Assembly (NCBI GenBank): GCA_001801685.1
Contig: MGYJ01000067.1
Location: 37,164 to 101,163 of the forward strand
Direction: 5' to 3'
Origin: Gammaproteobacteria bacterium RIFCSPHIGHO2_12_FULL_63_22
Lineage (GTDB): Bacteria > Pseudomonadota > Gammaproteobacteria > Xanthomonadales > Xanthomonadaceae
Length of the DNA: 64,000 bases
Part shown: positions 1-64,000 of the stretch, one piece after another
How positions within the stretch are numbered: position 1 is the stretch's first letter
How the letters are laid out: each line of letters opens with the position of its first letter
Position numbers and translations under genes: made by a program
Notes under the pieces: generated by a model
The model's input: only the letters and a program-made list of their open reading frames with translations
The model's database searches: none
Told to the model about the DNA's origin: nothing

Positions 1-160
1 CCAGCCCCGCAATCATCCGCAGCAGGGTGGACTTGCCGCAGCCCGAAGGCCCGACCAGCACCAGCAGTTCGCCGTCCGCCACCTCGAAACTGGCATCGGC
101 GACGGCCACCTGGCCGTTCGGGTAAACCTTGCGAATGTGATCCAGTTCAACGGCAGCCAT
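1..160 (-). CDS. ABC transporter ATP-binding protein (sugar importer, MsmX/UgpC type), N-terminal part only, runs off the left edge
   Basis: Reverse complement from ATG at 160 reads [52 protein letters not shown]; Walker [10 protein letters not shown]. Confidence 0.9.
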
Positions 161-223
161 CTTTGCTCCCCGGTGCGACGTCGATGGCCTATGCAACCGA
201 CGGAATAGTGGGATATTCTGCCC

Positions 224-239
224 ATGTAAACGCTTACAT
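224..239. promoter_or_regulatory. LacI-type operator candidate ATGTAAACGCTTACAT in divergent promoter
   Basis: 16-bp near-perfect palindrome with central CG between divergent ATPase (start 160) and GH1 (start 260); same class as 12355-12370 and 13462-13477. Confidence 0.7.
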
Positions 240-259
240 ACTATCTTGGCGCCGCTGCC

Positions 260-1636
260 ATGGGGGATTTGAAATTGAGCCAGCCGCCCGTTTTTCCTGA
301 AGGTTTCCTGTGGGGCGCCGCCACGGCCGCCCACCAGATCGAAGGCTCGCCGATGGCCGATGGCGCCGGGCCAAGCATCTGGACGCGCTTCGCGCATACA
401 CCCGGCATGACCCACAACGGCGACACTGGCGACCTCGCCTGCGACCACTATCGTCGTTTCAAGGACGATGTGCGACTGATGCGCGAACTGGGCCTGAAGG
501 CGTATCGCTTCAGCATCAGCTGGTCGCGCATCCTGCCGGACGGCAAGGGCCGCGTGAACCAGGCCGGCGTCGATTTTTATTCGCAGCTGGTGGATGAATT
601 GCTGGCCAACGACATCACGCCGCTGGCGACGCTGTTCCATTGGGATCTTCCTGCTGCGCTGGACGACCGCGGCGGCTGGTTGAATCCCGATATCGCCGAC
701 TGGTTCGCCGACTACGGCCGCGTGATGTTCCGCGCGCTGGATGGCCGCGTGAAGCGCTGGGTCACCTTGAACGAACCCTGGGTGGTGACCGACGGCGGCT
801 ACCTGCATGGTGCGCTCGCGCCCGGCCATCGCAGCCGCTACGAAGCGCCGATCGCCTCGCACCACCTGATGCGTGCGCATGGCGCCGCCGTGCAGGCGTA
901 TCGCAGCGAAGGCAAGCACGAGATCGGCCTGGTGGTGAACCTGGAACCCAAGTACCCCGCTACCGATTCCGCCGAAGATGCGGCGGCAGTGAAGCGCGCG
1001 CACGCCTACATGAATCGCCAGTACCTCGATCCGGTATTCAAGAAATCGTATCCAGCCGAACTGCGTGATGTGTTCGGCGATGCGTGGCCGGAATGGCCGG
1101 CGGAGGATTTCGAACTCATCTCATCGCCGATCGACTTCCTCGGCATCAACTACTACACGCGCAGCGTGACCGAAGCGACCAACAGCTATCCCTTGCGCGC
1201 CGGTGCGGTGCGCCAGCCGCTGGGCACCTATACCGAAACCGGTTGGGAAGTGTTCGAACAGGGCCTGACCGATACGCTGACCTGGGTGAAGAACCACTAC
1301 GGCGACATCCCGATGTACATCACCGAGAACGGCGCGGCCTTCTTCGACCCGCCGGTGGCCGATGGCGACCGCGTGCGCGATCCGCTGCGCATGGATTACC
1401 TGCAGCGGCACATCGGCGCGGTGAAGAAAGCGATGGACGCCGGCTGCGATATCCGCGGCTACATGGTCTGGTCGCTGCTCGACAACCTGGAATGGTCGCT
1501 GGGTTATTCCAAGCGCTTCGGCATCGTGCACGTGAACTACGGCACGCAAGCCCGCACGCCGAAGGACAGTGCGCGCTGGTATTCGAAAGTGATTGCCAGC
1601 AATGGTGGGTCGCTGGCGGATCCGCTGCCTTACTGA
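260..1636 (+). CDS. GH1 beta-glucosidase
   Basis: [21 protein letters not shown] (acid/base Glu) and YITENGAAF (nucleophile Glu) motifs; 458 aa. Confidence 0.95.
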
Positions 1637-4600
1637 GGTTTGATCTTCAGGGTGGCGGGCAGTTTGTTGATGCGCTGCTCGCCGATCACGATGCCGCCCT
1701 TCGGCAATGCCAGCCCGGCATCGACGTGCAGCCTGAGCACGCCCTTTTCCCGCCGCAGCGTGTAGCTGAGCAAGCCGTGCGGCGTGCGCAACTTGCTGAC
1801 GGCGATGCCCTCACCACTCAGCCAGCTGTCCGGAATGCCCGCCGCAATCACCAGTGACTGGTCCGATTCGCGGTCGTAGGCAAACATGTCCAGCACCGAG
1901 CGCACGTAGTCGGACGCGACCCAGGCATGCGGCAGGTCGCCGAGGAAGAAGGGCTTGCGCGGTTCGCGCGCGACCACTTCGGCCCACTGGTTCCAGCCTT
2001 CGGGCTGGCGATCCTTGAAGAAGAAATCGAGCAGCTCGTGTGCGCGGTCGCGCCAGCCAAGCCTTACGAAGGTTCCGACGGTGCGAAGCTCGTAGGGCGT
2101 GTAGTACTCCCATTCGCGCTTGCCGTCGCGGCGTTCGACAAATTCTTTCCAGTAGCGTTCGAACGTGTTGCTGAGCAACGGCTCCGGCAGCCTGCCCTGC
2201 TCGCCGCCGGGCGCCAACGCGATGGTGGTGGACGTGGCATCGAAGTCGCCGAGTTCGGCGGCGCCGGGGATGAAGTTGATGCCGTGCTGTCGGGTCGCCG
2301 TGTCGATCGACTTGTACAGGTCCGTTCGGAACTCATCGCGTGATTGGGTGAACGCCTTCGCCTCCGTCTCGCGACCCAGCCAGTGCGCGATCTCCACTGC
2401 ATCCTTGTAACCGCGCAAGGCCCAGAAATCATCCCAGTAGGAATGCATGGGCTTGGCGGAATAGCCCTCGTGGCTGATGGAGGCAGGCATCAGGCCGTGG
2501 AAGGCGGGATTACGCAGCGCCAGCGGATCGGTCTTCTTTTCGCTGGCGCGCAGCTCGTCCATGTAGCGGACCGCGCCCTGCACATGCGGCCACATCGCTT
2601 CGAGCAATTGCTTGTCGCCGCCATGACGATAGAGTTCGGCAATGGTGTAGATGAGCTCGCCGTGGCTGTCGTTCTCCGGCACCGGATCGCTGCCGCGGTC
2701 GTCCACGCAGCAGGGGACCTTGCCATTGGCGAACTGGAAGGGCGCATACCAGCGCAGGAAGTCTTCCGCCACCTCGCCGTGGCCGAGTCGCAGCAGGCCT
2801 TCGGAAATCATCGCACCGTCGCGGATCCACGCGCGCGCATACGACCGCGTACCCGGTTGCAGGCGCGGGCCGTTGCGGCTGACCAGCATCTGGGCGAGCG
2901 CCGTGCGAAGCGTATCCACCAAAACCTGTCCTTGGGCCGGCACTTTGAATTCCACATTGCCCAGGGTCTTGCGCCATTGCGCTTCCACAGTGGATTGCGC
3001 AGCGGCAACATCGAATCCCGTCGGCGGCGGCGCAACGACGCCCGACAAGGGCAGCCACAGGGCGATGTCGCGGCTCTCGCCGGCCGCAAGACTGATGCGG
3101 AACAACATGGCGCCTGAAGCCAGGCCGTTCTCGTCCTTTACGTGGTGCGCTTCGGGAAAGCGGCTGGCGGCGAGGTGCTGCGTCTCCATGCCCGAATCGA
3201 ACGAGGTCGCGAAAACCTGTTGCGGCGGCTGCAGCGCGAATCCCCGCGGCTTGCCATCAACGCTGGCGACCGAACCGTCGAAACCGAGCTCGCGAATTGG
3301 ACTGACGCCGCCCGTGGTGTTGAGGAACTGGGTCGGCGGATTGACCTGGAACGGTCTGATCGCCAGTGCGAGCACGTAATCACGCGCCGAAGTGGTGGGA
3401 TTGCGCAACTGGTAGCGCGCAATCAATTGCGAGTTGGCGGCATTGCCCGGCGCGAAGGCCGTCACCTTCAACTGCGCGATCGGATACTCCCAGGTCACGC
3501 TCGGCACCGGCAGGTAGCCGTCGCTAAGCGTCTGCGTCGATCGCACATCAGCCCAGCTGACCATGTGCTCGTCGGTGATGAGGAAGGGCTCGACGCTGAA
3601 GCCGCCCTTGGCCGATTCGATGGCGCCGTCTTCGCCGAGCAGGCCCGATTCGCTGCCACCATCCACGCCGACGAGGGTCCAGTACGACTGGTCGCCGGAG
3701 AAGCCCGGCGGAAGATGGCCGCGTGGCGAACGAAGCGCAAACGATCGCAGGAAATCATTGGGCGTGGCGGCGAAGGCCAGCGGCTCGACGCTGATCTCGT
3801 CCAACGAGTAGGTTTCGCCCGCCGCCTTGTCCAGGGAAAGGCGCAGGAAACGCGCTTCGGCTTCGGGCAGCGCGATCAGGTCCATGCCGCCGTTGCCCGA
3901 TTGCATGCGACGCACTTCGCGCCATCGTTTGCCATCGTCGGAGGCGGAAATGCGGTAGTCCACGGCGTGTTCGCCGTCGCGCCAGTCCAGCACGATGCCG
4001 CCGAATTCGCGCACCTGGCCAAGGTCCAGGGTCAGCTGCTGCGCGCCTGCGCGGGCGCGCCAGGCGCTGTCGGGATCGCGATCGATGGCGAGCGCCACAT
4101 CGTTGCCCGCGATCGCGCTGCTGGCGCTCGCCTTCACCGGCGGTGGCGTTGCAGCCTCGACGGGCAACTCGCGGAATTCGAGGTCATCGAAACAAAGCGA
4201 TCCCTTGCCGCCGCCTTTGCCTGCGGCAACCGTTATTTCAAAACCTTCGGTGCGACGCAGCGTCTTGTCCTCCGACGGACCCCAGGCGAAGGAGATGTGG
4301 CGCTTCTTGAGCTTCAACTGCGTCCACGCCGACGGCGGCACGTAGTTCGGACGCGCCACCCACCAGACGTTTTCGCCGGAAGCATCGGGCAACTTGAATT
4401 CTAGGTTGTTGGCGGGCGCATCGCCGCGCAGGCGGATTGAATATTCGTAGTTGGCCGGATAGTCCATCGGCAATTTGCGGCGCGCCACCGCATAACCGGA
4501 CACGCCGTTGAAATCGTAGTCCATGCACAGGGCCTTGCCCGTGCTGCCCTGATCCTGGCGGATGGCGATTTTTACCTGGTCGGAGGCGAAGGTGGTCCAG

Positions 4601-4722
4601 TCGGCGATCGATTCGAAGTCGTCGATGACCCGCGGGGCATTCGCCGGCGGCGTTGCGGCCATCGACGCCGCCGCCAACGCGGAAATAAGCAAGGCCGACG
4701 AAAAACGAAACAATCCCATCAT
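1630..4722 (-). CDS. Secreted multidomain protein: N-terminal beta-sandwich module, F5/8 type C (discoidin) domain, then beta-sandwich plus (alpha/alpha)6 glycosidase-like domain
   Basis: Signal peptide MGLFRFSSALLISALAAASMAA; discoidin-like DPDSAWRARAGAQQLTLDLGQVREFGGIVLDW; toroid-like SYARAWIRDGAMISEGLLRLG. True start at 4722 overlaps the permease stop as ATGA; the ORF track extension to 4917 overlaps the permease. Confidence 0.75.
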   Translation of the reverse strand: MMGLFRFSSALLISALAAASMAATPPANAPRVIDDFESIADWTTFASDQVKIAIRQDQGSTGKALCMDYDFNGVSGYAVARRKLPMDYPANYEYSIRLRGDAPANNLEFKLPDASGENVWWVARPNYVPPSAWTQLKLKKRHISFAWGPSEDKTLRRTEGFEITVAAGKGGGKGSLCFDDLEFRELPVEAATPPPVKASASSAIAGNDVALAIDRDPDSAWRARAGAQQLTLDLGQVREFGGIVLDWRDGEHAVDYRISASDDGKRWREVRRMQSGNGGMDLIALPEAEARFLRLSLDKAAGETYSLDEISVEPLAFAATPNDFLRSFALRSPRGHLPPGFSGDQSYWTLVGVDGGSESGLLGEDGAIESAKGGFSVEPFLITDEHMVSWADVRSTQTLSDGYLPVPSVTWEYPIAQLKVTAFAPGNAANSQLIARYQLRNPTTSARDYVLALAIRPFQVNPPTQFLNTTGGVSPIRELGFDGSVASVDGKPRGFALQPPQQVFATSFDSGMETQHLAASRFPEAHHVKDENGLASGAMLFRISLAAGESRDIALWLPLSGVVAPPPTGFDVAAAQSTVEAQWRKTLGNVEFKVPAQGQVLVDTLRTALAQMLVSRNGPRLQPGTRSYARAWIRDGAMISEGLLRLGHGEVAEDFLRWYAPFQFANGKVPCCVDDRGSDPVPENDSHGELIYTIAELYRHGGDKQLLEAMWPHVQGAVRYMDELRASEKKTDPLALRNPAFHGLMPASISHEGYSAKPMHSYWDDFWALRGYKDAVEIAHWLGRETEAKAFTQSRDEFRTDLYKSIDTATRQHGINFIPGAAELGDFDATSTTIALAPGGEQGRLPEPLLSNTFERYWKEFVERRDGKREWEYYTPYELRTVGTFVRLGWRDRAHELLDFFFKDRQPEGWNQWAEVVAREPRKPFFLGDLPHAWVASDYVRSVLDMFAYDRESDQSLVIAAGIPDSWLSGEGIAVSKLRTPHGLLSYTLRREKGVLRLHVDAGLALPKGGIVIGEQRINKLPATLKIKPQ

Positions 4723-5540
4723 CCCTTCACGCTTCCCATCAAGAGGCCCTGCAGGTAGTAGCGCTGCAAGGAAAGGAACAGCAGCAGCACCGGCAATACC
4801 GTCACCACCGACCCGGCCATCATCAATTCGTTGTCCTGCACGTGCTCGCGCGACAGCGAGGCCAGCGCTACCGGCAAGGTATGCAGGTCGCTGTCGCCCA
4901 GCACGATCAGCGGCCACATGAAGTCGTTCCAGCTGCCGAGGAAACTGAAGATCGCCAGCGTGACGAGGATGGGCTTCAGCGCGGGCAATACGATCTGCCA
5001 GAAGATGCGGAACTCGCTGGCGCCGTCGATGCGCGCAGCCTCCAACAATTCGTCGGGCAGCGTGCGCGCATACTGCCGCACCAGGAAGATGCCGAAGATG
5101 CCGGCCATGCCCGGGACGATTGCGCCGCCGTAAGTATTGACCAGGCCCATTTCCTTCAGCATCAGGAACAGGGGCATCATCGCGACCTGGCCGGGGATGA
5201 CGAGCGCGGCGAGCAACAGGGCGAACACCTTTTCCTTGCCGGCGAATTGCAGTTTCGCAAAGGCATAACCGGCCATCACGTTGAAGAACAACGACAGCAG
5301 CGTGGTCGCGCTGGCGATGGCGAAGCTGTTGGCGAGGTAGCGTCCCATGCCGGCCCGCGCGAACAGCTCGTGGTAGTTCTCGAAGGTGGCATGCGCCGGC
5401 AGCAAGGGCGGCGGGAAGGCACTGGCCTCACCCGGCTGCATCAGCGATACCGACAGCATCCACAGCAACGGCATGAGGCTGAGCACGGCCAGGCCAATGA
5501 GCAGGCCGTTGATGACAAGCGTGGCGATGCGCTGGTTCAT
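4719..5540 (-). CDS. Carbohydrate ABC transporter permease (MalG-type)
   Basis: EAARIDGASEFRIFWQIVLPALKP EAA loop; hydrophobic helices; start ATG at 5540 inside the track ORF 4719-6509. Confidence 0.9.
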   Translation of the reverse strand: MNQRIATLVINGLLIGLAVLSLMPLLWMLSVSLMQPGEASAFPPPLLPAHATFENYHELFARAGMGRYLANSFAIASATTLLSLFFNVMAGYAFAKLQFAGKEKVFALLLAALVIPGQVAMMPLFLMLKEMGLVNTYGGAIVPGMAGIFGIFLVRQYARTLPDELLEAARIDGASEFRIFWQIVLPALKPILVTLAIFSFLGSWNDFMWPLIVLGDSDLHTLPVALASLSREHVQDNELMMAGSVVTVLPVLLLFLSLQRYYLQGLLMGSVKG

Positions 5541-6421
5541 TCCGCACCCCGCCTGCGCGCGAACCACAGCAGGCCGCTGGTGATGCCGGCCATCAGCACG
5601 AACAAGACGAAGGCCACCGCCGATGCGGCGCCCAGGTTCCACCACTTGAAGCCTTGTTCGTACATCAGGTACAGCACGCTGACGGTGCTTTCGAGCGGGC
5701 CGCCCTGCGTCATCACGTACGGTTCGGCGAACAACTGGAAATAGCCCGCCATGGTCAGGATGCCGACCAGCAGCAGGACAGGGCCGAGCAGCGGCAGCGT
5801 GACGTGCCGGAACTGGCCCCAGAACGAGGCGCCGTCGATGCGCGCGGCCTCGTACAGGTCCTCGGGAATGGCCTGCAGCCCGGCGATGAAGATGATCATG
5901 TTGTAGCCGAAGTTCTTCCACACGGCAAAAAGGATGATCGTCGGCATGGCCCATTGCGGGTCGCCGAGCCAGTCGATCGGATCGATGCCGATGCCGCCCA
6001 GGCCCCAGTTCACCAAGCCGTACTTGGTGTGGAACAGATAGCGCCAGATGACGGCGACCGCGACCACCGTGGTGACCACCGGCGCGAAGAAGGCCGTGCG
6101 GAAGAAGGGCTTGAAGCGGCCCAGCTTCGATTGCAACAACAGGGCCGCGCCCAGCGACACGGCGATGGACAGCGGTACGCCGACGATGACGAAATAGAAG
6201 GTGTTGCCGAGCGCCTTCCAGAACAGCGGCTCGTGCAGCAGGTTGACATAGTTGTCGATGCCGACGAAGCGCAGGTTGTCGAGGTCGGACAAGGCATAGA
6301 TGTCGAAATCGGTCAGGCTCAGCGCCAGCGCCGCCAACACGGGAACGGCGAAGAACAAGGCGATCACGATCAGCGCCGGTCCGGCGAAGGCCCAACCTGC
6401 CAGGCGCGTGCCGGTGCTCAT
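5537..6421 (-). CDS. Carbohydrate ABC transporter permease (MalF/UgpA-type)
   Basis: EAARIDGASFWGQFRHVTLPLLGP EAA loop; 294 aa; overlaps neighbours by 4 bp. Confidence 0.9.
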   Translation of the reverse strand: MSTGTRLAGWAFAGPALIVIALFFAVPVLAALALSLTDFDIYALSDLDNLRFVGIDNYVNLLHEPLFWKALGNTFYFVIVGVPLSIAVSLGAALLLQSKLGRFKPFFRTAFFAPVVTTVVAVAVIWRYLFHTKYGLVNWGLGGIGIDPIDWLGDPQWAMPTIILFAVWKNFGYNMIIFIAGLQAIPEDLYEAARIDGASFWGQFRHVTLPLLGPVLLLVGILTMAGYFQLFAEPYVMTQGGPLESTVSVLYLMYEQGFKWWNLGAASAVAFVLFVLMAGITSGLLWFARRRGAE

Positions 6422-7704
6422 TTCGCCACCGCCTTGTCCAGCATCCAGCGACGCTTCTCCAGGATCTTGTCGGCGCGGCGATCGAGTTCGGTCGCTGCCT
6501 CTTCAACATTTATCTGGCCATTCACCATCTGCTCGGTGACCAGGCGCATCTCGGTGGCGATGCGTTCCCACTCGGGCACTTTCGGCGTGGGCTTGGCGCG
6601 TTCGAGCTGGTCGCGGAAGGCGAGTGCGTAGGGATCCTTGGCCAGGCGCGGCACATTCCACACCGAGCGCCGCGGCGGCAGGTCGCCGGTCAATGCCTGG
6701 AATTTTTCCTGCGTTTGTGCAGAAGACAGATATTCGAGGAAGGCCCAGGCCGCGGGCTTTTGCGTCGAAGAACGGAACAGCACCAGGCTCGAGCCGCCGG
6801 CGATGGACGCACCCGGCCCGTTTGGCCCGGGCAGCGGCATCGTCATCCACTCATCCTGGCGCGCGGCCGGGATGCGCTTCTTGAACTCGGCGATATTCCA
6901 CGGACCCGAGATGTAGAAGGAATAGAAGCCCTTGTCGAATTCATCCCAGACATTGGAAATCTGGATGTTGGTGACCGGCGGCGCCCACTGCTGGTCGAAC
7001 ATTTCCTTGTAGAAAGTGAGCGTGCGGCGGAAGCCTTCGCTGCGGAAATTGCCGAAGCGGCCGCCCTCGCGCAGCAACTCTTCTTCTTGCTGCAGGGCAA
7101 GCGCCAGCATCGGTTCGAATTCGTTGAGCGGCAGCAAGATCGAATACTTCGTCGGCCCGGCCTGGGCCTTGATCGCCGCCATCGCCTTGCGCCACTCGGC
7201 CCAGTCGGCCGGCGGCTTGTCGAAGCCTGCAGCCTTCAACAGGTCGCGACGGTAGTACGGCAGGCGCGTGTCCACGTACCAGGGCACGCCGTACACCGTT
7301 CCATCGATGACATTGGTGTCCCAGATGCCCGGGAAGAAATCGGCGACATCGATCGCCTTCGAGCCGGCGATGCGCGAATCCAGCGGCTCGAGCGCATTCA
7401 AGGCGGCGAATTCGGGAATCCAGGTATTGCCCAGCTGGCAGATGTCCGGCGTGGCGTCGCCGGCGAAGGCGGTCAGCAGTTTTTCATGGGCCGCCGTCCA
7501 TGGCAGCTGTTGCAACTGGATGCGAATGCCCGGATGGGTGCGTTCGAATTCGGGAATGAGTTGGGCGACGATCTCGCCTTCGAAACCCATGGCCCAGAAG
7601 CGCACCACCTCACGCGAATCGGTCTTGCGCGCGCAACCGGCAAGCGAAAATACAAGCAGGGCCAGCAGCGCGAGGCGAAAACACCTGGCGGCCTGTCCGG
7701 CCAT
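6418..7704 (-). CDS. Extracellular sugar-binding lipoprotein (ABC transporter SBP family 1)
   Basis: Lipobox LAGC; VVRFWAMGFEGEIVAQLIPEFERTHPGIRIQLQQLPW; adjacent to permeases. Confidence 0.9.
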   Translation of the reverse strand: MAGQAARCFRLALLALLVFSLAGCARKTDSREVVRFWAMGFEGEIVAQLIPEFERTHPGIRIQLQQLPWTAAHEKLLTAFAGDATPDICQLGNTWIPEFAALNALEPLDSRIAGSKAIDVADFFPGIWDTNVIDGTVYGVPWYVDTRLPYYRRDLLKAAGFDKPPADWAEWRKAMAAIKAQAGPTKYSILLPLNEFEPMLALALQQEEELLREGGRFGNFRSEGFRRTLTFYKEMFDQQWAPPVTNIQISNVWDEFDKGFYSFYISGPWNIAEFKKRIPAARQDEWMTMPLPGPNGPGASIAGGSSLVLFRSSTQKPAAWAFLEYLSSAQTQEKFQALTGDLPPRRSVWNVPRLAKDPYALAFRDQLERAKPTPKVPEWERIATEMRLVTEQMVNGQINVEEAATELDRRADKILEKRRWMLDKAVAK

Positions 7705-7707
7705 GGC

Positions 7708-9258
7708 TTAGTTGGCCGTCGCGGGGACGGGAACCGCTGCAGGCTTGGCCGGCACGGTGGGCGCCGCGCCGGTCGCCGGCGCGGCAAGCCAACCACCAGT
7801 AAACCCGGCGCGCTCGAGCCCGCGGCGGATGTGCGGATTCTTGCGCATCACCTTCCAGACCAGTTCGCTGCGATGGTTCTCGATCATCAACACGATCGGG
7901 CCCTGGTCGATGCCGATGTAGTCGTTGTCCATCCAGCCCATGCCCTTCACCACCTTGCCGTGATGCAAGGGCACATCGTAATGGAAGCTCGGGTTGAAGG
8001 CGTCGATGAAACCATACTGCTGGTAAATGTGCTCGCCGTAGCGCTGGTGCATCTCGGTGACGGCCGGGATGACGACTTCTGGCGCGAATGGCAGCGAAGC
8101 TGCGGCAGCCGTCGGCACGATCGTGCCATCGTCGACGGTGTGTTCGATGCCCGCGCCACGCGCCGTATAGGTGTGGAACAGGCGCTTCTCGCCCTTGTAG
8201 TCGAGGGTCGCGTCGATCGGGCCATCGCTGGCGGTCAGGCCCCAGACGTTTGCGCCATAGCCTTCCCACTTTTGCGGATTGGCGATGGCATAGGCGCGTT
8301 GCGACAACACTGCGCGCCGGCTGTTCTCGAAATAGTCGATGCCGCGGCCGCGCATGTAATCGTCCTGCACGCCGCGCAAGTCCAGCCATACATGCGAATA
8401 CTGGTGACCGAACAGCGGCGCGAAGCTCAAGTGTTCCTGGCCATGGAAGGTGCCCCACTGCTTGTCGTAGGTCGAGGTCCATGCAGCGTAGGCGTCCTCG
8501 CCGACTGGATGCGTCGGCGAAGCCAGCGCCAAGATGTAGACCAGCAGTGCCTCGTTGTAACCATTCCAGTCATGGGCGATGGCGCCCTTCTCCGGCGACC
8601 AGCCCATCGAGATCTTCGGCGCGCGAACCTGCGCCCAGTCCCATTCGACGCGGCGATAGATGCGCTCGGCCAACTCGCGGATTTCCGTCTCGGCCGGCGT
8701 GGCGCGGTCGAAATACGATTGCGAGAACAGCATGCCACCGAGCAGCAAGGTGGTATCGACCGTGGACAACTCGCATTTCGCGTCGCGCGCGCCGGTGTCC
8801 ATCTTGATGAAGTGGTAGAAGAAACCCTTGTAGCCGCTCATGCCCTCGGCAGCGGCGCCCTGCGGCGCGCGGTCGAAGAAGCGCAAGGTGGCGAGGGTGC
8901 GTTCGATGGCCTGGTCGCGAGTGATCCAGCCACGCTCGGCGCCCACGCCATAGGTGGTCAGGCCGAAGCCGATGGCGGCGATGCTGGCGAAGGACTTGCT
9001 CGGCCAGCGATCCGGCACCATGCCGTTCGCGGGATTTCCGAGCTCCCAGAAATAATTGAAGCTGCGCCGTTCGAGGTCGTCGAACAGGGGCGGCAGCGGC
9101 GCAGGGCTCGCCTGCGGCGTGGTGACGGCAGTCGGCGTTTCGGCCGGCGGCAGGGTTACGGTTGGCGTCGAGGGCGCGGTGCTCTTGCACCCTGCGAAGG
9201 CGACCAGCGTCGCCAATGCCAATGCGAGGCGGCCGTGGCGCCATTTCAAATCAAGCAT
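7708..9258 (-). CDS. Glucoamylase-family lipoprotein (PF10091 'Glycoamylase', GH144-like)
   Basis: Lipobox FAGC; FGLTTYGVGAERGWITRDQAIERTLATLRFF signature typical of the PF10091 family. Confidence 0.8.
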   Translation of the reverse strand: MLDLKWRHGRLALALATLVAFAGCKSTAPSTPTVTLPPAETPTAVTTPQASPAPLPPLFDDLERRSFNYFWELGNPANGMVPDRWPSKSFASIAAIGFGLTTYGVGAERGWITRDQAIERTLATLRFFDRAPQGAAAEGMSGYKGFFYHFIKMDTGARDAKCELSTVDTTLLLGGMLFSQSYFDRATPAETEIRELAERIYRRVEWDWAQVRAPKISMGWSPEKGAIAHDWNGYNEALLVYILALASPTHPVGEDAYAAWTSTYDKQWGTFHGQEHLSFAPLFGHQYSHVWLDLRGVQDDYMRGRGIDYFENSRRAVLSQRAYAIANPQKWEGYGANVWGLTASDGPIDATLDYKGEKRLFHTYTARGAGIEHTVDDGTIVPTAAAASLPFAPEVVIPAVTEMHQRYGEHIYQQYGFIDAFNPSFHYDVPLHHGKVVKGMGWMDNDYIGIDQGPIVLMIENHRSELVWKVMRKNPHIRRGLERAGFTGGWLAAPATGAAPTVPAKPAAVPVPATAN

Positions 9259-9283
9259 CAGGTACTACCTATCTCGATCGATG

Positions 9284-9314
9284 CCCCACCCGCCTGGTTT
9301 GCAGGCGGATGGGG
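9284..9314 (-). other. Strong intercistronic stem-loop between TonB receptor and glycoamylase genes
   Basis: CCCCACCCGCCTG-GTTTG-CAGGCGGATGGGG: 12 of 13 paired positions; 19 bp downstream of the receptor stop on the minus strand. Confidence 0.65.
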
Positions 9315-9333
9315 ATCGGTTTTTAAAATCACA

Positions 9334-12324
9334 TTACCAGCTGAAGCCCGCGGTCAGCTTGACCATACGTGGCGGGTACAACGTACCGTTGCCGTTGCGG
9401 CTGCCGTAGTTGGGGTTGGTGTCGGTGGGACCACCGCGCCAGGTGTCGTAGTCGGTGAAGTTGTACCAGTTCAGCACGTTGATGATGTCGGCGCGGACGC
9501 GGAACTTGGTATCGCCGAAGGTCGCCCATTCCTTCTGGATCGCCACGTCCCACTGCTTGTAGCCAATGGCATTGCCCGGGGTGAACGGGTCGAAGAAGCA
9601 GCTGTTGAAGTCCGGTACGTCGTGGCAGTTCAGCGCTTCCCTCGGGGTCGGGCTGGCCAGCGTCAGCTTGGTGCTGAGCGTGAGGCCGGTGGCCGTGCCC
9701 CAGATAGCCGTGGCGACCATGCGATGCCGCGCCAAGCCGAGCGAACGCGTGATGTTGACGTCGTCCAGGTTGGGATAGTCGAACGAATAGTGCTCGTCGG
9801 ATGCGTAGGCATTGCCGCGGTTCTCGGTGGCGTCGTTGAAGGTGTAGGCCATGGTGAAGCCCCAGCGCGAATCCTCGCTATACAGCTTCTCGAGTTGGAC
9901 CTGCAGGCTGTTGTTTTCGGTCTCGATGCCGTTGGTTGCGATGATGAGCGTGCCGTAGCCCGGAATCGGGAAGCCCCAGGGCTGGCAGCCCCAGGTGGCG
10001 CCCACGCAGTTCGGGTCGCGGAAGGTACCGCCCGGATAGCGATTGCCCAGCGCGAACACAATGCCGTCGTGGCTTTCCACGTGCGAGATCGTCACCGAGC
10101 TGTTCCAGTCGTTGCCCCAGAGCTTGAAGGCGTTGCGCATGCCGATGCTGATCTGGTCGGAGTACGGCGTCTTCAGGTCATTGTCGATCAGGTTGACCTC
10201 GGCGCCGAGGTTCTGGTTCGCGACGACCAATGCGTCAAGGTTTGCCTGATCGAAGTACGACGTGTTCCAGGCCAGGCAGTTGTTGACGCCCACGGTGCAG
10301 GGATTTCCGGGCACGTCGAAGCGGTAGTTGTAGGTCGGGAACGTGCTCTTGGATTGCTCGAGCGCGATGTAGTCCCACAGGTTGCGGTCGTACGAACGAC
10401 CGATGCCGCCGAAGATCACATGGCGCTGGTCGGCATTGATGTCGTACGAGAAGCCGAACCGCGGTGCGAACGCGCCCTTGAAGGCCTCGCGATTGCTGCC
10501 GTCGCTGATGTAGTTCTCGATATCGTAGTCCACGTTCGGCGCATGCAGGTTCGGCCAGCCACGCAGCGCGGCGGCCAGGCCGGCAGGCGTTACATAGTCG
10601 AAGTAACCGGGAGACTGTTCGTAGTCCCAGCGCACGCCCATGTTCAGCTGCAGGTTGTCGTTGACGTCCCAGTCGTCCTGCACGTAGATGCCGAACTGCT
10701 TGTTCCTGGAGGTGATGTCACGATCGACGCCGCCCACCGGCGAACCGAACTGGACCTGGTAGGGCGTGGAAAGGCTGGAGTTGATGTTGTAGAAGAACTG
10801 CGCGTTGTACGGCTGCTGTTCGAAGGCATTGATCTCGACCATCTTGTACTTGAAGCCGGCCTTGATCTTGTGTGCGCCGCCGCCGATGTCGAAGAAGGTG
10901 ATGTCGTCCTTGATGCTCCAGCCACTCTGGCCCTTGTCCTGGTAATCGCGACCGCCGCCGAGGTTGATGATGCCGCGACCCGCGTCGAAGCCATTGGTGA
11001 TGATGCTGCCAGGCCCGATCGTCAGGGGGCGGGGACCGAAGCTGGCGTCCTCGTAGGTCAGGTGCGCATCGTTGAGATAGCTTTCAGCGCTGTACTGCCA
11101 GCGGAAGTCCAGGCGCGTTTCATCACCGGTCTTGGTCGTGCCGTAGGTGGAGGTGTTCTGGCCGCCGAGATTGCCGATATCGTCTTCGGTGCGGTACTTG
11201 GCGGTGAATTCCAGCAAGTGGTTGTCGCTGGGCACCCAATCGATCTTGGCGAAGTACAGGTCTTCTTCGAACGGCGACGAGGTCGTCTGGTTGGCCAGCG
11301 CCGCGAGTTCCGCAGGCAGGTCATCGGGCGTGAAGTTCTGGCCCAGGTTCATCTGTGCGGGACGATCGATGTTCTTGTGCTCGTAGCTGAAGAAGAAGTG
11401 CGCCTTGTCCTTGATGATCGGGCCGCCAATCGCCAGGCCGTATTGCACTTCCTCGGAATCGAGCTTGTTGTCGTTGTCCTTTTCCCGCAACGTCGGCAGT
11501 CGCAGGCCTTCGTTGGTGAAGTCGTAGAAGACTTGCCCGTGGAATTCGTTGCTGCCGGACTTGGTTACCGCGCTGACCACCGCGCTGCTGACCTGGTCGT
11601 ACTCTGCTTTGTAATTGGACGTGATGACCTTGTACTCGGCGATCGCCAGCTGCGGGAACGGATTGCCGATGCTGGAGTCCTGTCCCGTGATGCCGCCCTT
11701 GACCACGTAGTTCTTCTGGCCGACGCCATCGATGAAGACGTTGATGCCGTTGGAGTTCTGCGCGCCGCTGGTCAGCTTGGAGCCGCTCTCCGTGGCGGTG
11801 AACACCACGCCCGGGACCGTATCGGCGAAGGCGAGGAAATTGCGATTGCCCTGCGGCAGCGCGTCGATCTGCTTGGTCGATACATAGGTCGCGATTTCAG
11901 ACGTCTTGGTCTCCTGCAGGGCTGCGCCTTGCACAACCACCGCGTCCAGCGTCGTGGCGGCAGGCGCCGCGGCTCCGACCGGAAGATTCAGGCTGGCCGT
12001 CTGGCCCACCGCCAGGGTGACGTTGCGCGAGCTGGTCTTGCCGCCCGCCGAAACATCGATTCGGTAGGTTCCCGGCTGCAGGCCGGCGAGGATGTAGGTG
12101 CCATCGGCATTGGCCGTCGCGCGCGACGTGTAGCCATTGGCCAGGTTGGTCGCGGTGATGACGGCCGCGGCTGCCGGGGCGGCATCGGCAGTAACGACGC
12201 CGCGCAAGGTGGCAGACGTACTTTGGGCCATTACGGCGGGGGCAGTTAGTGCGAGGCAGCTTGCCAGTGCGACGCTGAGCAGGCTCGGGATCGGACGCGG
12301 GTTTTTGCGATGCTTGGTAGTCAT
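9334..12324 (-). CDS. TonB-dependent receptor with N-terminal carboxypeptidase-regulatory-like domain (Oar-like)
   Basis: Signal peptide; ATLRGVVTADAAPAAAAVITATNLANGY CarboxypepD_reg-like; plug NGINVFIDGVGQKNYV; C-terminal aromatic LTAGFSW. Confidence 0.9.
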   Translation of the reverse strand: MTTKHRKNPRPIPSLLSVALASCLALTAPAVMAQSTSATLRGVVTADAAPAAAAVITATNLANGYTSRATANADGTYILAGLQPGTYRIDVSAGGKTSSRNVTLAVGQTASLNLPVGAAAPAATTLDAVVVQGAALQETKTSEIATYVSTKQIDALPQGNRNFLAFADTVPGVVFTATESGSKLTSGAQNSNGINVFIDGVGQKNYVVKGGITGQDSSIGNPFPQLAIAEYKVITSNYKAEYDQVSSAVVSAVTKSGSNEFHGQVFYDFTNEGLRLPTLREKDNDNKLDSEEVQYGLAIGGPIIKDKAHFFFSYEHKNIDRPAQMNLGQNFTPDDLPAELAALANQTTSSPFEEDLYFAKIDWVPSDNHLLEFTAKYRTEDDIGNLGGQNTSTYGTTKTGDETRLDFRWQYSAESYLNDAHLTYEDASFGPRPLTIGPGSIITNGFDAGRGIINLGGGRDYQDKGQSGWSIKDDITFFDIGGGAHKIKAGFKYKMVEINAFEQQPYNAQFFYNINSSLSTPYQVQFGSPVGGVDRDITSRNKQFGIYVQDDWDVNDNLQLNMGVRWDYEQSPGYFDYVTPAGLAAALRGWPNLHAPNVDYDIENYISDGSNREAFKGAFAPRFGFSYDINADQRHVIFGGIGRSYDRNLWDYIALEQSKSTFPTYNYRFDVPGNPCTVGVNNCLAWNTSYFDQANLDALVVANQNLGAEVNLIDNDLKTPYSDQISIGMRNAFKLWGNDWNSSVTISHVESHDGIVFALGNRYPGGTFRDPNCVGATWGCQPWGFPIPGYGTLIIATNGIETENNSLQVQLEKLYSEDSRWGFTMAYTFNDATENRGNAYASDEHYSFDYPNLDDVNITRSLGLARHRMVATAIWGTATGLTLSTKLTLASPTPREALNCHDVPDFNSCFFDPFTPGNAIGYKQWDVAIQKEWATFGDTKFRVRADIINVLNWYNFTDYDTWRGGPTDTNPNYGSRNGNGTLYPPRMVKLTAGFSW

Positions 12325-12354
12325 GTGACTCCCCTCCCAGGGGTTGGCGTTGCG

Positions 12355-12370
12355 CTGAAATCGGTTACAG
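12355..12370. promoter_or_regulatory. LacI-type operator candidate CTGAAATCGGTTACAG upstream of TonB receptor
   Basis: Palindrome matching NTGNAANCGNTTNCAN, 31 bp upstream of the receptor start. Confidence 0.65.
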
Positions 12371-12401
12371 ACATGGAAAAAAAAAGTGTTGCGAAGCGGC
12401 C

Positions 12402-13424
12402 TCAGGAACTGTCGCCCCGCTCGCTGGATCGCGCGTCTCCACCGCTGGAGGCGCGCTCGATCAGTTTCGGGATGATCGGACTGTTGTCATTGGCCGACTC
12501 GCTGCCGGCGTCGAGCAAGGCGCGCAGCGCACGCGCGCCCAGGTCGGAAATGTTCACGCGCATGGTGGTCAGTGGCGGATACACGTAGCGCGCCAGCGGA
12601 ATATCGTCGAAGCCGGCCAGCGCGATGTCTTCCGGTACGCGGATGGACGCCTGGTTCAACGCAAACAGGCAACCGAGCGCCATCATGTCGTTCGCGGCGA
12701 ACACGGCATCGGGCCGAACCTTGGCCTTGGCAATCGCGACGCCCGCTTCGTGTCCCGACGATTCGCCGAAATCACCGGGGATCACCCACTCCTTGGTGCC
12801 CGGGAGCAATTCCGCCAGCGCATCGCGATAGCCGCGCAGGCGCTCGCGCGCATCGAAGTTGTCTTCCGGCCCCGTGATGAAAGCGATGCGCTTGTGCCCG
12901 TGCGACACCAGGTGGCGGACCATCTGCACTGCCGCACCGTAGTTGTCGATGCGCAACGACAGGTAGCCCGAATCGGGCAGGTGCGTGTTGATCAGCACCA
13001 CCGGCAAGGACGATGAAAGATTCTCGGTGAGGAAGCCAGACTCGTGCACGTAGGGCGACATCACCAGCAGCCCATCCACGCGGCCGCGCATGGCGCGCAA
13101 GGCGGCGCCTTGTTCTTCCGGATGGCCGTGGTAACTGGAGACGAGCAGGTACTTGCCGTGCTCGCGCGCCACCTGGTCGATGCCGCGCACGAGTTCGGAA
13201 AAGAACTCGCCGTAAAGATCCGGCAACACGACGCCGATAGTATTGGTGCGCTTGCTGCTGAGGCTGCGCGCCGCGGCGTGCGGCGTGTAGCGCAGGTCGT
13301 TGGCAGCCTTCAACACGGCCGCGCGCACGGCTTCGGTCACGTTGTCGTGGCCGTTGAGCGCGCGCGACACCGTGGCGACCGATACCTTGGCCACGCGGGC
13401 GACATCCTTGATGGTTACGTTCAC
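12402..13424 (-). CDS. LacI family transcriptional regulator
   Basis: MNVTIKDVARVAKVSVATVSRALNGHDNVTEAVRAAV HTH plus periplasmic-binding-like domain. Confidence 0.95.
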   Translation of the reverse strand: MNVTIKDVARVAKVSVATVSRALNGHDNVTEAVRAAVLKAANDLRYTPHAAARSLSSKRTNTIGVVLPDLYGEFFSELVRGIDQVAREHGKYLLVSSYHGHPEEQGAALRAMRGRVDGLLVMSPYVHESGFLTENLSSSLPVVLINTHLPDSGYLSLRIDNYGAAVQMVRHLVSHGHKRIAFITGPEDNFDARERLRGYRDALAELLPGTKEWVIPGDFGESSGHEAGVAIAKAKVRPDAVFAANDMMALGCLFALNQASIRVPEDIALAGFDDIPLARYVYPPLTTMRVNISDLGARALRALLDAGSESANDNSPIIPKLIERASSGGDARSSERGDSS

Positions 13425-13461
13425 GCGGTCCTGCCCCCCTCCGGTGGCGTGCCGAACCCGA

Positions 13462-13477
13462 ATGTAACCGTTTTCAG
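13462..13477. promoter_or_regulatory. LacI-type operator candidate ATGTAACCGTTTTCAG upstream of lacI gene
   Basis: Closely matches the reverse complement of the site at 12355-12370; 38 bp upstream of the LacI start (autoregulation). Confidence 0.65.
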
Positions 13478-13533
13478 TGAAACATGTAAAGACGGCGTTA
13501 CGGACAGGGCGGGAACCGCGTCAGATCAGCCTG

Positions 13534-15456
13534 TCAGCCGCTGGAACGGCTGTGCGAGGTCAATTCCGCGAGGTCTCCGGCCGAGCTGACGCCCAGGCTG
13601 GTGGCCCGGGCGCCCGGGGCGGCACGCTCGGGGCGGCCCTCGTCCAGGGCCATGGTCTGGGCATTGCCCAGTTGCGGCAGCAGGCCTTCGCCGCGACGCA
13701 GCGACAGGCCAACCACCAGTATGTCGATCATCAGCAGGTGCAGGATGCGGCTGATCATCGGTACCTGGGTCGCGATATCTTCAACGTGATCGACGATCAG
13801 TGCGACGTCGGCCTTGCGCGCCAGGGGTGACTGGCTGGCGGTGATGGCGATGACGACGGCGCCGTTGGCGCGCGCGCGGTCCACCACGTCGAGCAGCTCA
13901 TCAATGCGTCCGCTGCCGCTGATGACCACGGCAACGACGCCGGGCCGCAACAGGTTGGCGGCCAGCGCCTGCAATCGCGGCACGGTGTAGGACGCGGATG
14001 AAACGCCCATGCGCAGGAACTTGAACTGGGCGTCGTCGGCGACGCTGCCAAAATGGCCGACGGCGTAGAACTCGACGCGTTCCGCATCGCTGATCAGGCG
14101 CACGGCCTGGTCAATGCTTTCGCGATTGAGATGGTCACGCACTTGCAGGATGGCCGAGGCCGTGTTGCCAAGTACCTTGTCGCCGACTTCCAGGCTGCTG
14201 TCCTTGCCGGTGACCTGCGTGTGCGTGACCGGCATGGTGCCGGTGAGTCCGGACGCAAGACGCAACTTGAAATCCGACAAGCCCTTGCAGCCGAGCGAGC
14301 GACAGAAGCGGATGACGGTTGGTTGGCTGACTTCGGCCGACAGCGCCAGCTTGGCGATGGGATCGTTCAATGCCGAGCGCGGATGCGCCAGCACGTAATC
14401 GGCGACGCGTTGCTCGGCCGGCGACAGGCTGCTGCGGGCGCGACGGATCTGGTTGAGGATGGTTGCCGCTTCGTTCGATTCCAGCGCACCCAGCTGCGCC
14501 GACAGGATGGTGGACGCACCCATGAAGGTGGCGTCCTCGGCGGTGATGACGAAGGTCGGGATGCCCTTCATGTAATCGCTGAAGCGGCCCTTGTCCTCGA
14601 ATCGCGCGCGGAAGCCGGACCGGTCGAAGAATTCGCCGAGGCGCGGCACGATGCCGCCGCCGATGTAGATACCACCGAAGGCGCCCTGCGTTACCGCCAG
14701 GTTCGCTGCCGCGGTGCCAAGGATCGCGCAGAACGCGTCGAGCGTTTCGCGGCACAGTGCGTCCTTGTCCTCCAGCGCACGCCGGGTGATTTCCGGCGCG
14801 CTGAGCGGCTCGACCTTGGTGCCTGCGCGGTCGGCCAACGCGCGATAGATCAGCTCGATGCCCGGGCCCGACAGCACGCGTTCGAAGGACACGTGCGGAA
14901 AATGTTTCCAGCCGTATTGCAGGATGTGGATCTCGCGTTCGTCACGCGGCGAAAAACTGGTGTGGCCGCCTTCGGTGCCCAGCGCGATCCAGCCTTTTTC
15001 GGCGGGGATCAAACCCGACACGCCCAGGCCGCTGCCGGCGCCGATCAGGCCGTGCACGCTGCGCGGCAGTGCGACGCCGCCGCCGACCTGGTGCCGCTGG
15101 TGCGGCAGCAAGCTGGGCAGCGCCATCGCCAGCGCGGTGAAGTCGTTTACCACCACCAGGTTGTCGAAGTGCAAGCGCGCGCGCATTTCCTCGATCGAGA
15201 ACTGCCAGTGGTAGTTGGTCATGCGCACACGGTCGCCCGACACGGGATTGGCGATGGCGACGGCTGCATTCCGGATACGGACTGCCGGCAGGTCGGCGAG
15301 ATAGGCCGTTACCGCGGCATGGAAGTCGGCGTGTTCGGCGCAGCGCATCGACACTTTGTGCTCGAATCGACCCGGCGCGACTTCCAGTGCGAAGCGCGCG
15401 TAGGTACCGCCGATATCGGCGAGCAGTCGCGGGCTTTCAAAGGGGCGGTGGGGCAT
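13534..15456 (-). CDS. Bifunctional glucokinase / RpiR-family (HexR-like HTH-SIS) transcriptional regulator
   Basis: N-terminal LLADIGGTYARFAL, GTEGGHTSF, GGIVPRLGEFF (ROK-independent Glk type); C-terminal LSPAEQRVADYVLAHP...VSQPTVIRFCRSLGCKGLSDFKLRLA HTH plus SIS domain. Confidence 0.93.
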   Translation of the reverse strand: MPHRPFESPRLLADIGGTYARFALEVAPGRFEHKVSMRCAEHADFHAAVTAYLADLPAVRIRNAAVAIANPVSGDRVRMTNYHWQFSIEEMRARLHFDNLVVVNDFTALAMALPSLLPHQRHQVGGGVALPRSVHGLIGAGSGLGVSGLIPAEKGWIALGTEGGHTSFSPRDEREIHILQYGWKHFPHVSFERVLSGPGIELIYRALADRAGTKVEPLSAPEITRRALEDKDALCRETLDAFCAILGTAAANLAVTQGAFGGIYIGGGIVPRLGEFFDRSGFRARFEDKGRFSDYMKGIPTFVITAEDATFMGASTILSAQLGALESNEAATILNQIRRARSSLSPAEQRVADYVLAHPRSALNDPIAKLALSAEVSQPTVIRFCRSLGCKGLSDFKLRLASGLTGTMPVTHTQVTGKDSSLEVGDKVLGNTASAILQVRDHLNRESIDQAVRLISDAERVEFYAVGHFGSVADDAQFKFLRMGVSSASYTVPRLQALAANLLRPGVVAVVISGSGRIDELLDVVDRARANGAVVIAITASQSPLARKADVALIVDHVEDIATQVPMISRILHLLMIDILVVGLSLRRGEGLLPQLGNAQTMALDEGRPERAAPGARATSLGVSSAGDLAELTSHSRSSG

Positions 15457-15503
15457 GCAAGGCTCCTGGTGGTGGCGCGAGTCTACGTGAATCGGTCGGG
15501 GTC

Positions 15504-18107
15504 TCAGTGCAACTCGATGATGGGGGATTCATCCATTACCAGGGGATCCCGGGCGCCGTCGCCGCCGCCGAAGCTGGCGCCGCCGGGCTGCGCGGTCAAG
15601 GGGCGGAAACCGCCGTCGAAGTCCCAGGTGCTGACGAGGATTCTTGCCCCGGCCAGCGAATCGAGGCCACCCAGGGCTGCCGCTGACAGGGTGAAGCTGA
15701 TCGTGCGCGCCTCCGGATCCACCTCTATGCCCGCGGCCGGTGTCGTGGCACGACCTTCGTTGGTGGCGCTTGCGCCATCGGACGCGTGCAAGGCATTCGA
15801 CCAGCCGTGGCTGCGCAGGCGGATGTTCCAGCGCATGTCGCCGGGCAGGTCGGCGTTCTGCCCGGGCATGGCGCGCGCGCCACCGCTCGCATCCGGCAAC
15901 TGGATGAAGATCGTGAATGCCACATGGTCGAAACCATTCGGCGGATTCCAGCTGCGGCTGATGTCGGCCATCGTCAGCGTGATCCGCAGCGCGCCGCCCG
16001 CGCCCTCTACCCTCACCTTTTGTATATCGGCCGTGTGACCCGACCAACTGTCGTCGCGCGGATAGGAATAGTTGAGCGTGCGACCACGATCATCGCCCGC
16101 GGGGTCAGCCACGTCGGCCAGCGTTTGCCATTGGCGGCTCACGCGGAAATGGAAGGGCGCCGATACGACGCCACCTTCGCCCTGCCAGCCGACCACCGAA
16201 TGCTCGACCTTTGGATCGACCATGCGCGAGGTGTCCACTTTCGCAGTCCAGCGGCCGTTGCGCCCCACCGGCACGGTAATGGCCGATGACAGGTCGCCAT
16301 CAATCACGAGCCGGAATTCCTGCAACCCGCGTGCTTCGCCGCGCAGTTCGAAGTCATCATTGACCGAATCGCTGGCCGGCGCATGCAGTGAGATGGACGC
16401 GCTGGCCGGCGCGATTTTTTCGACGCTGTCGCCCAGCACCCAGACCCGCCCACTGCGCGGCGGCAATGACAGCGTGATGCGTCCGCCCTCGCCCGCCACC
16501 AGGTGTCGGGCTTCGCCGCCGGCGATATCGAACACGCCGACCAGGCGGGCCCCCGATGTAAAACCGGTATCGAGATTGTCCAGCAAGGCCTCGGCGCCGG
16601 ACGTATTGAAAGCGACGATTGCCTTCTGCTTTCTATCGTCCATCCGGAAGGCGAACACCCCCGGCCCGGCGCCGTTGTCGCGCAACACGGTCGGCTTGCC
16701 GCGCGAGAACACGCGATGCTCCCGGCGCAGTTTGGTAGCGCGCTGGATGAAGCGATACAGGGGCGCGTCCGTATCAAAACGGTCGCGACCACCGGAGTCG
16801 CTGCCAGCGGCGAACATGGCAGCGCGCGGCACGGTAAAGCCTTGTTCGGTGCCGTAATAGATAGTGGGTATGCCAGGCAGCGTCATCATCGCCAGCAGCG
16901 CCTGCTGCAGGCCAGCCACATCGCCGCCGGACAGGAAGCGGTCCACGTCGTGGTTGTCCACGAAGGTGGGCATCAACTCGGGCCGCGCATGCACGCGCAT
17001 CATGCTGGTGATGCGATAGCCCAGTTCCGCGGTCGGCCGGCCGCGCGCGAACACGTCCACCAGGCTGCCATACAGCGGGAAATTGATCATGCCCGGCATC
17101 AGTGCAGAACCATCGGGCTGGCGGGTCAGTGCCTCGATGCGGCGCGCCTGGGTTTCCTCGAAAGGCTTGTCGATGGCGAAGCCTTCACCGAAAACATGGA
17201 AGTTGCTGCGGCCAGTCTCGCGCGCGATGGCTTCGATGCCCGGGTCGTCCTTGTCATCTGAAAACAGGAAATCGACCAGCGAAGCCGGCGGTACATAAAG
17301 GATGGTGTCCACGCGGAATGCATCCACGCCTGCTTGCCGGATCCAGTGGCCGTAACTCTTGCGCAGGGCCTTCAACACCACCGGGTTTTCACTGTTGATG
17401 TCATCGAGCCCCGACATCTGGAAGTCGTGCAACTGCGCATCGTCGCGGAAATCGCGCACCTTCGGCGTCCAGTGATAGATGCCGGCGGCGCGTTGCACCG
17501 GATCGCGCGCATCGTTGAGGCTGAAGGGCCACTGGCTGGGCGCGGTGCGTCCGCAGCTGTCGGGCAACAGTTTGAAGAATGCCGTCGGGTCGTCCTTGTT
17601 CCAGCCGCCCTCGTAATCGAACCAGCTGCCGGTGTGGTTCAGCACGATGTCCTGCACGAGATACATGCCCGCGCCATGCAGTTGCCGCGACAGGCGCTGG
17701 TAGTCGGCCAGTGAGCCCAGATGCGCATCCACGGCGCCGAAGTCATCGGCCCAATAGCCGTGGTAGCCGCCATGGTTGGCCTGCTTGTCCCACCAAAGGT
17801 TGGCGACGGGCGGCGTGACCCAGAGCGCGGTGGCGCCCAGGCCGCGGATGTAGTCGAGCCGGCGTGACAGGCCCTTGAAGTCGCCACCGTTGTAGCGGGA
17901 AGGGTCGGCAGCAGCGAATTCACCGGCCTTCTGGTCGTTGTTCGCGGGCTCGCCGTCGTCGAAGCGGTCGGTCAGGACGAAGTAGATGACCTGGTCTCGC
18001 CAGTCCGGGGACGGCACGTGCAAAGGCCCGTCCGGGCTGGCCAGGACCGGTCCGGCCCCCGCAAGCGCCAGGGTCGCCCCGGCCGCCCATTGCCAGTTGA
18101 TCTTCAT
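15504..18107 (-). CDS. Secreted GH13 alpha-amylase with C-terminal glucodextranase-type (Glucodextran_C-like) domain
   Basis: Signal peptide from ATG 18107; GVDAFRVDTIL, VFGEGFA and VDNHDVDRF catalytic motifs; C-terminal DPAGDDRGRTLNYSYP...NGFDHVAFTIFIQLPD. Confidence 0.9.
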   Translation of the reverse strand: MKINWQWAAGATLALAGAGPVLASPDGPLHVPSPDWRDQVIYFVLTDRFDDGEPANNDQKAGEFAAADPSRYNGGDFKGLSRRLDYIRGLGATALWVTPPVANLWWDKQANHGGYHGYWADDFGAVDAHLGSLADYQRLSRQLHGAGMYLVQDIVLNHTGSWFDYEGGWNKDDPTAFFKLLPDSCGRTAPSQWPFSLNDARDPVQRAAGIYHWTPKVRDFRDDAQLHDFQMSGLDDINSENPVVLKALRKSYGHWIRQAGVDAFRVDTILYVPPASLVDFLFSDDKDDPGIEAIARETGRSNFHVFGEGFAIDKPFEETQARRIEALTRQPDGSALMPGMINFPLYGSLVDVFARGRPTAELGYRITSMMRVHARPELMPTFVDNHDVDRFLSGGDVAGLQQALLAMMTLPGIPTIYYGTEQGFTVPRAAMFAAGSDSGGRDRFDTDAPLYRFIQRATKLRREHRVFSRGKPTVLRDNGAGPGVFAFRMDDRKQKAIVAFNTSGAEALLDNLDTGFTSGARLVGVFDIAGGEARHLVAGEGGRITLSLPPRSGRVWVLGDSVEKIAPASASISLHAPASDSVNDDFELRGEARGLQEFRLVIDGDLSSAITVPVGRNGRWTAKVDTSRMVDPKVEHSVVGWQGEGGVVSAPFHFRVSRQWQTLADVADPAGDDRGRTLNYSYPRDDSWSGHTADIQKVRVEGAGGALRITLTMADISRSWNPPNGFDHVAFTIFIQLPDASGGARAMPGQNADLPGDMRWNIRLRSHGWSNALHASDGASATNEGRATTPAAGIEVDPEARTISFTLSAAALGGLDSLAGARILVSTWDFDGGFRPLTAQPGGASFGGGDGARDPLVMDESPIIELH

Positions 18108-18148
18108 CGGCCCGAACCCGTGGGCCGCCAACTGGAAGCCCTTCGGCC

Positions 18149-18163
18149 AGTAGTTTAACTACA
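18149..18163. promoter_or_regulatory. HexR-like operator candidate A: AGTAGTTTAACTACA
   Basis: Palindrome GTAGTT-T-AACTAC; 42 bp upstream of the GH13 start at 18107. Confidence 0.65.
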
Positions 18164-18188
18164 TAACGAGGGAATGTGCAGGGAGGCC

Positions 18189-18204
18189 ATGAGAACGTTT
18201 ACAT
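18189..18204. promoter_or_regulatory. LacI-type operator candidate ATGAGAACGTTTACAT
   Basis: Within CATGAGAACGTTTACATG palindrome (central ACGT), same promoter region as HexR-like sites A and F. Confidence 0.5.
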
Positions 18205-18270
18205 GGGCTGACCCCACTAAATCAGGGGGCTGGCTCACGGAATCGATAGAAAAAACGGTTTGACAACATA

Positions 18271-18285
18271 TCTAGTTTTAGTACA
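18271..18285. promoter_or_regulatory. HexR-like operator candidate F: TCTAGTTTTAGTACA
   Basis: 13/15 match to TGTARTwwwAYTACA; lies 5 bp downstream of a TTGACA hexamer (18260-18265) upstream of the TonB receptor. Confidence 0.4.
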
Positions 18286-18345
18286 AGCTCGCCACTGAGC
18301 GATGGCTCTAATTTCGGCAGATTTTGCACAACGGGGAGATGTTTC

Positions 18346-21150
18346 GTGGCCACAACCAGCAACAGGCGCACCAGCGCCGGCACCAACCAGACGCTACCGA
18401 GCCGCCACCCGTTGGCCTTGGCCTGCGCCGCGGCTTTCATGATTGCCGCCAGCGCGAGTCATGCGCAGGAAGCAGCCACCGCCACCGCACCGCAGACCGA
18501 GGAAGAGAAGGCCGCAGCCGAAGCTGCGCGCCGTCGCGGCGAGCCGGTGAAGGAACTGGAGACCGTCAAGGTCACCGGTATCCGCCGCGGTATCGAGAAC
18601 GCAATCGAGACCAAGCAGGCTTCGACTTCGATTGTTGAATCCATTTCCTCCGAAGACATCGGCAAGTTGCCCGATGCATCGATCGCTGAATCCATCGCGC
18701 GACTGCCGGGCCTGACCGCCCAGCGCGAGCGCGGCCGCGCCGTGCAGATCAACATCCGTGGTTTCGCCGGCGATTTCGCCGGCACCACGCTCAATGGCCG
18801 CGAGCAGACCACTGCCGGCGACAACCGCGGCGTCGAGTTCGACCAGTACCCCTCGGAACTGCTGAGCTCGGTGGTCGTGTACAAGACCCCGGATGCCTCG
18901 CTGATCGGCCAGGGTCTATCGGGCACGGTGGACATGCGCACCGCGCGCCCGCTCGATTTCGCTGACCGTGTGGTATCGGGCAACTACCGCTTCGACCAGA
19001 ACGAAAGCAACGGCATAAAGACCAACGGCAATCGTTACAGCTTTGCCTATATCGACCAGTTCTCGGACGACCGCGTCGGTATCGCGATCGGTTACGCGCA
19101 CCTCGACAACCCCAACTCCGGCTTCCAGAACGAGTCCTGGGGTTATCCGAGCGGTAGCCTGGCCAGCAACACGGCCGCCGGCGTCATCGGCGGCGGCAAG
19201 GCCTACAAGTTCGACACGAATGTCGAGCGCGACGGCTGGATGGCGACCCTGCAACTGAAGCCTAACGACTTCTACGAGTCGACCCTGGACGTCTTCTATT
19301 CCAAGTTCAAGAAGACCGAAATCAAGACCGGTGTCGAGTTCGGCACCGTCTGGGGCTCACCGGGACTGTCGCCCACCAGCGGTGTCGTCCAGGGCAATAC
19401 CGCCACGACTACGACCTGGACAAACGTCAAGCCGGTCATTCGCTCTGACAGCAATCCGGTCAACGACGAGCAGCTGTCGGTGGGCTGGAACAACAAGTTC
19501 CGTTTCGACAACAACTGGGAAGTCACGGCAGACGCCTCGTACTCCAAGACCAACCACAAATTCCGCGTCCTCGAGACTTATGCGGGACTTGCCGCTGGCG
19601 TCACCAGCGACCTGACGGTTGAATACAATCCATCCGAAGGCCTCAACGACTACTTCTTCTCGGTCGACCTCAACGACCCGACCAACCTGCGCCTGGTGGA
19701 TGCCGGTGGCTGGGGCCAGGACGGCTACGTGAAGGACTTCTCGGTCATCGACAAGCTGACCGCGTTCCGGATCGACGCCGAACGTAGCTTCGACACCGGT
19801 TTCATCAGCAGCATCCAGTTTGGCTACAACCGCAGCGACCGCAGCAAGTCCAAGTACTCCGACGAGCGCAAGCTGTGCATCGTCGCCTGCGCGGGCGGCG
19901 ATTCCGCGCCGTTCCCGGGCTCTGCCGGCGGCTTCGGTTTCTCCGGCATCGACGGCCTGGCGTTCTTCGACGCCAACTCGCTGTTGCAGTCGGGCTTTTA
20001 TAACGAGGTCGCCAAGCTGCACTCGGACATCTCGAACAAGAACTGGAGCGTGGACGAGACCATGGACACGCTGTTCGCACAGGCAAACATCGACACCGAT
20101 ATCGGCGAGATGCCCCTGCGCGGAAACTTCGGCTTCCAGTACGTGATGGTTGACCAGAGCTCGAGCGGATTCAGCACCTTCCAGGGCGATCTGGCGGCCC
20201 CGCCCGAAGAAATCGAAGCCGGCGCGACTTCCGAGGAGTTCCTGCCCAGCTTGAACCTGAGCCTTGAGGTTATCCCCGACGGCTTCGTGCGCTTCGCAGC
20301 AGCCCGGCAGATGGCGCGGCCGCGCATGGACGACATGCGCGCGACCTTCAACCTGCAGATCAACAACTCAGGCTGCGGCAACCTGCCGGGTCCCTTGTAT
20401 TGCGCCAACAGCGGCAATCCCGCACTCGAACCCTGGCTGGCCAATGCCTATGACCTGAGCCTTGAGAAATACTTCACCACCGAAGCCGGCAACAAGGGTT
20501 ACTTCGCAGCCGCATACTTCTTCAAGGACCTGCAGACCTACATCTACAGGCAGGACGTCGAGGTCGACTTCGCCGGACTTGACCTGCCCGCGCCAGGCGG
20601 CGGCGGGACTGCCCCGGCGACGACCGTGGGCATCCTCAACCTGCCCGCGAACGGCGAGGGTGGCACCCTCAAGGGATTGGAGCTGACCGCATCGATTCCG
20701 TTCGACATGTTGTGGGCTCCCCTGAACGGCTTCGGCCTGCAGGCGACCTACTCGGATACCAAGAGCTCGATCTCGCCCAACGGCCCGGGCACCAGCGAGC
20801 CGCTGCCGGGCTTGTCGAAGTACATCTCCAGCGCCACCTTGTATTACGAAAAGTCAGGCTTCTCGGTGCGTTACAGCCAGCGCACGCGCTCGGCCTTCCG
20901 TGCTGAAACGCGCGGCTTCGGTGCCGACCTGTCCTACGTGAACATTCGCGGCGAAAAGGTGCAGGACGCCCAGATCAACTACACCTTCCCGGACAGCTCA
21001 TCGCTCAAGGGACTGGGCCTGTACCTGCAGGTGAGCAACATCGGTGACGAGCCGTTCTCCACCTACGACACCGCCGACCCGGACTACCGCCCGATTACGT
21101 ACTTCGGCTACGGCCGGACCACGCTGCTCGGATTCAGCTACAAGTTCTGA
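18346..21150 (+). CDS. TonB-dependent receptor (TIGR01782-type, carbohydrate; probable maltodextrin)
   Basis: GTG start with GGGGAG upstream; TonB-box-like ETVKVTGIRRGIENAIETKQ; SSEDIGKLPDASIAESIARLPGLTAQRERGRAVQINIRGF; C-terminal TTLLGFSYKF. Confidence 0.92.
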   Translation: MATTSNRRTSAGTNQTLPSRHPLALACAAAFMIAASASHAQEAATATAPQTEEEKAAAEAARRRGEPVKELETVKVTGIRRGIENAIETKQASTSIVESISSEDIGKLPDASIAESIARLPGLTAQRERGRAVQINIRGFAGDFAGTTLNGREQTTAGDNRGVEFDQYPSELLSSVVVYKTPDASLIGQGLSGTVDMRTARPLDFADRVVSGNYRFDQNESNGIKTNGNRYSFAYIDQFSDDRVGIAIGYAHLDNPNSGFQNESWGYPSGSLASNTAAGVIGGGKAYKFDTNVERDGWMATLQLKPNDFYESTLDVFYSKFKKTEIKTGVEFGTVWGSPGLSPTSGVVQGNTATTTTWTNVKPVIRSDSNPVNDEQLSVGWNNKFRFDNNWEVTADASYSKTNHKFRVLETYAGLAAGVTSDLTVEYNPSEGLNDYFFSVDLNDPTNLRLVDAGGWGQDGYVKDFSVIDKLTAFRIDAERSFDTGFISSIQFGYNRSDRSKSKYSDERKLCIVACAGGDSAPFPGSAGGFGFSGIDGLAFFDANSLLQSGFYNEVAKLHSDISNKNWSVDETMDTLFAQANIDTDIGEMPLRGNFGFQYVMVDQSSSGFSTFQGDLAAPPEEIEAGATSEEFLPSLNLSLEVIPDGFVRFAAARQMARPRMDDMRATFNLQINNSGCGNLPGPLYCANSGNPALEPWLANAYDLSLEKYFTTEAGNKGYFAAAYFFKDLQTYIYRQDVEVDFAGLDLPAPGGGGTAPATTVGILNLPANGEGGTLKGLELTASIPFDMLWAPLNGFGLQATYSDTKSSISPNGPGTSEPLPGLSKYISSATLYYEKSGFSVRYSQRTRSAFRAETRGFGADLSYVNIRGEKVQDAQINYTFPDSSSLKGLGLYLQVSNIGDEPFSTYDTADPDYRPITYFGYGRTTLLGFSYKF

Positions 21151-21165
21151 TCAAGCGCTTGACGG

Positions 21166-21202
21166 CCCCTGCCGATCCTCCCCGGATCGGCAGGGGTTTT
21201 TT
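21166..21202 (+). terminator. Rho-independent terminator of the TonB receptor gene
   Basis: 13-bp perfect stem CCCCTGCCGATCC / GGATCGGCAGGGG, 5-nt loop, TTTTTT. Confidence 0.92.
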
Positions 21203-22703
21203 ATGCCTTGCAGTTTTGCGCGATGAAGGCTTCGTGGGTCGGCATGTGATCCACGACGCCATGCATCACGCGCTTCACGTCCGCGACCATTCGCTCGATC
21301 AGATCCTCCGGCTTTGCGTCCACCAGCGGGTGGTAGCCCTGCGGACGGATGCGCTGGCCGAACATCACCTGGAACCAGCTGATTTCAGTGAACAGCTCAT
21401 TGTTGATCCGGAAAAGGCGACCGTTGCTCTTGAACAGGTCGATCTTCTGCTGGAGTGTGTCGGGAATGGGCATCGTCCGGCAGTAGTTCCAGAACGGCGT
21501 GTCGTCGCGTTCGGTGGCGGTGTAATGCAGGATGATGAAATCCCGGATCTGCTCGAACTCCTGCGTGGACTGGCGATTGAATTCGTCGATATCCGGTTGT
21601 TCGAAGCCCTTGTCGGGGAAGAACGAAACCAGGCGCGAGACGCCTTTCTGGATCAGGTGGATGGAGGTCGATTCCAGCGGCTCCATGAAGCCGCTCGACA
21701 GGCCGATGGCGACGACGTTCTTGTCCCAGAATTTCTTGCGCTTGCCGGTGACGAATCGCAGCGGTCGCGGCTCGGCCAGCGCCTTGCCGTCGAGGTTGGC
21801 CATAAGCACCGAGGCCGCCTCGTCGTCGCTGATGTAATCGCTGCAATACACGTGGCCGTTGCCGATGCGATTCTGCAGCGGGATGCGCCACTGCCAGCCA
21901 GCCGAACGCGCCGTGGATCGCGTGTAGGGCGTGAGCGGCGCCACTGATTCGCAGGGCACTGCCAGCGCGCGGTTGACCGGCAGCCAGTGGCTCCAGTCGT
22001 CGTAGCCGGTCTTCAAAGTCTGCTCGATCAGCAGTCCGCGGAAACCCGAACAATCCACGAACAAGTCGGCCTCGATGACGTTGCCGTTTTCCATCGTCAC
22101 CGACGTGACGAAGCCGCTTTCCGGATGCTGCTGCACGCCGACGATCTTGCCCTCGGTGCGCGCTACCCCGTGCTGTTCGGCATAAACGCGCAGGTAGCGC
22201 GCATACAGGCCGGCGTCAAAGTGGAACGCATGGCCGATATCCTTGAGCGGGGAATTGGGATACTTGTCCGTCCCGCGCATGAACTTGTTCTTTTCGCAGG
22301 CCAGCAAGTTGATGGAATAGTCTTCGATGCGATCGACTTTCCCGGCCTGGAACATCTTCAGCCAGTAGTGATGGAAATCCACCACGCCGGTCACGTGGCC
22401 CATGGTGCCGAAACCATGGATGTAGGAGTCGCCCAGCGCGCCCCAGTTCTTGAACTGGATGCCGAGCTTGAACGTTGCCTGGGTTTGCTTGATGAACTCG
22501 TCCTCGTCGATGCCGAGGGCGGTGTTGAAGTTATTGATCGGCGGAATGGTCGCTTCGCCGACGCCGACGGTGGAGATTTCGTCGGACTCGACCAGCTCGA
22601 TTCGAACGCCCTTGCCCAGTGCCTGGCTGAGGAACGCGGCCGTCATCCAGCCCGCCGTGCCACCGCCCACGATCAATACGCGCTTTACTCTTTCCGGGAC
22701 CAT
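21201..22703 (-). CDS. Flavin-dependent tryptophan halogenase-like protein (PF04820)
   Basis: VGGGTAGWMTA FAD motif; GVGEATIP; TFKLGIQFKNW (catalytic Lys position); WQWRIP (WxWxIP); GFMEPLEST. Confidence 0.93.
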   Translation of the reverse strand: MVPERVKRVLIVGGGTAGWMTAAFLSQALGKGVRIELVESDEISTVGVGEATIPPINNFNTALGIDEDEFIKQTQATFKLGIQFKNWGALGDSYIHGFGTMGHVTGVVDFHHYWLKMFQAGKVDRIEDYSINLLACEKNKFMRGTDKYPNSPLKDIGHAFHFDAGLYARYLRVYAEQHGVARTEGKIVGVQQHPESGFVTSVTMENGNVIEADLFVDCSGFRGLLIEQTLKTGYDDWSHWLPVNRALAVPCESVAPLTPYTRSTARSAGWQWRIPLQNRIGNGHVYCSDYISDDEAASVLMANLDGKALAEPRPLRFVTGKRKKFWDKNVVAIGLSSGFMEPLESTSIHLIQKGVSRLVSFFPDKGFEQPDIDEFNRQSTQEFEQIRDFIILHYTATERDDTPFWNYCRTMPIPDTLQQKIDLFKSNGRLFRINNELFTEISWFQVMFGQRIRPQGYHPLVDAKPEDLIERMVADVKRVMHGVVDHMPTHEAFIAQNCKA

Positions 22704-22809
22704 TTCAATGCACCGTTCTTTCGCAGAAAACCTCTAGAATCTTAGCATTCCAGACAGGTGGCGCCGTGCAAGTGAACGTGATGAATTCGATGCAAACCGG
22801 GGGCCGCGC

Positions 22810-23688
22810 ATGACGCCCACGCGATCCTATGGGAGCAGCGGGCTGCAGCTGTCCGAACTCGGCCTCGGCGCAGGGCAACTGGGCGACGCCCGCTTGTCGG
22901 AAGTCGACGCCGCCGACCTGTTGGCAGCCAGCCTGGATGCCGGCGTTACGCTTATCGACACCGCGCCCAGCTATGGATTGTCGGAACAACGCATCGGCCG
23001 CCACCTTGCATCGCGACGAAACGAGGCGGTGATCTCGACCAAGCTGGGTTACGGCGTGGAAGGCATTCCCGACTGGACCGGCCCGTGTATCACGGCAGGC
23101 GTGGACCAGGCCCTGCGTATCCTGCGCACCGACCATCTCGATATCGCGCACCTGCATTCCTGCCCTTGGTCGGTGCTTGCGCAAGGCGACGTGGTTGATG
23201 CGCTTGAACGGGTGAAGCAAGCAGGCAAGGTTCGTGCGATCGCCTACTCCGGCGAAAACGAAGACCTCGACTATGCGGTCGGCATGGATCGCTTCGATGG
23301 CTTCATGGCATCGCTGAACCTGTTCGACCAGCGCGTGATCGATCGCATCCTGCCGCGCATCACGGGCAAGGGGTTCATCGCAAAGCGACCGTCTGCCAAC
23401 CATCCGTGGCGCTTCGGTTCGCAACCGGTCGGCGATTACTGCGAGACGTATTGGCAACGCTGGCAGGCGATGGACTTGGACAACGACGGCATGGAGTGGG
23501 GCGAACTGGCGATCCGGTTCGCGCTGTCCATTCCGGGCGTTTCAAGCGCTATTGTCGGCACCGGCCGGACGGCGCACCTGCTGCAAAATCGGGACTGGGC
23601 GATGGCCGGCCCGTTGGCCCCGGAAACCGTGGCAAGCTGGCGGAAGCGGTTCGCCGAGCGCGACCAGGACTGGTCCGGGCAGATCTAA
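22810..23688 (+). CDS. Aldo/keto reductase family protein
   Basis: LIDTAPSYGLSEQRIGRHL, VISTKLGYG, LDIAHLHS, GKVRAIAYSGEN. Confidence 0.92.
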   Translation: MTPTRSYGSSGLQLSELGLGAGQLGDARLSEVDAADLLAASLDAGVTLIDTAPSYGLSEQRIGRHLASRRNEAVISTKLGYGVEGIPDWTGPCITAGVDQALRILRTDHLDIAHLHSCPWSVLAQGDVVDALERVKQAGKVRAIAYSGENEDLDYAVGMDRFDGFMASLNLFDQRVIDRILPRITGKGFIAKRPSANHPWRFGSQPVGDYCETYWQRWQAMDLDNDGMEWGELAIRFALSIPGVSSAIVGTGRTAHLLQNRDWAMAGPLAPETVASWRKRFAERDQDWSGQI

Positions 23689-23781
23689 ACAGAAGTTAAA
23701 AAAATGTTGGCCGCTTCCAAACGGCATTCACGTACTTCAGTTTTGCCAGCATCGGCATAACCAACACCTTGGGGAAGGGTA

Positions 23782-26700
23782 ATGTCATCCAGTTCGCCGC
23801 CGGACGCGCCGGCTTCGCCTGAGCTCGACTCTGCGGAGCCCGTTCCGGGCCTTTGGCGACGGATTTTCGGGCGGCTCGACTGGCAGCCGCCGGGCTGGGT
23901 TCCGGTGGCGGCGGCACGCGTACGAGCCGAACCCCGAAAGTATTTCGGCGGCGTGGCCGCCCTGCTGCTGGTTGGACTGTTTGGCTACTGGCTCGCGACG
24001 CGGCCCGCTCCGGTGCGCCCCGACGCTATCAAGGTCACCGTACAGGCGCCGGCGCTTACCGACTACGCGGCCACGCCGAAGATGGTCGTGCACTCGCTGC
24101 GCATCTATTTCAGCCGGTCGGCCGCCCCTATCAAGGACGTCGGCAATGCGCCCCATGGCCTGGTGATGGAACCGGAACTCGCTGGCGCCTGGGAATGGTC
24201 CGGCGACCGCAGCCTGGTGTTCACTCCAGCCAACGACTGGCCGGTCGGCACCGACTACAAGATCACGTTCGATCCGAAGTCGACCGTCGCTCCGGGCATC
24301 ACTCTGGAAGAAACCGAATTCGAGTTCAGCACCACGCCTTTTTCCGCACGCCTGGGCAGCAGCGAGTTCTACCAGGACCCGCTGGATCCGACACTGAAGA
24401 AAGGCGTGTACCAGCTTGCCTTCTCGCATCCGGTGGATGCAGCTTCGCTGGAAGGAAAGATCAAGCTGAAGTTGAAGGACGGCGCGGCGAAGTCGCTGCC
24501 CGACCCGAGCCATACCATCAGCTACGACGAGCGCCGACTGAAGGCGTGGATCCATTCGCAAGCCTTGCAGATGCCCGAGAACGGCGGCCTGCTGACGATG
24601 GAAGTCGCGCCCGGCATCGTTTCATCCCTGGGCGGCAAGGGCAGCCAGGTCGCGATCAGCGGCCAGGTGGCCCTACCCTCGCTGTATAGCGTCAGCATCG
24701 ATTCGGCCACCTCCACGCTGGTGGACAACGAGCGCTTCGAACCCGAGCAGGTACTGGTGCTGGAGTTCAACAATGCGATGAAGGATGCCGAGGTCGCCGG
24801 CGCGACGCGGGTCTGGCTGTTGCCGGAGAAAAACCCGAAGCTCAAACCCAATCAGCAACGCGGCATCTACCGCTGGGGCGATTCGGAAGTGGACGAATCG
24901 ATCCTGAAATTGTCCGAGCCGGTATCCACCACGTCGATGCCGACCGAACGCGAGTACATCGAGGCGCACAGCCTGAAGTACCGCGCGCCGCCGGGGCGCT
25001 TCATCTACGTGCGCGTGGCGCGCGGCCTGAAATCATTCGGCGGCTTCATCCTGGGCGCGCCGTTCGCGACCGTGCGCGAAGTGCCGGAGTACCCGCAGTT
25101 GCTGCGCTTCCTGGGCGATGGCGCCTTGTTGTCGCTGCAGGGCGAGCGTCGCATCAGCATCGTGTCGCGCAACCTGCCGCGCGCGCGCCTGGAGATCGGT
25201 CGCGTGCTGCCCGAACAATTGCAACACCTGGCTTTCAGCAACTACGGCAGCTACGCGCGCCCGGAACTGGGCGGCGTCGGCGCCGACAGCCTGGTCGAGC
25301 GCGTCGAACAACGATTGACCTTGCCGGCGGACGACCCGGCCAAGGCGCATTACGAGGGCGTGGATCTGGGCAAGTTCCTGGCCGCGGGCCGACGCGGCAT
25401 CTTCATGCTGAGCCTGCGCACGATGAGCGAGTACGACGCGACGCAGACCGCGCAGCAAACCTTGGCGCGCAACGCCGGTGAAGAGAAGGACAGCCGCCTG
25501 GTGGTGCTGACCGACCTCGGCATCATCGTGAAGAAAGCGCTGGACGGCAGCCGCGACGTGTTCGTGCAATCGCTGACGGCCGGCACGCCGGTCGCCGGCG
25601 CGCAGGTGAAGGTGATCGCCCGCAATGGCGAGATGCTGGTGGATGCCAGCACCGACGACGAAGGCCGCGCACGACTTCCCAACCTGGATGGCTTCCAGCG
25701 CGAGAAACAGCCGGTGATGCTGACGGTAGGCAAGGCCGAGGACTTCTCCTTCCTGCCGATGGGCGATGGCGGCCGCACGCTGGATTATTCGCGCTTCGAT
25801 ATCGGCGGCGAGCCCAGCCAGGTCGAGACCGGCACGCTGAAGGCCTTCCTGTTCTCCGACCGCGGCCTGTACCGGCCGGGAGACCGCGTCAACCTGGGCA
25901 TCATCGTCCGCGCCGCCGACTGGAAGCGGCCGCTGAAGGGCCTGCCGCTGGAACTGGTGCTGTCCGATCCGCGTGGCACGGTCGCGCGGCGCGAGCGCAT
26001 CACGCTGAGTGAATCAGGTTTCGAAGCCTTCAACTACACCTCGCAGGAGGCGGCGCCCAGTGGCACCTGGGAAGCGAGCCTGTACCTGATCGGCCGCAAC
26101 GATACCCGCACGATGATCGGCCAGACCTCGGTGCAGGTGCGCGAATTCGCGCCCGACACGATGCGCGTGCGCGCGACGCTGTCCGTGCAGAACGTGCAGG
26201 GTTGGGTGAAGCCCGATGCGCTGTCGGTGACGGTGGCGGCGGAAAACCTGTTCGGCACGCCCGCACAGAAGCGGAAAGTCGAAGGCACGATGGTGTTGCG
26301 ACCGGCCTTCCCGAATTTCCCGGCGTATCCGGACTATCGCTTCTACGATCCAATGCTGGCCAAGGAAGGTTACGACGAACAACTCAGCGACCAGAGCACG
26401 GACGACAAAGGCAATGCCGTGTTCAAGCTGGACCTGTCGAAGTATGCGAAGGCGACGTATCAGCTGAACTTCCTTGCGCGCGCCTTCGAGCCCGGCAGCG
26501 GCCGCAACGTGGCGGCGCAGGCAAGCACGCTGGTCTCCAGCAACGACTTCCTGGTTGGCATCAAGGCGGTGGACGGGCTGGACTACGTCAAGCGCAAGGA
26601 CAAGCGCAGCGTACAACTGCTGGCCATCGGGCCGGACGGCAAGCCGCGCGCGGTGAACGGCCTGCATGCGGTGATCGTGGAAAAGCGCTTCGTGTCGGTG

Positions 26701-29646
26701 CTGACCAAGCAGGATTCGGGCTTGTTCCGGTATGTCTCGCACGAGCGTCGTTATCCGCTGAAGGATACGGCGATCAACCTCGCTGCATCGGCGCAATCGT
26801 TCGCACTGCCGACCGACCAGCCCGGCAACTTCGTCCTGGAAATGCGTTCCGCCGATGGCACGGTGTTGAACCAGGTCGCGTATTCGGTGGCCGGCGCGGC
26901 GAATCTGTCGCGATCGCTGGAACGCAATGCCGAACTGACGCTCAGCCTGTCGAAGCCACGCTACAAGCCGGGCGAGACGATCGAGGTCAGCGTGCGTGCC
27001 CCGTATGCGGGCAGCGGCCTGATCACCATCGAGCGCGACCGCGTGTATGCGCAGGCCTGGTTCCGCGCCGATACCACCAGTTCGGTGCAGAAGATTCGCG
27101 TGCCGGCAGATTTCGAGGGCAACGGCTACGTCAACGTGCAGTTCCTGCGCGACCCGTCGTCGGACGAGATCTTCATGAGCCCGCTGACCTTCGGCGTGGC
27201 GCCGTTCGCGGTGGATCGCGCGGCGCGCACGCAGCCACTGGAGATCAAGCTGCCAGCGGTGGTGCGCCCGGGCGCGCTGATTCCGGTGGACATCAAGACC
27301 CAGGGCAAGGCGCGCGTGGTGGTCTTTGCGGTGGACGAAGGCATCCTGCAGGTCGCGCGCTATCGCGTCGGTGATCCGCTCGATTTCTTCTTCACCAAGA
27401 AGATGCTTCAGGTCGATACCGCACAGATCCTCGACCTGTTGTTGCCGGAATTCAGCCGACTGGCCGCGATGGCGGCACCCGGCGGCGACGGTGGCGGCGA
27501 CCTGGCCAAAAATCTCAATCCGTTCAAGCGCAAATCCGAGAAGCCTGCGGTCTGGTGGTCGGGAATCATTGACGTGGATGGCAGCAAGAAGGTGAACTTC
27601 CGCCTGCCCGATCACTTCAACGGCCGCATTCGCGTGACTGCCGTCGCGGTGACAGCTGATCGGTTGGGCACTACCGAGACACAGGCCACTGTGCGCGGCG
27701 ACTTCGTGTTGACGCCGACGGTGCCGACGCATGTCGCGCCGGGCGATGAATTCGAGTTGCCGGTTGGCATTGCGAACACGATCGAAGGCGCTCGCACGGC
27801 CAGCCTCGTGAATGCGACGCTGGAGCTGCCGCCGTCGCTGACCCTGGTAGGCGCTGCACCGGCGCCCTTGTCGATCGCTCCCGGCAGCGAAGGCACGGTG
27901 CGCTTCCGCGTGCGTGCCGGCAGCGCGTTGGGCGCGGTGGCCGTGGTGATCCGGGCGAAGTCCGGCACGTATTCGGCGCAACGTCGCATCGAAGTGTCGC
28001 TGCGTCCGGGCATCGTGGCGCGGCAGGACTTGCGCGCCGGGCATGCCGAACAACGCGTGATCCTGGAAAGACTGCGGGTGATGTACAACCCGCTGTCCAC
28101 GCGCCAGCTGGCGGCTTCGAGTTCGCCGCTGGTGGCCATTGACGGGCTGACGGCCTACCTGCGCGATTATCCGCACCTGTGTACCGAGCAGTTGCTGAGC
28201 CAGGCAATGCCGGCGCTGGTGTATTCATCGCGGCCCGAGCTGGGGCACAAGGTGGATCGCAATACCGGCGACCGCGGCAACCTGATCGACGTGCTGCGTT
28301 CGCGGCAGAACAGCGAAGGCGGCCTCGGCTCGTGGACGGCGATGCCGGATGCGGATCCCTTCGTCACGGCTTACGCTGCGTTGTACATGCTGGAATCGCG
28401 CGAGCGCGGCATCGCCGTGCCCGAAGACATGCTGAATTCGCTGAACGCTTACCTGGAAACACTGGCCGCCGACGCATCCCGCAACGACCTGCCTTTCCTG
28501 CGCCAGCGCGCGATGGCGGTGTACTTGCTGATTCGCCAGGGGCGCACGGCCAGCAACCTGCTGAGCGCGGTGCAGGAACAACTCAAGCGCGACCAGCCCA
28601 AGGCCTGGCAGGACGATGCCGCCGGCATGCTGGTGGCGGCGAGTTACCAGCTGCTGCAACAGGACAAGGCCGCGCGGCCACTGGCCGTAAAAGGCCTGAC
28701 CCGCGTGAATACGTCGACCGCGACAACGGTCAGTTCCGATTACCACTACTACTACGACGGTGGCATCGAGCAGGCCTGGACGCTGTACCTCTTGAACCGC
28801 CACTTCCCCTCACTTGCGCGGCAGGTGAAGCCGGTGGCGCTGGATAAGCTGATGGCTCCACTGCGAGAGAACAGTTACAACACCTTGTCGTCGGCGCTGA
28901 CGGTGCTCGCGCTGGATGCGCAAGCAGGTGCGTTGGGCAATCCCCCGCCGCCGACCTTGCAGGCCGCCGGCAAGCAGGGGCAAGGTCGGCAGATCGGCAA
29001 GGTGCGAGGGGTGGTGACCGTGGGCAACTTCACTGCGGCCGATACCCGGCTATGGGTTACCCCTGCCAGTGCCGAACCGGTCTGGTATGTGTTGAACCAG
29101 AGCGGCTACGACCGACAGGCGCCTGCCACCACGCAGAACCAGGGACTGGAAGTGATCCGCGATTACCTGGACAACCAGGGCAAGCCGATCACCACGCTGA
29201 CGCTGGGCCAGGAAGTGACCGTGCGCCTGCGGGTGCGTGCGCTCGGCGCGAAGGCGCGCGGACAGATCGCGATCGTGGATCTGCTGCCGGGTGGTTTCGA
29301 AGCCGTGCTGCAATCGTCTGCAGCAGCGAAACCTGCAGCGCCAGCGGGCGAAGAAGACTACGAGGGCGACTACGAAGACCAGCACGAGGACTACACGCCC
29401 AGCGTGTTGCCGCTCGCCCTGCCCGGCTCGAACTACCTGCCCGAGCACATCGAGATGCGCGAGGATCGCGTCGTGTTCTACGGTAGCGCCGTGGAGGCGG
29501 TCGCCGAGTTCAAGTACAAGCTGCGCGCCAACAATGCGGGCCTGTTCGTGGTGCCGCCGATCTACGCCGAGTCGATGTACCAGCGCTCGGTATATGCGCA
29601 GGGCGGACCGGCGGGCAGCCTGCGGGTGAACGCGCCCTCGCCATGA
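23782..29646 (+). CDS. Bacterial alpha-2-macroglobulin family protein (YfhM-like)
   Basis: 1954 aa; MG domains; YPHLCTEQLLSQAMPAL thioester (CxEQ) motif; immediately upstream of pbpC. Confidence 0.93.
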   Translation: MSSSSPPDAPASPELDSAEPVPGLWRRIFGRLDWQPPGWVPVAAARVRAEPRKYFGGVAALLLVGLFGYWLATRPAPVRPDAIKVTVQAPALTDYAATPKMVVHSLRIYFSRSAAPIKDVGNAPHGLVMEPELAGAWEWSGDRSLVFTPANDWPVGTDYKITFDPKSTVAPGITLEETEFEFSTTPFSARLGSSEFYQDPLDPTLKKGVYQLAFSHPVDAASLEGKIKLKLKDGAAKSLPDPSHTISYDERRLKAWIHSQALQMPENGGLLTMEVAPGIVSSLGGKGSQVAISGQVALPSLYSVSIDSATSTLVDNERFEPEQVLVLEFNNAMKDAEVAGATRVWLLPEKNPKLKPNQQRGIYRWGDSEVDESILKLSEPVSTTSMPTEREYIEAHSLKYRAPPGRFIYVRVARGLKSFGGFILGAPFATVREVPEYPQLLRFLGDGALLSLQGERRISIVSRNLPRARLEIGRVLPEQLQHLAFSNYGSYARPELGGVGADSLVERVEQRLTLPADDPAKAHYEGVDLGKFLAAGRRGIFMLSLRTMSEYDATQTAQQTLARNAGEEKDSRLVVLTDLGIIVKKALDGSRDVFVQSLTAGTPVAGAQVKVIARNGEMLVDASTDDEGRARLPNLDGFQREKQPVMLTVGKAEDFSFLPMGDGGRTLDYSRFDIGGEPSQVETGTLKAFLFSDRGLYRPGDRVNLGIIVRAADWKRPLKGLPLELVLSDPRGTVARRERITLSESGFEAFNYTSQEAAPSGTWEASLYLIGRNDTRTMIGQTSVQVREFAPDTMRVRATLSVQNVQGWVKPDALSVTVAAENLFGTPAQKRKVEGTMVLRPAFPNFPAYPDYRFYDPMLAKEGYDEQLSDQSTDDKGNAVFKLDLSKYAKATYQLNFLARAFEPGSGRNVAAQASTLVSSNDFLVGIKAVDGLDYVKRKDKRSVQLLAIGPDGKPRAVNGLHAVIVEKRFVSVLTKQDSGLFRYVSHERRYPLKDTAINLAASAQSFALPTDQPGNFVLEMRSADGTVLNQVAYSVAGAANLSRSLERNAELTLSLSKPRYKPGETIEVSVRAPYAGSGLITIERDRVYAQAWFRADTTSSVQKIRVPADFEGNGYVNVQFLRDPSSDEIFMSPLTFGVAPFAVDRAARTQPLEIKLPAVVRPGALIPVDIKTQGKARVVVFAVDEGILQVARYRVGDPLDFFFTKKMLQVDTAQILDLLLPEFSRLAAMAAPGGDGGGDLAKNLNPFKRKSEKPAVWWSGIIDVDGSKKVNFRLPDHFNGRIRVTAVAVTADRLGTTETQATVRGDFVLTPTVPTHVAPGDEFELPVGIANTIEGARTASLVNATLELPPSLTLVGAAPAPLSIAPGSEGTVRFRVRAGSALGAVAVVIRAKSGTYSAQRRIEVSLRPGIVARQDLRAGHAEQRVILERLRVMYNPLSTRQLAASSSPLVAIDGLTAYLRDYPHLCTEQLLSQAMPALVYSSRPELGHKVDRNTGDRGNLIDVLRSRQNSEGGLGSWTAMPDADPFVTAYAALYMLESRERGIAVPEDMLNSLNAYLETLAADASRNDLPFLRQRAMAVYLLIRQGRTASNLLSAVQEQLKRDQPKAWQDDAAGMLVAASYQLLQQDKAARPLAVKGLTRVNTSTATTVSSDYHYYYDGGIEQAWTLYLLNRHFPSLARQVKPVALDKLMAPLRENSYNTLSSALTVLALDAQAGALGNPPPPTLQAAGKQGQGRQIGKVRGVVTVGNFTAADTRLWVTPASAEPVWYVLNQSGYDRQAPATTQNQGLEVIRDYLDNQGKPITTLTLGQEVTVRLRVRALGAKARGQIAIVDLLPGGFEAVLQSSAAAKPAAPAGEEDYEGDYEDQHEDYTPSVLPLALPGSNYLPEHIEMREDRVVFYGSAVEAVAEFKYKLRANNAGLFVVPPIYAESMYQRSVYAQGGPAGSLRVNAPSP

Positions 29647-32024
29647 AACCGACGTCCTGGTTGCGCCGGCTGCTGCGCCGCTGGCGCGTGGTGGTCGGCG
29701 CGCTTGCGCTGATGCTGCTCGCGCTGGTGGCGGTTCGCTACTGGCCGCGCGACCCGCTGTCGGCGTCGGTGTCGCAATCAGTCGCCGTGCTCGACCGCCA
29801 CGGCCGACTGCTGCGACTGGGCCTGGCCGGGGATGAGCGCTATCGCCTGTGGACGCCGATCGAAGAGATGCCGCCGGCGCTGATCGATGCGGTGCTGCTG
29901 CACGAGGACGCGTGGTTTCGCTGGCATCCGGGCGTCAATCCGGTCAGCCTTGCGCGCGGTGCGTGGTCCACCTATGGCAGTGGCGAGGCACGCATCGGCG
30001 GCTCGACCCTGACCATGCAACTGGCGCGCCTGCGCTGGAAACTGGATACCCGCACGCCCCTCGGCAAGATCGAACAGATGGCGCGTGCGTTGCAGCTGGA
30101 AGCCTGCCACGGCAAGAAGGAAATCCTCGAGGCCTACCTCAACCTCGCGCCTTACGGCGGCAATATCGAAGGCGTGGGCGCGGCCAGCCAGATCTATTTC
30201 CGCAAACTGCCGGCGAAATTGACACTGCCCGAGGTGCTGACGCTGGCCGTGTTGCCGCAGGCGCCGTCACGCCGCGGACGCCTGCGTGAGGACCGCGCTG
30301 CCGGCGCGGCCTACCTCGGACTTGGACTGGAAGCGGCGCGTGCGCGGCTGTATGCGCGTTGGCGCGAGCGCTATCCGCCGGACCCGGCGCAGGACGCCCT
30401 GATGCACCTGCCGCTGCGCCTGCATGCCGCGCGCGAACTGCCGTTCAAGGCGCCGCATTTTGTCGAACGCGTGTTGGCCGATCGCGGATTGCATGGCAGG
30501 ACCCGGCCGCAACTGACCACCACGCTCGACCTGCGCATGCAGGCATTGATCGAGGAACGCGTGCGCAGTTACCTGCGTCGCGGCAGCCGGCGAGGACTCG
30601 ATAACGCGGCGGTCTTGTTGGTGGATACGCGCGACATGGGCGTGCGCGCGCTGGTCGGTTCGGCGGATTACTTCAACGACGCAATCCACGGCCAGGTCAA
30701 TGCGAGCAATGCCAAACGATCGCCTGGCTCGACGCTGAAGCCTTTCATCTACGCGCTTGCGCTGGACCAGGGCGTGCTGCACCCGGCCACCGTGCTGCGC
30801 GATGTGCCGACCGCCTTCGGGCCGTATACGCCGGAGAATTTCGACGGACGATTCCTCGGTCCCATCACCGCCGCGGACGCGCTGGTGCGCAGCCGCAACA
30901 TTCCCGCCGTCACCGTCGCCTCGCAACTTACGCAACCGAGCTTCTACGAATTCCTCGGCCGCGCCGGCGTCAGCAACCTGGCCAGCGAACGCCATTACGG
31001 CTTGGCCCTGGTATTGGGCGGTGGCGAGGCGAGCATGGAAGAACTCGCGCGCCTGTACGCGATGCTGGGCGACGATGGCCGCATGCGATCGCTGCGCTGG
31101 CGCAATGACGATCGACTCGAATCCGGCACGAGCCTGATCAGCCCGGAGGCGGCCTTCATCACCCGAGACATGCTGCGGAAAAATCCGCGGCCCAATGGCG
31201 ACCTGATGTCCACCGGCGCAAACCTGCCGGTGGCGTGGAAGACCGGCACGTCCTGGGGATTCCGAGATGCCTGGAGCGTCGGCCTGGTCGGCCCTTACGC
31301 GCTGGTGGTGTGGATGGGCAACTTCGATGGCGCCGGCAATCCGGCGCTGGTCGGCGTCGATGCGGCGGCGCCCCTGTTCTTCGAGATTATCGATGGCCTG
31401 CGCGCGGCGCGGATCGGCCTGGCAGAGCCACGGCGACAGGCATCGCTCGGCATCAAGCGCGTGCAGGTATGTCGCGCCAGTGGCGACTTGCCGAATGCCT
31501 GGTGCCCGCAACGGGGCGAGACCTGGTTCATCCCGGGCAAGTCGCCAATCAAGGTCAGCCGCGTGCATCGCGCGGTGGCCGTGGACAACGTGACCGGCAA
31601 GCTTGCCTGCGGCGCCTTCGATCCATCGCGCATGCGCATGCAGGTATTCGAGTATTGGCCATCCGATTTGGCTCGCGTGTTTGCGCAAGCCGGCATCCCG
31701 CGCCAGCGACCGCCGTCGGACAGCGACTGCCCGCAGGGCCAGGACTGGCTGGGCTCGGCGCCGATGATCACCTCACCCTATCGCGCGACCACCTATGCCT
31801 TGCGCCTGTCGCATCCCGAACAAGCGCAACTGAGCCTGGCGGCGACGGTGGATGCGGATGTGTCGCGGCTGTTCTGGTTCGTCGGCGACAGCTTCATCGG
31901 ATCCGTCGCCGCTGGAACCGCGATGGCCTGGCGGCCGCAGCGCGCCGGCCATTACACGCTGTCGGTGGTGGACGACCATGGCCGGCAGGATGCGCGCGAG
32001 ATCGACGTCTCGCTCGCACAGTAA
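29643..32024 (+). CDS. pbpC: Penicillin-binding protein 1C (glycosyltransferase/transpeptidase)
   Basis: VLLHEDAWFRWHPGVNP, GGSTLTMQLARL, KRSPGSTLKPFIYALAL (SxxK), WKTGTSWGFRDAW (KTG); ATGA overlap with the A2M gene. Confidence 0.95.
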   Translation: MKPTSWLRRLLRRWRVVVGALALMLLALVAVRYWPRDPLSASVSQSVAVLDRHGRLLRLGLAGDERYRLWTPIEEMPPALIDAVLLHEDAWFRWHPGVNPVSLARGAWSTYGSGEARIGGSTLTMQLARLRWKLDTRTPLGKIEQMARALQLEACHGKKEILEAYLNLAPYGGNIEGVGAASQIYFRKLPAKLTLPEVLTLAVLPQAPSRRGRLREDRAAGAAYLGLGLEAARARLYARWRERYPPDPAQDALMHLPLRLHAARELPFKAPHFVERVLADRGLHGRTRPQLTTTLDLRMQALIEERVRSYLRRGSRRGLDNAAVLLVDTRDMGVRALVGSADYFNDAIHGQVNASNAKRSPGSTLKPFIYALALDQGVLHPATVLRDVPTAFGPYTPENFDGRFLGPITAADALVRSRNIPAVTVASQLTQPSFYEFLGRAGVSNLASERHYGLALVLGGGEASMEELARLYAMLGDDGRMRSLRWRNDDRLESGTSLISPEAAFITRDMLRKNPRPNGDLMSTGANLPVAWKTGTSWGFRDAWSVGLVGPYALVVWMGNFDGAGNPALVGVDAAAPLFFEIIDGLRAARIGLAEPRRQASLGIKRVQVCRASGDLPNAWCPQRGETWFIPGKSPIKVSRVHRAVAVDNVTGKLACGAFDPSRMRMQVFEYWPSDLARVFAQAGIPRQRPPSDSDCPQGQDWLGSAPMITSPYRATTYALRLSHPEQAQLSLAATVDADVSRLFWFVGDSFIGSVAAGTAMAWRPQRAGHYTLSVVDDHGRQDAREIDVSLAQ

Positions 32025-32057
32025 GTCGCTGGCCGGCAAGTCGCTCGTCGCGAAGGG

Positions 32058-34502
32058 CTAGCGCGCGAGCAGAACCGTGCCGAACATTGCGGGCACCACC
32101 AGCGTGATGCGGCCCCCTTCAGCGACCGTCGTCGCGCCTGTCAGCGCGTCGACAAATTGCGTCGCGCGGATACCGGCCGGAAGATCGACGGTGACTGACG
32201 CTGACTCCTTTCCGTTATTGGTCGCGGTGATTGCGAACGCATCGCCCTGTTGCCGCGCCAGGACCAGCACGTGCTCGTCGATATGCAGCGGCGCCGACAG
32301 CGAACCCCGGCGCAACACCTCATGTGCCTTGCGCATCGCCACCAGCCGCTTGAAGTCGGCGAGCAGCGCTTCATCGGGCGCGCCGCCACGATCAGCCCAG
32401 GGATAGGATGCGCGGTTGAACGGATCGTTGCCGCCGGTCACGCCTACTTCGTCACCGTAATAGACGGCGGGCGCACCCGGATAACTCATCTGGAAGAACC
32501 AGGCCAGGCGCAGGCGCTGCTTGGCCAGGGCGATCGTCGCCACGTCGCTGTCCGACTCGTAGCCGAACACGTGCAGGCTTCGCGCCACGTCGTGGCTGGA
32601 CAGGATGTTCATCAGCGCATGCAGCGACTGCGGCGGATAGGCTTCGCGGATGTAATCCAGGCTGGGGTACATGTCGGTGGCCTTCACGCCGTTGGCGTAA
32701 TCGAGCACCGCATTGCGGAAGATGTAGTTCATGGTCGAGTCGAAGCTGTCGCCCAGGAAGAACTTCGACGCGTCGAACCAGGTTTCCGCGATCGTGATCG
32801 CATCGGGCTTGTGCTTCTTGATGGCCGCGCGCCATTCGCGCCAGAAATCGTCCGGCACCCAGGGCGCGACATCCATGCGCCAACCGGCGGCGCCGCGGTC
32901 GAGCCACTGCTTCATCACCGAATCGTCGTCGCCATAGGCGAAGCGGCGGAAACTCGGAGATGCCTTGTTCAACTCCGGCAGGTCCAGCACGCCGACCCAG
33001 CCCTTGAACATCTTGTCGGGTTCGGACTGCGTGGTGTCGAAGCTGTACCAGTCGGCGTAGGGCGAGCCCGGGTTGATCCGACTGCCGGTGAACGCGCCCT
33101 TGCCGCCGTATTTGCCGAGGCGATCGAAGTAGATGGAATCGCTGCCGGTGTGGTTGAGCGACACATCGGGAATCACGCGAATGCCGCGCTTCGCCGCCTC
33201 GGCAGTGAGCCGGCTGAAGTCGTCGTTGCTGCCGAAATGCGGATCGATGTTGCGGTAGTCGGCGGTGTCGTACTTGTGGTTGCTGGACGCAGTGAACAGC
33301 GGCGTCATGTACAGCGTGTTGGCGCCGGTACTGGCGATGTAGTCGAGCTTCTCGATGATGCCGGCGATGTCGCCGCCAAAGAAATCGTTGTTGTGCACCG
33401 GGTCGGAGCCATCGCCGGTGCCCGGGCGCCACGGCTTGTCGTTCCAGTTGGCGTGGAACTCCACATCCTTGTCGTGGTAGCGGTCCACGCCGGGCTTCGG
33501 GTCGTTGCCGGGTTCGCCGTTGCGGAAGCGATCGGGGAATATGTAGTAGTACAGCGCGTCGGCGGCCCAGTCGGGCACTTGGTAATCCGCTGCGTAGACG
33601 GTCATCCGGTAGCGACGCACGCTGCGCTTGGTCGCCGGCTGGTCCACGACCACGCCGATGCCGTTGGTGCCACGTTCGCGGGTCCAGTAGACGGAATTAT
33701 TGTTGTTCTGGTAAAGGAAGCTGGCGCCACCGATCTTCACTTCGAAGGTGTAACCGTAGATGCCGGGCTGGTCGAACGCATGCGAGCCCACCCAGCGCAT
33801 CGCGCCACCCTCGCCCGCCGCTTCGCGCACCAGGGGGATGCGCTGGATCTCGGTATATTCGAGCAGGTCCTGGTTGCCCTCCATCCGGCGTTTTTCCAGC
33901 ACGAGCACGACGCTGTCCACATCCTTTGCGGCGCGCAATCCGAACGTCACCGGCGTTCCGGCGACCACCGCGCCGAACGGCGAGCGATCGGCCAGCAGTC
34001 GCGAGTCATGCACCAGGCTCAGCGCGACCGGATCGGTGACTTGCTTGCGCACCGGATCGGTGAAGGTCTTGGGGCCGGCCGTCAGTGTCGGTTGTCCATC
34101 GGGAAAGGACAGGCGCAAGGTGTGCGCGCCGGTGAAGGCGAACGAGAGGTTGCCGGCGCCGCCGGGCACCGTGCCGCGGCCGAGCACGATCGGCTTGCTG
34201 GCGGCCAGGGTAGCGCCGCCGCCGATGCCGCCGTAGGTGAACGATGGCGTCCATGATTCATCGGCGATCTTGAATTCCTGATGGCCGATCTGGTTGACGT
34301 TGATGTAATACGCATCGCAACTGTAGGTGAAGGCGTATTCGTCCAGCGCCGCCCAATTGTTGAGGCTGCCGCGCAGGTACAGCATTGGCTCGCCGGCCGG
34401 CACGGGTTCGCACTTGGCGTTGGTCGGTGCAGTCGGCATGGTCGCGGCGAACCCTGGCTGGGCGATGAGGCATGACAATAATGCCAGTGCGGGAAACTTC
34501 AC
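32058..34502 (-). CDS. Secreted GH13 enzyme, cyclomaltodextrinase/neopullulanase-like
   Basis: Signal peptide MKFPALALLSCLIAQPGFAA; AGWRMDVAPW, TIAETWFDASKF, ILSSHDVARS; 814 aa. Confidence 0.9.
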   Translation of the reverse strand: MKFPALALLSCLIAQPGFAATMPTAPTNAKCEPVPAGEPMLYLRGSLNNWAALDEYAFTYSCDAYYINVNQIGHQEFKIADESWTPSFTYGGIGGGATLAASKPIVLGRGTVPGGAGNLSFAFTGAHTLRLSFPDGQPTLTAGPKTFTDPVRKQVTDPVALSLVHDSRLLADRSPFGAVVAGTPVTFGLRAAKDVDSVVLVLEKRRMEGNQDLLEYTEIQRIPLVREAAGEGGAMRWVGSHAFDQPGIYGYTFEVKIGGASFLYQNNNNSVYWTRERGTNGIGVVVDQPATKRSVRRYRMTVYAADYQVPDWAADALYYYIFPDRFRNGEPGNDPKPGVDRYHDKDVEFHANWNDKPWRPGTGDGSDPVHNNDFFGGDIAGIIEKLDYIASTGANTLYMTPLFTASSNHKYDTADYRNIDPHFGSNDDFSRLTAEAAKRGIRVIPDVSLNHTGSDSIYFDRLGKYGGKGAFTGSRINPGSPYADWYSFDTTQSEPDKMFKGWVGVLDLPELNKASPSFRRFAYGDDDSVMKQWLDRGAAGWRMDVAPWVPDDFWREWRAAIKKHKPDAITIAETWFDASKFFLGDSFDSTMNYIFRNAVLDYANGVKATDMYPSLDYIREAYPPQSLHALMNILSSHDVARSLHVFGYESDSDVATIALAKQRLRLAWFFQMSYPGAPAVYYGDEVGVTGGNDPFNRASYPWADRGGAPDEALLADFKRLVAMRKAHEVLRRGSLSAPLHIDEHVLVLARQQGDAFAITATNNGKESASVTVDLPAGIRATQFVDALTGATTVAEGGRITLVVPAMFGTVLLAR

Positions 34503-36127
34503 GCGCCACCTCCGGCAGTGAGTCTGGAATTTCGTGCCTGCATGTCCATCTGGATGTCCTCGAGGCGACGGCCGCGCGTATCGATGCCGCTGCGCATCAA
34601 CATCACCGCCGATACCGCCATGGGCAACGCGATGAAGAGCGCCGACAGCGTCAGGTTGCCGAACAGCCCAAGCACGCCGAACAGCGCGCCGAGGATGCCG
34701 CCAAATTTGGAACAGGCGGCGATGACGCCCGAGCCGGTGCCGCGCAAGTGCACGGGATAGATTTCAGCGGCGTACGGAATCAGCATGGCGATTACGCCAC
34801 TGCTGCTGACCAGCAAGCCCACCGTCGCCAGCAACATTGCGGCTTGCGACTGCAGGTCCAGCAGGCCCATCACGAAGAAGGCGAGCAGCGACGCGCTGGT
34901 CAACGCGATGAAGAGCACGAGCGCCTTGATGCTGCTCCAGCGGTGGTAAAGCCAGATGACCAGCGCGATGCCGGGCATCGCGAGGATCGCCGAGCGCGCC
35001 AGCAGGGCTGTCGCCGTGCCTGCGTCCATACCCATCGCGCGCAGGTTGGTCGGCAGCCACAGCAGGAAACCGAAATTGGCCAGGCCCCAGGCGATGCCGC
35101 AGACCATCAAGCCACGCGTCACGCGGGCATTTGATCCGCGCAGCAGGTCCCATGCAGAAGGTTTTGTTTCCTCGTCGTGGGCTGCGGCCGTCGGGTCGGC
35201 GGGCTCGTCCTTGTCCAGCACGCCCGAATAGCGTGACAGGACGGCCTGCGCCTCGCGGTGCAAGCCTGCATTGGCCAGGAAGCGCGGCGATTCGGGAATG
35301 AACTTGTCCAGGAACACGATCATCAGGCCGGTCGGCAAGCCAAGCAGCCACAGCGCACGCCAGCTGAAAAGAGGCTCGAGCACGGCGGCCGCACCCGCCG
35401 CCAGCAAGTAGCCGGCAGAGGTGCCCACGCCACCCAGCGCCACCAGCAGCCAGCCGCGATGGCGCGCGGGAATCATCTCGGCCATCAGCGTGAAGGTAAT
35501 GGGCAGCAGGCCGCCAGCGGAGGCGCCCATCAGGAAGCACATCGCCAAATTCCACTCGAAGGATGGCATCGCCCCGCAGATGGCGGTGCCAATGAACATC
35601 AGCGCCGACAACAGGATGGCCGCGCGGCGACCAAAGGTGTCGGCGATCCGGCCCCACACGACCGAGCCCACGGTTGTGCCGGTTAGCGCGATCAACGCGA
35701 GCAGCCCCGCGGTTTCCTTGGTGATGGAATATTCCTCGGTCATGCCCGGCATGACGAAGCCCAGGCTGGCGGGCTTGAGCACGTCCACGGCCAGGGCGAC
35801 CACCAGCACGATCACCAGCTTCCAGTGCTCGCGGTTCAGCGGCACGCCGTCGGCAACGTGGAACTGAACGACGTGCGCGCCAATGCGTTGCGCGCGCATC
35901 TGCTCCAGGCGTGGCATCAGGCCGAAGGCGGCGAGTGCGAGGCCGACGGGAATCAGGGCCATGCCGACCAGCATGGTCATGTCCATCGGCATGCCCACCA
36001 TCCTGAAGCCGTTGTAGCGCCCCATCCAGAACATGGGCATGTGCGCGAGCACGCCCGCGACGATTGCCATGCAGCCGAACCAGACAGCCCAGGGATGGTG
36101 GAAGGAAATGGACTGGGGTTTGCTCAC
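34499..36127 (-). CDS. MFS transporter (probable sugar carrier)
   Basis: About 12 hydrophobic helices; VVWGRIADTFGRRAAIL loop motif; likely GTG start at 36127 (MSKPQSISFHHPWAVW) since track ORF start 36259 overlaps the next gene. Confidence 0.85.
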   Translation of the reverse strand: MSKPQSISFHHPWAVWFGCMAIVAGVLAHMPMFWMGRYNGFRMVGMPMDMTMLVGMALIPVGLALAAFGLMPRLEQMRAQRIGAHVVQFHVADGVPLNREHWKLVIVLVVALAVDVLKPASLGFVMPGMTEEYSITKETAGLLALIALTGTTVGSVVWGRIADTFGRRAAILLSALMFIGTAICGAMPSFEWNLAMCFLMGASAGGLLPITFTLMAEMIPARHRGWLLVALGGVGTSAGYLLAAGAAAVLEPLFSWRALWLLGLPTGLMIVFLDKFIPESPRFLANAGLHREAQAVLSRYSGVLDKDEPADPTAAAHDEETKPSAWDLLRGSNARVTRGLMVCGIAWGLANFGFLLWLPTNLRAMGMDAGTATALLARSAILAMPGIALVIWLYHRWSSIKALVLFIALTSASLLAFFVMGLLDLQSQAAMLLATVGLLVSSSGVIAMLIPYAAEIYPVHLRGTGSGVIAACSKFGGILGALFGVLGLFGNLTLSALFIALPMAVSAVMLMRSGIDTRGRRLEDIQMDMQARNSRLTAGGGA

Positions 36128-36134
36128 TGCTTTC

Positions 36135-37754
36135 CTATTGGACGCGCTTGTAGGGACTGTAGCCGGCCTTGGCCGAGATATCGGGCCCGAGCACCAGCAC
36201 GGATTCAGCCGGCACGGTAACCGTGATGGTCGACGAAACCAGCGGCACCTGCGCGGCATCGGGATCCAACAAGTTCGACAACCTGGACATGTTCATGAAC
36301 TTGGAGTCGGGAATCAGCACGACCTCGGTAACGGGCTTGTCCGACGGATTGGCCAGCACCAGCACGGCATCGCGCAAGCGGTCGGTATATCTCTCGAATG
36401 CCAGCAACTGGCTGGACTCGATGCGGCGGATATCACCGACGCGCAATGCGCGGTATTGCTTGCGCAGCTGGATCAACTGCCGCGTCCAGGCCAGCGCGGC
36501 GTTGTCGTCCTTCACAAGGTCCCAGCGCATCGGTGCGCGCATTTCCGGATCGCCAGCACCAACCATGCCCAGCTCCGATCCGTAGTAGAGGTTGGGCGAA
36601 CCGGGCAGCGTGAACTGCAGCACCTGCGCCAGCCGCCGTTGTGATGGCGCGGGCAAGGTAGTGGCGATGCGATGGGTGTCGTGGTTGTCGAGCATCAGCC
36701 AGGACTTGAGCATGTTGTCGATGCCGGCATCGCTGACCAGGCGTTCGATCATGCGCTGGCCGGTCTGCACGTCTATCTCGCGGCGCGCGATGCGAAGGAT
36801 CAGTTCGCGCAGGGTGAAGCTCATCACCGCATCCACATGCGGAAACCATTCCTTCGGATAGTTGGCGATTTCTCCCACGACCAGCGAGCCGGGTTTCCTC
36901 GCATGCGCGGCGCGGGTCAATTCACCCAGATAGGCGAAGCCGATGTCGTAGGCAACGTCCAGGCGCCAGCCGTCCACGCCCTGCGCGAGGTAGCCCTGCA
37001 CGACCGAGTCGGGCTTGCCGTAGATATAGTCGCGCACCACTGGATTTTCCAGATTCAACTCGACCAGGTTTTCCGCGTCCATCCAGATCCGCGCACCGCC
37101 TGGAAAATCGGCGCCCCAGACGAACCAGTCACGATAGGCGCTGGTCGGGTTGGCCTGGGCCTCGAGAAAGATCGGCGAATTGCGGCCCATGTGGTTGAAC
37201 ACGCCGTCCAGCACGACCTTCATGCCCTTGGCATGCGCGCTGTCGACCAGCGCCTGCATGTCGGCGCGTGTGCCGAATTCCGGCGATATTTCCTTGAAGT
37301 CGACCGCGTCGTACTTGTGGTTGGTGTAGGCCAGGTGCACGGGATTGACGTAGAGCACGTCGGCGCCCAGCCCCTGGATGTAATCGAGCTTGCCCAGCGT
37401 GCTGCGCAAGTCGCCGCCCCAGAAATCTATCTCGTGGCTCCACAATTTCGCGTCGGCAAGGTAAGTGCCGCGGGTCGGCACTTCGTCCCAACGGCGCAGG
37501 ACCTTTGGCGAGGGATACAGGTGGCGCTTGGTTTCGATCGACGCCGACGGCGCGAAACGGTCGACCAGCACCTGGTAGACGATGGCACCGTTGCGCCAGT
37601 CGCCCTCGCGTTTTTCATAGCGGCCGGCGACGGCGCGATCGCTGTCGTTGGCATAGCTTTCGGCCGAGGCCGGACGGGCGCTCGATGCCGCCAGGCTGGC
37701 GGCGGGAATCGCGGCGGCCAGGAGCAGTGACGCAATCATTTTCATCGAAGACAT
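36135..37754 (-). CDS. Secreted GH13 alpha-amylase/alpha-glucosidase family protein
   Basis: Signal peptide; VLDGVFNHMG, GWRLDVAYDI, LVVGEIANY, MLDNHDTHR. Confidence 0.9.
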   Translation of the reverse strand: MSSMKMIASLLLAAAIPAASLAASSARPASAESYANDSDRAVAGRYEKREGDWRNGAIVYQVLVDRFAPSASIETKRHLYPSPKVLRRWDEVPTRGTYLADAKLWSHEIDFWGGDLRSTLGKLDYIQGLGADVLYVNPVHLAYTNHKYDAVDFKEISPEFGTRADMQALVDSAHAKGMKVVLDGVFNHMGRNSPIFLEAQANPTSAYRDWFVWGADFPGGARIWMDAENLVELNLENPVVRDYIYGKPDSVVQGYLAQGVDGWRLDVAYDIGFAYLGELTRAAHARKPGSLVVGEIANYPKEWFPHVDAVMSFTLRELILRIARREIDVQTGQRMIERLVSDAGIDNMLKSWLMLDNHDTHRIATTLPAPSQRRLAQVLQFTLPGSPNLYYGSELGMVGAGDPEMRAPMRWDLVKDDNAALAWTRQLIQLRKQYRALRVGDIRRIESSQLLAFERYTDRLRDAVLVLANPSDKPVTEVVLIPDSKFMNMSRLSNLLDPDAAQVPLVSSTITVTVPAESVLVLGPDISAKAGYSPYKRVQ

Positions 37755-37788
37755 GGGTGCTCCTGCCTGATCCTGGGCCATGCCGCGC

Positions 37789-38679
37789 TCAGCCCTTTAC
37801 GCCGCCTGCGGTAAGGCCGGAAACGATCCAGCGCTGCGCCGCCAGGAATACCAGCGTGATCGGCAAACCCGACAGCACGGCCGCCGCCGCGAAATCGCCC
37901 CACAGGTATTTCTGTTCGTACAGGTAGTACTTCGAACCCACGGCGAGGGTGAGGTTGTTCTCCTCGCGCAGCAGCACGGAAGCCACCGGATATTCGATGA
38001 TCGTGCCGATGAAGGCGAGCAGGAATACCACCATCAGGATCGGCACCGCCATCGGCAGCAACACGTGCCGGAACGCCTGCCAATGGGTGGCGCCATCGAC
38101 CTTGGCGCATTCCTCGATCTCGACCGGGATGGTTTCGAAATAACCGCGGATCGTCCAGATATGCATGGCCACGCCGCCGAGGTAGGCCAGGATCAATCCT
38201 GCATGGGTTTCGATGCCGAGCCACGGCACGTACGCGCCGATGGTGTCGAAAATCGCATAGATGGCAACGAGTGCAAGTACTGCGGGGAACATCTGCAACA
38301 ACAACATTGAATTGAGGATGCCGGCCTTGAAGCGGAAACGCAGCCGCGCGAATGCATACGCGGCGGTGGTCGAGATGGCGACGATCAGCAAGGCCGAGAT
38401 GCCGGCGATCTTGATCGAGTTGAACAACCAGCGCAGCACCGGGAACGGCGGGACGACCAGGCTGCCGTCGGCGCCTTGGTAGGAGATGCCGAGCGCCAGC
38501 TTCCAGTGTTCCAGGCTGATGGTGTCGGGAATGAGCGAGCCGGTGGAAAAATTGCCCGGTCGCAGCGAAATCGACACCACGGCCAACAGCGGGAAGATGG
38601 TGATCGCAATCAGCGCGATCAATCCAATATGCGCGGCAATCAGCCGCCAGCGCTGGCTGCGTCCGGTAACGATGGCCAT
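37789..38679 (-). CDS. malG: Maltose/maltodextrin ABC transporter permease MalG
   Basis: [30 protein letters not shown] loop; 296 aa; MalF downstream on the same strand. Confidence 0.92.
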
Positions 38680-38691
38680 GTCAGCGAGCCC

Positions 38692-40260
38692 TCACTTCAA
38701 GTCCTGGTTGACGCGCGCGATCTTCAGGTGTGCCAGCGACAGCAGCGCGACCATGAAGAAGATCATCGTGGATATGGCCGCGGCCAGGCCGAAGTTCTGG
38801 CCTGAATCCTGGAAGGCGATGCGATAGGTGTAGGACACCAGGATGTCGGTGGTGCCGGCGGGAATCTTGGTGTTGAGGAAATCGGGCCGGCCGTTGGTCA
38901 GCAGCGCGATCAGCACGAAGTTGTTGAAGTTGTAGGCGAAGGCCGAGATCAGCAGGGGCATCAGCGGCTTGACGATAAGTGGCGCGGTGATCTTGAAGAA
39001 ATTGGTGAGCGGTTTGGCGCCGGCGATGGCCGAGGCCTCGTACAGGTCGGCGGGGATGGCCTTGATCAGGCCCGCGCACAAAACCATGATGAAGGGATAG
39101 CCCAGCCAGGTATTGACGGTCAGGATCATCACCTTGGCCAGCAACGGATCGGCGAACCACGCCGGCTTGATGCCGAACAGCGCATCAAGGATCGCGTTGA
39201 TCTCGCCGAAGTTCTGGTTGAAAAGTCCCTTGAAGACCAGGATGGATATGAAGCCCGGCACGGCGTAGGGCAGGAACAGCAAAGTGCGGTACAGCGTGCG
39301 GAAACGCAGCGCCTCCCAGTTCAGGACCACCGCCAGCGTCATGCCGATGATCAGCGAAAAAACCACCGTCAGGGTCGCGAAGACCAGCGTCCAGGCGAAG
39401 ATGGAAAGGAAAGGCCCGCGGAAGTCCGGGTCGGAGAACATGCGCACGAAATTCGCGAAACCGACATTGACCTTGAAGCCGGGCTGCAACTGCGCGCCGT
39501 CCGGGGTTTCGAAGAAGCCGGTCTTCATGTTGGGCGAATAGGTCTCGCCCGTGCCGGCGCGGGTGATGGAGCCGTCGGCGTTGGCCTTCCAAACCGCATT
39601 CAGCGGCCCGAACTCGCGCACGCCGGCATAACTGAGCAGGCGGCCGTCGGGCAGCTTGAGCTTGATCTGCATCAGCACGTCGCGATGCCGCAAGACATCC
39701 TTCAGCGGCAGCGGCTCGTTGATGTGGAAACTGGCTCTTTCCAGCGGCAGCATTTCGGTCTGTTCGGGCGGGCTGGCGGCGCGCAGGGCCAGCGGCGTGG
39801 ACAGCAGGCTCTGTGCCCGCAGCCGCGCGAGTTTTTCCGGATCGGCCTCGTCTTCGGGTTCGTGCAGCGGCGTCAGGACGATGCGGAACTCATCGCCATC
39901 GGCATGCAGGGTGTAGCCCAGTGTCTGCGCTTCGTCGGGCAGGGTTTGTTCGAGCAGGTAGGCGCGCGCACGATCCTGGCTCAGCAAATTGTTCGACGAA
40001 TAATTGGTGAAGCCGATCTGCACGGTGTACAGCAGCGGAAAGGCCACGAACAAGGCCATGCCTGCCAGGCCGGGAAACAGGTAGCGATAGGCGAAGGCGA
40101 CGTTCGACAGGTAGATGTAGAAACCCACCGACACCATGGCCAGCACCGCCAGCGCCCAGAACGGATGGCCGGTCAGGTAGATGTTGAACACCAGGAACAG
40201 GAAGGCCAACGCCATCGCCAGCACCAGCGGCCACTTCAGCAGTCTGCCCAGCGCGGTCAT
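38692..40260 (-). CDS. malF: Maltose/maltodextrin ABC transporter permease MalF
   Basis: Long periplasmic P2-like loop; YEASAIAGAKPLTNFFKITAPLIVKPLMPLLI; start ATG 40260 (MTALGRLLKW). Confidence 0.92.
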   Translation of the reverse strand: MTALGRLLKWPLVLAMALAFLFLVFNIYLTGHPFWALAVLAMVSVGFYIYLSNVAFAYRYLFPGLAGMALFVAFPLLYTVQIGFTNYSSNNLLSQDRARAYLLEQTLPDEAQTLGYTLHADGDEFRIVLTPLHEPEDEADPEKLARLRAQSLLSTPLALRAASPPEQTEMLPLERASFHINEPLPLKDVLRHRDVLMQIKLKLPDGRLLSYAGVREFGPLNAVWKANADGSITRAGTGETYSPNMKTGFFETPDGAQLQPGFKVNVGFANFVRMFSDPDFRGPFLSIFAWTLVFATLTVVFSLIIGMTLAVVLNWEALRFRTLYRTLLFLPYAVPGFISILVFKGLFNQNFGEINAILDALFGIKPAWFADPLLAKVMILTVNTWLGYPFIMVLCAGLIKAIPADLYEASAIAGAKPLTNFFKITAPLIVKPLMPLLISAFAYNFNNFVLIALLTNGRPDFLNTKIPAGTTDILVSYTYRIAFQDSGQNFGLAAAISTMIFFMVALLSLAHLKIARVNQDLK

Positions 40261-40270
40261 GCGTGCCTGC

Positions 40271-41479
40271 TCATTTGGTCTTGATCCGCGCGGCCGCGCC
40301 ATCCAGCGCGGCCTTGGGTGACTGGCGGCCGTTGGTGATGGCTTCCAGCGCCGCATCCATCGCGGTGAAGAACTTGCCGGTTTCTGGAATATTCGGAATC
40401 GGTTCGCCGAGGCGGGCGTTCTCCATGGTCGCGCTGATGTTCGGGTCGGTGGCCAGCTCGGTGAAGAAGGCCTTGTTCGCCGGTGTGCCCAATGGCACGT
40501 CGGCATTGATGGTCTTGAGGCTTTCCACCCGCAGCAGGTGGTTCTCGATGAATTCGCGGGCGATGTCCTTGACCTTGCTGGGCGCGGCGATCATGCAACC
40601 GAGCACGCCGACGAAGGGCTTGGCGGTCTTGCCGTTCACGCTGGGAATCGGCGCGACGCCAAAATCGATCCCGCTGCGCTTGGCGTTGTCCCAGGCCCAG
40701 GGGCCGGAAATCATCATCGCCACTTCGCCGCGACTGAAGCCGCTTTCCATTTCCGCGTAACCGGCACCCTTGGGCATCGTTCCGCCCTTCACCATGCGCG
40801 ACAACACTTCGGCCGCCGCGACAGCGCCTGGCGTGTTGACGCCGATATCGCGCACGTTCAAGTCACCCTTGTCGTTGCGACCGAAGATATAGCCGCCCGA
40901 ACCCGCCAGCATCGGCCAGGTGAAGAAGCTCTTGTTGTAGTCCCAGAGGATCGCCTTCTTTCCCTGCGCGGCGAAGGCGCGATCCATCTCGATAACTTGC
41001 TCGAAGGATGCCGGCGGCGTGGGCACCAGCTTCTTGTTGTAGATCAGGCCGATCGATTCGATGGCGAGTGGATAGCCCCAGGTCTGGCCCTGGTACTGGA
41101 AGGCCTTCCAGGCCGAGGCATCGATTTCATTGCGCAGTTTTTGGCGCGGCCGGATCGGCACGATCAGGCCCGATCGCGCCCACTCGCCAGCCCGGTCGTG
41201 CGGCCAGCAAAAAACATCGGGACCCTTGCCGGCGCCGCTCGACGACTGGAATTTGTCGGGCGCACCTTCTGGATGCTGCACGGTAACCTTCACGCCTGAT
41301 TCGCGCTCGAAGGCATCGCCCACTTTCTGCAGTCCGTTGTAGCCTTTGTCACCGTTGATCCAGACCAGCAACTTCAGGTCCCCGGCCTGCACGATCGGCG
41401 CGATCGCCAGGCCGATTGCGCCGAGCAGCGCGATCAATCGCGCACGAGGCAGGGACGCAAGGCGAGCCGCTTGATTCAC
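40271..41479 (-). CDS. malE: Maltose/maltodextrin-binding periplasmic protein MalE
   Basis: Signal peptide; LKLLVWINGDKGYNGLQKVGDAFERESGVKVTVQHPEGAPDKFQ. Confidence 0.95.
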   Translation of the reverse strand: MNQAARLASLPRARLIALLGAIGLAIAPIVQAGDLKLLVWINGDKGYNGLQKVGDAFERESGVKVTVQHPEGAPDKFQSSSGAGKGPDVFCWPHDRAGEWARSGLIVPIRPRQKLRNEIDASAWKAFQYQGQTWGYPLAIESIGLIYNKKLVPTPPASFEQVIEMDRAFAAQGKKAILWDYNKSFFTWPMLAGSGGYIFGRNDKGDLNVRDIGVNTPGAVAAAEVLSRMVKGGTMPKGAGYAEMESGFSRGEVAMMISGPWAWDNAKRSGIDFGVAPIPSVNGKTAKPFVGVLGCMIAAPSKVKDIAREFIENHLLRVESLKTINADVPLGTPANKAFFTELATDPNISATMENARLGEPIPNIPETGKFFTAMDAALEAITNGRQSPKAALDGAAARIKTK

Positions 41480-42597
41480 GCGGCAGCACCCGTCGGCACG
41501 GCGGCGGCGCGACGGCGCGCGAACGCCTTGCCATTGGCATCGAACAGATAGCAGTCGCGCGCGGCGATGCCGAGCGCCAGCACCTGGCCATCGCGCACCC
41601 GCGACTGGCCGCTGAGCGTGCAGGTCAAGGCTTCCTCGACGCCGGGCATCGTGCAGTAGGCCTGGGTCGAGCTGCCAAGTGATTCGACGAAGGTGACGGT
41701 GACCGACATCAGGTTGGGGCCGGCCTCGACGCGAAGGTGTTCCGGGCGCACGCCCAGCGTCACTTCATCGCCGATCTTTCCGGCCGACGCATCCACGTCG
41801 CAGTGGATCACTTCGCCTGAGCCCAGTTGCACGTTGGCGCCCTGCGCGGAGATTTCGGTGAGGCGACCGGGGATGAAGTTCATGCGCGGCGAGCCGATGA
41901 AGCCGGCGACGAAAAGGTTGTCGGGGTGTTCGTAGAGTTCGAGCGGTGAACCGACTTGTTCAATGCGGCCCGCATTCAATACGACGATGCGATCGGCCAG
42001 GGTCATGGCTTCGACCTGGTCATGCGTTACATAGACCATCGTGGTCTTGAGGTCTTCGTGCAGCTTGGCGAACTCGTAGCGCATGCGCACGCGCAAGGCG
42101 GTGTCGAGGTTCGACAGAGGTTCGTCGAACAGGAAAACCTCGGGCTTGCGCACGATGGCGCGGCCAATGGCGACACGCTGTCGCTGGCCGCCGGACAAAT
42201 CCTTGGGCTTGCGCTCGAGCAGGTGGTCGATGTGCAGCAATTTCGCCGCCTGCTGCACTTCGCGATCGATCTGGTCCTTCGGCACCTTGGCCAGCTTCAA
42301 GCCAAAGGCCATGTTGTCGTAGAGGTTCATGTGCGGGTACAACGCGTAGCTCTGGAACACCATCGCGATGCCGCGCTCGGCCGGGGGCACGTCGTTGACC
42401 CGACGCCCGCCGATGGTCAGTGCCCCGGCGCTGATGTCTTCCAGGCCGGCGATGACCCGCAGCAGGGTGGACTTGCCGCAGCCCGAAGGCCCGACGAAGA
42501 CCATGAACTCGCCGTCCCGGATCTGCAGGTCAACCCCATGCAGGATGCGAACATCACCGAAATCCTTGACGATTCCGGACAAGCCTACGTCTGCCAT
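41476..42597 (-). CDS. malK: Maltose ABC transporter ATP-binding protein MalK/UgpC type
   Basis: [49 protein letters not shown]-terminal regulatory domain; start ATG 42597. Confidence 0.93.
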   Translation of the reverse strand: MADVGLSGIVKDFGDVRILHGVDLQIRDGEFMVFVGPSGCGKSTLLRVIAGLEDISAGALTIGGRRVNDVPPAERGIAMVFQSYALYPHMNLYDNMAFGLKLAKVPKDQIDREVQQAAKLLHIDHLLERKPKDLSGGQRQRVAIGRAIVRKPEVFLFDEPLSNLDTALRVRMRYEFAKLHEDLKTTMVYVTHDQVEAMTLADRIVVLNAGRIEQVGSPLELYEHPDNLFVAGFIGSPRMNFIPGRLTEISAQGANVQLGSGEVIHCDVDASAGKIGDEVTLGVRPEHLRVEAGPNLMSVTVTFVESLGSSTQAYCTMPGVEEALTCTLSGQSRVRDGQVLALGIAARDCYLFDANGKAFARRRAAAVPTGAAA

Positions 42598-42622
42598 GTC
42601 ACCCCTCCGTGCCGCAGCGTCA

Positions 42623-42637
42623 TGTAGTTTAACGACA
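42623..42637. promoter_or_regulatory. HexR-like operator candidate B: TGTAGTTTAACGACA
   Basis: Within ATGTAGTTTAACGACAT palindrome, 26 bp upstream of the malK start. Confidence 0.65.
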
Positions 42638-42719
42638 TCCGACCGGGGATGGCTGCTGCAATCGCACAATTGCTAGGCCTTGCTACCATTGGATAAGATC
42701 AGCTTTGTGAACCCCGGCT

Positions 42720-42734
42720 CGTAATTTAACTACA
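42720..42734. promoter_or_regulatory. HexR-like operator candidate C: CGTAATTTAACTACA
   Basis: 14/15 match to TGTARTwwwAYTACA upstream of glgP. Confidence 0.65.
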
Positions 42735-42826
42735 TCCAGCTGCCTGTTCGGGGATAATCTGCCGACCCTGCCCTCCGTGCCCTGCCCGGCCGGCAGTCCA
42801 CTCCTTCCAGAGTAAATGCCCCAGCC

Positions 42827-45280
42827 GTGAACGCCAACACAAGTTCCAAGCCGCCGATCGCCCCCGACGAAGCCCTGGCCGATGCCTTTGCCAAGGCCTT
42901 CCGGGACGAATTGAGCCAGTCCAGCCGGGGCGCCAGCCGCGAGGCCTGCCTGCGCGCTGCCGCGACCGCCTGCCGGGGATTGCTGGGTGAACGCTGGGCC
43001 CGGACCCAGGCAGCAGACCGCCAGCGGCTGGATGAAGGCGCGACCCGCCGCGTGCACTACCTTTCAATGGAGTTCCTGATGGGCCGCGCGCTGGGCAATG
43101 CCCTGGCCGCGCTGGGCCTGGCCGGCGACCTGCAAAAGGCGCTCGCGCCAACCGGACAGGACTTGGGCGGCGTGCTGGAACGCGAACCCGACGCCGCGCT
43201 GGGCAATGGCGGACTGGGTCGTCTGGCGGCCTGCTTCCTGGACTCGTTCGCCGAACTCGACGTGCCCTCCTTCGGCTACGGGCTTCGCTATCGCTACGGC
43301 ATGTTTGCCCAGCAGATCCAGGACGGCCGACAAGTTGAAGTACCCGACGCATGGATGCAGGCCGGCGCTTGCTGGGACGTGCCGCGACCGGAACTTTCCT
43401 ATCCGGTCGGTTTTGGCGGCCGGGTGCTGACCGAGGGTGGCGCGCGGCGCTGGATTCCGGGCGAGCGGATGGTGGCCGAGGCTTTTGATTTCATCGTGCC
43501 CGCACACCAGGGCGAACACGTGTCCACGCTGCGCCAATGGCAGGCGCGCGCCGAGGACCCGATCGACTTCGCGGCCTTCTCGCGCGGCGACCATGCGCAG
43601 GCAGCGCGCCTGCAGGTGCAGGCCGATGCGCTGAACTGGGTCTTATACCCGGACGACAGCAGCCAGGCCGGCCGCGAACTGCGCCTGAAACAGGAAGCCT
43701 TCCTGGTCAGCGCCTCGCTGCAGGACCTGATTGCGCGACACATCCACGAACACGGCAACCTGCACCAGCTCGGCCGTCGCAACGCCATCCACCTCAACGA
43801 CACGCATCCGGCGCTAGCGCCTGCGGAGTTGATGCGCCTGCTGACCGACGTGCATGGGCTGGCCTGGGACGACGCCTGGACCATCACCCGCCAGGCGATG
43901 TCGTACACCAACCACACGCTGATGCCCGAAGCGCTCGAGACCTGGCCGCTGCGCCTGTTCGAGGACTTGCTGCCGCGCCACCTTGAAATCATCTACGAGA
44001 TCAACCATCGCTTCCTGGCCGATGTCGCGAAGCGATTCCCGGGCGACGACGCGCTGTTGTCCCGCGTGTCGCTGATCGATGAAAAAGGCGAGCGTCGCGT
44101 GCGCATGGCGGCGCTGGCGATCGTGGCTTCGCACAAGGTCAACGGTGTGTCGGCGCTGCATTCGAATTTGATGGTCGAGACGATCTTTTCCGATTTCGCA
44201 AAACTCTTTCCCGACCGCTTCATCAACGTGACCAATGGCGTGACGCCGAGGCGCTGGCTGATGCAGGCCAATCCGGGCCTGTCGTCCTTGCTCGATTCGC
44301 GCATCGGCGACGGCTGGCGTCGCGACCTCGGCGAATTGTCGAAGCTCGCACCCATGGCCGCCGACCCGGTGCTGGGCGCGCAGTTCCTGGCGACGAAGCG
44401 ACACAACAAGGTGCAGCTGGCCGAACTGATCCGTCGTGAACTCGGCATCGCCGTGGACCCCGACAGCCTGTTCGACGTGCAGGTAAAACGCATCCACGAA
44501 TACAAGCGGCAGCTGCTGAACCTGCTGCACGTGGTCGCGCGCTACCACGCCATCATCGACAAGCCGGGCGCACCGGTGGTGCCGCGCACGGTGATCCTGT
44601 CGGGCAAGGCGGCGTCCGCCTATCACTCGGCGAAACTCATCATCCAGCTGGCGCACGACATCGCGCGCGTGGTGAATTCCGACCCACGCGTGGCCGGCCG
44701 ACTCAAGCTGGTGTTCTTGCCCAATTATTCGGTGAGCCTGGCCGAAGCGATCATCCCGGCGGCGGATTTGAGCGAGCAGATTTCAACGGCGGGCACCGAA
44801 GCGTCGGGCACCGGCAACATGAAGTTCGGAATGAACGGCGCGCTGACGATCGGCACCTGGGACGGCGCGAACATCGAGATGGCGCAGGCCATGGGCGAAC
44901 AGAACATGTTCGTGTTCGGCCTGTCCACCGAACAGGTGAGCGAGGTGAAGGCCCTTGGCTATGACCCGCGCCTGCACGTGGAAGAAAACCGAAGCCTGAT
45001 GCGGGTGATGGATGCCATCGCCGGCGGCCAGTTCTCGCGCGGCGACGAACGTCGTTATCGCCCCTTGACCGACGGTTTGCTCAACCAGGACAACTACCTG
45101 CTGATGGCGGACTTCGGCTCCTACCTGCAGGCCCAGTCAGACGTGGACGCCTTGTTCGCGCAGCCGGAAGCCTGGGCGACGCGCGCGCTGCTGAATATCG
45201 CGGCGATGGGCGAGTTTTCTGCGGACCAGACCATCGCGCGCTATCTTGCACAGGTCTGGCGCGTGCCGGCGGCCGGGTGA
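42827..45280 (+). CDS. glgP: Glycogen/maltodextrin phosphorylase
   Basis: EASGTGNMKFGMNGALTIGTWDGANIE PLP region; GNGGLGRLAACFLDS; GTG start. Confidence 0.95.
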   Translation: MNANTSSKPPIAPDEALADAFAKAFRDELSQSSRGASREACLRAAATACRGLLGERWARTQAADRQRLDEGATRRVHYLSMEFLMGRALGNALAALGLAGDLQKALAPTGQDLGGVLEREPDAALGNGGLGRLAACFLDSFAELDVPSFGYGLRYRYGMFAQQIQDGRQVEVPDAWMQAGACWDVPRPELSYPVGFGGRVLTEGGARRWIPGERMVAEAFDFIVPAHQGEHVSTLRQWQARAEDPIDFAAFSRGDHAQAARLQVQADALNWVLYPDDSSQAGRELRLKQEAFLVSASLQDLIARHIHEHGNLHQLGRRNAIHLNDTHPALAPAELMRLLTDVHGLAWDDAWTITRQAMSYTNHTLMPEALETWPLRLFEDLLPRHLEIIYEINHRFLADVAKRFPGDDALLSRVSLIDEKGERRVRMAALAIVASHKVNGVSALHSNLMVETIFSDFAKLFPDRFINVTNGVTPRRWLMQANPGLSSLLDSRIGDGWRRDLGELSKLAPMAADPVLGAQFLATKRHNKVQLAELIRRELGIAVDPDSLFDVQVKRIHEYKRQLLNLLHVVARYHAIIDKPGAPVVPRTVILSGKAASAYHSAKLIIQLAHDIARVVNSDPRVAGRLKLVFLPNYSVSLAEAIIPAADLSEQISTAGTEASGTGNMKFGMNGALTIGTWDGANIEMAQAMGEQNMFVFGLSTEQVSEVKALGYDPRLHVEENRSLMRVMDAIAGGQFSRGDERRYRPLTDGLLNQDNYLLMADFGSYLQAQSDVDALFAQPEAWATRALLNIAAMGEFSADQTIARYLAQVWRVPAAG

Positions 45281-45322
45281 GTCGATCCGGCCCCGCGGTC
45301 GGCGCCCCATCGGAGACTGCGC

Positions 45323-47515
45323 TTGATTGACGAGGCCCAGGTTCTCGCCCTGATCGGCGGCCAGCATGCCGATCCCTTTGCCGTGCTCGGCATGCATGCG
45401 GCGAGCGACGGCCGACTATGGGTACGCGCCTTGTTGCCCGGCGCGAATTCGGTCGTGGTGCAGGATGCGCGCACCGGCGCGGCGCTGGTCGACTTGAAGC
45501 GTCGCCACGCGGACGGATTTTTCGAAGCCGCGATTCCGCGTCGGCGCAAGCCCTTCGACTATCGCCTGGGCGTAAGCTGGCAGCATGGCCACGAGCAGGT
45601 ACTCGCCGACGCTTACGCGTTCGGCCCGCAACTTTCCGATGCCGACCTGCTGGCCCTGCATGAAGGCCGGCATGCGCGCGCCTACCTCGTGCTCGGCGCG
45701 CATCCGCTTCGGCAGCACGATGTGGACGGCGTTCGCTTTGCGTTATGGGCGCCCAACGCGAGACGCGCCAGCGTGGTCGGCGACTTCAACGGCTGGGATG
45801 GCCGACGCCATCCGATGCGGCTTCGCCACCTGGCGGGCGTGTGGGAAATTTTCATACCGCATGCCGGCATCGGCGACCGCTACAAGTTCGAATTGATCGG
45901 TCCGGACGGCAGCCTGCTGCCACTGAAATCCGACCCCTATGCGTTTTTTGCGGAGCTGCGCCCGGACACGGCCAGTCGCGTGGCGACATTGCCGAACGCG
46001 GCACCACTTTCTTCGGAACGCGCCCGTGCCAATGCACGCGCTGCGCCGGTATCCATCTACGAGGTGCATCCGGGATCCTGGCGTCGCGGCGCAGGCGCGT
46101 TCCCCACCTGGGACGAATTGGCCGCGACCTTGCCTGCGCATGCCTCAGACCTCGGCTTCACGCATGTGGAACTGATGCCGGTAAGCGAACATCCCTTCGA
46201 TGGGTCCTGGGGTTACCAGACGCTGGGCTTGTACGCGACCAGCGCGCGATTCGGGCCGCCGGAGGGCTTCGCGCGCTTCGTTGCAGCCTGCCACGCGCGC
46301 GGCTTGGGCGTGTTGCTGGACTGGGTGCCCGCGCATTTCCCATCGGACGCACACGGACTGGCGATGTTCGACGGCACTGCCCTGTACGAATACGCCGACC
46401 CGCGCGAAGGTTTCCATCGCGACTGGAACACGCTGATCTTCAACTTCGGTCGCCGCGAGGTTCGCGATTTCCTGGCCGGCAACGCGCTGTACTGGCTGGA
46501 ACGCCACGGCGTGGACGGCCTGCGCGTGGATGCGGTGGCATCGATGCTCTATCGCGATTATTCACGCCCGGCCGGCGAGTGGATTCCGAATGCGCACGGC
46601 GGCCGCGAAAATCTTGAAGCAATTTCCTTGCTTCGCCGCGTGAATGAAACCGTCGGCAGCGCCACGCCCGGCGCCATCACGGTGGCGGAAGAGTCCACGG
46701 CATTCCCGGGTGTGTCCGCGCCAACCAGCGTGGGCGGGCTGGGCTTCCACTACAAATGGAACATGGGCTGGATGAACGACACGCTGCATTACATGCGCGA
46801 GGACCCCATCCACCGGCGCTGGCACCACGACAAGATGAGCTTCGGCCTGGTCTATGCCTTCAGCGAAAATTTCGTGCTGCCCCTGTCGCATGACGAAGTG
46901 GTGCACGGCAAGGGTTCGCTGCTGGGCAAGATGCCTGGCGACGCCTGGCAGCGTTTCGCCAACCTGCGTGCGTACTACGGCTTCATGTGGGGGCATCCGG
47001 GCAAGAAGCTGTTGTTCATGGGCCAGGAATTCGCCCAGCCCGACGAATGGAACCACGATGCCGAACTGCCCTGGTCGCTGCTGGACAGTGCGCCGCATGC
47101 GGGCGTGCAGTCGCTGGTGCGAGACCTCAATCATCTGTATCGCGACGTGCCGGCGCTGCATGCGCTCGATTGCGAGGCCGCCGGCTTTGAATGGCTGGTG
47201 TCGGACGATGCCGAAAATTCTGTGTTCGCGTGGGCGCGGCACGATGGCCTCGGCGGCATGGCGCTGGTGGTGAGCAACTTCACGCCGGAGCCGCGCCGCG
47301 CCTATCGCCTGGGCGTGCCAGGCGGCGCCGGCCATTGGCGCGTCGCCCTGGACAGCGACGACGTGCGCTATGGCGGCAGCGGCATGATTGCGCCATCGGC
47401 AGGCCTGGGCGGCCATGCCCGCCTTCACGCGCAAGACATCCCCTGCCACGGCCGCGGCCACTCGCTCTTGCTCGACCTGCCGCCGCTGGCGACGATATTC
47501 CTGTTACCCGCCTGA
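45323..47515 (+). CDS. glgB: 1,4-alpha-glucan branching enzyme
   Basis: [11 protein letters not shown]-type (IYEVHPGSW), [43 protein letters not shown]. Confidence 0.95.
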
Positions 47516-47525
47516 GCCCCGCCGA

Positions 47526-49655
47526 ATGATCGAGACCAAACCGATGCAGGAAGGACGCCACGAGCCGATGGGCGCTTGCGCGCGCGATGGCGGCGTCAAC
47601 TTCGCGGTGTTTTCGCAACATGCCGAGCGCATCGAGGTCTGCGTGTTTGATGCCGAGGGCCGCGCTGAATTGTCGCGGCATCGGCTGCATGGCCCGCATG
47701 ATTCCGTCTTCCATGGCTTCCTTCCCGATGCGGGGCCCGGGCTGGTCTACGGCTTGCGCGCGCATGGTCCGTATCGGCCTGAAGCCGGCCACTTGTTCAA
47801 TCCGCACAAGCTCCTGCTCGACCCGTACGCGCGCGAGATCGTCGGCAAGTTCCAGTGGCAGCCCATCAACCACGGTTACACCCTGGGCGATGCGCATGGC
47901 ATCCGCACCCCCGATCCGCGCGACAACGCCGGCATCGCGCTGAAGGCACGGGTCGCGCAACCGGACAGCCCAGCGCCGGGCTGGTTCAATGCGCCGCGGC
48001 ATCGCGATGCCGACGTCGTTCTGTACGAAGTGCATGTGAAAGGATTTTCCAAAGCGCTGCCTGGCGTTCCCGAAGATTTGCGCGGCACCTATGCGGGCCT
48101 GGCGCATCCGGCGGCGATCGCCCACTTCAAATCGCTGGGAGTGACAACGCTTTCGCTGTTGCCGGTGCAGTACTGCGTGGATGAGGGCCACCTGGCCGAA
48201 CGCGGCCTGGTCAATTACTGGGGCTACAACACGCTGGGTTTCTTCTGCCCGGATCCGCGGCTCGCGCAGCAGCCGAGCGACCCGACCGCCGTCATCGCCG
48301 AATTCCGCCGGATGGTGGACGAGTTGCACCGGCACGGCCTGGAAGTGGTGCTGGACGTGGTCTATAACCACACTCCCGAGGGCAGTGAACTCGGCCCGAC
48401 CCTGAGCTTCCGCGGGCTGGACCACGCCAGCTGGTATCGGCTGATGCACGAAGATCGCAGCCGCTGCGAAAACCTGACTGGCTGCGGTAACACCTTGAAT
48501 GTTTCGCATCCCAAGGTCAGCCAGTTCGTGCTCGACTCCTTGCGCTATTGGGTGCGCGAGATGGGCGTGGATGGATTCCGCTTCGACCTGGCGCCGGTGC
48601 TCGGCCGTACCAGCCATGGCTTCGATCCCTGCGCGCCGTTCTTCCATGCGCTGCGACAGGATCCGATCCTGGCCCGCGCGCGACTGATCGCCGAGCCCTG
48701 GGACGCCGGTCCGCAGGGTTACCAGGTCGGGCGATTCCCCGGTCGTTTCCAGGACTGGAACGACAAATTCCGCGATGCGGTACGTGGCTACTGGCTGCGC
48801 CAGGGCGTGGACCGCGGCGCATTCGCACGGCGCTTCACCGCCTCCGACGATTTGTTCCACCAGCGCAGCCCGCAGGCTTCGGTCAACTTCATCAGCGTGC
48901 ACGACGGCTTCACGCTGGCCGACCTGACCAGCTATTCGCGCAAGCACAACCTGGCCAATGGCGAGAACAACCACGACGGCCGCGACGACGAGCTGTGCGG
49001 AAATTTTGGAGCAGAAGGCAAGTCCAGCGACCCCGAGATCCTCGAACGCCGCCGTCGGGTTCGCCGCGCGATGATGGCCACGCTGCTGCTGGCGCAGGGC
49101 ACGCCGATGCTGTGCGCCGGTGATGAAATTGGCAACAGCCAGCAGGGCAACAACAACGCCTACTGCCAGGACAACCCGACCGCGTGGCTGGACTGGGAAC
49201 ACGCCGACCACGATTTCCAGGCCTTCGTCGCGCGGCTGATTGCCTTGCGCCGCAGCGAGCCGCTGCTGCACCACGACCGCTGGTTCGCTTCCAGCGCCGA
49301 GCCCCAGCGCGCCTCGGTGCATTGGCAATTGCCCAATGCCGGCGAGATCCACATCCAGGACTGGCACGACGTGCACGCGCATGCGCTCGCCTGCGTGGTG
49401 TCGCCGCCGACGGACACGGCATCGCACGCGCATGCGCTGATGCTGTTGTTCAATCCCGACCCCGAGGAGGCAAGCTTTGCGCTCGCTCCCGGCAGCTGGA
49501 CGCTGTTGCTCGACTCCGGCAGCACCTTGCCCAACGAAGGCGCATCCTTGTCCGGCTGGGCGCGGGTTCCTGCGCGATCGCTGCTGGTACTTCGGCAAGC
49601 GAAAGGCCACAAGGCTCGCCCACCCTCCCATTCTTCAGACGAAGCACGCCCATGA
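47526..49655 (+). CDS. glgX: Glycogen debranching enzyme GlgX
   Basis: GWFNAPRHRDADVVLYEVHVKGFSK, NYWGYNTLGFF, GVDGFRFDLAPVLGR, LIAEPWDAG, VHDGFTLADL. Confidence 0.95.
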   Translation: MIETKPMQEGRHEPMGACARDGGVNFAVFSQHAERIEVCVFDAEGRAELSRHRLHGPHDSVFHGFLPDAGPGLVYGLRAHGPYRPEAGHLFNPHKLLLDPYAREIVGKFQWQPINHGYTLGDAHGIRTPDPRDNAGIALKARVAQPDSPAPGWFNAPRHRDADVVLYEVHVKGFSKALPGVPEDLRGTYAGLAHPAAIAHFKSLGVTTLSLLPVQYCVDEGHLAERGLVNYWGYNTLGFFCPDPRLAQQPSDPTAVIAEFRRMVDELHRHGLEVVLDVVYNHTPEGSELGPTLSFRGLDHASWYRLMHEDRSRCENLTGCGNTLNVSHPKVSQFVLDSLRYWVREMGVDGFRFDLAPVLGRTSHGFDPCAPFFHALRQDPILARARLIAEPWDAGPQGYQVGRFPGRFQDWNDKFRDAVRGYWLRQGVDRGAFARRFTASDDLFHQRSPQASVNFISVHDGFTLADLTSYSRKHNLANGENNHDGRDDELCGNFGAEGKSSDPEILERRRRVRRAMMATLLLAQGTPMLCAGDEIGNSQQGNNNAYCQDNPTAWLDWEHADHDFQAFVARLIALRRSEPLLHHDRWFASSAEPQRASVHWQLPNAGEIHIQDWHDVHAHALACVVSPPTDTASHAHALMLLFNPDPEEASFALAPGSWTLLLDSGSTLPNEGASLSGWARVPARSLLVLRQAKGHKARPPSHSSDEARP

Positions 49656-51160
49656 AACTCGACCAACGACGCTCCGGCGTCCTGCTGCACATCACTTCCC
49701 TGCCCGGCCCCTACGGCATCGGCGATTTCGGGCCTGCCGCCTATCAATACGTGGACTGGCTGGCCGCCGCCGGCCAACGCGTGTGGCAGGTATTGCCGAC
49801 GACGCCGGTCGGACCCTGCGATTCGCCCTACCAGAGCGTGTCGGCCTTCGCCGGCAGCCCGTTGATGGTCGCGCTGGAACCCCTGATCGAAAACGGCTGG
49901 TTGCCGGCGCCGGAACTCAGCGCCGCGTTGTTCGACAGCAAGCGTGTTGACTACGGCCGCGTCATTCCCTGGCGCACGCGACAGCTGCGCCTTGCCGCCG
50001 CTGGCTTCTTCGCGCGCGCCAGCGAGGCGCAGCGTTCCGAGTTCGAATTATGGCGGCAGGTGCAGGCCTATTGGCTGGCCGACTATTCCCTGTTCATGGC
50101 GCTGGAGTCCGCGCATGGCGGCAAGCCGTTCTGGGAATGGGATGCACCGCTTCGATCGCGCGAGCCGACCGCCCTGGAAGCGGCGCGAGGACAGCATGCC
50201 GGCGAAATCGCGTTCTGGGATTTCGTGCAATGGTGTTTCGACACGCAATGCGCGGCCTTGCGTGCCTATGCCGCTTCGCGCGACGTGGCGATACTGGGTG
50301 ACTTGCCGATCTTCATCGCGCACCACAGCGCCGATTGCTGGGCGCGCCCGGACTTGTATTACCTGGATGAGAATTTCCAGCCGACCGTGGTCGCCGGCGT
50401 GCCGCCTGATTCGATGGGTCCCTTGGGACAGCGCTGGGGCAATCCCCTGTATCGCTGGGAACGAATGGCCGCGGAGAATTTTTCCTGGTGGACCGCCCGC
50501 GTGAAGCGCGCGCTGGAACAGGCCGACATCCTGCGCATCGACCACTTCCGCGGCTTCGCCGGCTACTGGGAAATTCCCGCCAGTTGTCCCACCGCTATCG
50601 AAGGACGCTGGGTACCGGCGCCGGGCAAGGAATTGTTCGCGGCCATCGCGCTGGCGCTGGGCGAATTGCCGATCGTCGCCGAGGACCTGGGCTTGATCAC
50701 GCCGGACGTGATCGAGCTGCGTGATGGTTGCGGCTTCCCGGGCATGCGCATCCTGCAGTTTGGATTCGGCGGCGATGGCGACCACGAATTCCTGCCGCAC
50801 AGCTACAGCCGCGAAACCGTCGCCTACACCGGTACGCACGACAACGAGACCGTACGCGGCTGGTGGCAGAACGCGCCCGCGCACGAACGTCATTTCGCCG
50901 AAACGTATTTGAACGCATCCGGCGAGGATTGCCATTGGCGGATGATCCAGGCCGCCTGCAATTCGGTCGCCTGCATGGCGATCTTCCAGATGCAGGACGT
51001 GCTGGGCCTCGATGGCAGCCATCGCATGAATTTACCCGGCACCACGATCGGTAATTGGTCATGGCGCTTCGAGTGGTCGATGGTCGGACCCGAACATGCG
51101 CAGACACTGGGCCGGATCTCGGCTGCGAGTGGGCGCGGTCCGTTCGGCCTGATCGGCTAG
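49652..51160 (+). CDS. malQ: 4-alpha-glucanotransferase (GH77)
   Basis: RRSGVLLHITSLPGPYGIGDFG, DNEFQPTVVAGVPPD-type loop, LRIDHFRGF, VAEDLGLITPDV; ATGA overlap with glgX. Confidence 0.95.
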   Translation: MKLDQRRSGVLLHITSLPGPYGIGDFGPAAYQYVDWLAAAGQRVWQVLPTTPVGPCDSPYQSVSAFAGSPLMVALEPLIENGWLPAPELSAALFDSKRVDYGRVIPWRTRQLRLAAAGFFARASEAQRSEFELWRQVQAYWLADYSLFMALESAHGGKPFWEWDAPLRSREPTALEAARGQHAGEIAFWDFVQWCFDTQCAALRAYAASRDVAILGDLPIFIAHHSADCWARPDLYYLDENFQPTVVAGVPPDSMGPLGQRWGNPLYRWERMAAENFSWWTARVKRALEQADILRIDHFRGFAGYWEIPASCPTAIEGRWVPAPGKELFAAIALALGELPIVAEDLGLITPDVIELRDGCGFPGMRILQFGFGGDGDHEFLPHSYSRETVAYTGTHDNETVRGWWQNAPAHERHFAETYLNASGEDCHWRMIQAACNSVACMAIFQMQDVLGLDGSHRMNLPGTTIGNWSWRFEWSMVGPEHAQTLGRISAASGRGPFGLIG

Positions 51161-51172
51161 CGGCAAGCACGC

Positions 51173-52189
51173 ATGGCCACGACGCCATTTGGCTGGGCCG
51201 TGGTTGGCCCCGGCAGGATTGCCAACCGTTTCGGCGAAGCGGTGCAGCGCTTGCCCGGCATGGACCTGGTGGCCGTGCAAGGCCGCGACGCCATGCGCGC
51301 GCGTGCCTATGCCGACCGCTGGTCGCCTGGCCAAGATGTCGGCATCCACCAGGACATGGATGGCCTGCTGAACGACAAGCGTGTGCACGGCGTCTACATC
51401 GCCACGCCACATGCGTTCCACGCGCAGGCCGCGCGCGCCTGCCTGGCGGCCGGCAAACCCGTGCTGTGCGAGAAGCCATTGACCGTCAATGAGACGCTGG
51501 CGAAGGAGCTGATCGGACTCTCGCGCAAGCATCGCGTGTTCCTGATGGAAGCCTTGTGGACGCGCTTCCTGCCGATCTACACGGTGGTCGGACAATGGCT
51601 GGAATCAGGCGCGATCGGAAGGATCCGCAGCCTGCAGTCGAACTTTTCCTTCAGCGTGCCCTTCGACCCATGCAACCGGTGCTTCGATGCGGCGCAGGCG
51701 GGCGGCGCCGTGCTCGATATCGGCATCTACCCGCTGTCCATCACCCAGTGGTGCCTGCAGCAGGCCAACGGAACGCGTCCGATCCTGGAAAATATCCATG
51801 CCACCGGCGTGCTCGCGGCCACTGGCGTGGACCAGCGATTCACCGCCAGTCTCGAATTTTCCGACGATGTGGTTTCGCAGGTGATGTGCGGCTTCGACGG
51901 CCCCGGCGAAAACAGCTTGCGTGTGTTCGGCGACACCGGCGTCATCACCGTGGCGCCGCGATTCTGGGAAGCGACGCGCGCGACTTTGCAGTCGAAGGAT
52001 GGCGAGGTGATCAGCGAGGAACGCGCGTTCGCCATCAATGGATTCGAGGGACAGATACTCGAGGCGATCGACTGCATCGCGCGCGGCGAGATCGAGAGCC
52101 AGGTCGTGTCGCACGTCGATACCCTGCAGGTCGTCGAGTGGATGGACGCGGTCCGCAACCGGCTCGGGGTGGTCTATCCCTTTGAATAG
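51173..52189 (+). CDS. Gfo/Idh/MocA family oxidoreductase
   Basis: GWAVVGPGRIANRF; ATPHAFHAQAARACLAAGKPVLCEKPLTVN; 338 aa. Confidence 0.92.
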   Translation: MATTPFGWAVVGPGRIANRFGEAVQRLPGMDLVAVQGRDAMRARAYADRWSPGQDVGIHQDMDGLLNDKRVHGVYIATPHAFHAQAARACLAAGKPVLCEKPLTVNETLAKELIGLSRKHRVFLMEALWTRFLPIYTVVGQWLESGAIGRIRSLQSNFSFSVPFDPCNRCFDAAQAGGAVLDIGIYPLSITQWCLQQANGTRPILENIHATGVLAATGVDQRFTASLEFSDDVVSQVMCGFDGPGENSLRVFGDTGVITVAPRFWEATRATLQSKDGEVISEERAFAINGFEGQILEAIDCIARGEIESQVVSHVDTLQVVEWMDAVRNRLGVVYPFE

Positions 52190-53573
52190 GCAAGCGACCA
52201 CAACCTTGCTGCCGCGCCCGCGACTGGTGATGCTGGCCTGGCCCTTGATGGCCGAGCTGGTGCTGGGTTTTGGCGTCGGCCTGCTCGGCCTGTGGCTGGC
52301 CTCTCGCGAATCGGACACGGCATCGGCGGCATTCGCCTTGTCCAACCAGGTGCTCGGTGCGTTCTTCCTGCTGTTCCGCGTGATCAGCATGGGCGTGAGC
52401 GTGGTGATTACGCAAAACCTCGGCGCCGGGCATGTCTCGGGCGCGCACCAGGTAGCACGCGCCGCGCTGGGCGCGAGTACCTGGCTGGGCATTGGCGCGG
52501 CGATCGTGGTTTTCCTTGGCGCCGGCCCCTTGCTTGACCTCGTGGACGCGCCAAGCGCCGTGCAGGCGCTGGGCCAGCCCTACCTGCAGATGCTGGCCTT
52601 CGCGTTGCTTCTCGATGCCTACAACGCGACCATGTCCTCCGTATTGCGGGCGCACCTGCGCACCCGCGAGGCGATGTTCAACATCCTCGCGATGCATTCC
52701 CTGCACCTGGCCCTGTGCCTGCCGTTGATGCGCGGCTTCGGTCCCGTGCCGGCGCTGGGCCTGCCGGGCTTCGCGCTGGCGATGGCGATCAGTCGCGGCT
52801 TCGGCATGGCCGTGCACCTGTGGTTGTGGCGGCGACAGCTCAACTTGCATACGCAGGCCAGCGACTGGTGGCGCGTGCATGCCGAACGGCTGGGTCCGGT
52901 GCTGCACATCGGCCTGCCCGGCGCGGCAGAAATGGTGGCGTATCGCATGGCGATGCTGGTGTCGCTGGCGGTGGTGTCGGGCATGGGCACGCTGCAATTG
53001 GCCACGCACACCTACGCCTCGCAGTTGATGAACCTGATCGTGCTGTTCACCGTTGCCGTCGGCTTCGCCGGTGAGATCCTGGTCGGGCACCAGGTTGGCG
53101 CTGGCCACCTGCACCAGGCCAATCGCATGGTGCGGCGCAGCCTCGGCCTGGGCCTGGCCGTGTCCTTCATTATCGCGACCCTAGCCGCAGCCACTGCGCC
53201 ATGGACATTGCAACTATTCACCCGCGATCCCGCCATCATCGCCAGCGCCACCACCCTGCTCTGGATTACCGTACTGCTGGAACCGGGCCGGACCTGCAAC
53301 ATCGTGCTGATCAACGCCTTGCGCGCGACCGGCGACGCGCGCTTCCCGGTGATGGTGGGCGCTGTTTCGATGCTGGTGGTGATGGCGGGCGGATCATGGT
53401 TGCTGGGCGTGCATTTGAAGCTGGGACTGGTCGGCGTCTGGATCGCCTATGCCTGCGACGAATGGGTGCGCGGCCTGCTGATGTCGGCGCGCTGGTTCGG
53501 CCACGGCTGGGTGGGCGCGGCGCGGCGCACGCGCCATCGCGTGCTGCGCCAGCGACGAGCGCTGCAGGCATGA
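52182..53573 (+). CDS. MATE family efflux transporter
   Basis: Multiple TM helices; HIGLPGAAEMVAYRMAMLVSLAVVSGMG; probable TTG start at 52182 or ATG 52230. Confidence 0.85.
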   Translation: MNRQATTTLLPRPRLVMLAWPLMAELVLGFGVGLLGLWLASRESDTASAAFALSNQVLGAFFLLFRVISMGVSVVITQNLGAGHVSGAHQVARAALGASTWLGIGAAIVVFLGAGPLLDLVDAPSAVQALGQPYLQMLAFALLLDAYNATMSSVLRAHLRTREAMFNILAMHSLHLALCLPLMRGFGPVPALGLPGFALAMAISRGFGMAVHLWLWRRQLNLHTQASDWWRVHAERLGPVLHIGLPGAAEMVAYRMAMLVSLAVVSGMGTLQLATHTYASQLMNLIVLFTVAVGFAGEILVGHQVGAGHLHQANRMVRRSLGLGLAVSFIIATLAAATAPWTLQLFTRDPAIIASATTLLWITVLLEPGRTCNIVLINALRATGDARFPVMVGAVSMLVVMAGGSWLLGVHLKLGLVGVWIAYACDEWVRGLLMSARWFGHGWVGAARRTRHRVLRQRRALQA

Positions 53574-53598
53574 ACACTATGGGGCAACGAGGATATCG

Positions 53599-54459
53599 AT
53601 GATGCGCCTGGCGCTGGTTTTCATCCTGCTGTTGGCCGCGGCAACCTGTGCTGCGCAAGCGCGTCCGTCCACGGCAGGCAAGACCGTGCACGTGCTGAGT
53701 CCGCCGCTGGCCATTCCCGGACTCGACCGGAATCGCACGATTCGCATCTACTTGCCGCCCGGGTATGACACGAGTCGAAAACGCTACCGGGTGCTGTATA
53801 TGTTCGATGCGCAGAACCTGTTCGACGACGCGACCTCCTTCGTCGGCGAATGGGGCGTTGACGAGAGCCTGGACGCGCTGGCGAAATCCGATGGCATCGA
53901 ATTGATCGTGGTCGGCATCGACCACGGCGACGACAGGCGCATCAGCGAACTGCGGCCCTGGGCACATCCGCGCTTTGGCAAGGCAGAAGGCGATCAATTC
54001 CTGGATTTCGTGGTGGGCACGGTCAAACCCTTCATCGACCGCAATTACCGCACGCGCACGCGGCGCAAGGACACCGGTATCGCCGGCAGCTCGCTCGGTG
54101 GATTGATGGCGCATTACGCCGTGCTCCGGCATCCGGCTGTGTTCAGCCGGGTCGGTATCTTCTCGCCCTCGTACTGGATTGCCGACGAGATTTATCCTGC
54201 CACCGAGGCTGCCCGGTTCAAGCGCGGCACACGCATCTACCTGGTGGCAGGCGACAAGGAAGGCCAGAGCGAAGCCGACCACGCGCAGACCGTGGCGAAT
54301 GTCCGCAAGATGGAATCGGTCCTGCAACGCTTGAAGGGCAGGCGCATCGCATTGAAGACGGTGATCCGTGCTGGCGCCAGCCACAATGAGGCAGCATGGC
54401 GGACCGAGTTTCCCACGGTCATCCGATTCCTGTTCGGCGATCCGTCGCGACAACAATGA
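53599..54459 (+). CDS. Secreted alpha/beta-hydrolase, esterase D/PF00756 type
   Basis: Signal peptide; RTIRIYLPPGYDTSRKRYRVLYMFDAQNLFDD; GIAGSSLGGLMAHY (GxSxG). Confidence 0.88.
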   Translation: MMRLALVFILLLAAATCAAQARPSTAGKTVHVLSPPLAIPGLDRNRTIRIYLPPGYDTSRKRYRVLYMFDAQNLFDDATSFVGEWGVDESLDALAKSDGIELIVVGIDHGDDRRISELRPWAHPRFGKAEGDQFLDFVVGTVKPFIDRNYRTRTRRKDTGIAGSSLGGLMAHYAVLRHPAVFSRVGIFSPSYWIADEIYPATEAARFKRGTRIYLVAGDKEGQSEADHAQTVANVRKMESVLQRLKGRRIALKTVIRAGASHNEAAWRTEFPTVIRFLFGDPSRQQ

Positions 54460-55190
54460 GCACGCCGCTTCCCGCCATCGGCTTCAATCCCCGGCCGCGC
54501 ATCGAGATGCTGCGCTTCAATGCGCAGTCATCGTGCCTGGTGGTGGATGACGCCCTGCTCGATCCCGATGCATTGCGCCGATACGCCACGGCGCGGCGCG
54601 GCGATTTCGTGCAGGCGCCGTTCAACGCCTATCCGGGCATTGAGTTGCCGATGCCGCTGGAATTTTCTGCGCGACTTCAGGATTTTTTCGACCGGCACAT
54701 CCGCGGCTCCCTTGGCGGTCGTCGTACCGTCAAGATGAACTCGCGATTGGCCATGGTGACCACGCCATCCGACGCGCTCGAACCGAGGCAGCGCATCTGC
54801 CATCGCGACAGCGCGTGGATCGACCCAGCCCAAGCCATTGCCGCGTCGGTGCTGTACCTGTTCGAGGATGAATGCCTGGGCGGAACCAGCTTCTACCGCC
54901 CCCGCCTGCCGGAGGATGCAATCAATCGGCTCGTCCACGATTCAAGCGTGATGGACCGCGCCAGCTTCGACGCCCGGCATCCTTCGATCGCGCAAGGTTA
55001 CATGGGCGAGTCGAATGATTATTTCGAGCGCATCGGACGAGTGCCCGCGCGCTGGAACCGGATGATCTTCTACGACGGCCGCCTGTTCCACAGTGGCGAG
55101 GTGGGGAACGCCCGGGCGCTGACCGGCGACCCGCGCGCGGGCAGGCTGACCTTGAATGGATTCTTTACCTGTTCACGGCCTGCTGGCTGA
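54456..55190 (+). CDS. DUF6445-like / putative 2OG-Fe(II) oxygenase-fold protein
   Basis: HRD (HxD) ... SFYRPRLPED ... MIFYDGRLFHSG ... GRLTLNGFF pattern; ATGA overlap with upstream esterase. Confidence 0.65.
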   Translation: MSTPLPAIGFNPRPRIEMLRFNAQSSCLVVDDALLDPDALRRYATARRGDFVQAPFNAYPGIELPMPLEFSARLQDFFDRHIRGSLGGRRTVKMNSRLAMVTTPSDALEPRQRICHRDSAWIDPAQAIAASVLYLFEDECLGGTSFYRPRLPEDAINRLVHDSSVMDRASFDARHPSIAQGYMGESNDYFERIGRVPARWNRMIFYDGRLFHSGEVGNARALTGDPRAGRLTLNGFFTCSRPAG

Positions 55191-56807
55191 TTCGATCCAC
55201 ACCTGCACCGACTGCGCAGGCAACTCGAGCCCGTGCCGGCCCTTGGCGTCGGCGGTCCACGACGTGCCATCGGTTTTCGGGAATACCGGTTTCCATGGCT
55301 TGACGCCGATCCCGCGCAACTTGAATCGGGCTGGCTTGTCGCCGTAGTTGATCAGCACCAGGGCGGTTTCGCCATTGAAATGGCGGCGGAAGGCAATCGC
55401 CTTGCCTTGCACCGATGGCGCGTCGTAACTGCCGCGCGACAAGGACGGATAACTATTGCGCAAGGCCAGCAGCGCGCGATACCAGGCGAGGATGCCATCG
55501 CTGCGCGCCTGCTCGGCAGCTACGTTCTGGGTTGATGCATTGGCCGACACCGGGCGGAACGGCGTCGCGGTACTGAAGCCGGCGGTCTTCGGCTCGGCCG
55601 TCCAGCTCATCGGAATTCGCAGCTTGGGATCGTGTTTCAATTCCGCCGCCGCGGCCATGCCGATTTCTTCGCCATAAAAAATGAAAGGCGTACCCGGTTG
55701 CAGCAGATAGCCGGCCGCCGCGAGGCGCTGCCTGGCGACATCGCCCTTGAGCTGGTCCCATAGTCGGTCGCCGGCAAAGCTGTCGTGATTGGAAATCATG
55801 GTCGCCATCTGCTGCGGCGCACCGAGGAAATAATCGGCGACGCGGCGGATGTGCTTGACCTCGCCCCGGGCCGCGCCAACGATGTCGCCCGCACGCCAGA
55901 TCGCGAAGGCGCTGCCGCAGACGTCTGACGCTGCATATTTGTGCATGTTGCCGGTGGCCTCGCAGACCACGTAGCGATGCGAATATCCGTCCACCACCGC
56001 GCGGAACTGGTCCATCAGCCCATGGTCTTCCGGCTGGTCGTACCAGGCATCGGGGCCGTGCTCGACCAAGTGCGGCACGGCATCGAAACGAAATCCGTCC
56101 ACGCCGCGATTCAACCAGAAGCGAAGATTGTCCTTGTGGAAGGCAACCACGGCCGGTTCGAGCAGGTTGAAGTCCGGCATGTTCTTGTTGAACTGCGCCA
56201 GGTAGGAACCATTGGGCGTGGCCTCCCAGGGATTGCGGTCGTAGATGCTCCAACCGGCCGGCCCGGGACTCTTCCACATGTACCAATTGCGCAAGGGGCT
56301 GCCGGGCGAGCGCGCCGACTCGAGAAAGACCGGATTGTCCGCGGCGCTGTGGTTGATGACGTAATCGATGATGACGCCGAGGCCGCGCGCGTGCGCCTGG
56401 CGAAGCAGTTCATCGAAATCGGCCAGCGTGCCGTAGGCCGGTTCGATGTCCCGATAGTCGCTGACCGAATAGCCATGGTCGCGGTCCTGGCTGGGGCTGA
56501 TCGGCATCAGCCAGATGCCGCGCACGCCCAAAGCTTTCAGGTAGTCGAGCGACTGGGTCAGTCCGCGCAGGTCACCGATGCCGTCGCCATTGCTGTCGCG
56601 ATAGCCGCGCACGAAGATTTCCGCGAAGGCGCCCTTGTGCCAGCCCTCGGGCAGCGTGCTGGCCGTGTTGCCCACCGGCACCGGGGCCACGGCCCTCTGC
56701 ACGGCCGGCTCCAGGGCTGGGTTGGCGGCTTGGGATGCCAAGGACCAAGGCAGCAGCACCAGAGCCAGTCCGAGTCGCCGCGCCAGGTTCAGCTTCGGGT
56801 GGGTCAT
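55173..56807 (-). CDS. Secreted GH13 alpha-amylase/alpha-glucosidase family protein
   Basis: Signal peptide; GVIIDYVINHSA, GVDGFRFDAVPHLVEHG, VVCEATGN, MISNHDSF; 544 aa. Confidence 0.9.
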   Translation of the reverse strand: MTHPKLNLARRLGLALVLLPWSLASQAANPALEPAVQRAVAPVPVGNTASTLPEGWHKGAFAEIFVRGYRDSNGDGIGDLRGLTQSLDYLKALGVRGIWLMPISPSQDRDHGYSVSDYRDIEPAYGTLADFDELLRQAHARGLGVIIDYVINHSAADNPVFLESARSPGSPLRNWYMWKSPGPAGWSIYDRNPWEATPNGSYLAQFNKNMPDFNLLEPAVVAFHKDNLRFWLNRGVDGFRFDAVPHLVEHGPDAWYDQPEDHGLMDQFRAVVDGYSHRYVVCEATGNMHKYAASDVCGSAFAIWRAGDIVGAARGEVKHIRRVADYFLGAPQQMATMISNHDSFAGDRLWDQLKGDVARQRLAAAGYLLQPGTPFIFYGEEIGMAAAAELKHDPKLRIPMSWTAEPKTAGFSTATPFRPVSANASTQNVAAEQARSDGILAWYRALLALRNSYPSLSRGSYDAPSVQGKAIAFRRHFNGETALVLINYGDKPARFKLRGIGVKPWKPVFPKTDGTSWTADAKGRHGLELPAQSVQVWIESASRP

Positions 56808-56839
56808 GCGAACCTCTCGGGGCCGTCACCGACCCGCCA

Positions 56840-56854
56840 TGTAGATAAACTACG
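56840..56854. promoter_or_regulatory. HexR-like operator candidate D: TGTAGATAAACTACG
   Basis: 13/15 match; 33 bp upstream of the GH13 start at 56807. Confidence 0.55.
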
Positions 56855-56925
56855 GTAGCCCATGTGCCATAGGCTGTAAATCGTGCCCGCCGGGGAGAGC
56901 TAAGGGCCTCGTTCGCGGCCGCGTT

Positions 56926-56940
56926 TGTAGTAAAGTTACT
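56926..56940. promoter_or_regulatory. HexR-like operator candidate E: TGTAGTAAAGTTACT
   Basis: 13/15 match; upstream of the pullulanase-zwf-glk-pgl-edd operon. Confidence 0.5.
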
Positions 56941-56987
56941 TACTCGAGCGAGCGTATGGTGCCTCGCTCACCTACTCTGAGGGATAC

Positions 56988-59777
56988 GTGGGGATGCAGT
57001 TCGCCCTGGAGACGCGAGGACGACCCGGTGCCTACCGGCGCCTGCCGACCTGGACGCTTGCCTGCGCCCTGGCCGCGGCTGCCAGCCCGGCCCTCGCGGC
57101 GCCTCCGACGCTTGCCGATTGTACTAAACCGGAAATCGCCACCACCCTGCAGGTAACGCCCGGCAGCGACCCGGTGCCCGAGGTCCGCGCCTACTGGCTC
57201 GATCGCCAATGGATCCAATGGCCGGGCGCGCCTGCCAATGCCCGCGCATTCCGCCTGTTCCATTCGTCAACGGCACAAATCGGACGATCGAACGGCCGGC
57301 TGACCGGCGCTGCCGATGGCAGCTTGTTGCTGGTGCCGGACGCGAACGGACTGCCCGCCCATCTGGCCGCTCGGTTCAAGTTCATCGCCGATGGCCCGAG
57401 GCTGCGCATTTCCGAAGCCGATCTGCCACGGCTGGCGAAGCTTCTTCGCGGACAGCTCTTGCTGGTTGCCGAGGATGGGCGCGGCCGCGAGATCCAGTCC
57501 ACGGCCTTGCAACTTCCCGGCGCACTCGATGACCTGTACGCAGGCGCCGGATCGGCGAACGACCTGGGTGTCACGGTTGCGCCGGAGAAGACAAGTTTTG
57601 CGTTGTGGGCGCCGACCGCGCAAAACGTCGCGCTCTGTCGCTTCGATCCGGGCGCAAGCGAACCCACCCTGGAATCGATGCAGCTCGATCGTGGTACCGG
57701 TATCTGGCGAAACGCGGTGGCGCGAGACCTGACCGGCCAGTACTACCAGTACCTGGTGGACGTGGTCGTACCCGGCGTGGGGCTGGTGCGCAATCGCGTG
57801 ACTGATCCGTATTCGATCAGCCTGGACGCCGACTCGAAGCGCAGCTATATCGCAAACCTGGATTCAGCCACGCTCAAACCGGACGGATGGGATCAAACGC
57901 CCGCGCCGCATGCCAGCCTGGCGCAGACCGACATGGTCATCTACGAATTGCATGTCCGCGATTTTTCCATCAACGATACGTCGGTGCCTGCGGCGATGCG
58001 CGGCAAGTACGGCGCCTTCGCGCTGGCCGATTCGCAAGGTCGCAAACATCTGCAGGCCTTGGCCGGGGCCGGCATGACCGACGTGCACCTGTTGCCGGTG
58101 TTCGACCTGGCCAGCGTACCGGAGGTCGGCTGCAAGACACCTCTCATCAACGATGATGGACCTGCCAGCGAATCGCAGCAGGCGGCAGTGATGGCGGTTG
58201 CCGCGACCGATTGTTTCAACTGGGGCTACGACCCTCTTCACTTCAATGCGCCCGAGGGCAGTTTCGCCAGCGATGCCAGCGACGGCGCGCTGCGCATCCG
58301 CGAATTCCGCCAGATGGTGCAGGCCTTGCATCGTGACGGCCTGCGCGTGGGCATGGACGTGGTCTACAACCACACCAGCGCCTCGGGACAGAAGGACAAA
58401 TCGGTGCTCGACCGGGTAGTACCCGGTTACTACCACCGCCTTGATGCCAAGGGCGCGGTCGAGCGTTCCACCTGCTGCGACAACACTGCCACCGAGCACC
58501 GGATGATGGCGAAGCTGATGAGCGATTCCGTGTTGCTGTGGGCGACGCAATATCGTATCGACTCGTTCCGCTTCGACCTGATGGCGCACCAGCCGAGGGC
58601 TGAAATGGAAGCCTTGTCGGCGCGCGTGGACAAGGCGACCGGTCGCCATGTGAACCTGATCGGGGAGGGCTGGAACTTTGGCGAAGTCGCCAATGGCGCG
58701 CGCTTCGTGCAGGCCTCGCAACTTTCACTGGGCGGCTCGGGCATCGGCACCTTCAGCGACCGCGGTCGCGATGCGGTGCGCGGCGGCAGCGCCGCCGACA
58801 GTGGCGATGCGATGATCGCGCGGCAGGGCTATGTCAATGGCCTGGTGTATGCGCCCAATGCCAAGGCACCCTCGCGCCCGGTGTCGGATTTGTTGAAGAC
58901 GGCGGACATGGTGCGGGTCGGGCTGGCAGGTTCGATCCGGGACTACGCGATGACTGACTTCACCGGCCGCAGCGTTGTCCTTTCCGACATCGACTACGGC
59001 GGGCAGCCTGCCGGCTACGTGGGCGATCCGGCCGAAGTGGTGAACTACGTCGAGAACCACGACAACCAGACCTTGTTCGACGCCAACGCCTACAAGCTGC
59101 CGCTCGATACCAGCAGCGCGGACCGAGCGCGCGTGCAGGTGCTGGCGGCAGCGATCAATGCCTTCAGCCAGGGTGTCGCCTACTTCCATGCCGGCATCGA
59201 CACGCTCCGATCAAAGTCGCTCGACCGCAACAGCTACGATTCCGGCGACTGGTTCAACCGGATCGACTGGAGCGGGTGGGACAACTATTTCGGCACTGGC
59301 CTGCCGCCCAAACCCGACAACGGACGCGACTACGAGCTGATGCGGCCCCTGCTGGCCAATTCCGCCATCCGCCCGACCCAGGCGGACATCGCATTTGCGC
59401 GCGGCGCTTTCCAGGACCTGCTGCGAATTCGCGCCAGCTCGCGATTGTTCCGCTTGCGCAGCGCGGCCGAGATCAAGGCGCGCCTCAGTTTCCCGAATAT
59501 CGGGCCCGGGCAGAATCCGGTCGTGCTGGTCGGCCACCTGGACGGACACGGCCTGGATGGCGCGAACTTCAGCGAACTGCTTTACTTCATCAACGTGGAT
59601 GACGCCGCGCAGGTGATCACGCTGCCCATGCAGGGGTCGAAGCCCTGGCTCCTGCACCCGGTCCACCGCGGAAACCAAGCCGCAGACCCGCGTCCGCGGC
59701 ATGACGCCATTCATGACCGGGCAACCGGTCGCTTCACGGTGCCACCCCGCACCGCCCTCGTTTACGTGGTGGACTGA
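56988..59777 (+). CDS. Secreted pullulanase-type alpha-1,6-glucosidase (GH13)
   Basis: Signal peptide; [22 protein letters not shown]48-like; [55 protein letters not shown]; start GTG 56988 or ATG 56994. Confidence 0.93.
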
Positions 59778-61238
59778 ATGCTCAACCGAAAAACCGCGCC
59801 CGTGCTGGTGCACGACACCCTGCTGCTGTTTGGCGCCACCGGCGACCTGTCGCAGCGCTACCTGTTTCCGTCGCTGGTGCACCTGCTGCGCGACCGCCTG
59901 CTGCCCACTGACTTCCGCCTGATCGCCATCGGTCGGCAGGACTATGACCAGGAAGGCTTCAAGTCCTGGTTGCGCGAACAGTTGCCCGACGAAGCCACGC
60001 GCAATCGCGAGGCCTTCAATGACTTGCTCGCGCGCACACGCTATGTCGCCGTGGATCTTTCCGACAGCGAACAGATGTCGAAGCTGCTGGCGGAGTTTTC
60101 CGATCGCCCCTGCGTCAGTTACCTGGCGATTCCGCCGCACCTGTTCACGCCGACCTGCGAAGGCCTGCAAGCCGCGGGACTGCTGGCGGAACCGTCGCGA
60201 CTGGTGCTTGAAAAACCGATCGGCCACGACCTGGCCTCGTCGCGCTTCATCAATGCCACGCTGCGCGGCTTCCTGGATGAAAGCAGGATCTTCCGCATCG
60301 ACCATTACCTGGGCAAGGCGCCGGTGCAAAACCTGCTGGCGCTGCGTTTCGGCAACACGCTGATGGAAGCGGTGTGGCACAACCGCTGGATCGAGTCGGT
60401 GGACATCCTGGTGGCGGAAACAGCCGGCGTGGATGGCCGCGAAGGTTATTACGCGCAGTACGGCGCGCTGCGCGACATGGTCCAGAACCACATGCTGCAA
60501 TTGCTGGCGCTGATCGCGATGGAGCCGCCCGGCTCGCTGGATGCCGACAGCCTGCGCGACGAAAAGAGGAAGGTGCTGCGTGCGCTGCGGCCGATGACCC
60601 CCGAGGACGTCGCGCGCGACAGCGTGCGCGGTCGCTACCAGTCGGGCGTGGTGGACGGACGCGCCGTGCCGGGTTTCGACCACCCCAGCGATTGCGAAAC
60701 CTTCGTCGCCTTGCGCGCGCGCATCGACAACTGGCGCTGGGCCGGCGTGCCCTTCCGCCTCGTTACGGGCAAGCGGCTCGCGCAGCGCACGACGGAGGTC
60801 GTGGTTTCGTTCAAGCCGGTGTCGCACTGGATCTTCGATCGGCCGCCACATTCCGGTGCTACGCCCAACCGGTTGCTGATGCAGTTGCAGCCCGAAGAAA
60901 ACATTGAACTCGGCCTGATGGGCAGCCTCGCCGCCCCGGAATGGAGCGGCACCGAACTGCAGCCCCTTTCGCTGGACCTGGGAATGTCGGCCACGCCGCA
61001 ACGCCGCATCGCCTATGAGCGCCTGTTGCTGGACGCGATGCACGGCAACCAGGCCTTGTTCGTGACCGGTGATGAAGTGGAAGCGGCCTGGTCGTGGATC
61101 GACAGTGTCAGCGAAGCCTGGACCACCGCCGGCGTGCATACGAAGTCCTATCCGGCCGGATCCTGGGGCCCCGCGGAAGCCAGCGACTTCCTGCCGGTCA
61201 GCGTACCCAGCACCAAGCGCCCGGTGAGAAAGGCATGA
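59778..61238 (+). CDS. zwf: Glucose-6-phosphate 1-dehydrogenase
   Basis: LFGATGDLSQRYLFPSLVHLL; IFRIDHYLGKAPVQNLLALRFGN. Confidence 0.95.
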   Translation: MLNRKTAPVLVHDTLLLFGATGDLSQRYLFPSLVHLLRDRLLPTDFRLIAIGRQDYDQEGFKSWLREQLPDEATRNREAFNDLLARTRYVAVDLSDSEQMSKLLAEFSDRPCVSYLAIPPHLFTPTCEGLQAAGLLAEPSRLVLEKPIGHDLASSRFINATLRGFLDESRIFRIDHYLGKAPVQNLLALRFGNTLMEAVWHNRWIESVDILVAETAGVDGREGYYAQYGALRDMVQNHMLQLLALIAMEPPGSLDADSLRDEKRKVLRALRPMTPEDVARDSVRGRYQSGVVDGRAVPGFDHPSDCETFVALRARIDNWRWAGVPFRLVTGKRLAQRTTEVVVSFKPVSHWIFDRPPHSGATPNRLLMQLQPEENIELGLMGSLAAPEWSGTELQPLSLDLGMSATPQRRIAYERLLLDAMHGNQALFVTGDEVEAAWSWIDSVSEAWTTAGVHTKSYPAGSWGPAEASDFLPVSVPSTKRPVRKA

Positions 61239-62242
61239 GTCGATCGCTCGCCCTGCTGGCTGATATCGGCGGCACGCATGCGCGTTTTGCGTTGGCAGAC
61301 ACGACCTTGCCGGCCCCCTTGCTGGACGAGAGCATTCGCCAGTTCGAAGTGGCGGGCTTTGCATCGCTGGTGGATGCGGCGAAGCATTACCTGATGCAGG
61401 TGGAGACCGGTCGTGATCGCGTGGAACAGGGCGTGTTCGCCGTTGCCGGCCGCGTGGATGGCGACCATGCCCGCATCACCAACCATCCTTGGCAGATATC
61501 GCGAACCGACACGCTGGCAGCGCTCGACTTGCACCACCTGCGCCTGGTCAACGACTTTGCCGCACAGGCCATGGCGGTGCGCTTGCTCACCGACGGCGAC
61601 CTCGCATCCATCGGCGGATTGCCACGCGCGACCGGCGACCGCACTGCACGGACCTACGCCGTGCTCGGACCGGGTACCGGCCTCGGCGTCAGTGCCCTGC
61701 TCGTTCGCAATGGCTGCAGCCATGTGCTCGAAACCGAAGGCGGACACATCAGCTTCGCACCCACCAATGCAGAAGAAGCCGCCATCCTCGGGCGACTGTC
61801 TTCGCAATTTGGTCGCGTCTCGAACGAACGATTGGTGAGCGGCAGCGGCCTGGTCAACATCCATCGCGCCCTGTCGGAGATTGCAGGCCAGGCCGGGCCG
61901 GAATTGAAGCCGCATGAAGTCAGTGCCGGCGCCGCCCGCGGCGATCCTCGCTGCCAGCGCGCCGTGGAAATTTTCTGCGCCGTATTCGGTGCGATTGCCG
62001 GCGACCTGGTGCTGACGCTGGGCGCCTGGGATGGCGTTTTCCTGACCGGCGGGCTCGTGCCGAGACTGCTCGAGGCGCTGCATGCCTCCAAGTTCCGCGC
62101 TCGATTCGAAGCCAAGGGTCGGTTTTCCCCGGCCATGGCGGCCGTCCCATCGTTGGCTGTATTGCATCCGCAAGCGGGCCTGCTCGGCGCCGCGGCGTTT
62201 GCGTTGCAGAATGGCGGTCCCGGACACGCGGACCGAGGTTGA
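61235..62242 (+). CDS. glk: Glucokinase
   Basis: LLADIGGTHARFALAD; GPGTGLGVSALL; ETEGGHISFAP; start ATG 61235. Confidence 0.95.
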   Translation: MSRSLALLADIGGTHARFALADTTLPAPLLDESIRQFEVAGFASLVDAAKHYLMQVETGRDRVEQGVFAVAGRVDGDHARITNHPWQISRTDTLAALDLHHLRLVNDFAAQAMAVRLLTDGDLASIGGLPRATGDRTARTYAVLGPGTGLGVSALLVRNGCSHVLETEGGHISFAPTNAEEAAILGRLSSQFGRVSNERLVSGSGLVNIHRALSEIAGQAGPELKPHEVSAGAARGDPRCQRAVEIFCAVFGAIAGDLVLTLGAWDGVFLTGGLVPRLLEALHASKFRARFEAKGRFSPAMAAVPSLAVLHPQAGLLGAAAFALQNGGPGHADRG

Positions 62243-62973
62243 GCGAGATGGATGGAAAATTGCCAGAAGCAGGTCGCGTGTCGCCGGAATGGATCCGGCA
62301 CGCGGATGCATCGCGATGGGCATCCGCCATCGCCGGCATCACTGCCGATGCCTTGCGCGCCGACCTTGCCGTGGGCGATGGCGCGCGACTGCTGGTATCC
62401 GGCGGCACGACACCTGCACCGGTCTATCGCGAACTGACGCTGCATGGCCTCGACTGGGGCCGCGTGCGGGTCGCGCTGGTTGACGAACGCTGGTTGCCAC
62501 CGGGCGATGCCGACAGCAACGCAGAACTGGTTCGGGAAACCTTGCTGGACGGACCCGCCGCGGCCGCGCGATTCGAACCCATCCTGATGCCCGACCGCAG
62601 CCTGGACGAATCCGTGCGCACCGCCAACCGCATGTCACGACCGGCCAGCATCGCCTTGCTGGGCATGGGTCCCGACGGACACACCGCGTCCTTGTTCCCT
62701 GGTGCAAGCTCACTCGCACAGGCGCTCGCTGCAAGCGACGACTATGTCTCCTTCGATGCCGCCGGTTGCGCGGGCGCCGGCGCCTGGCCGTTGCGGATCA
62801 GCATCACGCCGGCGGGCTTGGCCAAGGCGCGCCACCGACTGTTGCTGGTGCGTGGCGAGCCCAAGCGTCGCCTGCTGGAACGCGCGATCGCCGGCGACGA
62901 CGTATCCGAACTGCCCGTGCGCGCCTTGTTTGCGTTGCCCGGCAACCCCCTTCAGATCCACTGGTGTCCCTGA
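62239..62973 (+). CDS. pgl: 6-phosphogluconolactonase
   Basis: [44 protein letters not shown]; start TTG 62239 or ATG 62248. Confidence 0.93.
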
Positions 62974-64000
62974 TGAAATTCCCACTGCAAGACCGCGTGA
63001 TCGCCGTAACCGAGCGCATCCGCGACCGAAGCCGGCGCACGCGCCAGGCTTATCTGGAAAGCGTGGACGCCGGCCATCGCAATGGCCCACTGCGCCATCG
63101 CCTGAGTTGCGGCAACCTGGCGCACGGCTTCGCGGCATCGGGCGACGACAAGCCGCGGCTCAAGGGCGGTGTCACGCCCAACCTCGGCATCATCAACGCC
63201 TACAACGACATGTTGTCGGCGCACCAGCCGTTCGAAACCTATCCCGAACTGATTCGCGCCGTCGCGCGCGCGCATGGCGCCACCGCGCAAGTGGCGGGCG
63301 GCGTGCCGGCGATGTGCGATGGCGTGACGCAAGGCCGGGCCGGCATGGAACTCTCCCTGTTCTCGCGCGACGTGATCGCGCAGGCCACCGCCGTCTCGCT
63401 CAGCCACGACATGTTCGATGCGGCGATCTGCCTGGGTGTCTGCGACAAGATCGTGCCCGGCCTGCTGATCGGCACGCTCGCCTTCGGCCATCTGCCCGTG
63501 GTCTTCGCGCCCGCAGGGCCGATGACGCCTGGCCTGTCGAATCGTGAGAAGGCGGCGGTGCGCGAACGCTTCGCTGCGGGACTGGCAACGCGGGAAGAAC
63601 TGCTGGAAGCCGAATCGGCGTCGTATCACTCGGCGGGCACCTGCACCTTCTACGGCACGGCCAATTCCAACCAGGTGTTGCTCGAGGCGATGGGCCTGCA
63701 GTTGCCGGGCTCGTCCTTCGTCAATCCGGGCACGCCGCTGCGCGCCGCACTGACCGAGGCCGCTACGGTTCGCGCGCTCGAGATCAGCGCGCTCGGCAAC
63801 GACTACCGGCCGATCGGTCGCTTGGTGGACGAACGCGCCATCGTCAATGCCATCGTCAGCCTGATCGCGACCGGGGGTTCGACCAACCACACCATCCACT
63901 GGGTTGCAGTGGCGCGTGCCGCCGGCATCGTGCTGACCTGGGACGACATCGACCAGCTTGCGCAGGGCGTGCCGCTGCTCGCGCGCGTCTATCCCAACGG
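62973..64000 (+). CDS. edd: Phosphogluconate dehydratase, N-terminal part (runs off right edge)
   Basis: [28 protein letters not shown]...[25 protein letters not shown]...[57 protein letters not shown]; absent from the ORF track because it has no stop in the window. Confidence 0.95.

Follow-up and report, generated by a model that had tools for sequence, protein, structure and literature searches.

A glucokinase-RpiR fusion protein as putative regulator of maltodextrin and Entner-Doudoroff genes through six conserved palindromes

Genes and palindromes of the locus

The stretch of DNA analyzed here, referred to as the window, is 64 kb long (C67:37164-101163) and extends on the right to where the contig stops. 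Genes were assigned by domain search unless otherwise stated, and Pfam and NCBIfam searches confirmed the names that a preliminary description had given to the genes leaving three divergent intergenic regions. On the minus strand of the first region lies a gene for a GH13 protein with a Glucodextran_C domain (GH13_GDC; 15504-18131), which is located upstream of, and on the same strand as, the gene for a glucokinase-RpiR fusion of 640 amino acids, the proposed regulator (13534-15456; domains Glk 11-319, HTH_6 333-403, and SIS 455-582). A TonB-dependent receptor gene (TIGR01782; 18346-21150) is transcribed from the plus strand. The second region separates the minus-strand genes malK (41476-42597; start inferred from the sequence), a malE-like solute-binding protein gene (40271-41479), malF (38692-40506), malG (37789-38679), a GH13 gene (36135-37781), an MFS sugar transporter gene (34499-36259), and a gene for a GH13 protein with an N-terminal extension (32058-34502) from the plus-strand genes glgP (42827-45280), glgB (45323-47515), a glgX-like gene (CBM48 and GH13; 47388-49655), and malQ (GH77; 49184-51160); for malF, the MFS gene, and malQ the limits given are those of the open reading frames, and the true starts are internal. 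From the third region a GH13 gene (GH13_c; 55173-56807) runs on the minus strand, and the genes for a pullulanase (TIGR02103; 56988-59777), zwf (59778-61238), a stand-alone glk (61094-62242; true start internal), pgl (62239-62973), and edd (62970-64000; start approximate, cut off by the contig end) run on the plus strand. The counterpart of this operon in the congener G018 continues past edd to a KDPG aldolase-like open reading frame (eda).

Six 15-bp palindromes had been reported in these regions, and all six are present, with 1, 2, 1, 1, 2, and 2 mismatches to TGTARTWWWAYTACA; no strand is assigned to them. On both strands of the window, no other 15-mer comes within 3 mismatches of TGTARTWWWAYTACA, with 0.40 matches expected and a highest count of 3 in 100 shuffles. 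They form three pairs, with 86-122 bp between the members, in the three divergent intergenic regions of ~180-240 bp each, and, as had been described, one palindrome lies near each start, ~25-93 bp upstream of the likely starts of malK, GH13, pulA, GH13_GDC, the TonB receptor gene, and glgP. None is scattered through the genes of the window.

In the whole 4.26-Mb draft genome, nine places match at ≤2 mismatches, six of which are the palindromes of the window, and a reversed control pattern matches eight; the raw count is thus hardly above the control, and the case is one of placement and conservation, not of number. The other three places, with open reading frames identified by eye from their translations, are a LexA-like box (AGTAGTATTACTACT) at C78:16304 beside cinA-, lexA-, and recA-like frames, a site between a TetR-like frame and a divergent frame, and a site immediately upstream of uvrA. 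A looser pattern (KGTAGYNNNRCTACM, 1 mismatch) gave 48 matches genome-wide versus 570 for its control and is uninformative because the genome is GC-rich.

Putative operators and their conservation in a congener

The palindromes are treated below as putative operators, and the expectation that they would be conserved in orthologous promoters was borne out: in pairwise alignment with G018 they appear as conserved blocks in diverged spacers. Operator 1 (AGTAGTTTAACTACA, 18149-18163), ~42 bp upstream of GH13_GDC, is conserved in G018 as CGTAGTTTAACTACA. Operator 2 (TCTAGTTTTAGTACA, 18271-18285), ~60 bp upstream of the TonB receptor gene, is conserved in G018 together with the flanking TTTGACA, and its reverse complement TGTACTAAAACTAGA matches TGTAYYAAAACWAGA, an asymmetric element that occupies the corresponding position before the TonB1 receptor gene in Burkholderiales. 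Operator 3 (TGTAGTTTAACGACA, 42623-42637), ~25 bp upstream of malK, is identical in G018, as is operator 5 (TGTAGATAAACTACG, 56840-56854), ~33 bp upstream of GH13_c. Operator 4 (CGTAATTTAACTACA, 42720-42734), ~93 bp upstream of glgP, reads CGTAATTAAACTACA in G018, and the glgP promoters of other Burkholderiales also carry the motif. Operator 6 (TGTAGTAAAGTTACT, 56926-56940), ~48 bp upstream of the pullulanase-zwf-glk-pgl-edd operon, reads TGTAGTAAAGTTACG in G018.

An independent motif and its targets in Burkholderiales

Members of the fusion family are common among genomes of Burkholderiales, many of which encode one. With the fusion protein as query, 80 relatives were collected, nearly all from Burkholderiales or other Betaproteobacteria, and gapped palindromes were enumerated de novo in 330 bp around the start of the fusion gene in 74 non-redundant Burkholderiales promoters, the window being excluded. 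The top palindrome, TGTAG-N5-CTACA, was present in 52 of the 74 promoters, against at most 14 for any word in shuffled sets. When a matrix built from these Burkholderiales sites only was run over the 64-kb window, the six palindromes ranked 1 to 6 (scores 23.0, 18.7, 17.4, 17.4, 16.7, and 13.3) and the next site scored 9.6. Operator 1 gave the best match (23.0) and operator 2 (18271) the weakest (13.3); the maxima in 20 shuffles of the window were 6.7-15.8, so that operator 2 lies within the chance range by score alone and is rescued by its position, because TGTACTAAAACTAGA matches the TonB-promoter element.

The targets were examined by asking for a matrix site within 350 bp upstream of a gene, against a random background of 5.8%. 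Such a site precedes TonB1 in 52 of 52 Burkholderiales promoters, a solo glk gene divergent from the fusion gene in 48 of 48, the fusion gene itself in 71% of 73, and GH13_GDC in 68% of 22, while control genes of the same loci had none (Trp-halogenase, 0/28; MatE, 0/14). Sites were also present at some GH13//pullulanase and glgP promoters among the Burkholderiales genomes showing those promoters, and two further genomes have an exact motif match upstream of glgP-glgB-glgX. These conserved targets indicate that the core of the predicted regulon is the use of maltodextrin and glycogen together with glucokinase. The motif was absent within 1.5 kb of Burkholderia-type fusions, which is no evidence in either direction because the operon promoter may lie farther upstream.

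The same matrix places its top sites in Neisseria as a pair at edd//zwf (18.4 and 16.4), and HexR is referred to as an established glucose regulator in Neisseria in a passage of PMC6957213 that cites Antunes 2015. It also has top sites between the gene of a stand-alone HexR and zwf-pgl-edd in a genome of the same order as the window (G039). At E. coli zwf//hexR, taken as a positive control, this betaproteobacterial matrix gave a weak score (7.6).

Co-occurrence of the fusion and the sites, and their origin

Among 26 congeners searched, only G018 has the full-length fusion (82% identity); each of the six promoters has its site there too, and a further site precedes an OMP4 receptor gene. The fusion is absent from the remaining 25 congeners sampled, of which 22 are free of sites at ≤1 mismatch and three each have a single site that differs in sequence. 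Both the fusion and the sites are therefore in G018 and neither set is in the other 25 congeners, that is, regulator and sites come and go together. In G018 most of the fusion gene is on a contig other than that of the six sites, and a fragment of its start stands at the end of the contig bearing them. A search with malK in relatives returned a list crowded by other ABC ATPases, from which the 83% match in G018 stands out.

The fusion was absent from the other genomes of the same family and order that were searched, and a class-wide search of 369 genomes found it in its own genome only. It is 78% identical to a protein of a Rhodoferax metagenome-assembled genome, and malG, along part of its length, reaches 91% identity to copies in Burkholderiales. 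In a tree of RpiR proteins the fusion pairs closely with that of G018, and its nearest relatives outside the genus are Rhodoferax-like fusions; since the tree has long branches and was rooted at the midpoint, only these two features are relied on. The simplest reading of these comparisons is that the regulator and its operators were probably acquired horizontally, as a block, from Burkholderiales.

Which protein binds the sites

The RpiR part of the fusion scored above the Pfam cut-offs (HTH_6, 73.3 bits; SIS, 53.0 bits). Its HexR-type recognition helix, VSQPTVIRFCRSLGC, is close to that of RccR (VSEPTIVRFCRAIGC) and identical to that of Neisseria HexR over most positions. The motif alone cannot name the binding protein, because other RpiR proteins bind the same half-site, and the naming rests on co-occurrence. 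Together with the independent motif, its targets in Burkholderiales, and its top sites at Neisseria edd//zwf, this makes the six palindromes almost certainly the operators of the glucokinase-RpiR (HexR-like) fusion.

The preliminary description had itself named a LacI-type MalR as a possible rival, and a LacI-family regulator is encoded next door (12402-13424). Control of maltose genes by LacI proteins is common, and the gene of this one belongs to the cluster; LacI-type MalR is like the proposed regulator in controlling maltodextrin genes and unlike it in protein family and DNA box. The check on this rival showed that the LacI protein has a box of its own, a CG-centered even palindrome (TGAAAACGGTTACA) found at 13463 in its own promoter, at 12356 before an OMP/glycoamylase operon, at 225 before a GH1 gene, and at 18190. 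The box is absent at 42.6 and 56.9 kb and thus stands at only one of the three divergent promoters, where it lies between operators 1 and 2 (18190-18203), so that co-regulation is possible there and the TonB1//GH13 promoter may answer to both regulators. Moreover, a LacI relative is rare in the Burkholderiales loci (one among those listed), and yet nearly all of these have the palindromes. We consider it highly improbable that the LacI protein is the binder of the six sites.

Two RpiR HTH domains above the cut-off were found in the genome, and half-sites are common to RpiR paralogs (PMC5489143), so the sites might belong to the second RpiR protein (C61:68436), or to an unseen HexR or RccR, with the fusion merely a kinase. 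The protein at C61:68436, however, is a weak HTH match (34.6 bits) with 31% identity in that domain and no RFCR recognition helix, and the best matrix site in its 5-kb stretch scores only 9.1; within the genus, moreover, the presence of the sites follows that of the fusion, which leaves this alternative very unlikely. Still less can be said for LexA/SOS boxes or chance AT-rich palindromes, an explanation that we regard as extremely improbable: the box at C78:16304 was retrieved by the same pattern and shares GTAGT-N3-ACTAC, but its TTA/TAA flanks on both sides are found at none of the six sites, none of the six stands at an SOS gene, and all six fall within ~550 bp of intergenic DNA and are conserved across orders.

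Comparison with known systems

The fusion is best compared with three RpiR systems. HexR of Pseudomonas, Shewanella, and Neisseria is like it in having RpiR HTH and SIS domains with a near-identical recognition helix, a TGTA(A/G)T-N3-A(C/T)TACA-type palindrome, control of zwf, pgl, glk, and edd, and sites in divergent promoters; control of Entner-Doudoroff genes is represented here by operator 6 before pulA-zwf-glk-pgl-edd, a site conserved in G018. Unlike HexR, the protein of the window is fused to glucokinase, its predicted regulon is mostly one of maltodextrin and starch uptake and breakdown, and its KDPG-contact residues are replaced; with the NCBIfam HexR model NF008451 it gave 224 bits, below the cut-off of 296. 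The sites had been likened to the classical HexR motif, and while an odd palindrome of HexR type is indeed present, the TGTAAT form is not the one that fits best, the sequences agreeing better with TGTAGT-N3-ACTACA, the 15-bp site of RccR (PMC5489143). RccR was shown by SPR and footprinting to bind TGTAGTAAAACTACA and TGTAGTTTTACTACT in vitro (PMC5489143).

RccR of Pseudomonas, a KDPG sensor (PDB 8K3B), shares this 15-bp site and is 42-43% identical in HTH and SIS. It is unlike the fusion in its targets, which are aceEF, the glyoxylate shunt, and gluconeogenesis, in having 28-bp sites too, none of which (TGTAGT-N16-ACTACA) was found in the window, and in the pocket residues S139, H148, H164, and S188, which the fusion does not conserve. 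The bifunctional transcriptional regulator/glucokinase of Burkholderiales (PRK14101/NF010701) has its domains in the order of the fusion along almost the entire protein; the fusion aligned from 8-589 to 18-599 of the 638 positions of the model with 793.9 bits, which misses the curated cut-off of 920. Three Burkholderia-type fusions above that cut-off (L186-L188) keep S139, unlike the clade of the window, which has Y or F.

The effector pocket

KDPG is the textbook effector candidate for HexR. In RccR, nine residues contact KDPG (PMC10810197). Across 81 fusions of the window clade, S139 is replaced by Y or F in every one, H148 by F, Y, or L and H164 by R, Q, or K in all, and S188 by V, L, or I in 77; R152 persists in 80 fusions and S183 in all of them, and K270 is apparently lost, in a C-terminal part that aligns less reliably. 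S139 is retained by the stand-alone HexR proteins of Neisseria, E. coli, G039, L060, and L083. At H148 and H164, E. coli HexR differs as well, and position 139 is A, C, or D in some other fusions, indicating that drift of the pocket is wider than the window clade. Because several KDPG contacts are lost, KDPG sensing cannot be assumed for the fusion clade, and KDPG as inducer, which the name HexR had implied, is doubtful for a pocket so remodeled. Another phosphosugar, e.g., glucose-6-phosphate from the protein's own kinase domain, seems at least as likely as effector.

Proposed mechanism

We consider it very likely that, as a whole, the fusion is the repressor of a maltodextrin and Entner-Doudoroff regulon that acts through the six sites and came as a block from Burkholderiales. 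This reading builds on the sites, their specificity and conservation, their co-occurrence with the fusion, and the independent motif, from which we infer that the protein binds, that it represses instead of activating, and what its effector may be. A dimer of the HexR-type HTH would bind TGTAGT-N3-ACTACA-like sites, one per promoter, in the three divergent regions. When maltodextrin-derived glucose is lacking, the bound fusion would repress outer-membrane uptake, the amylases, the MalKEFG transporter, maltodextrin phosphorolysis, and zwf-glk-pgl-edd(-eda), as well as its own gene within the GH13-glk-rpiR unit. A sugar phosphate (hexose phosphate) made from incoming maltodextrin may then bind the SIS domain and release the protein from its sites. 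The Glk domain keeps the residues matching Asn99, Asp100, Glu157, His160, and Glu187 of E. coli Glk, and, judging from these catalytic residues, the fusion should be both enzyme and repressor.

As for the sign of regulation, operator 2 sits between TTGACA (18260-18265) and TACAAG (18282-18287), which are spaced by 16 bp, and its overlap with both the spacer and the putative -10 element suits repression by occlusion. A strict sigma-70 scan called no promoter in any of the three divergent regions, TTGACA-N16-TACAAG being missed because the last base of its -10 element is not T; the evidence for the sign is accordingly weak. The proposal that one HexR-like regulator joins outer-membrane uptake, amylases and pullulanase, the maltose ABC transporter, phosphorolysis, and Entner-Doudoroff genes is supported by the comparative data, as a predicted regulon.

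Significance

The protein family, the domain fusion, and the HexR-type motif are already known. In the open-access literature we found no experimental study of a role in maltodextrin use for the fusion family and no description of a maltodextrin/TonB regulon under the fusion, of its transfer with operators, or of the remodeled pocket, although an earlier in silico prediction of the RegPrecise type is possible. We suggest tentatively, at somewhat less than even chances, that the maltodextrin-associated glucokinase-HexR fusions make up a subfamily in which KDPG sensing has been lost and the remodeled SIS pocket (S139 to Y or F within the motif GH[Y/F]G, H148 to F, and H164 to R) would read a different phosphosugar, possibly the glucose-6-phosphate of its own kinase. 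Such a fusion would by itself sense the flux of glucose derived from maltodextrin, and it would spread between orders with its operators.

The locus links a glucokinase-repressor fusion to a coherent polysaccharide-utilization regulon with a precise putative operator set, and it offers an apparent case of horizontal transfer in which a regulator arrived together with operators that kept their positions. It also casts doubt on the common practice of taking KDPG for granted as the effector of HexR-like proteins.

Putative Regulatory Sites Beside the Predicted HexR-Type Operators

The CG-centered LacI-type box TGAAAACGGTTACA is present in four copies in the window, namely ahead of GH1 (225-238), ahead of the OMP/PF10091 glycoamylase/ABC operon (12356-12369), in the lacI promoter (13463-13476), and within the divergent TonB1//GH13 promoter region (18190-18203). 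These boxes make up a small putative regulon, the second one in the window beside that of the HexR-type sites (TGTAGT-N3-ACTACA-like predicted operators). Their regulator is probably the LacI protein encoded at 12402-13424, which is perhaps a beta-glucan regulator. The OMP4 receptor has the LacI box at 12356 upstream in the window, whereas its ortholog in the congener G018 (L169, C85:3683) has a HexR-type palindrome at this place; the regulator has apparently been exchanged between these orthologous promoters.

The TonB1/halogenase genes are separated from the mal operon by genes for a bacterial alpha-2-macroglobulin and then a penicillin-binding protein (transglycosylase/transpeptidase/BiPBP_C; 23782-32024), at which a HexR-type site is absent. 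The window stops within edd at 64000, the end of contig C67; the operon of G018 runs on past edd to a KDPG aldolase-like ORF (221 aa).

Two Burkholderiales MAGs encode the Glk-RpiR fusion (glucokinase plus HexR-like regulator) together with a stand-alone HexR, and their hexR//edd promoter (L060 4583-4702; L083 3658-3800) carries the variant-type palindromes TGTAGATTATCAACA and TGTAGAAAATCTACA, possibly a paralog-specific motif. Some Burkholderiales have two fusions ~15 kb or less apart (L191/L192; genomes G488 and G701). In G621, three palindromes of the TGTAAT type (L208 1225-1403), the form of classical HexR, lie directly 5' of the gene for a divergent Glk-RpiR fusion.

A LexA-like box, TTAGTAGTATTACTACTAA, adjoins cinA/lexA/recA-like ORFs in the window's own genome (C78:16304, corresponding to L140 4305). 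It has GTAGT-N3-ACTAC in common with the HexR-type motif, and the two motifs could conceivably engage in cross-talk.
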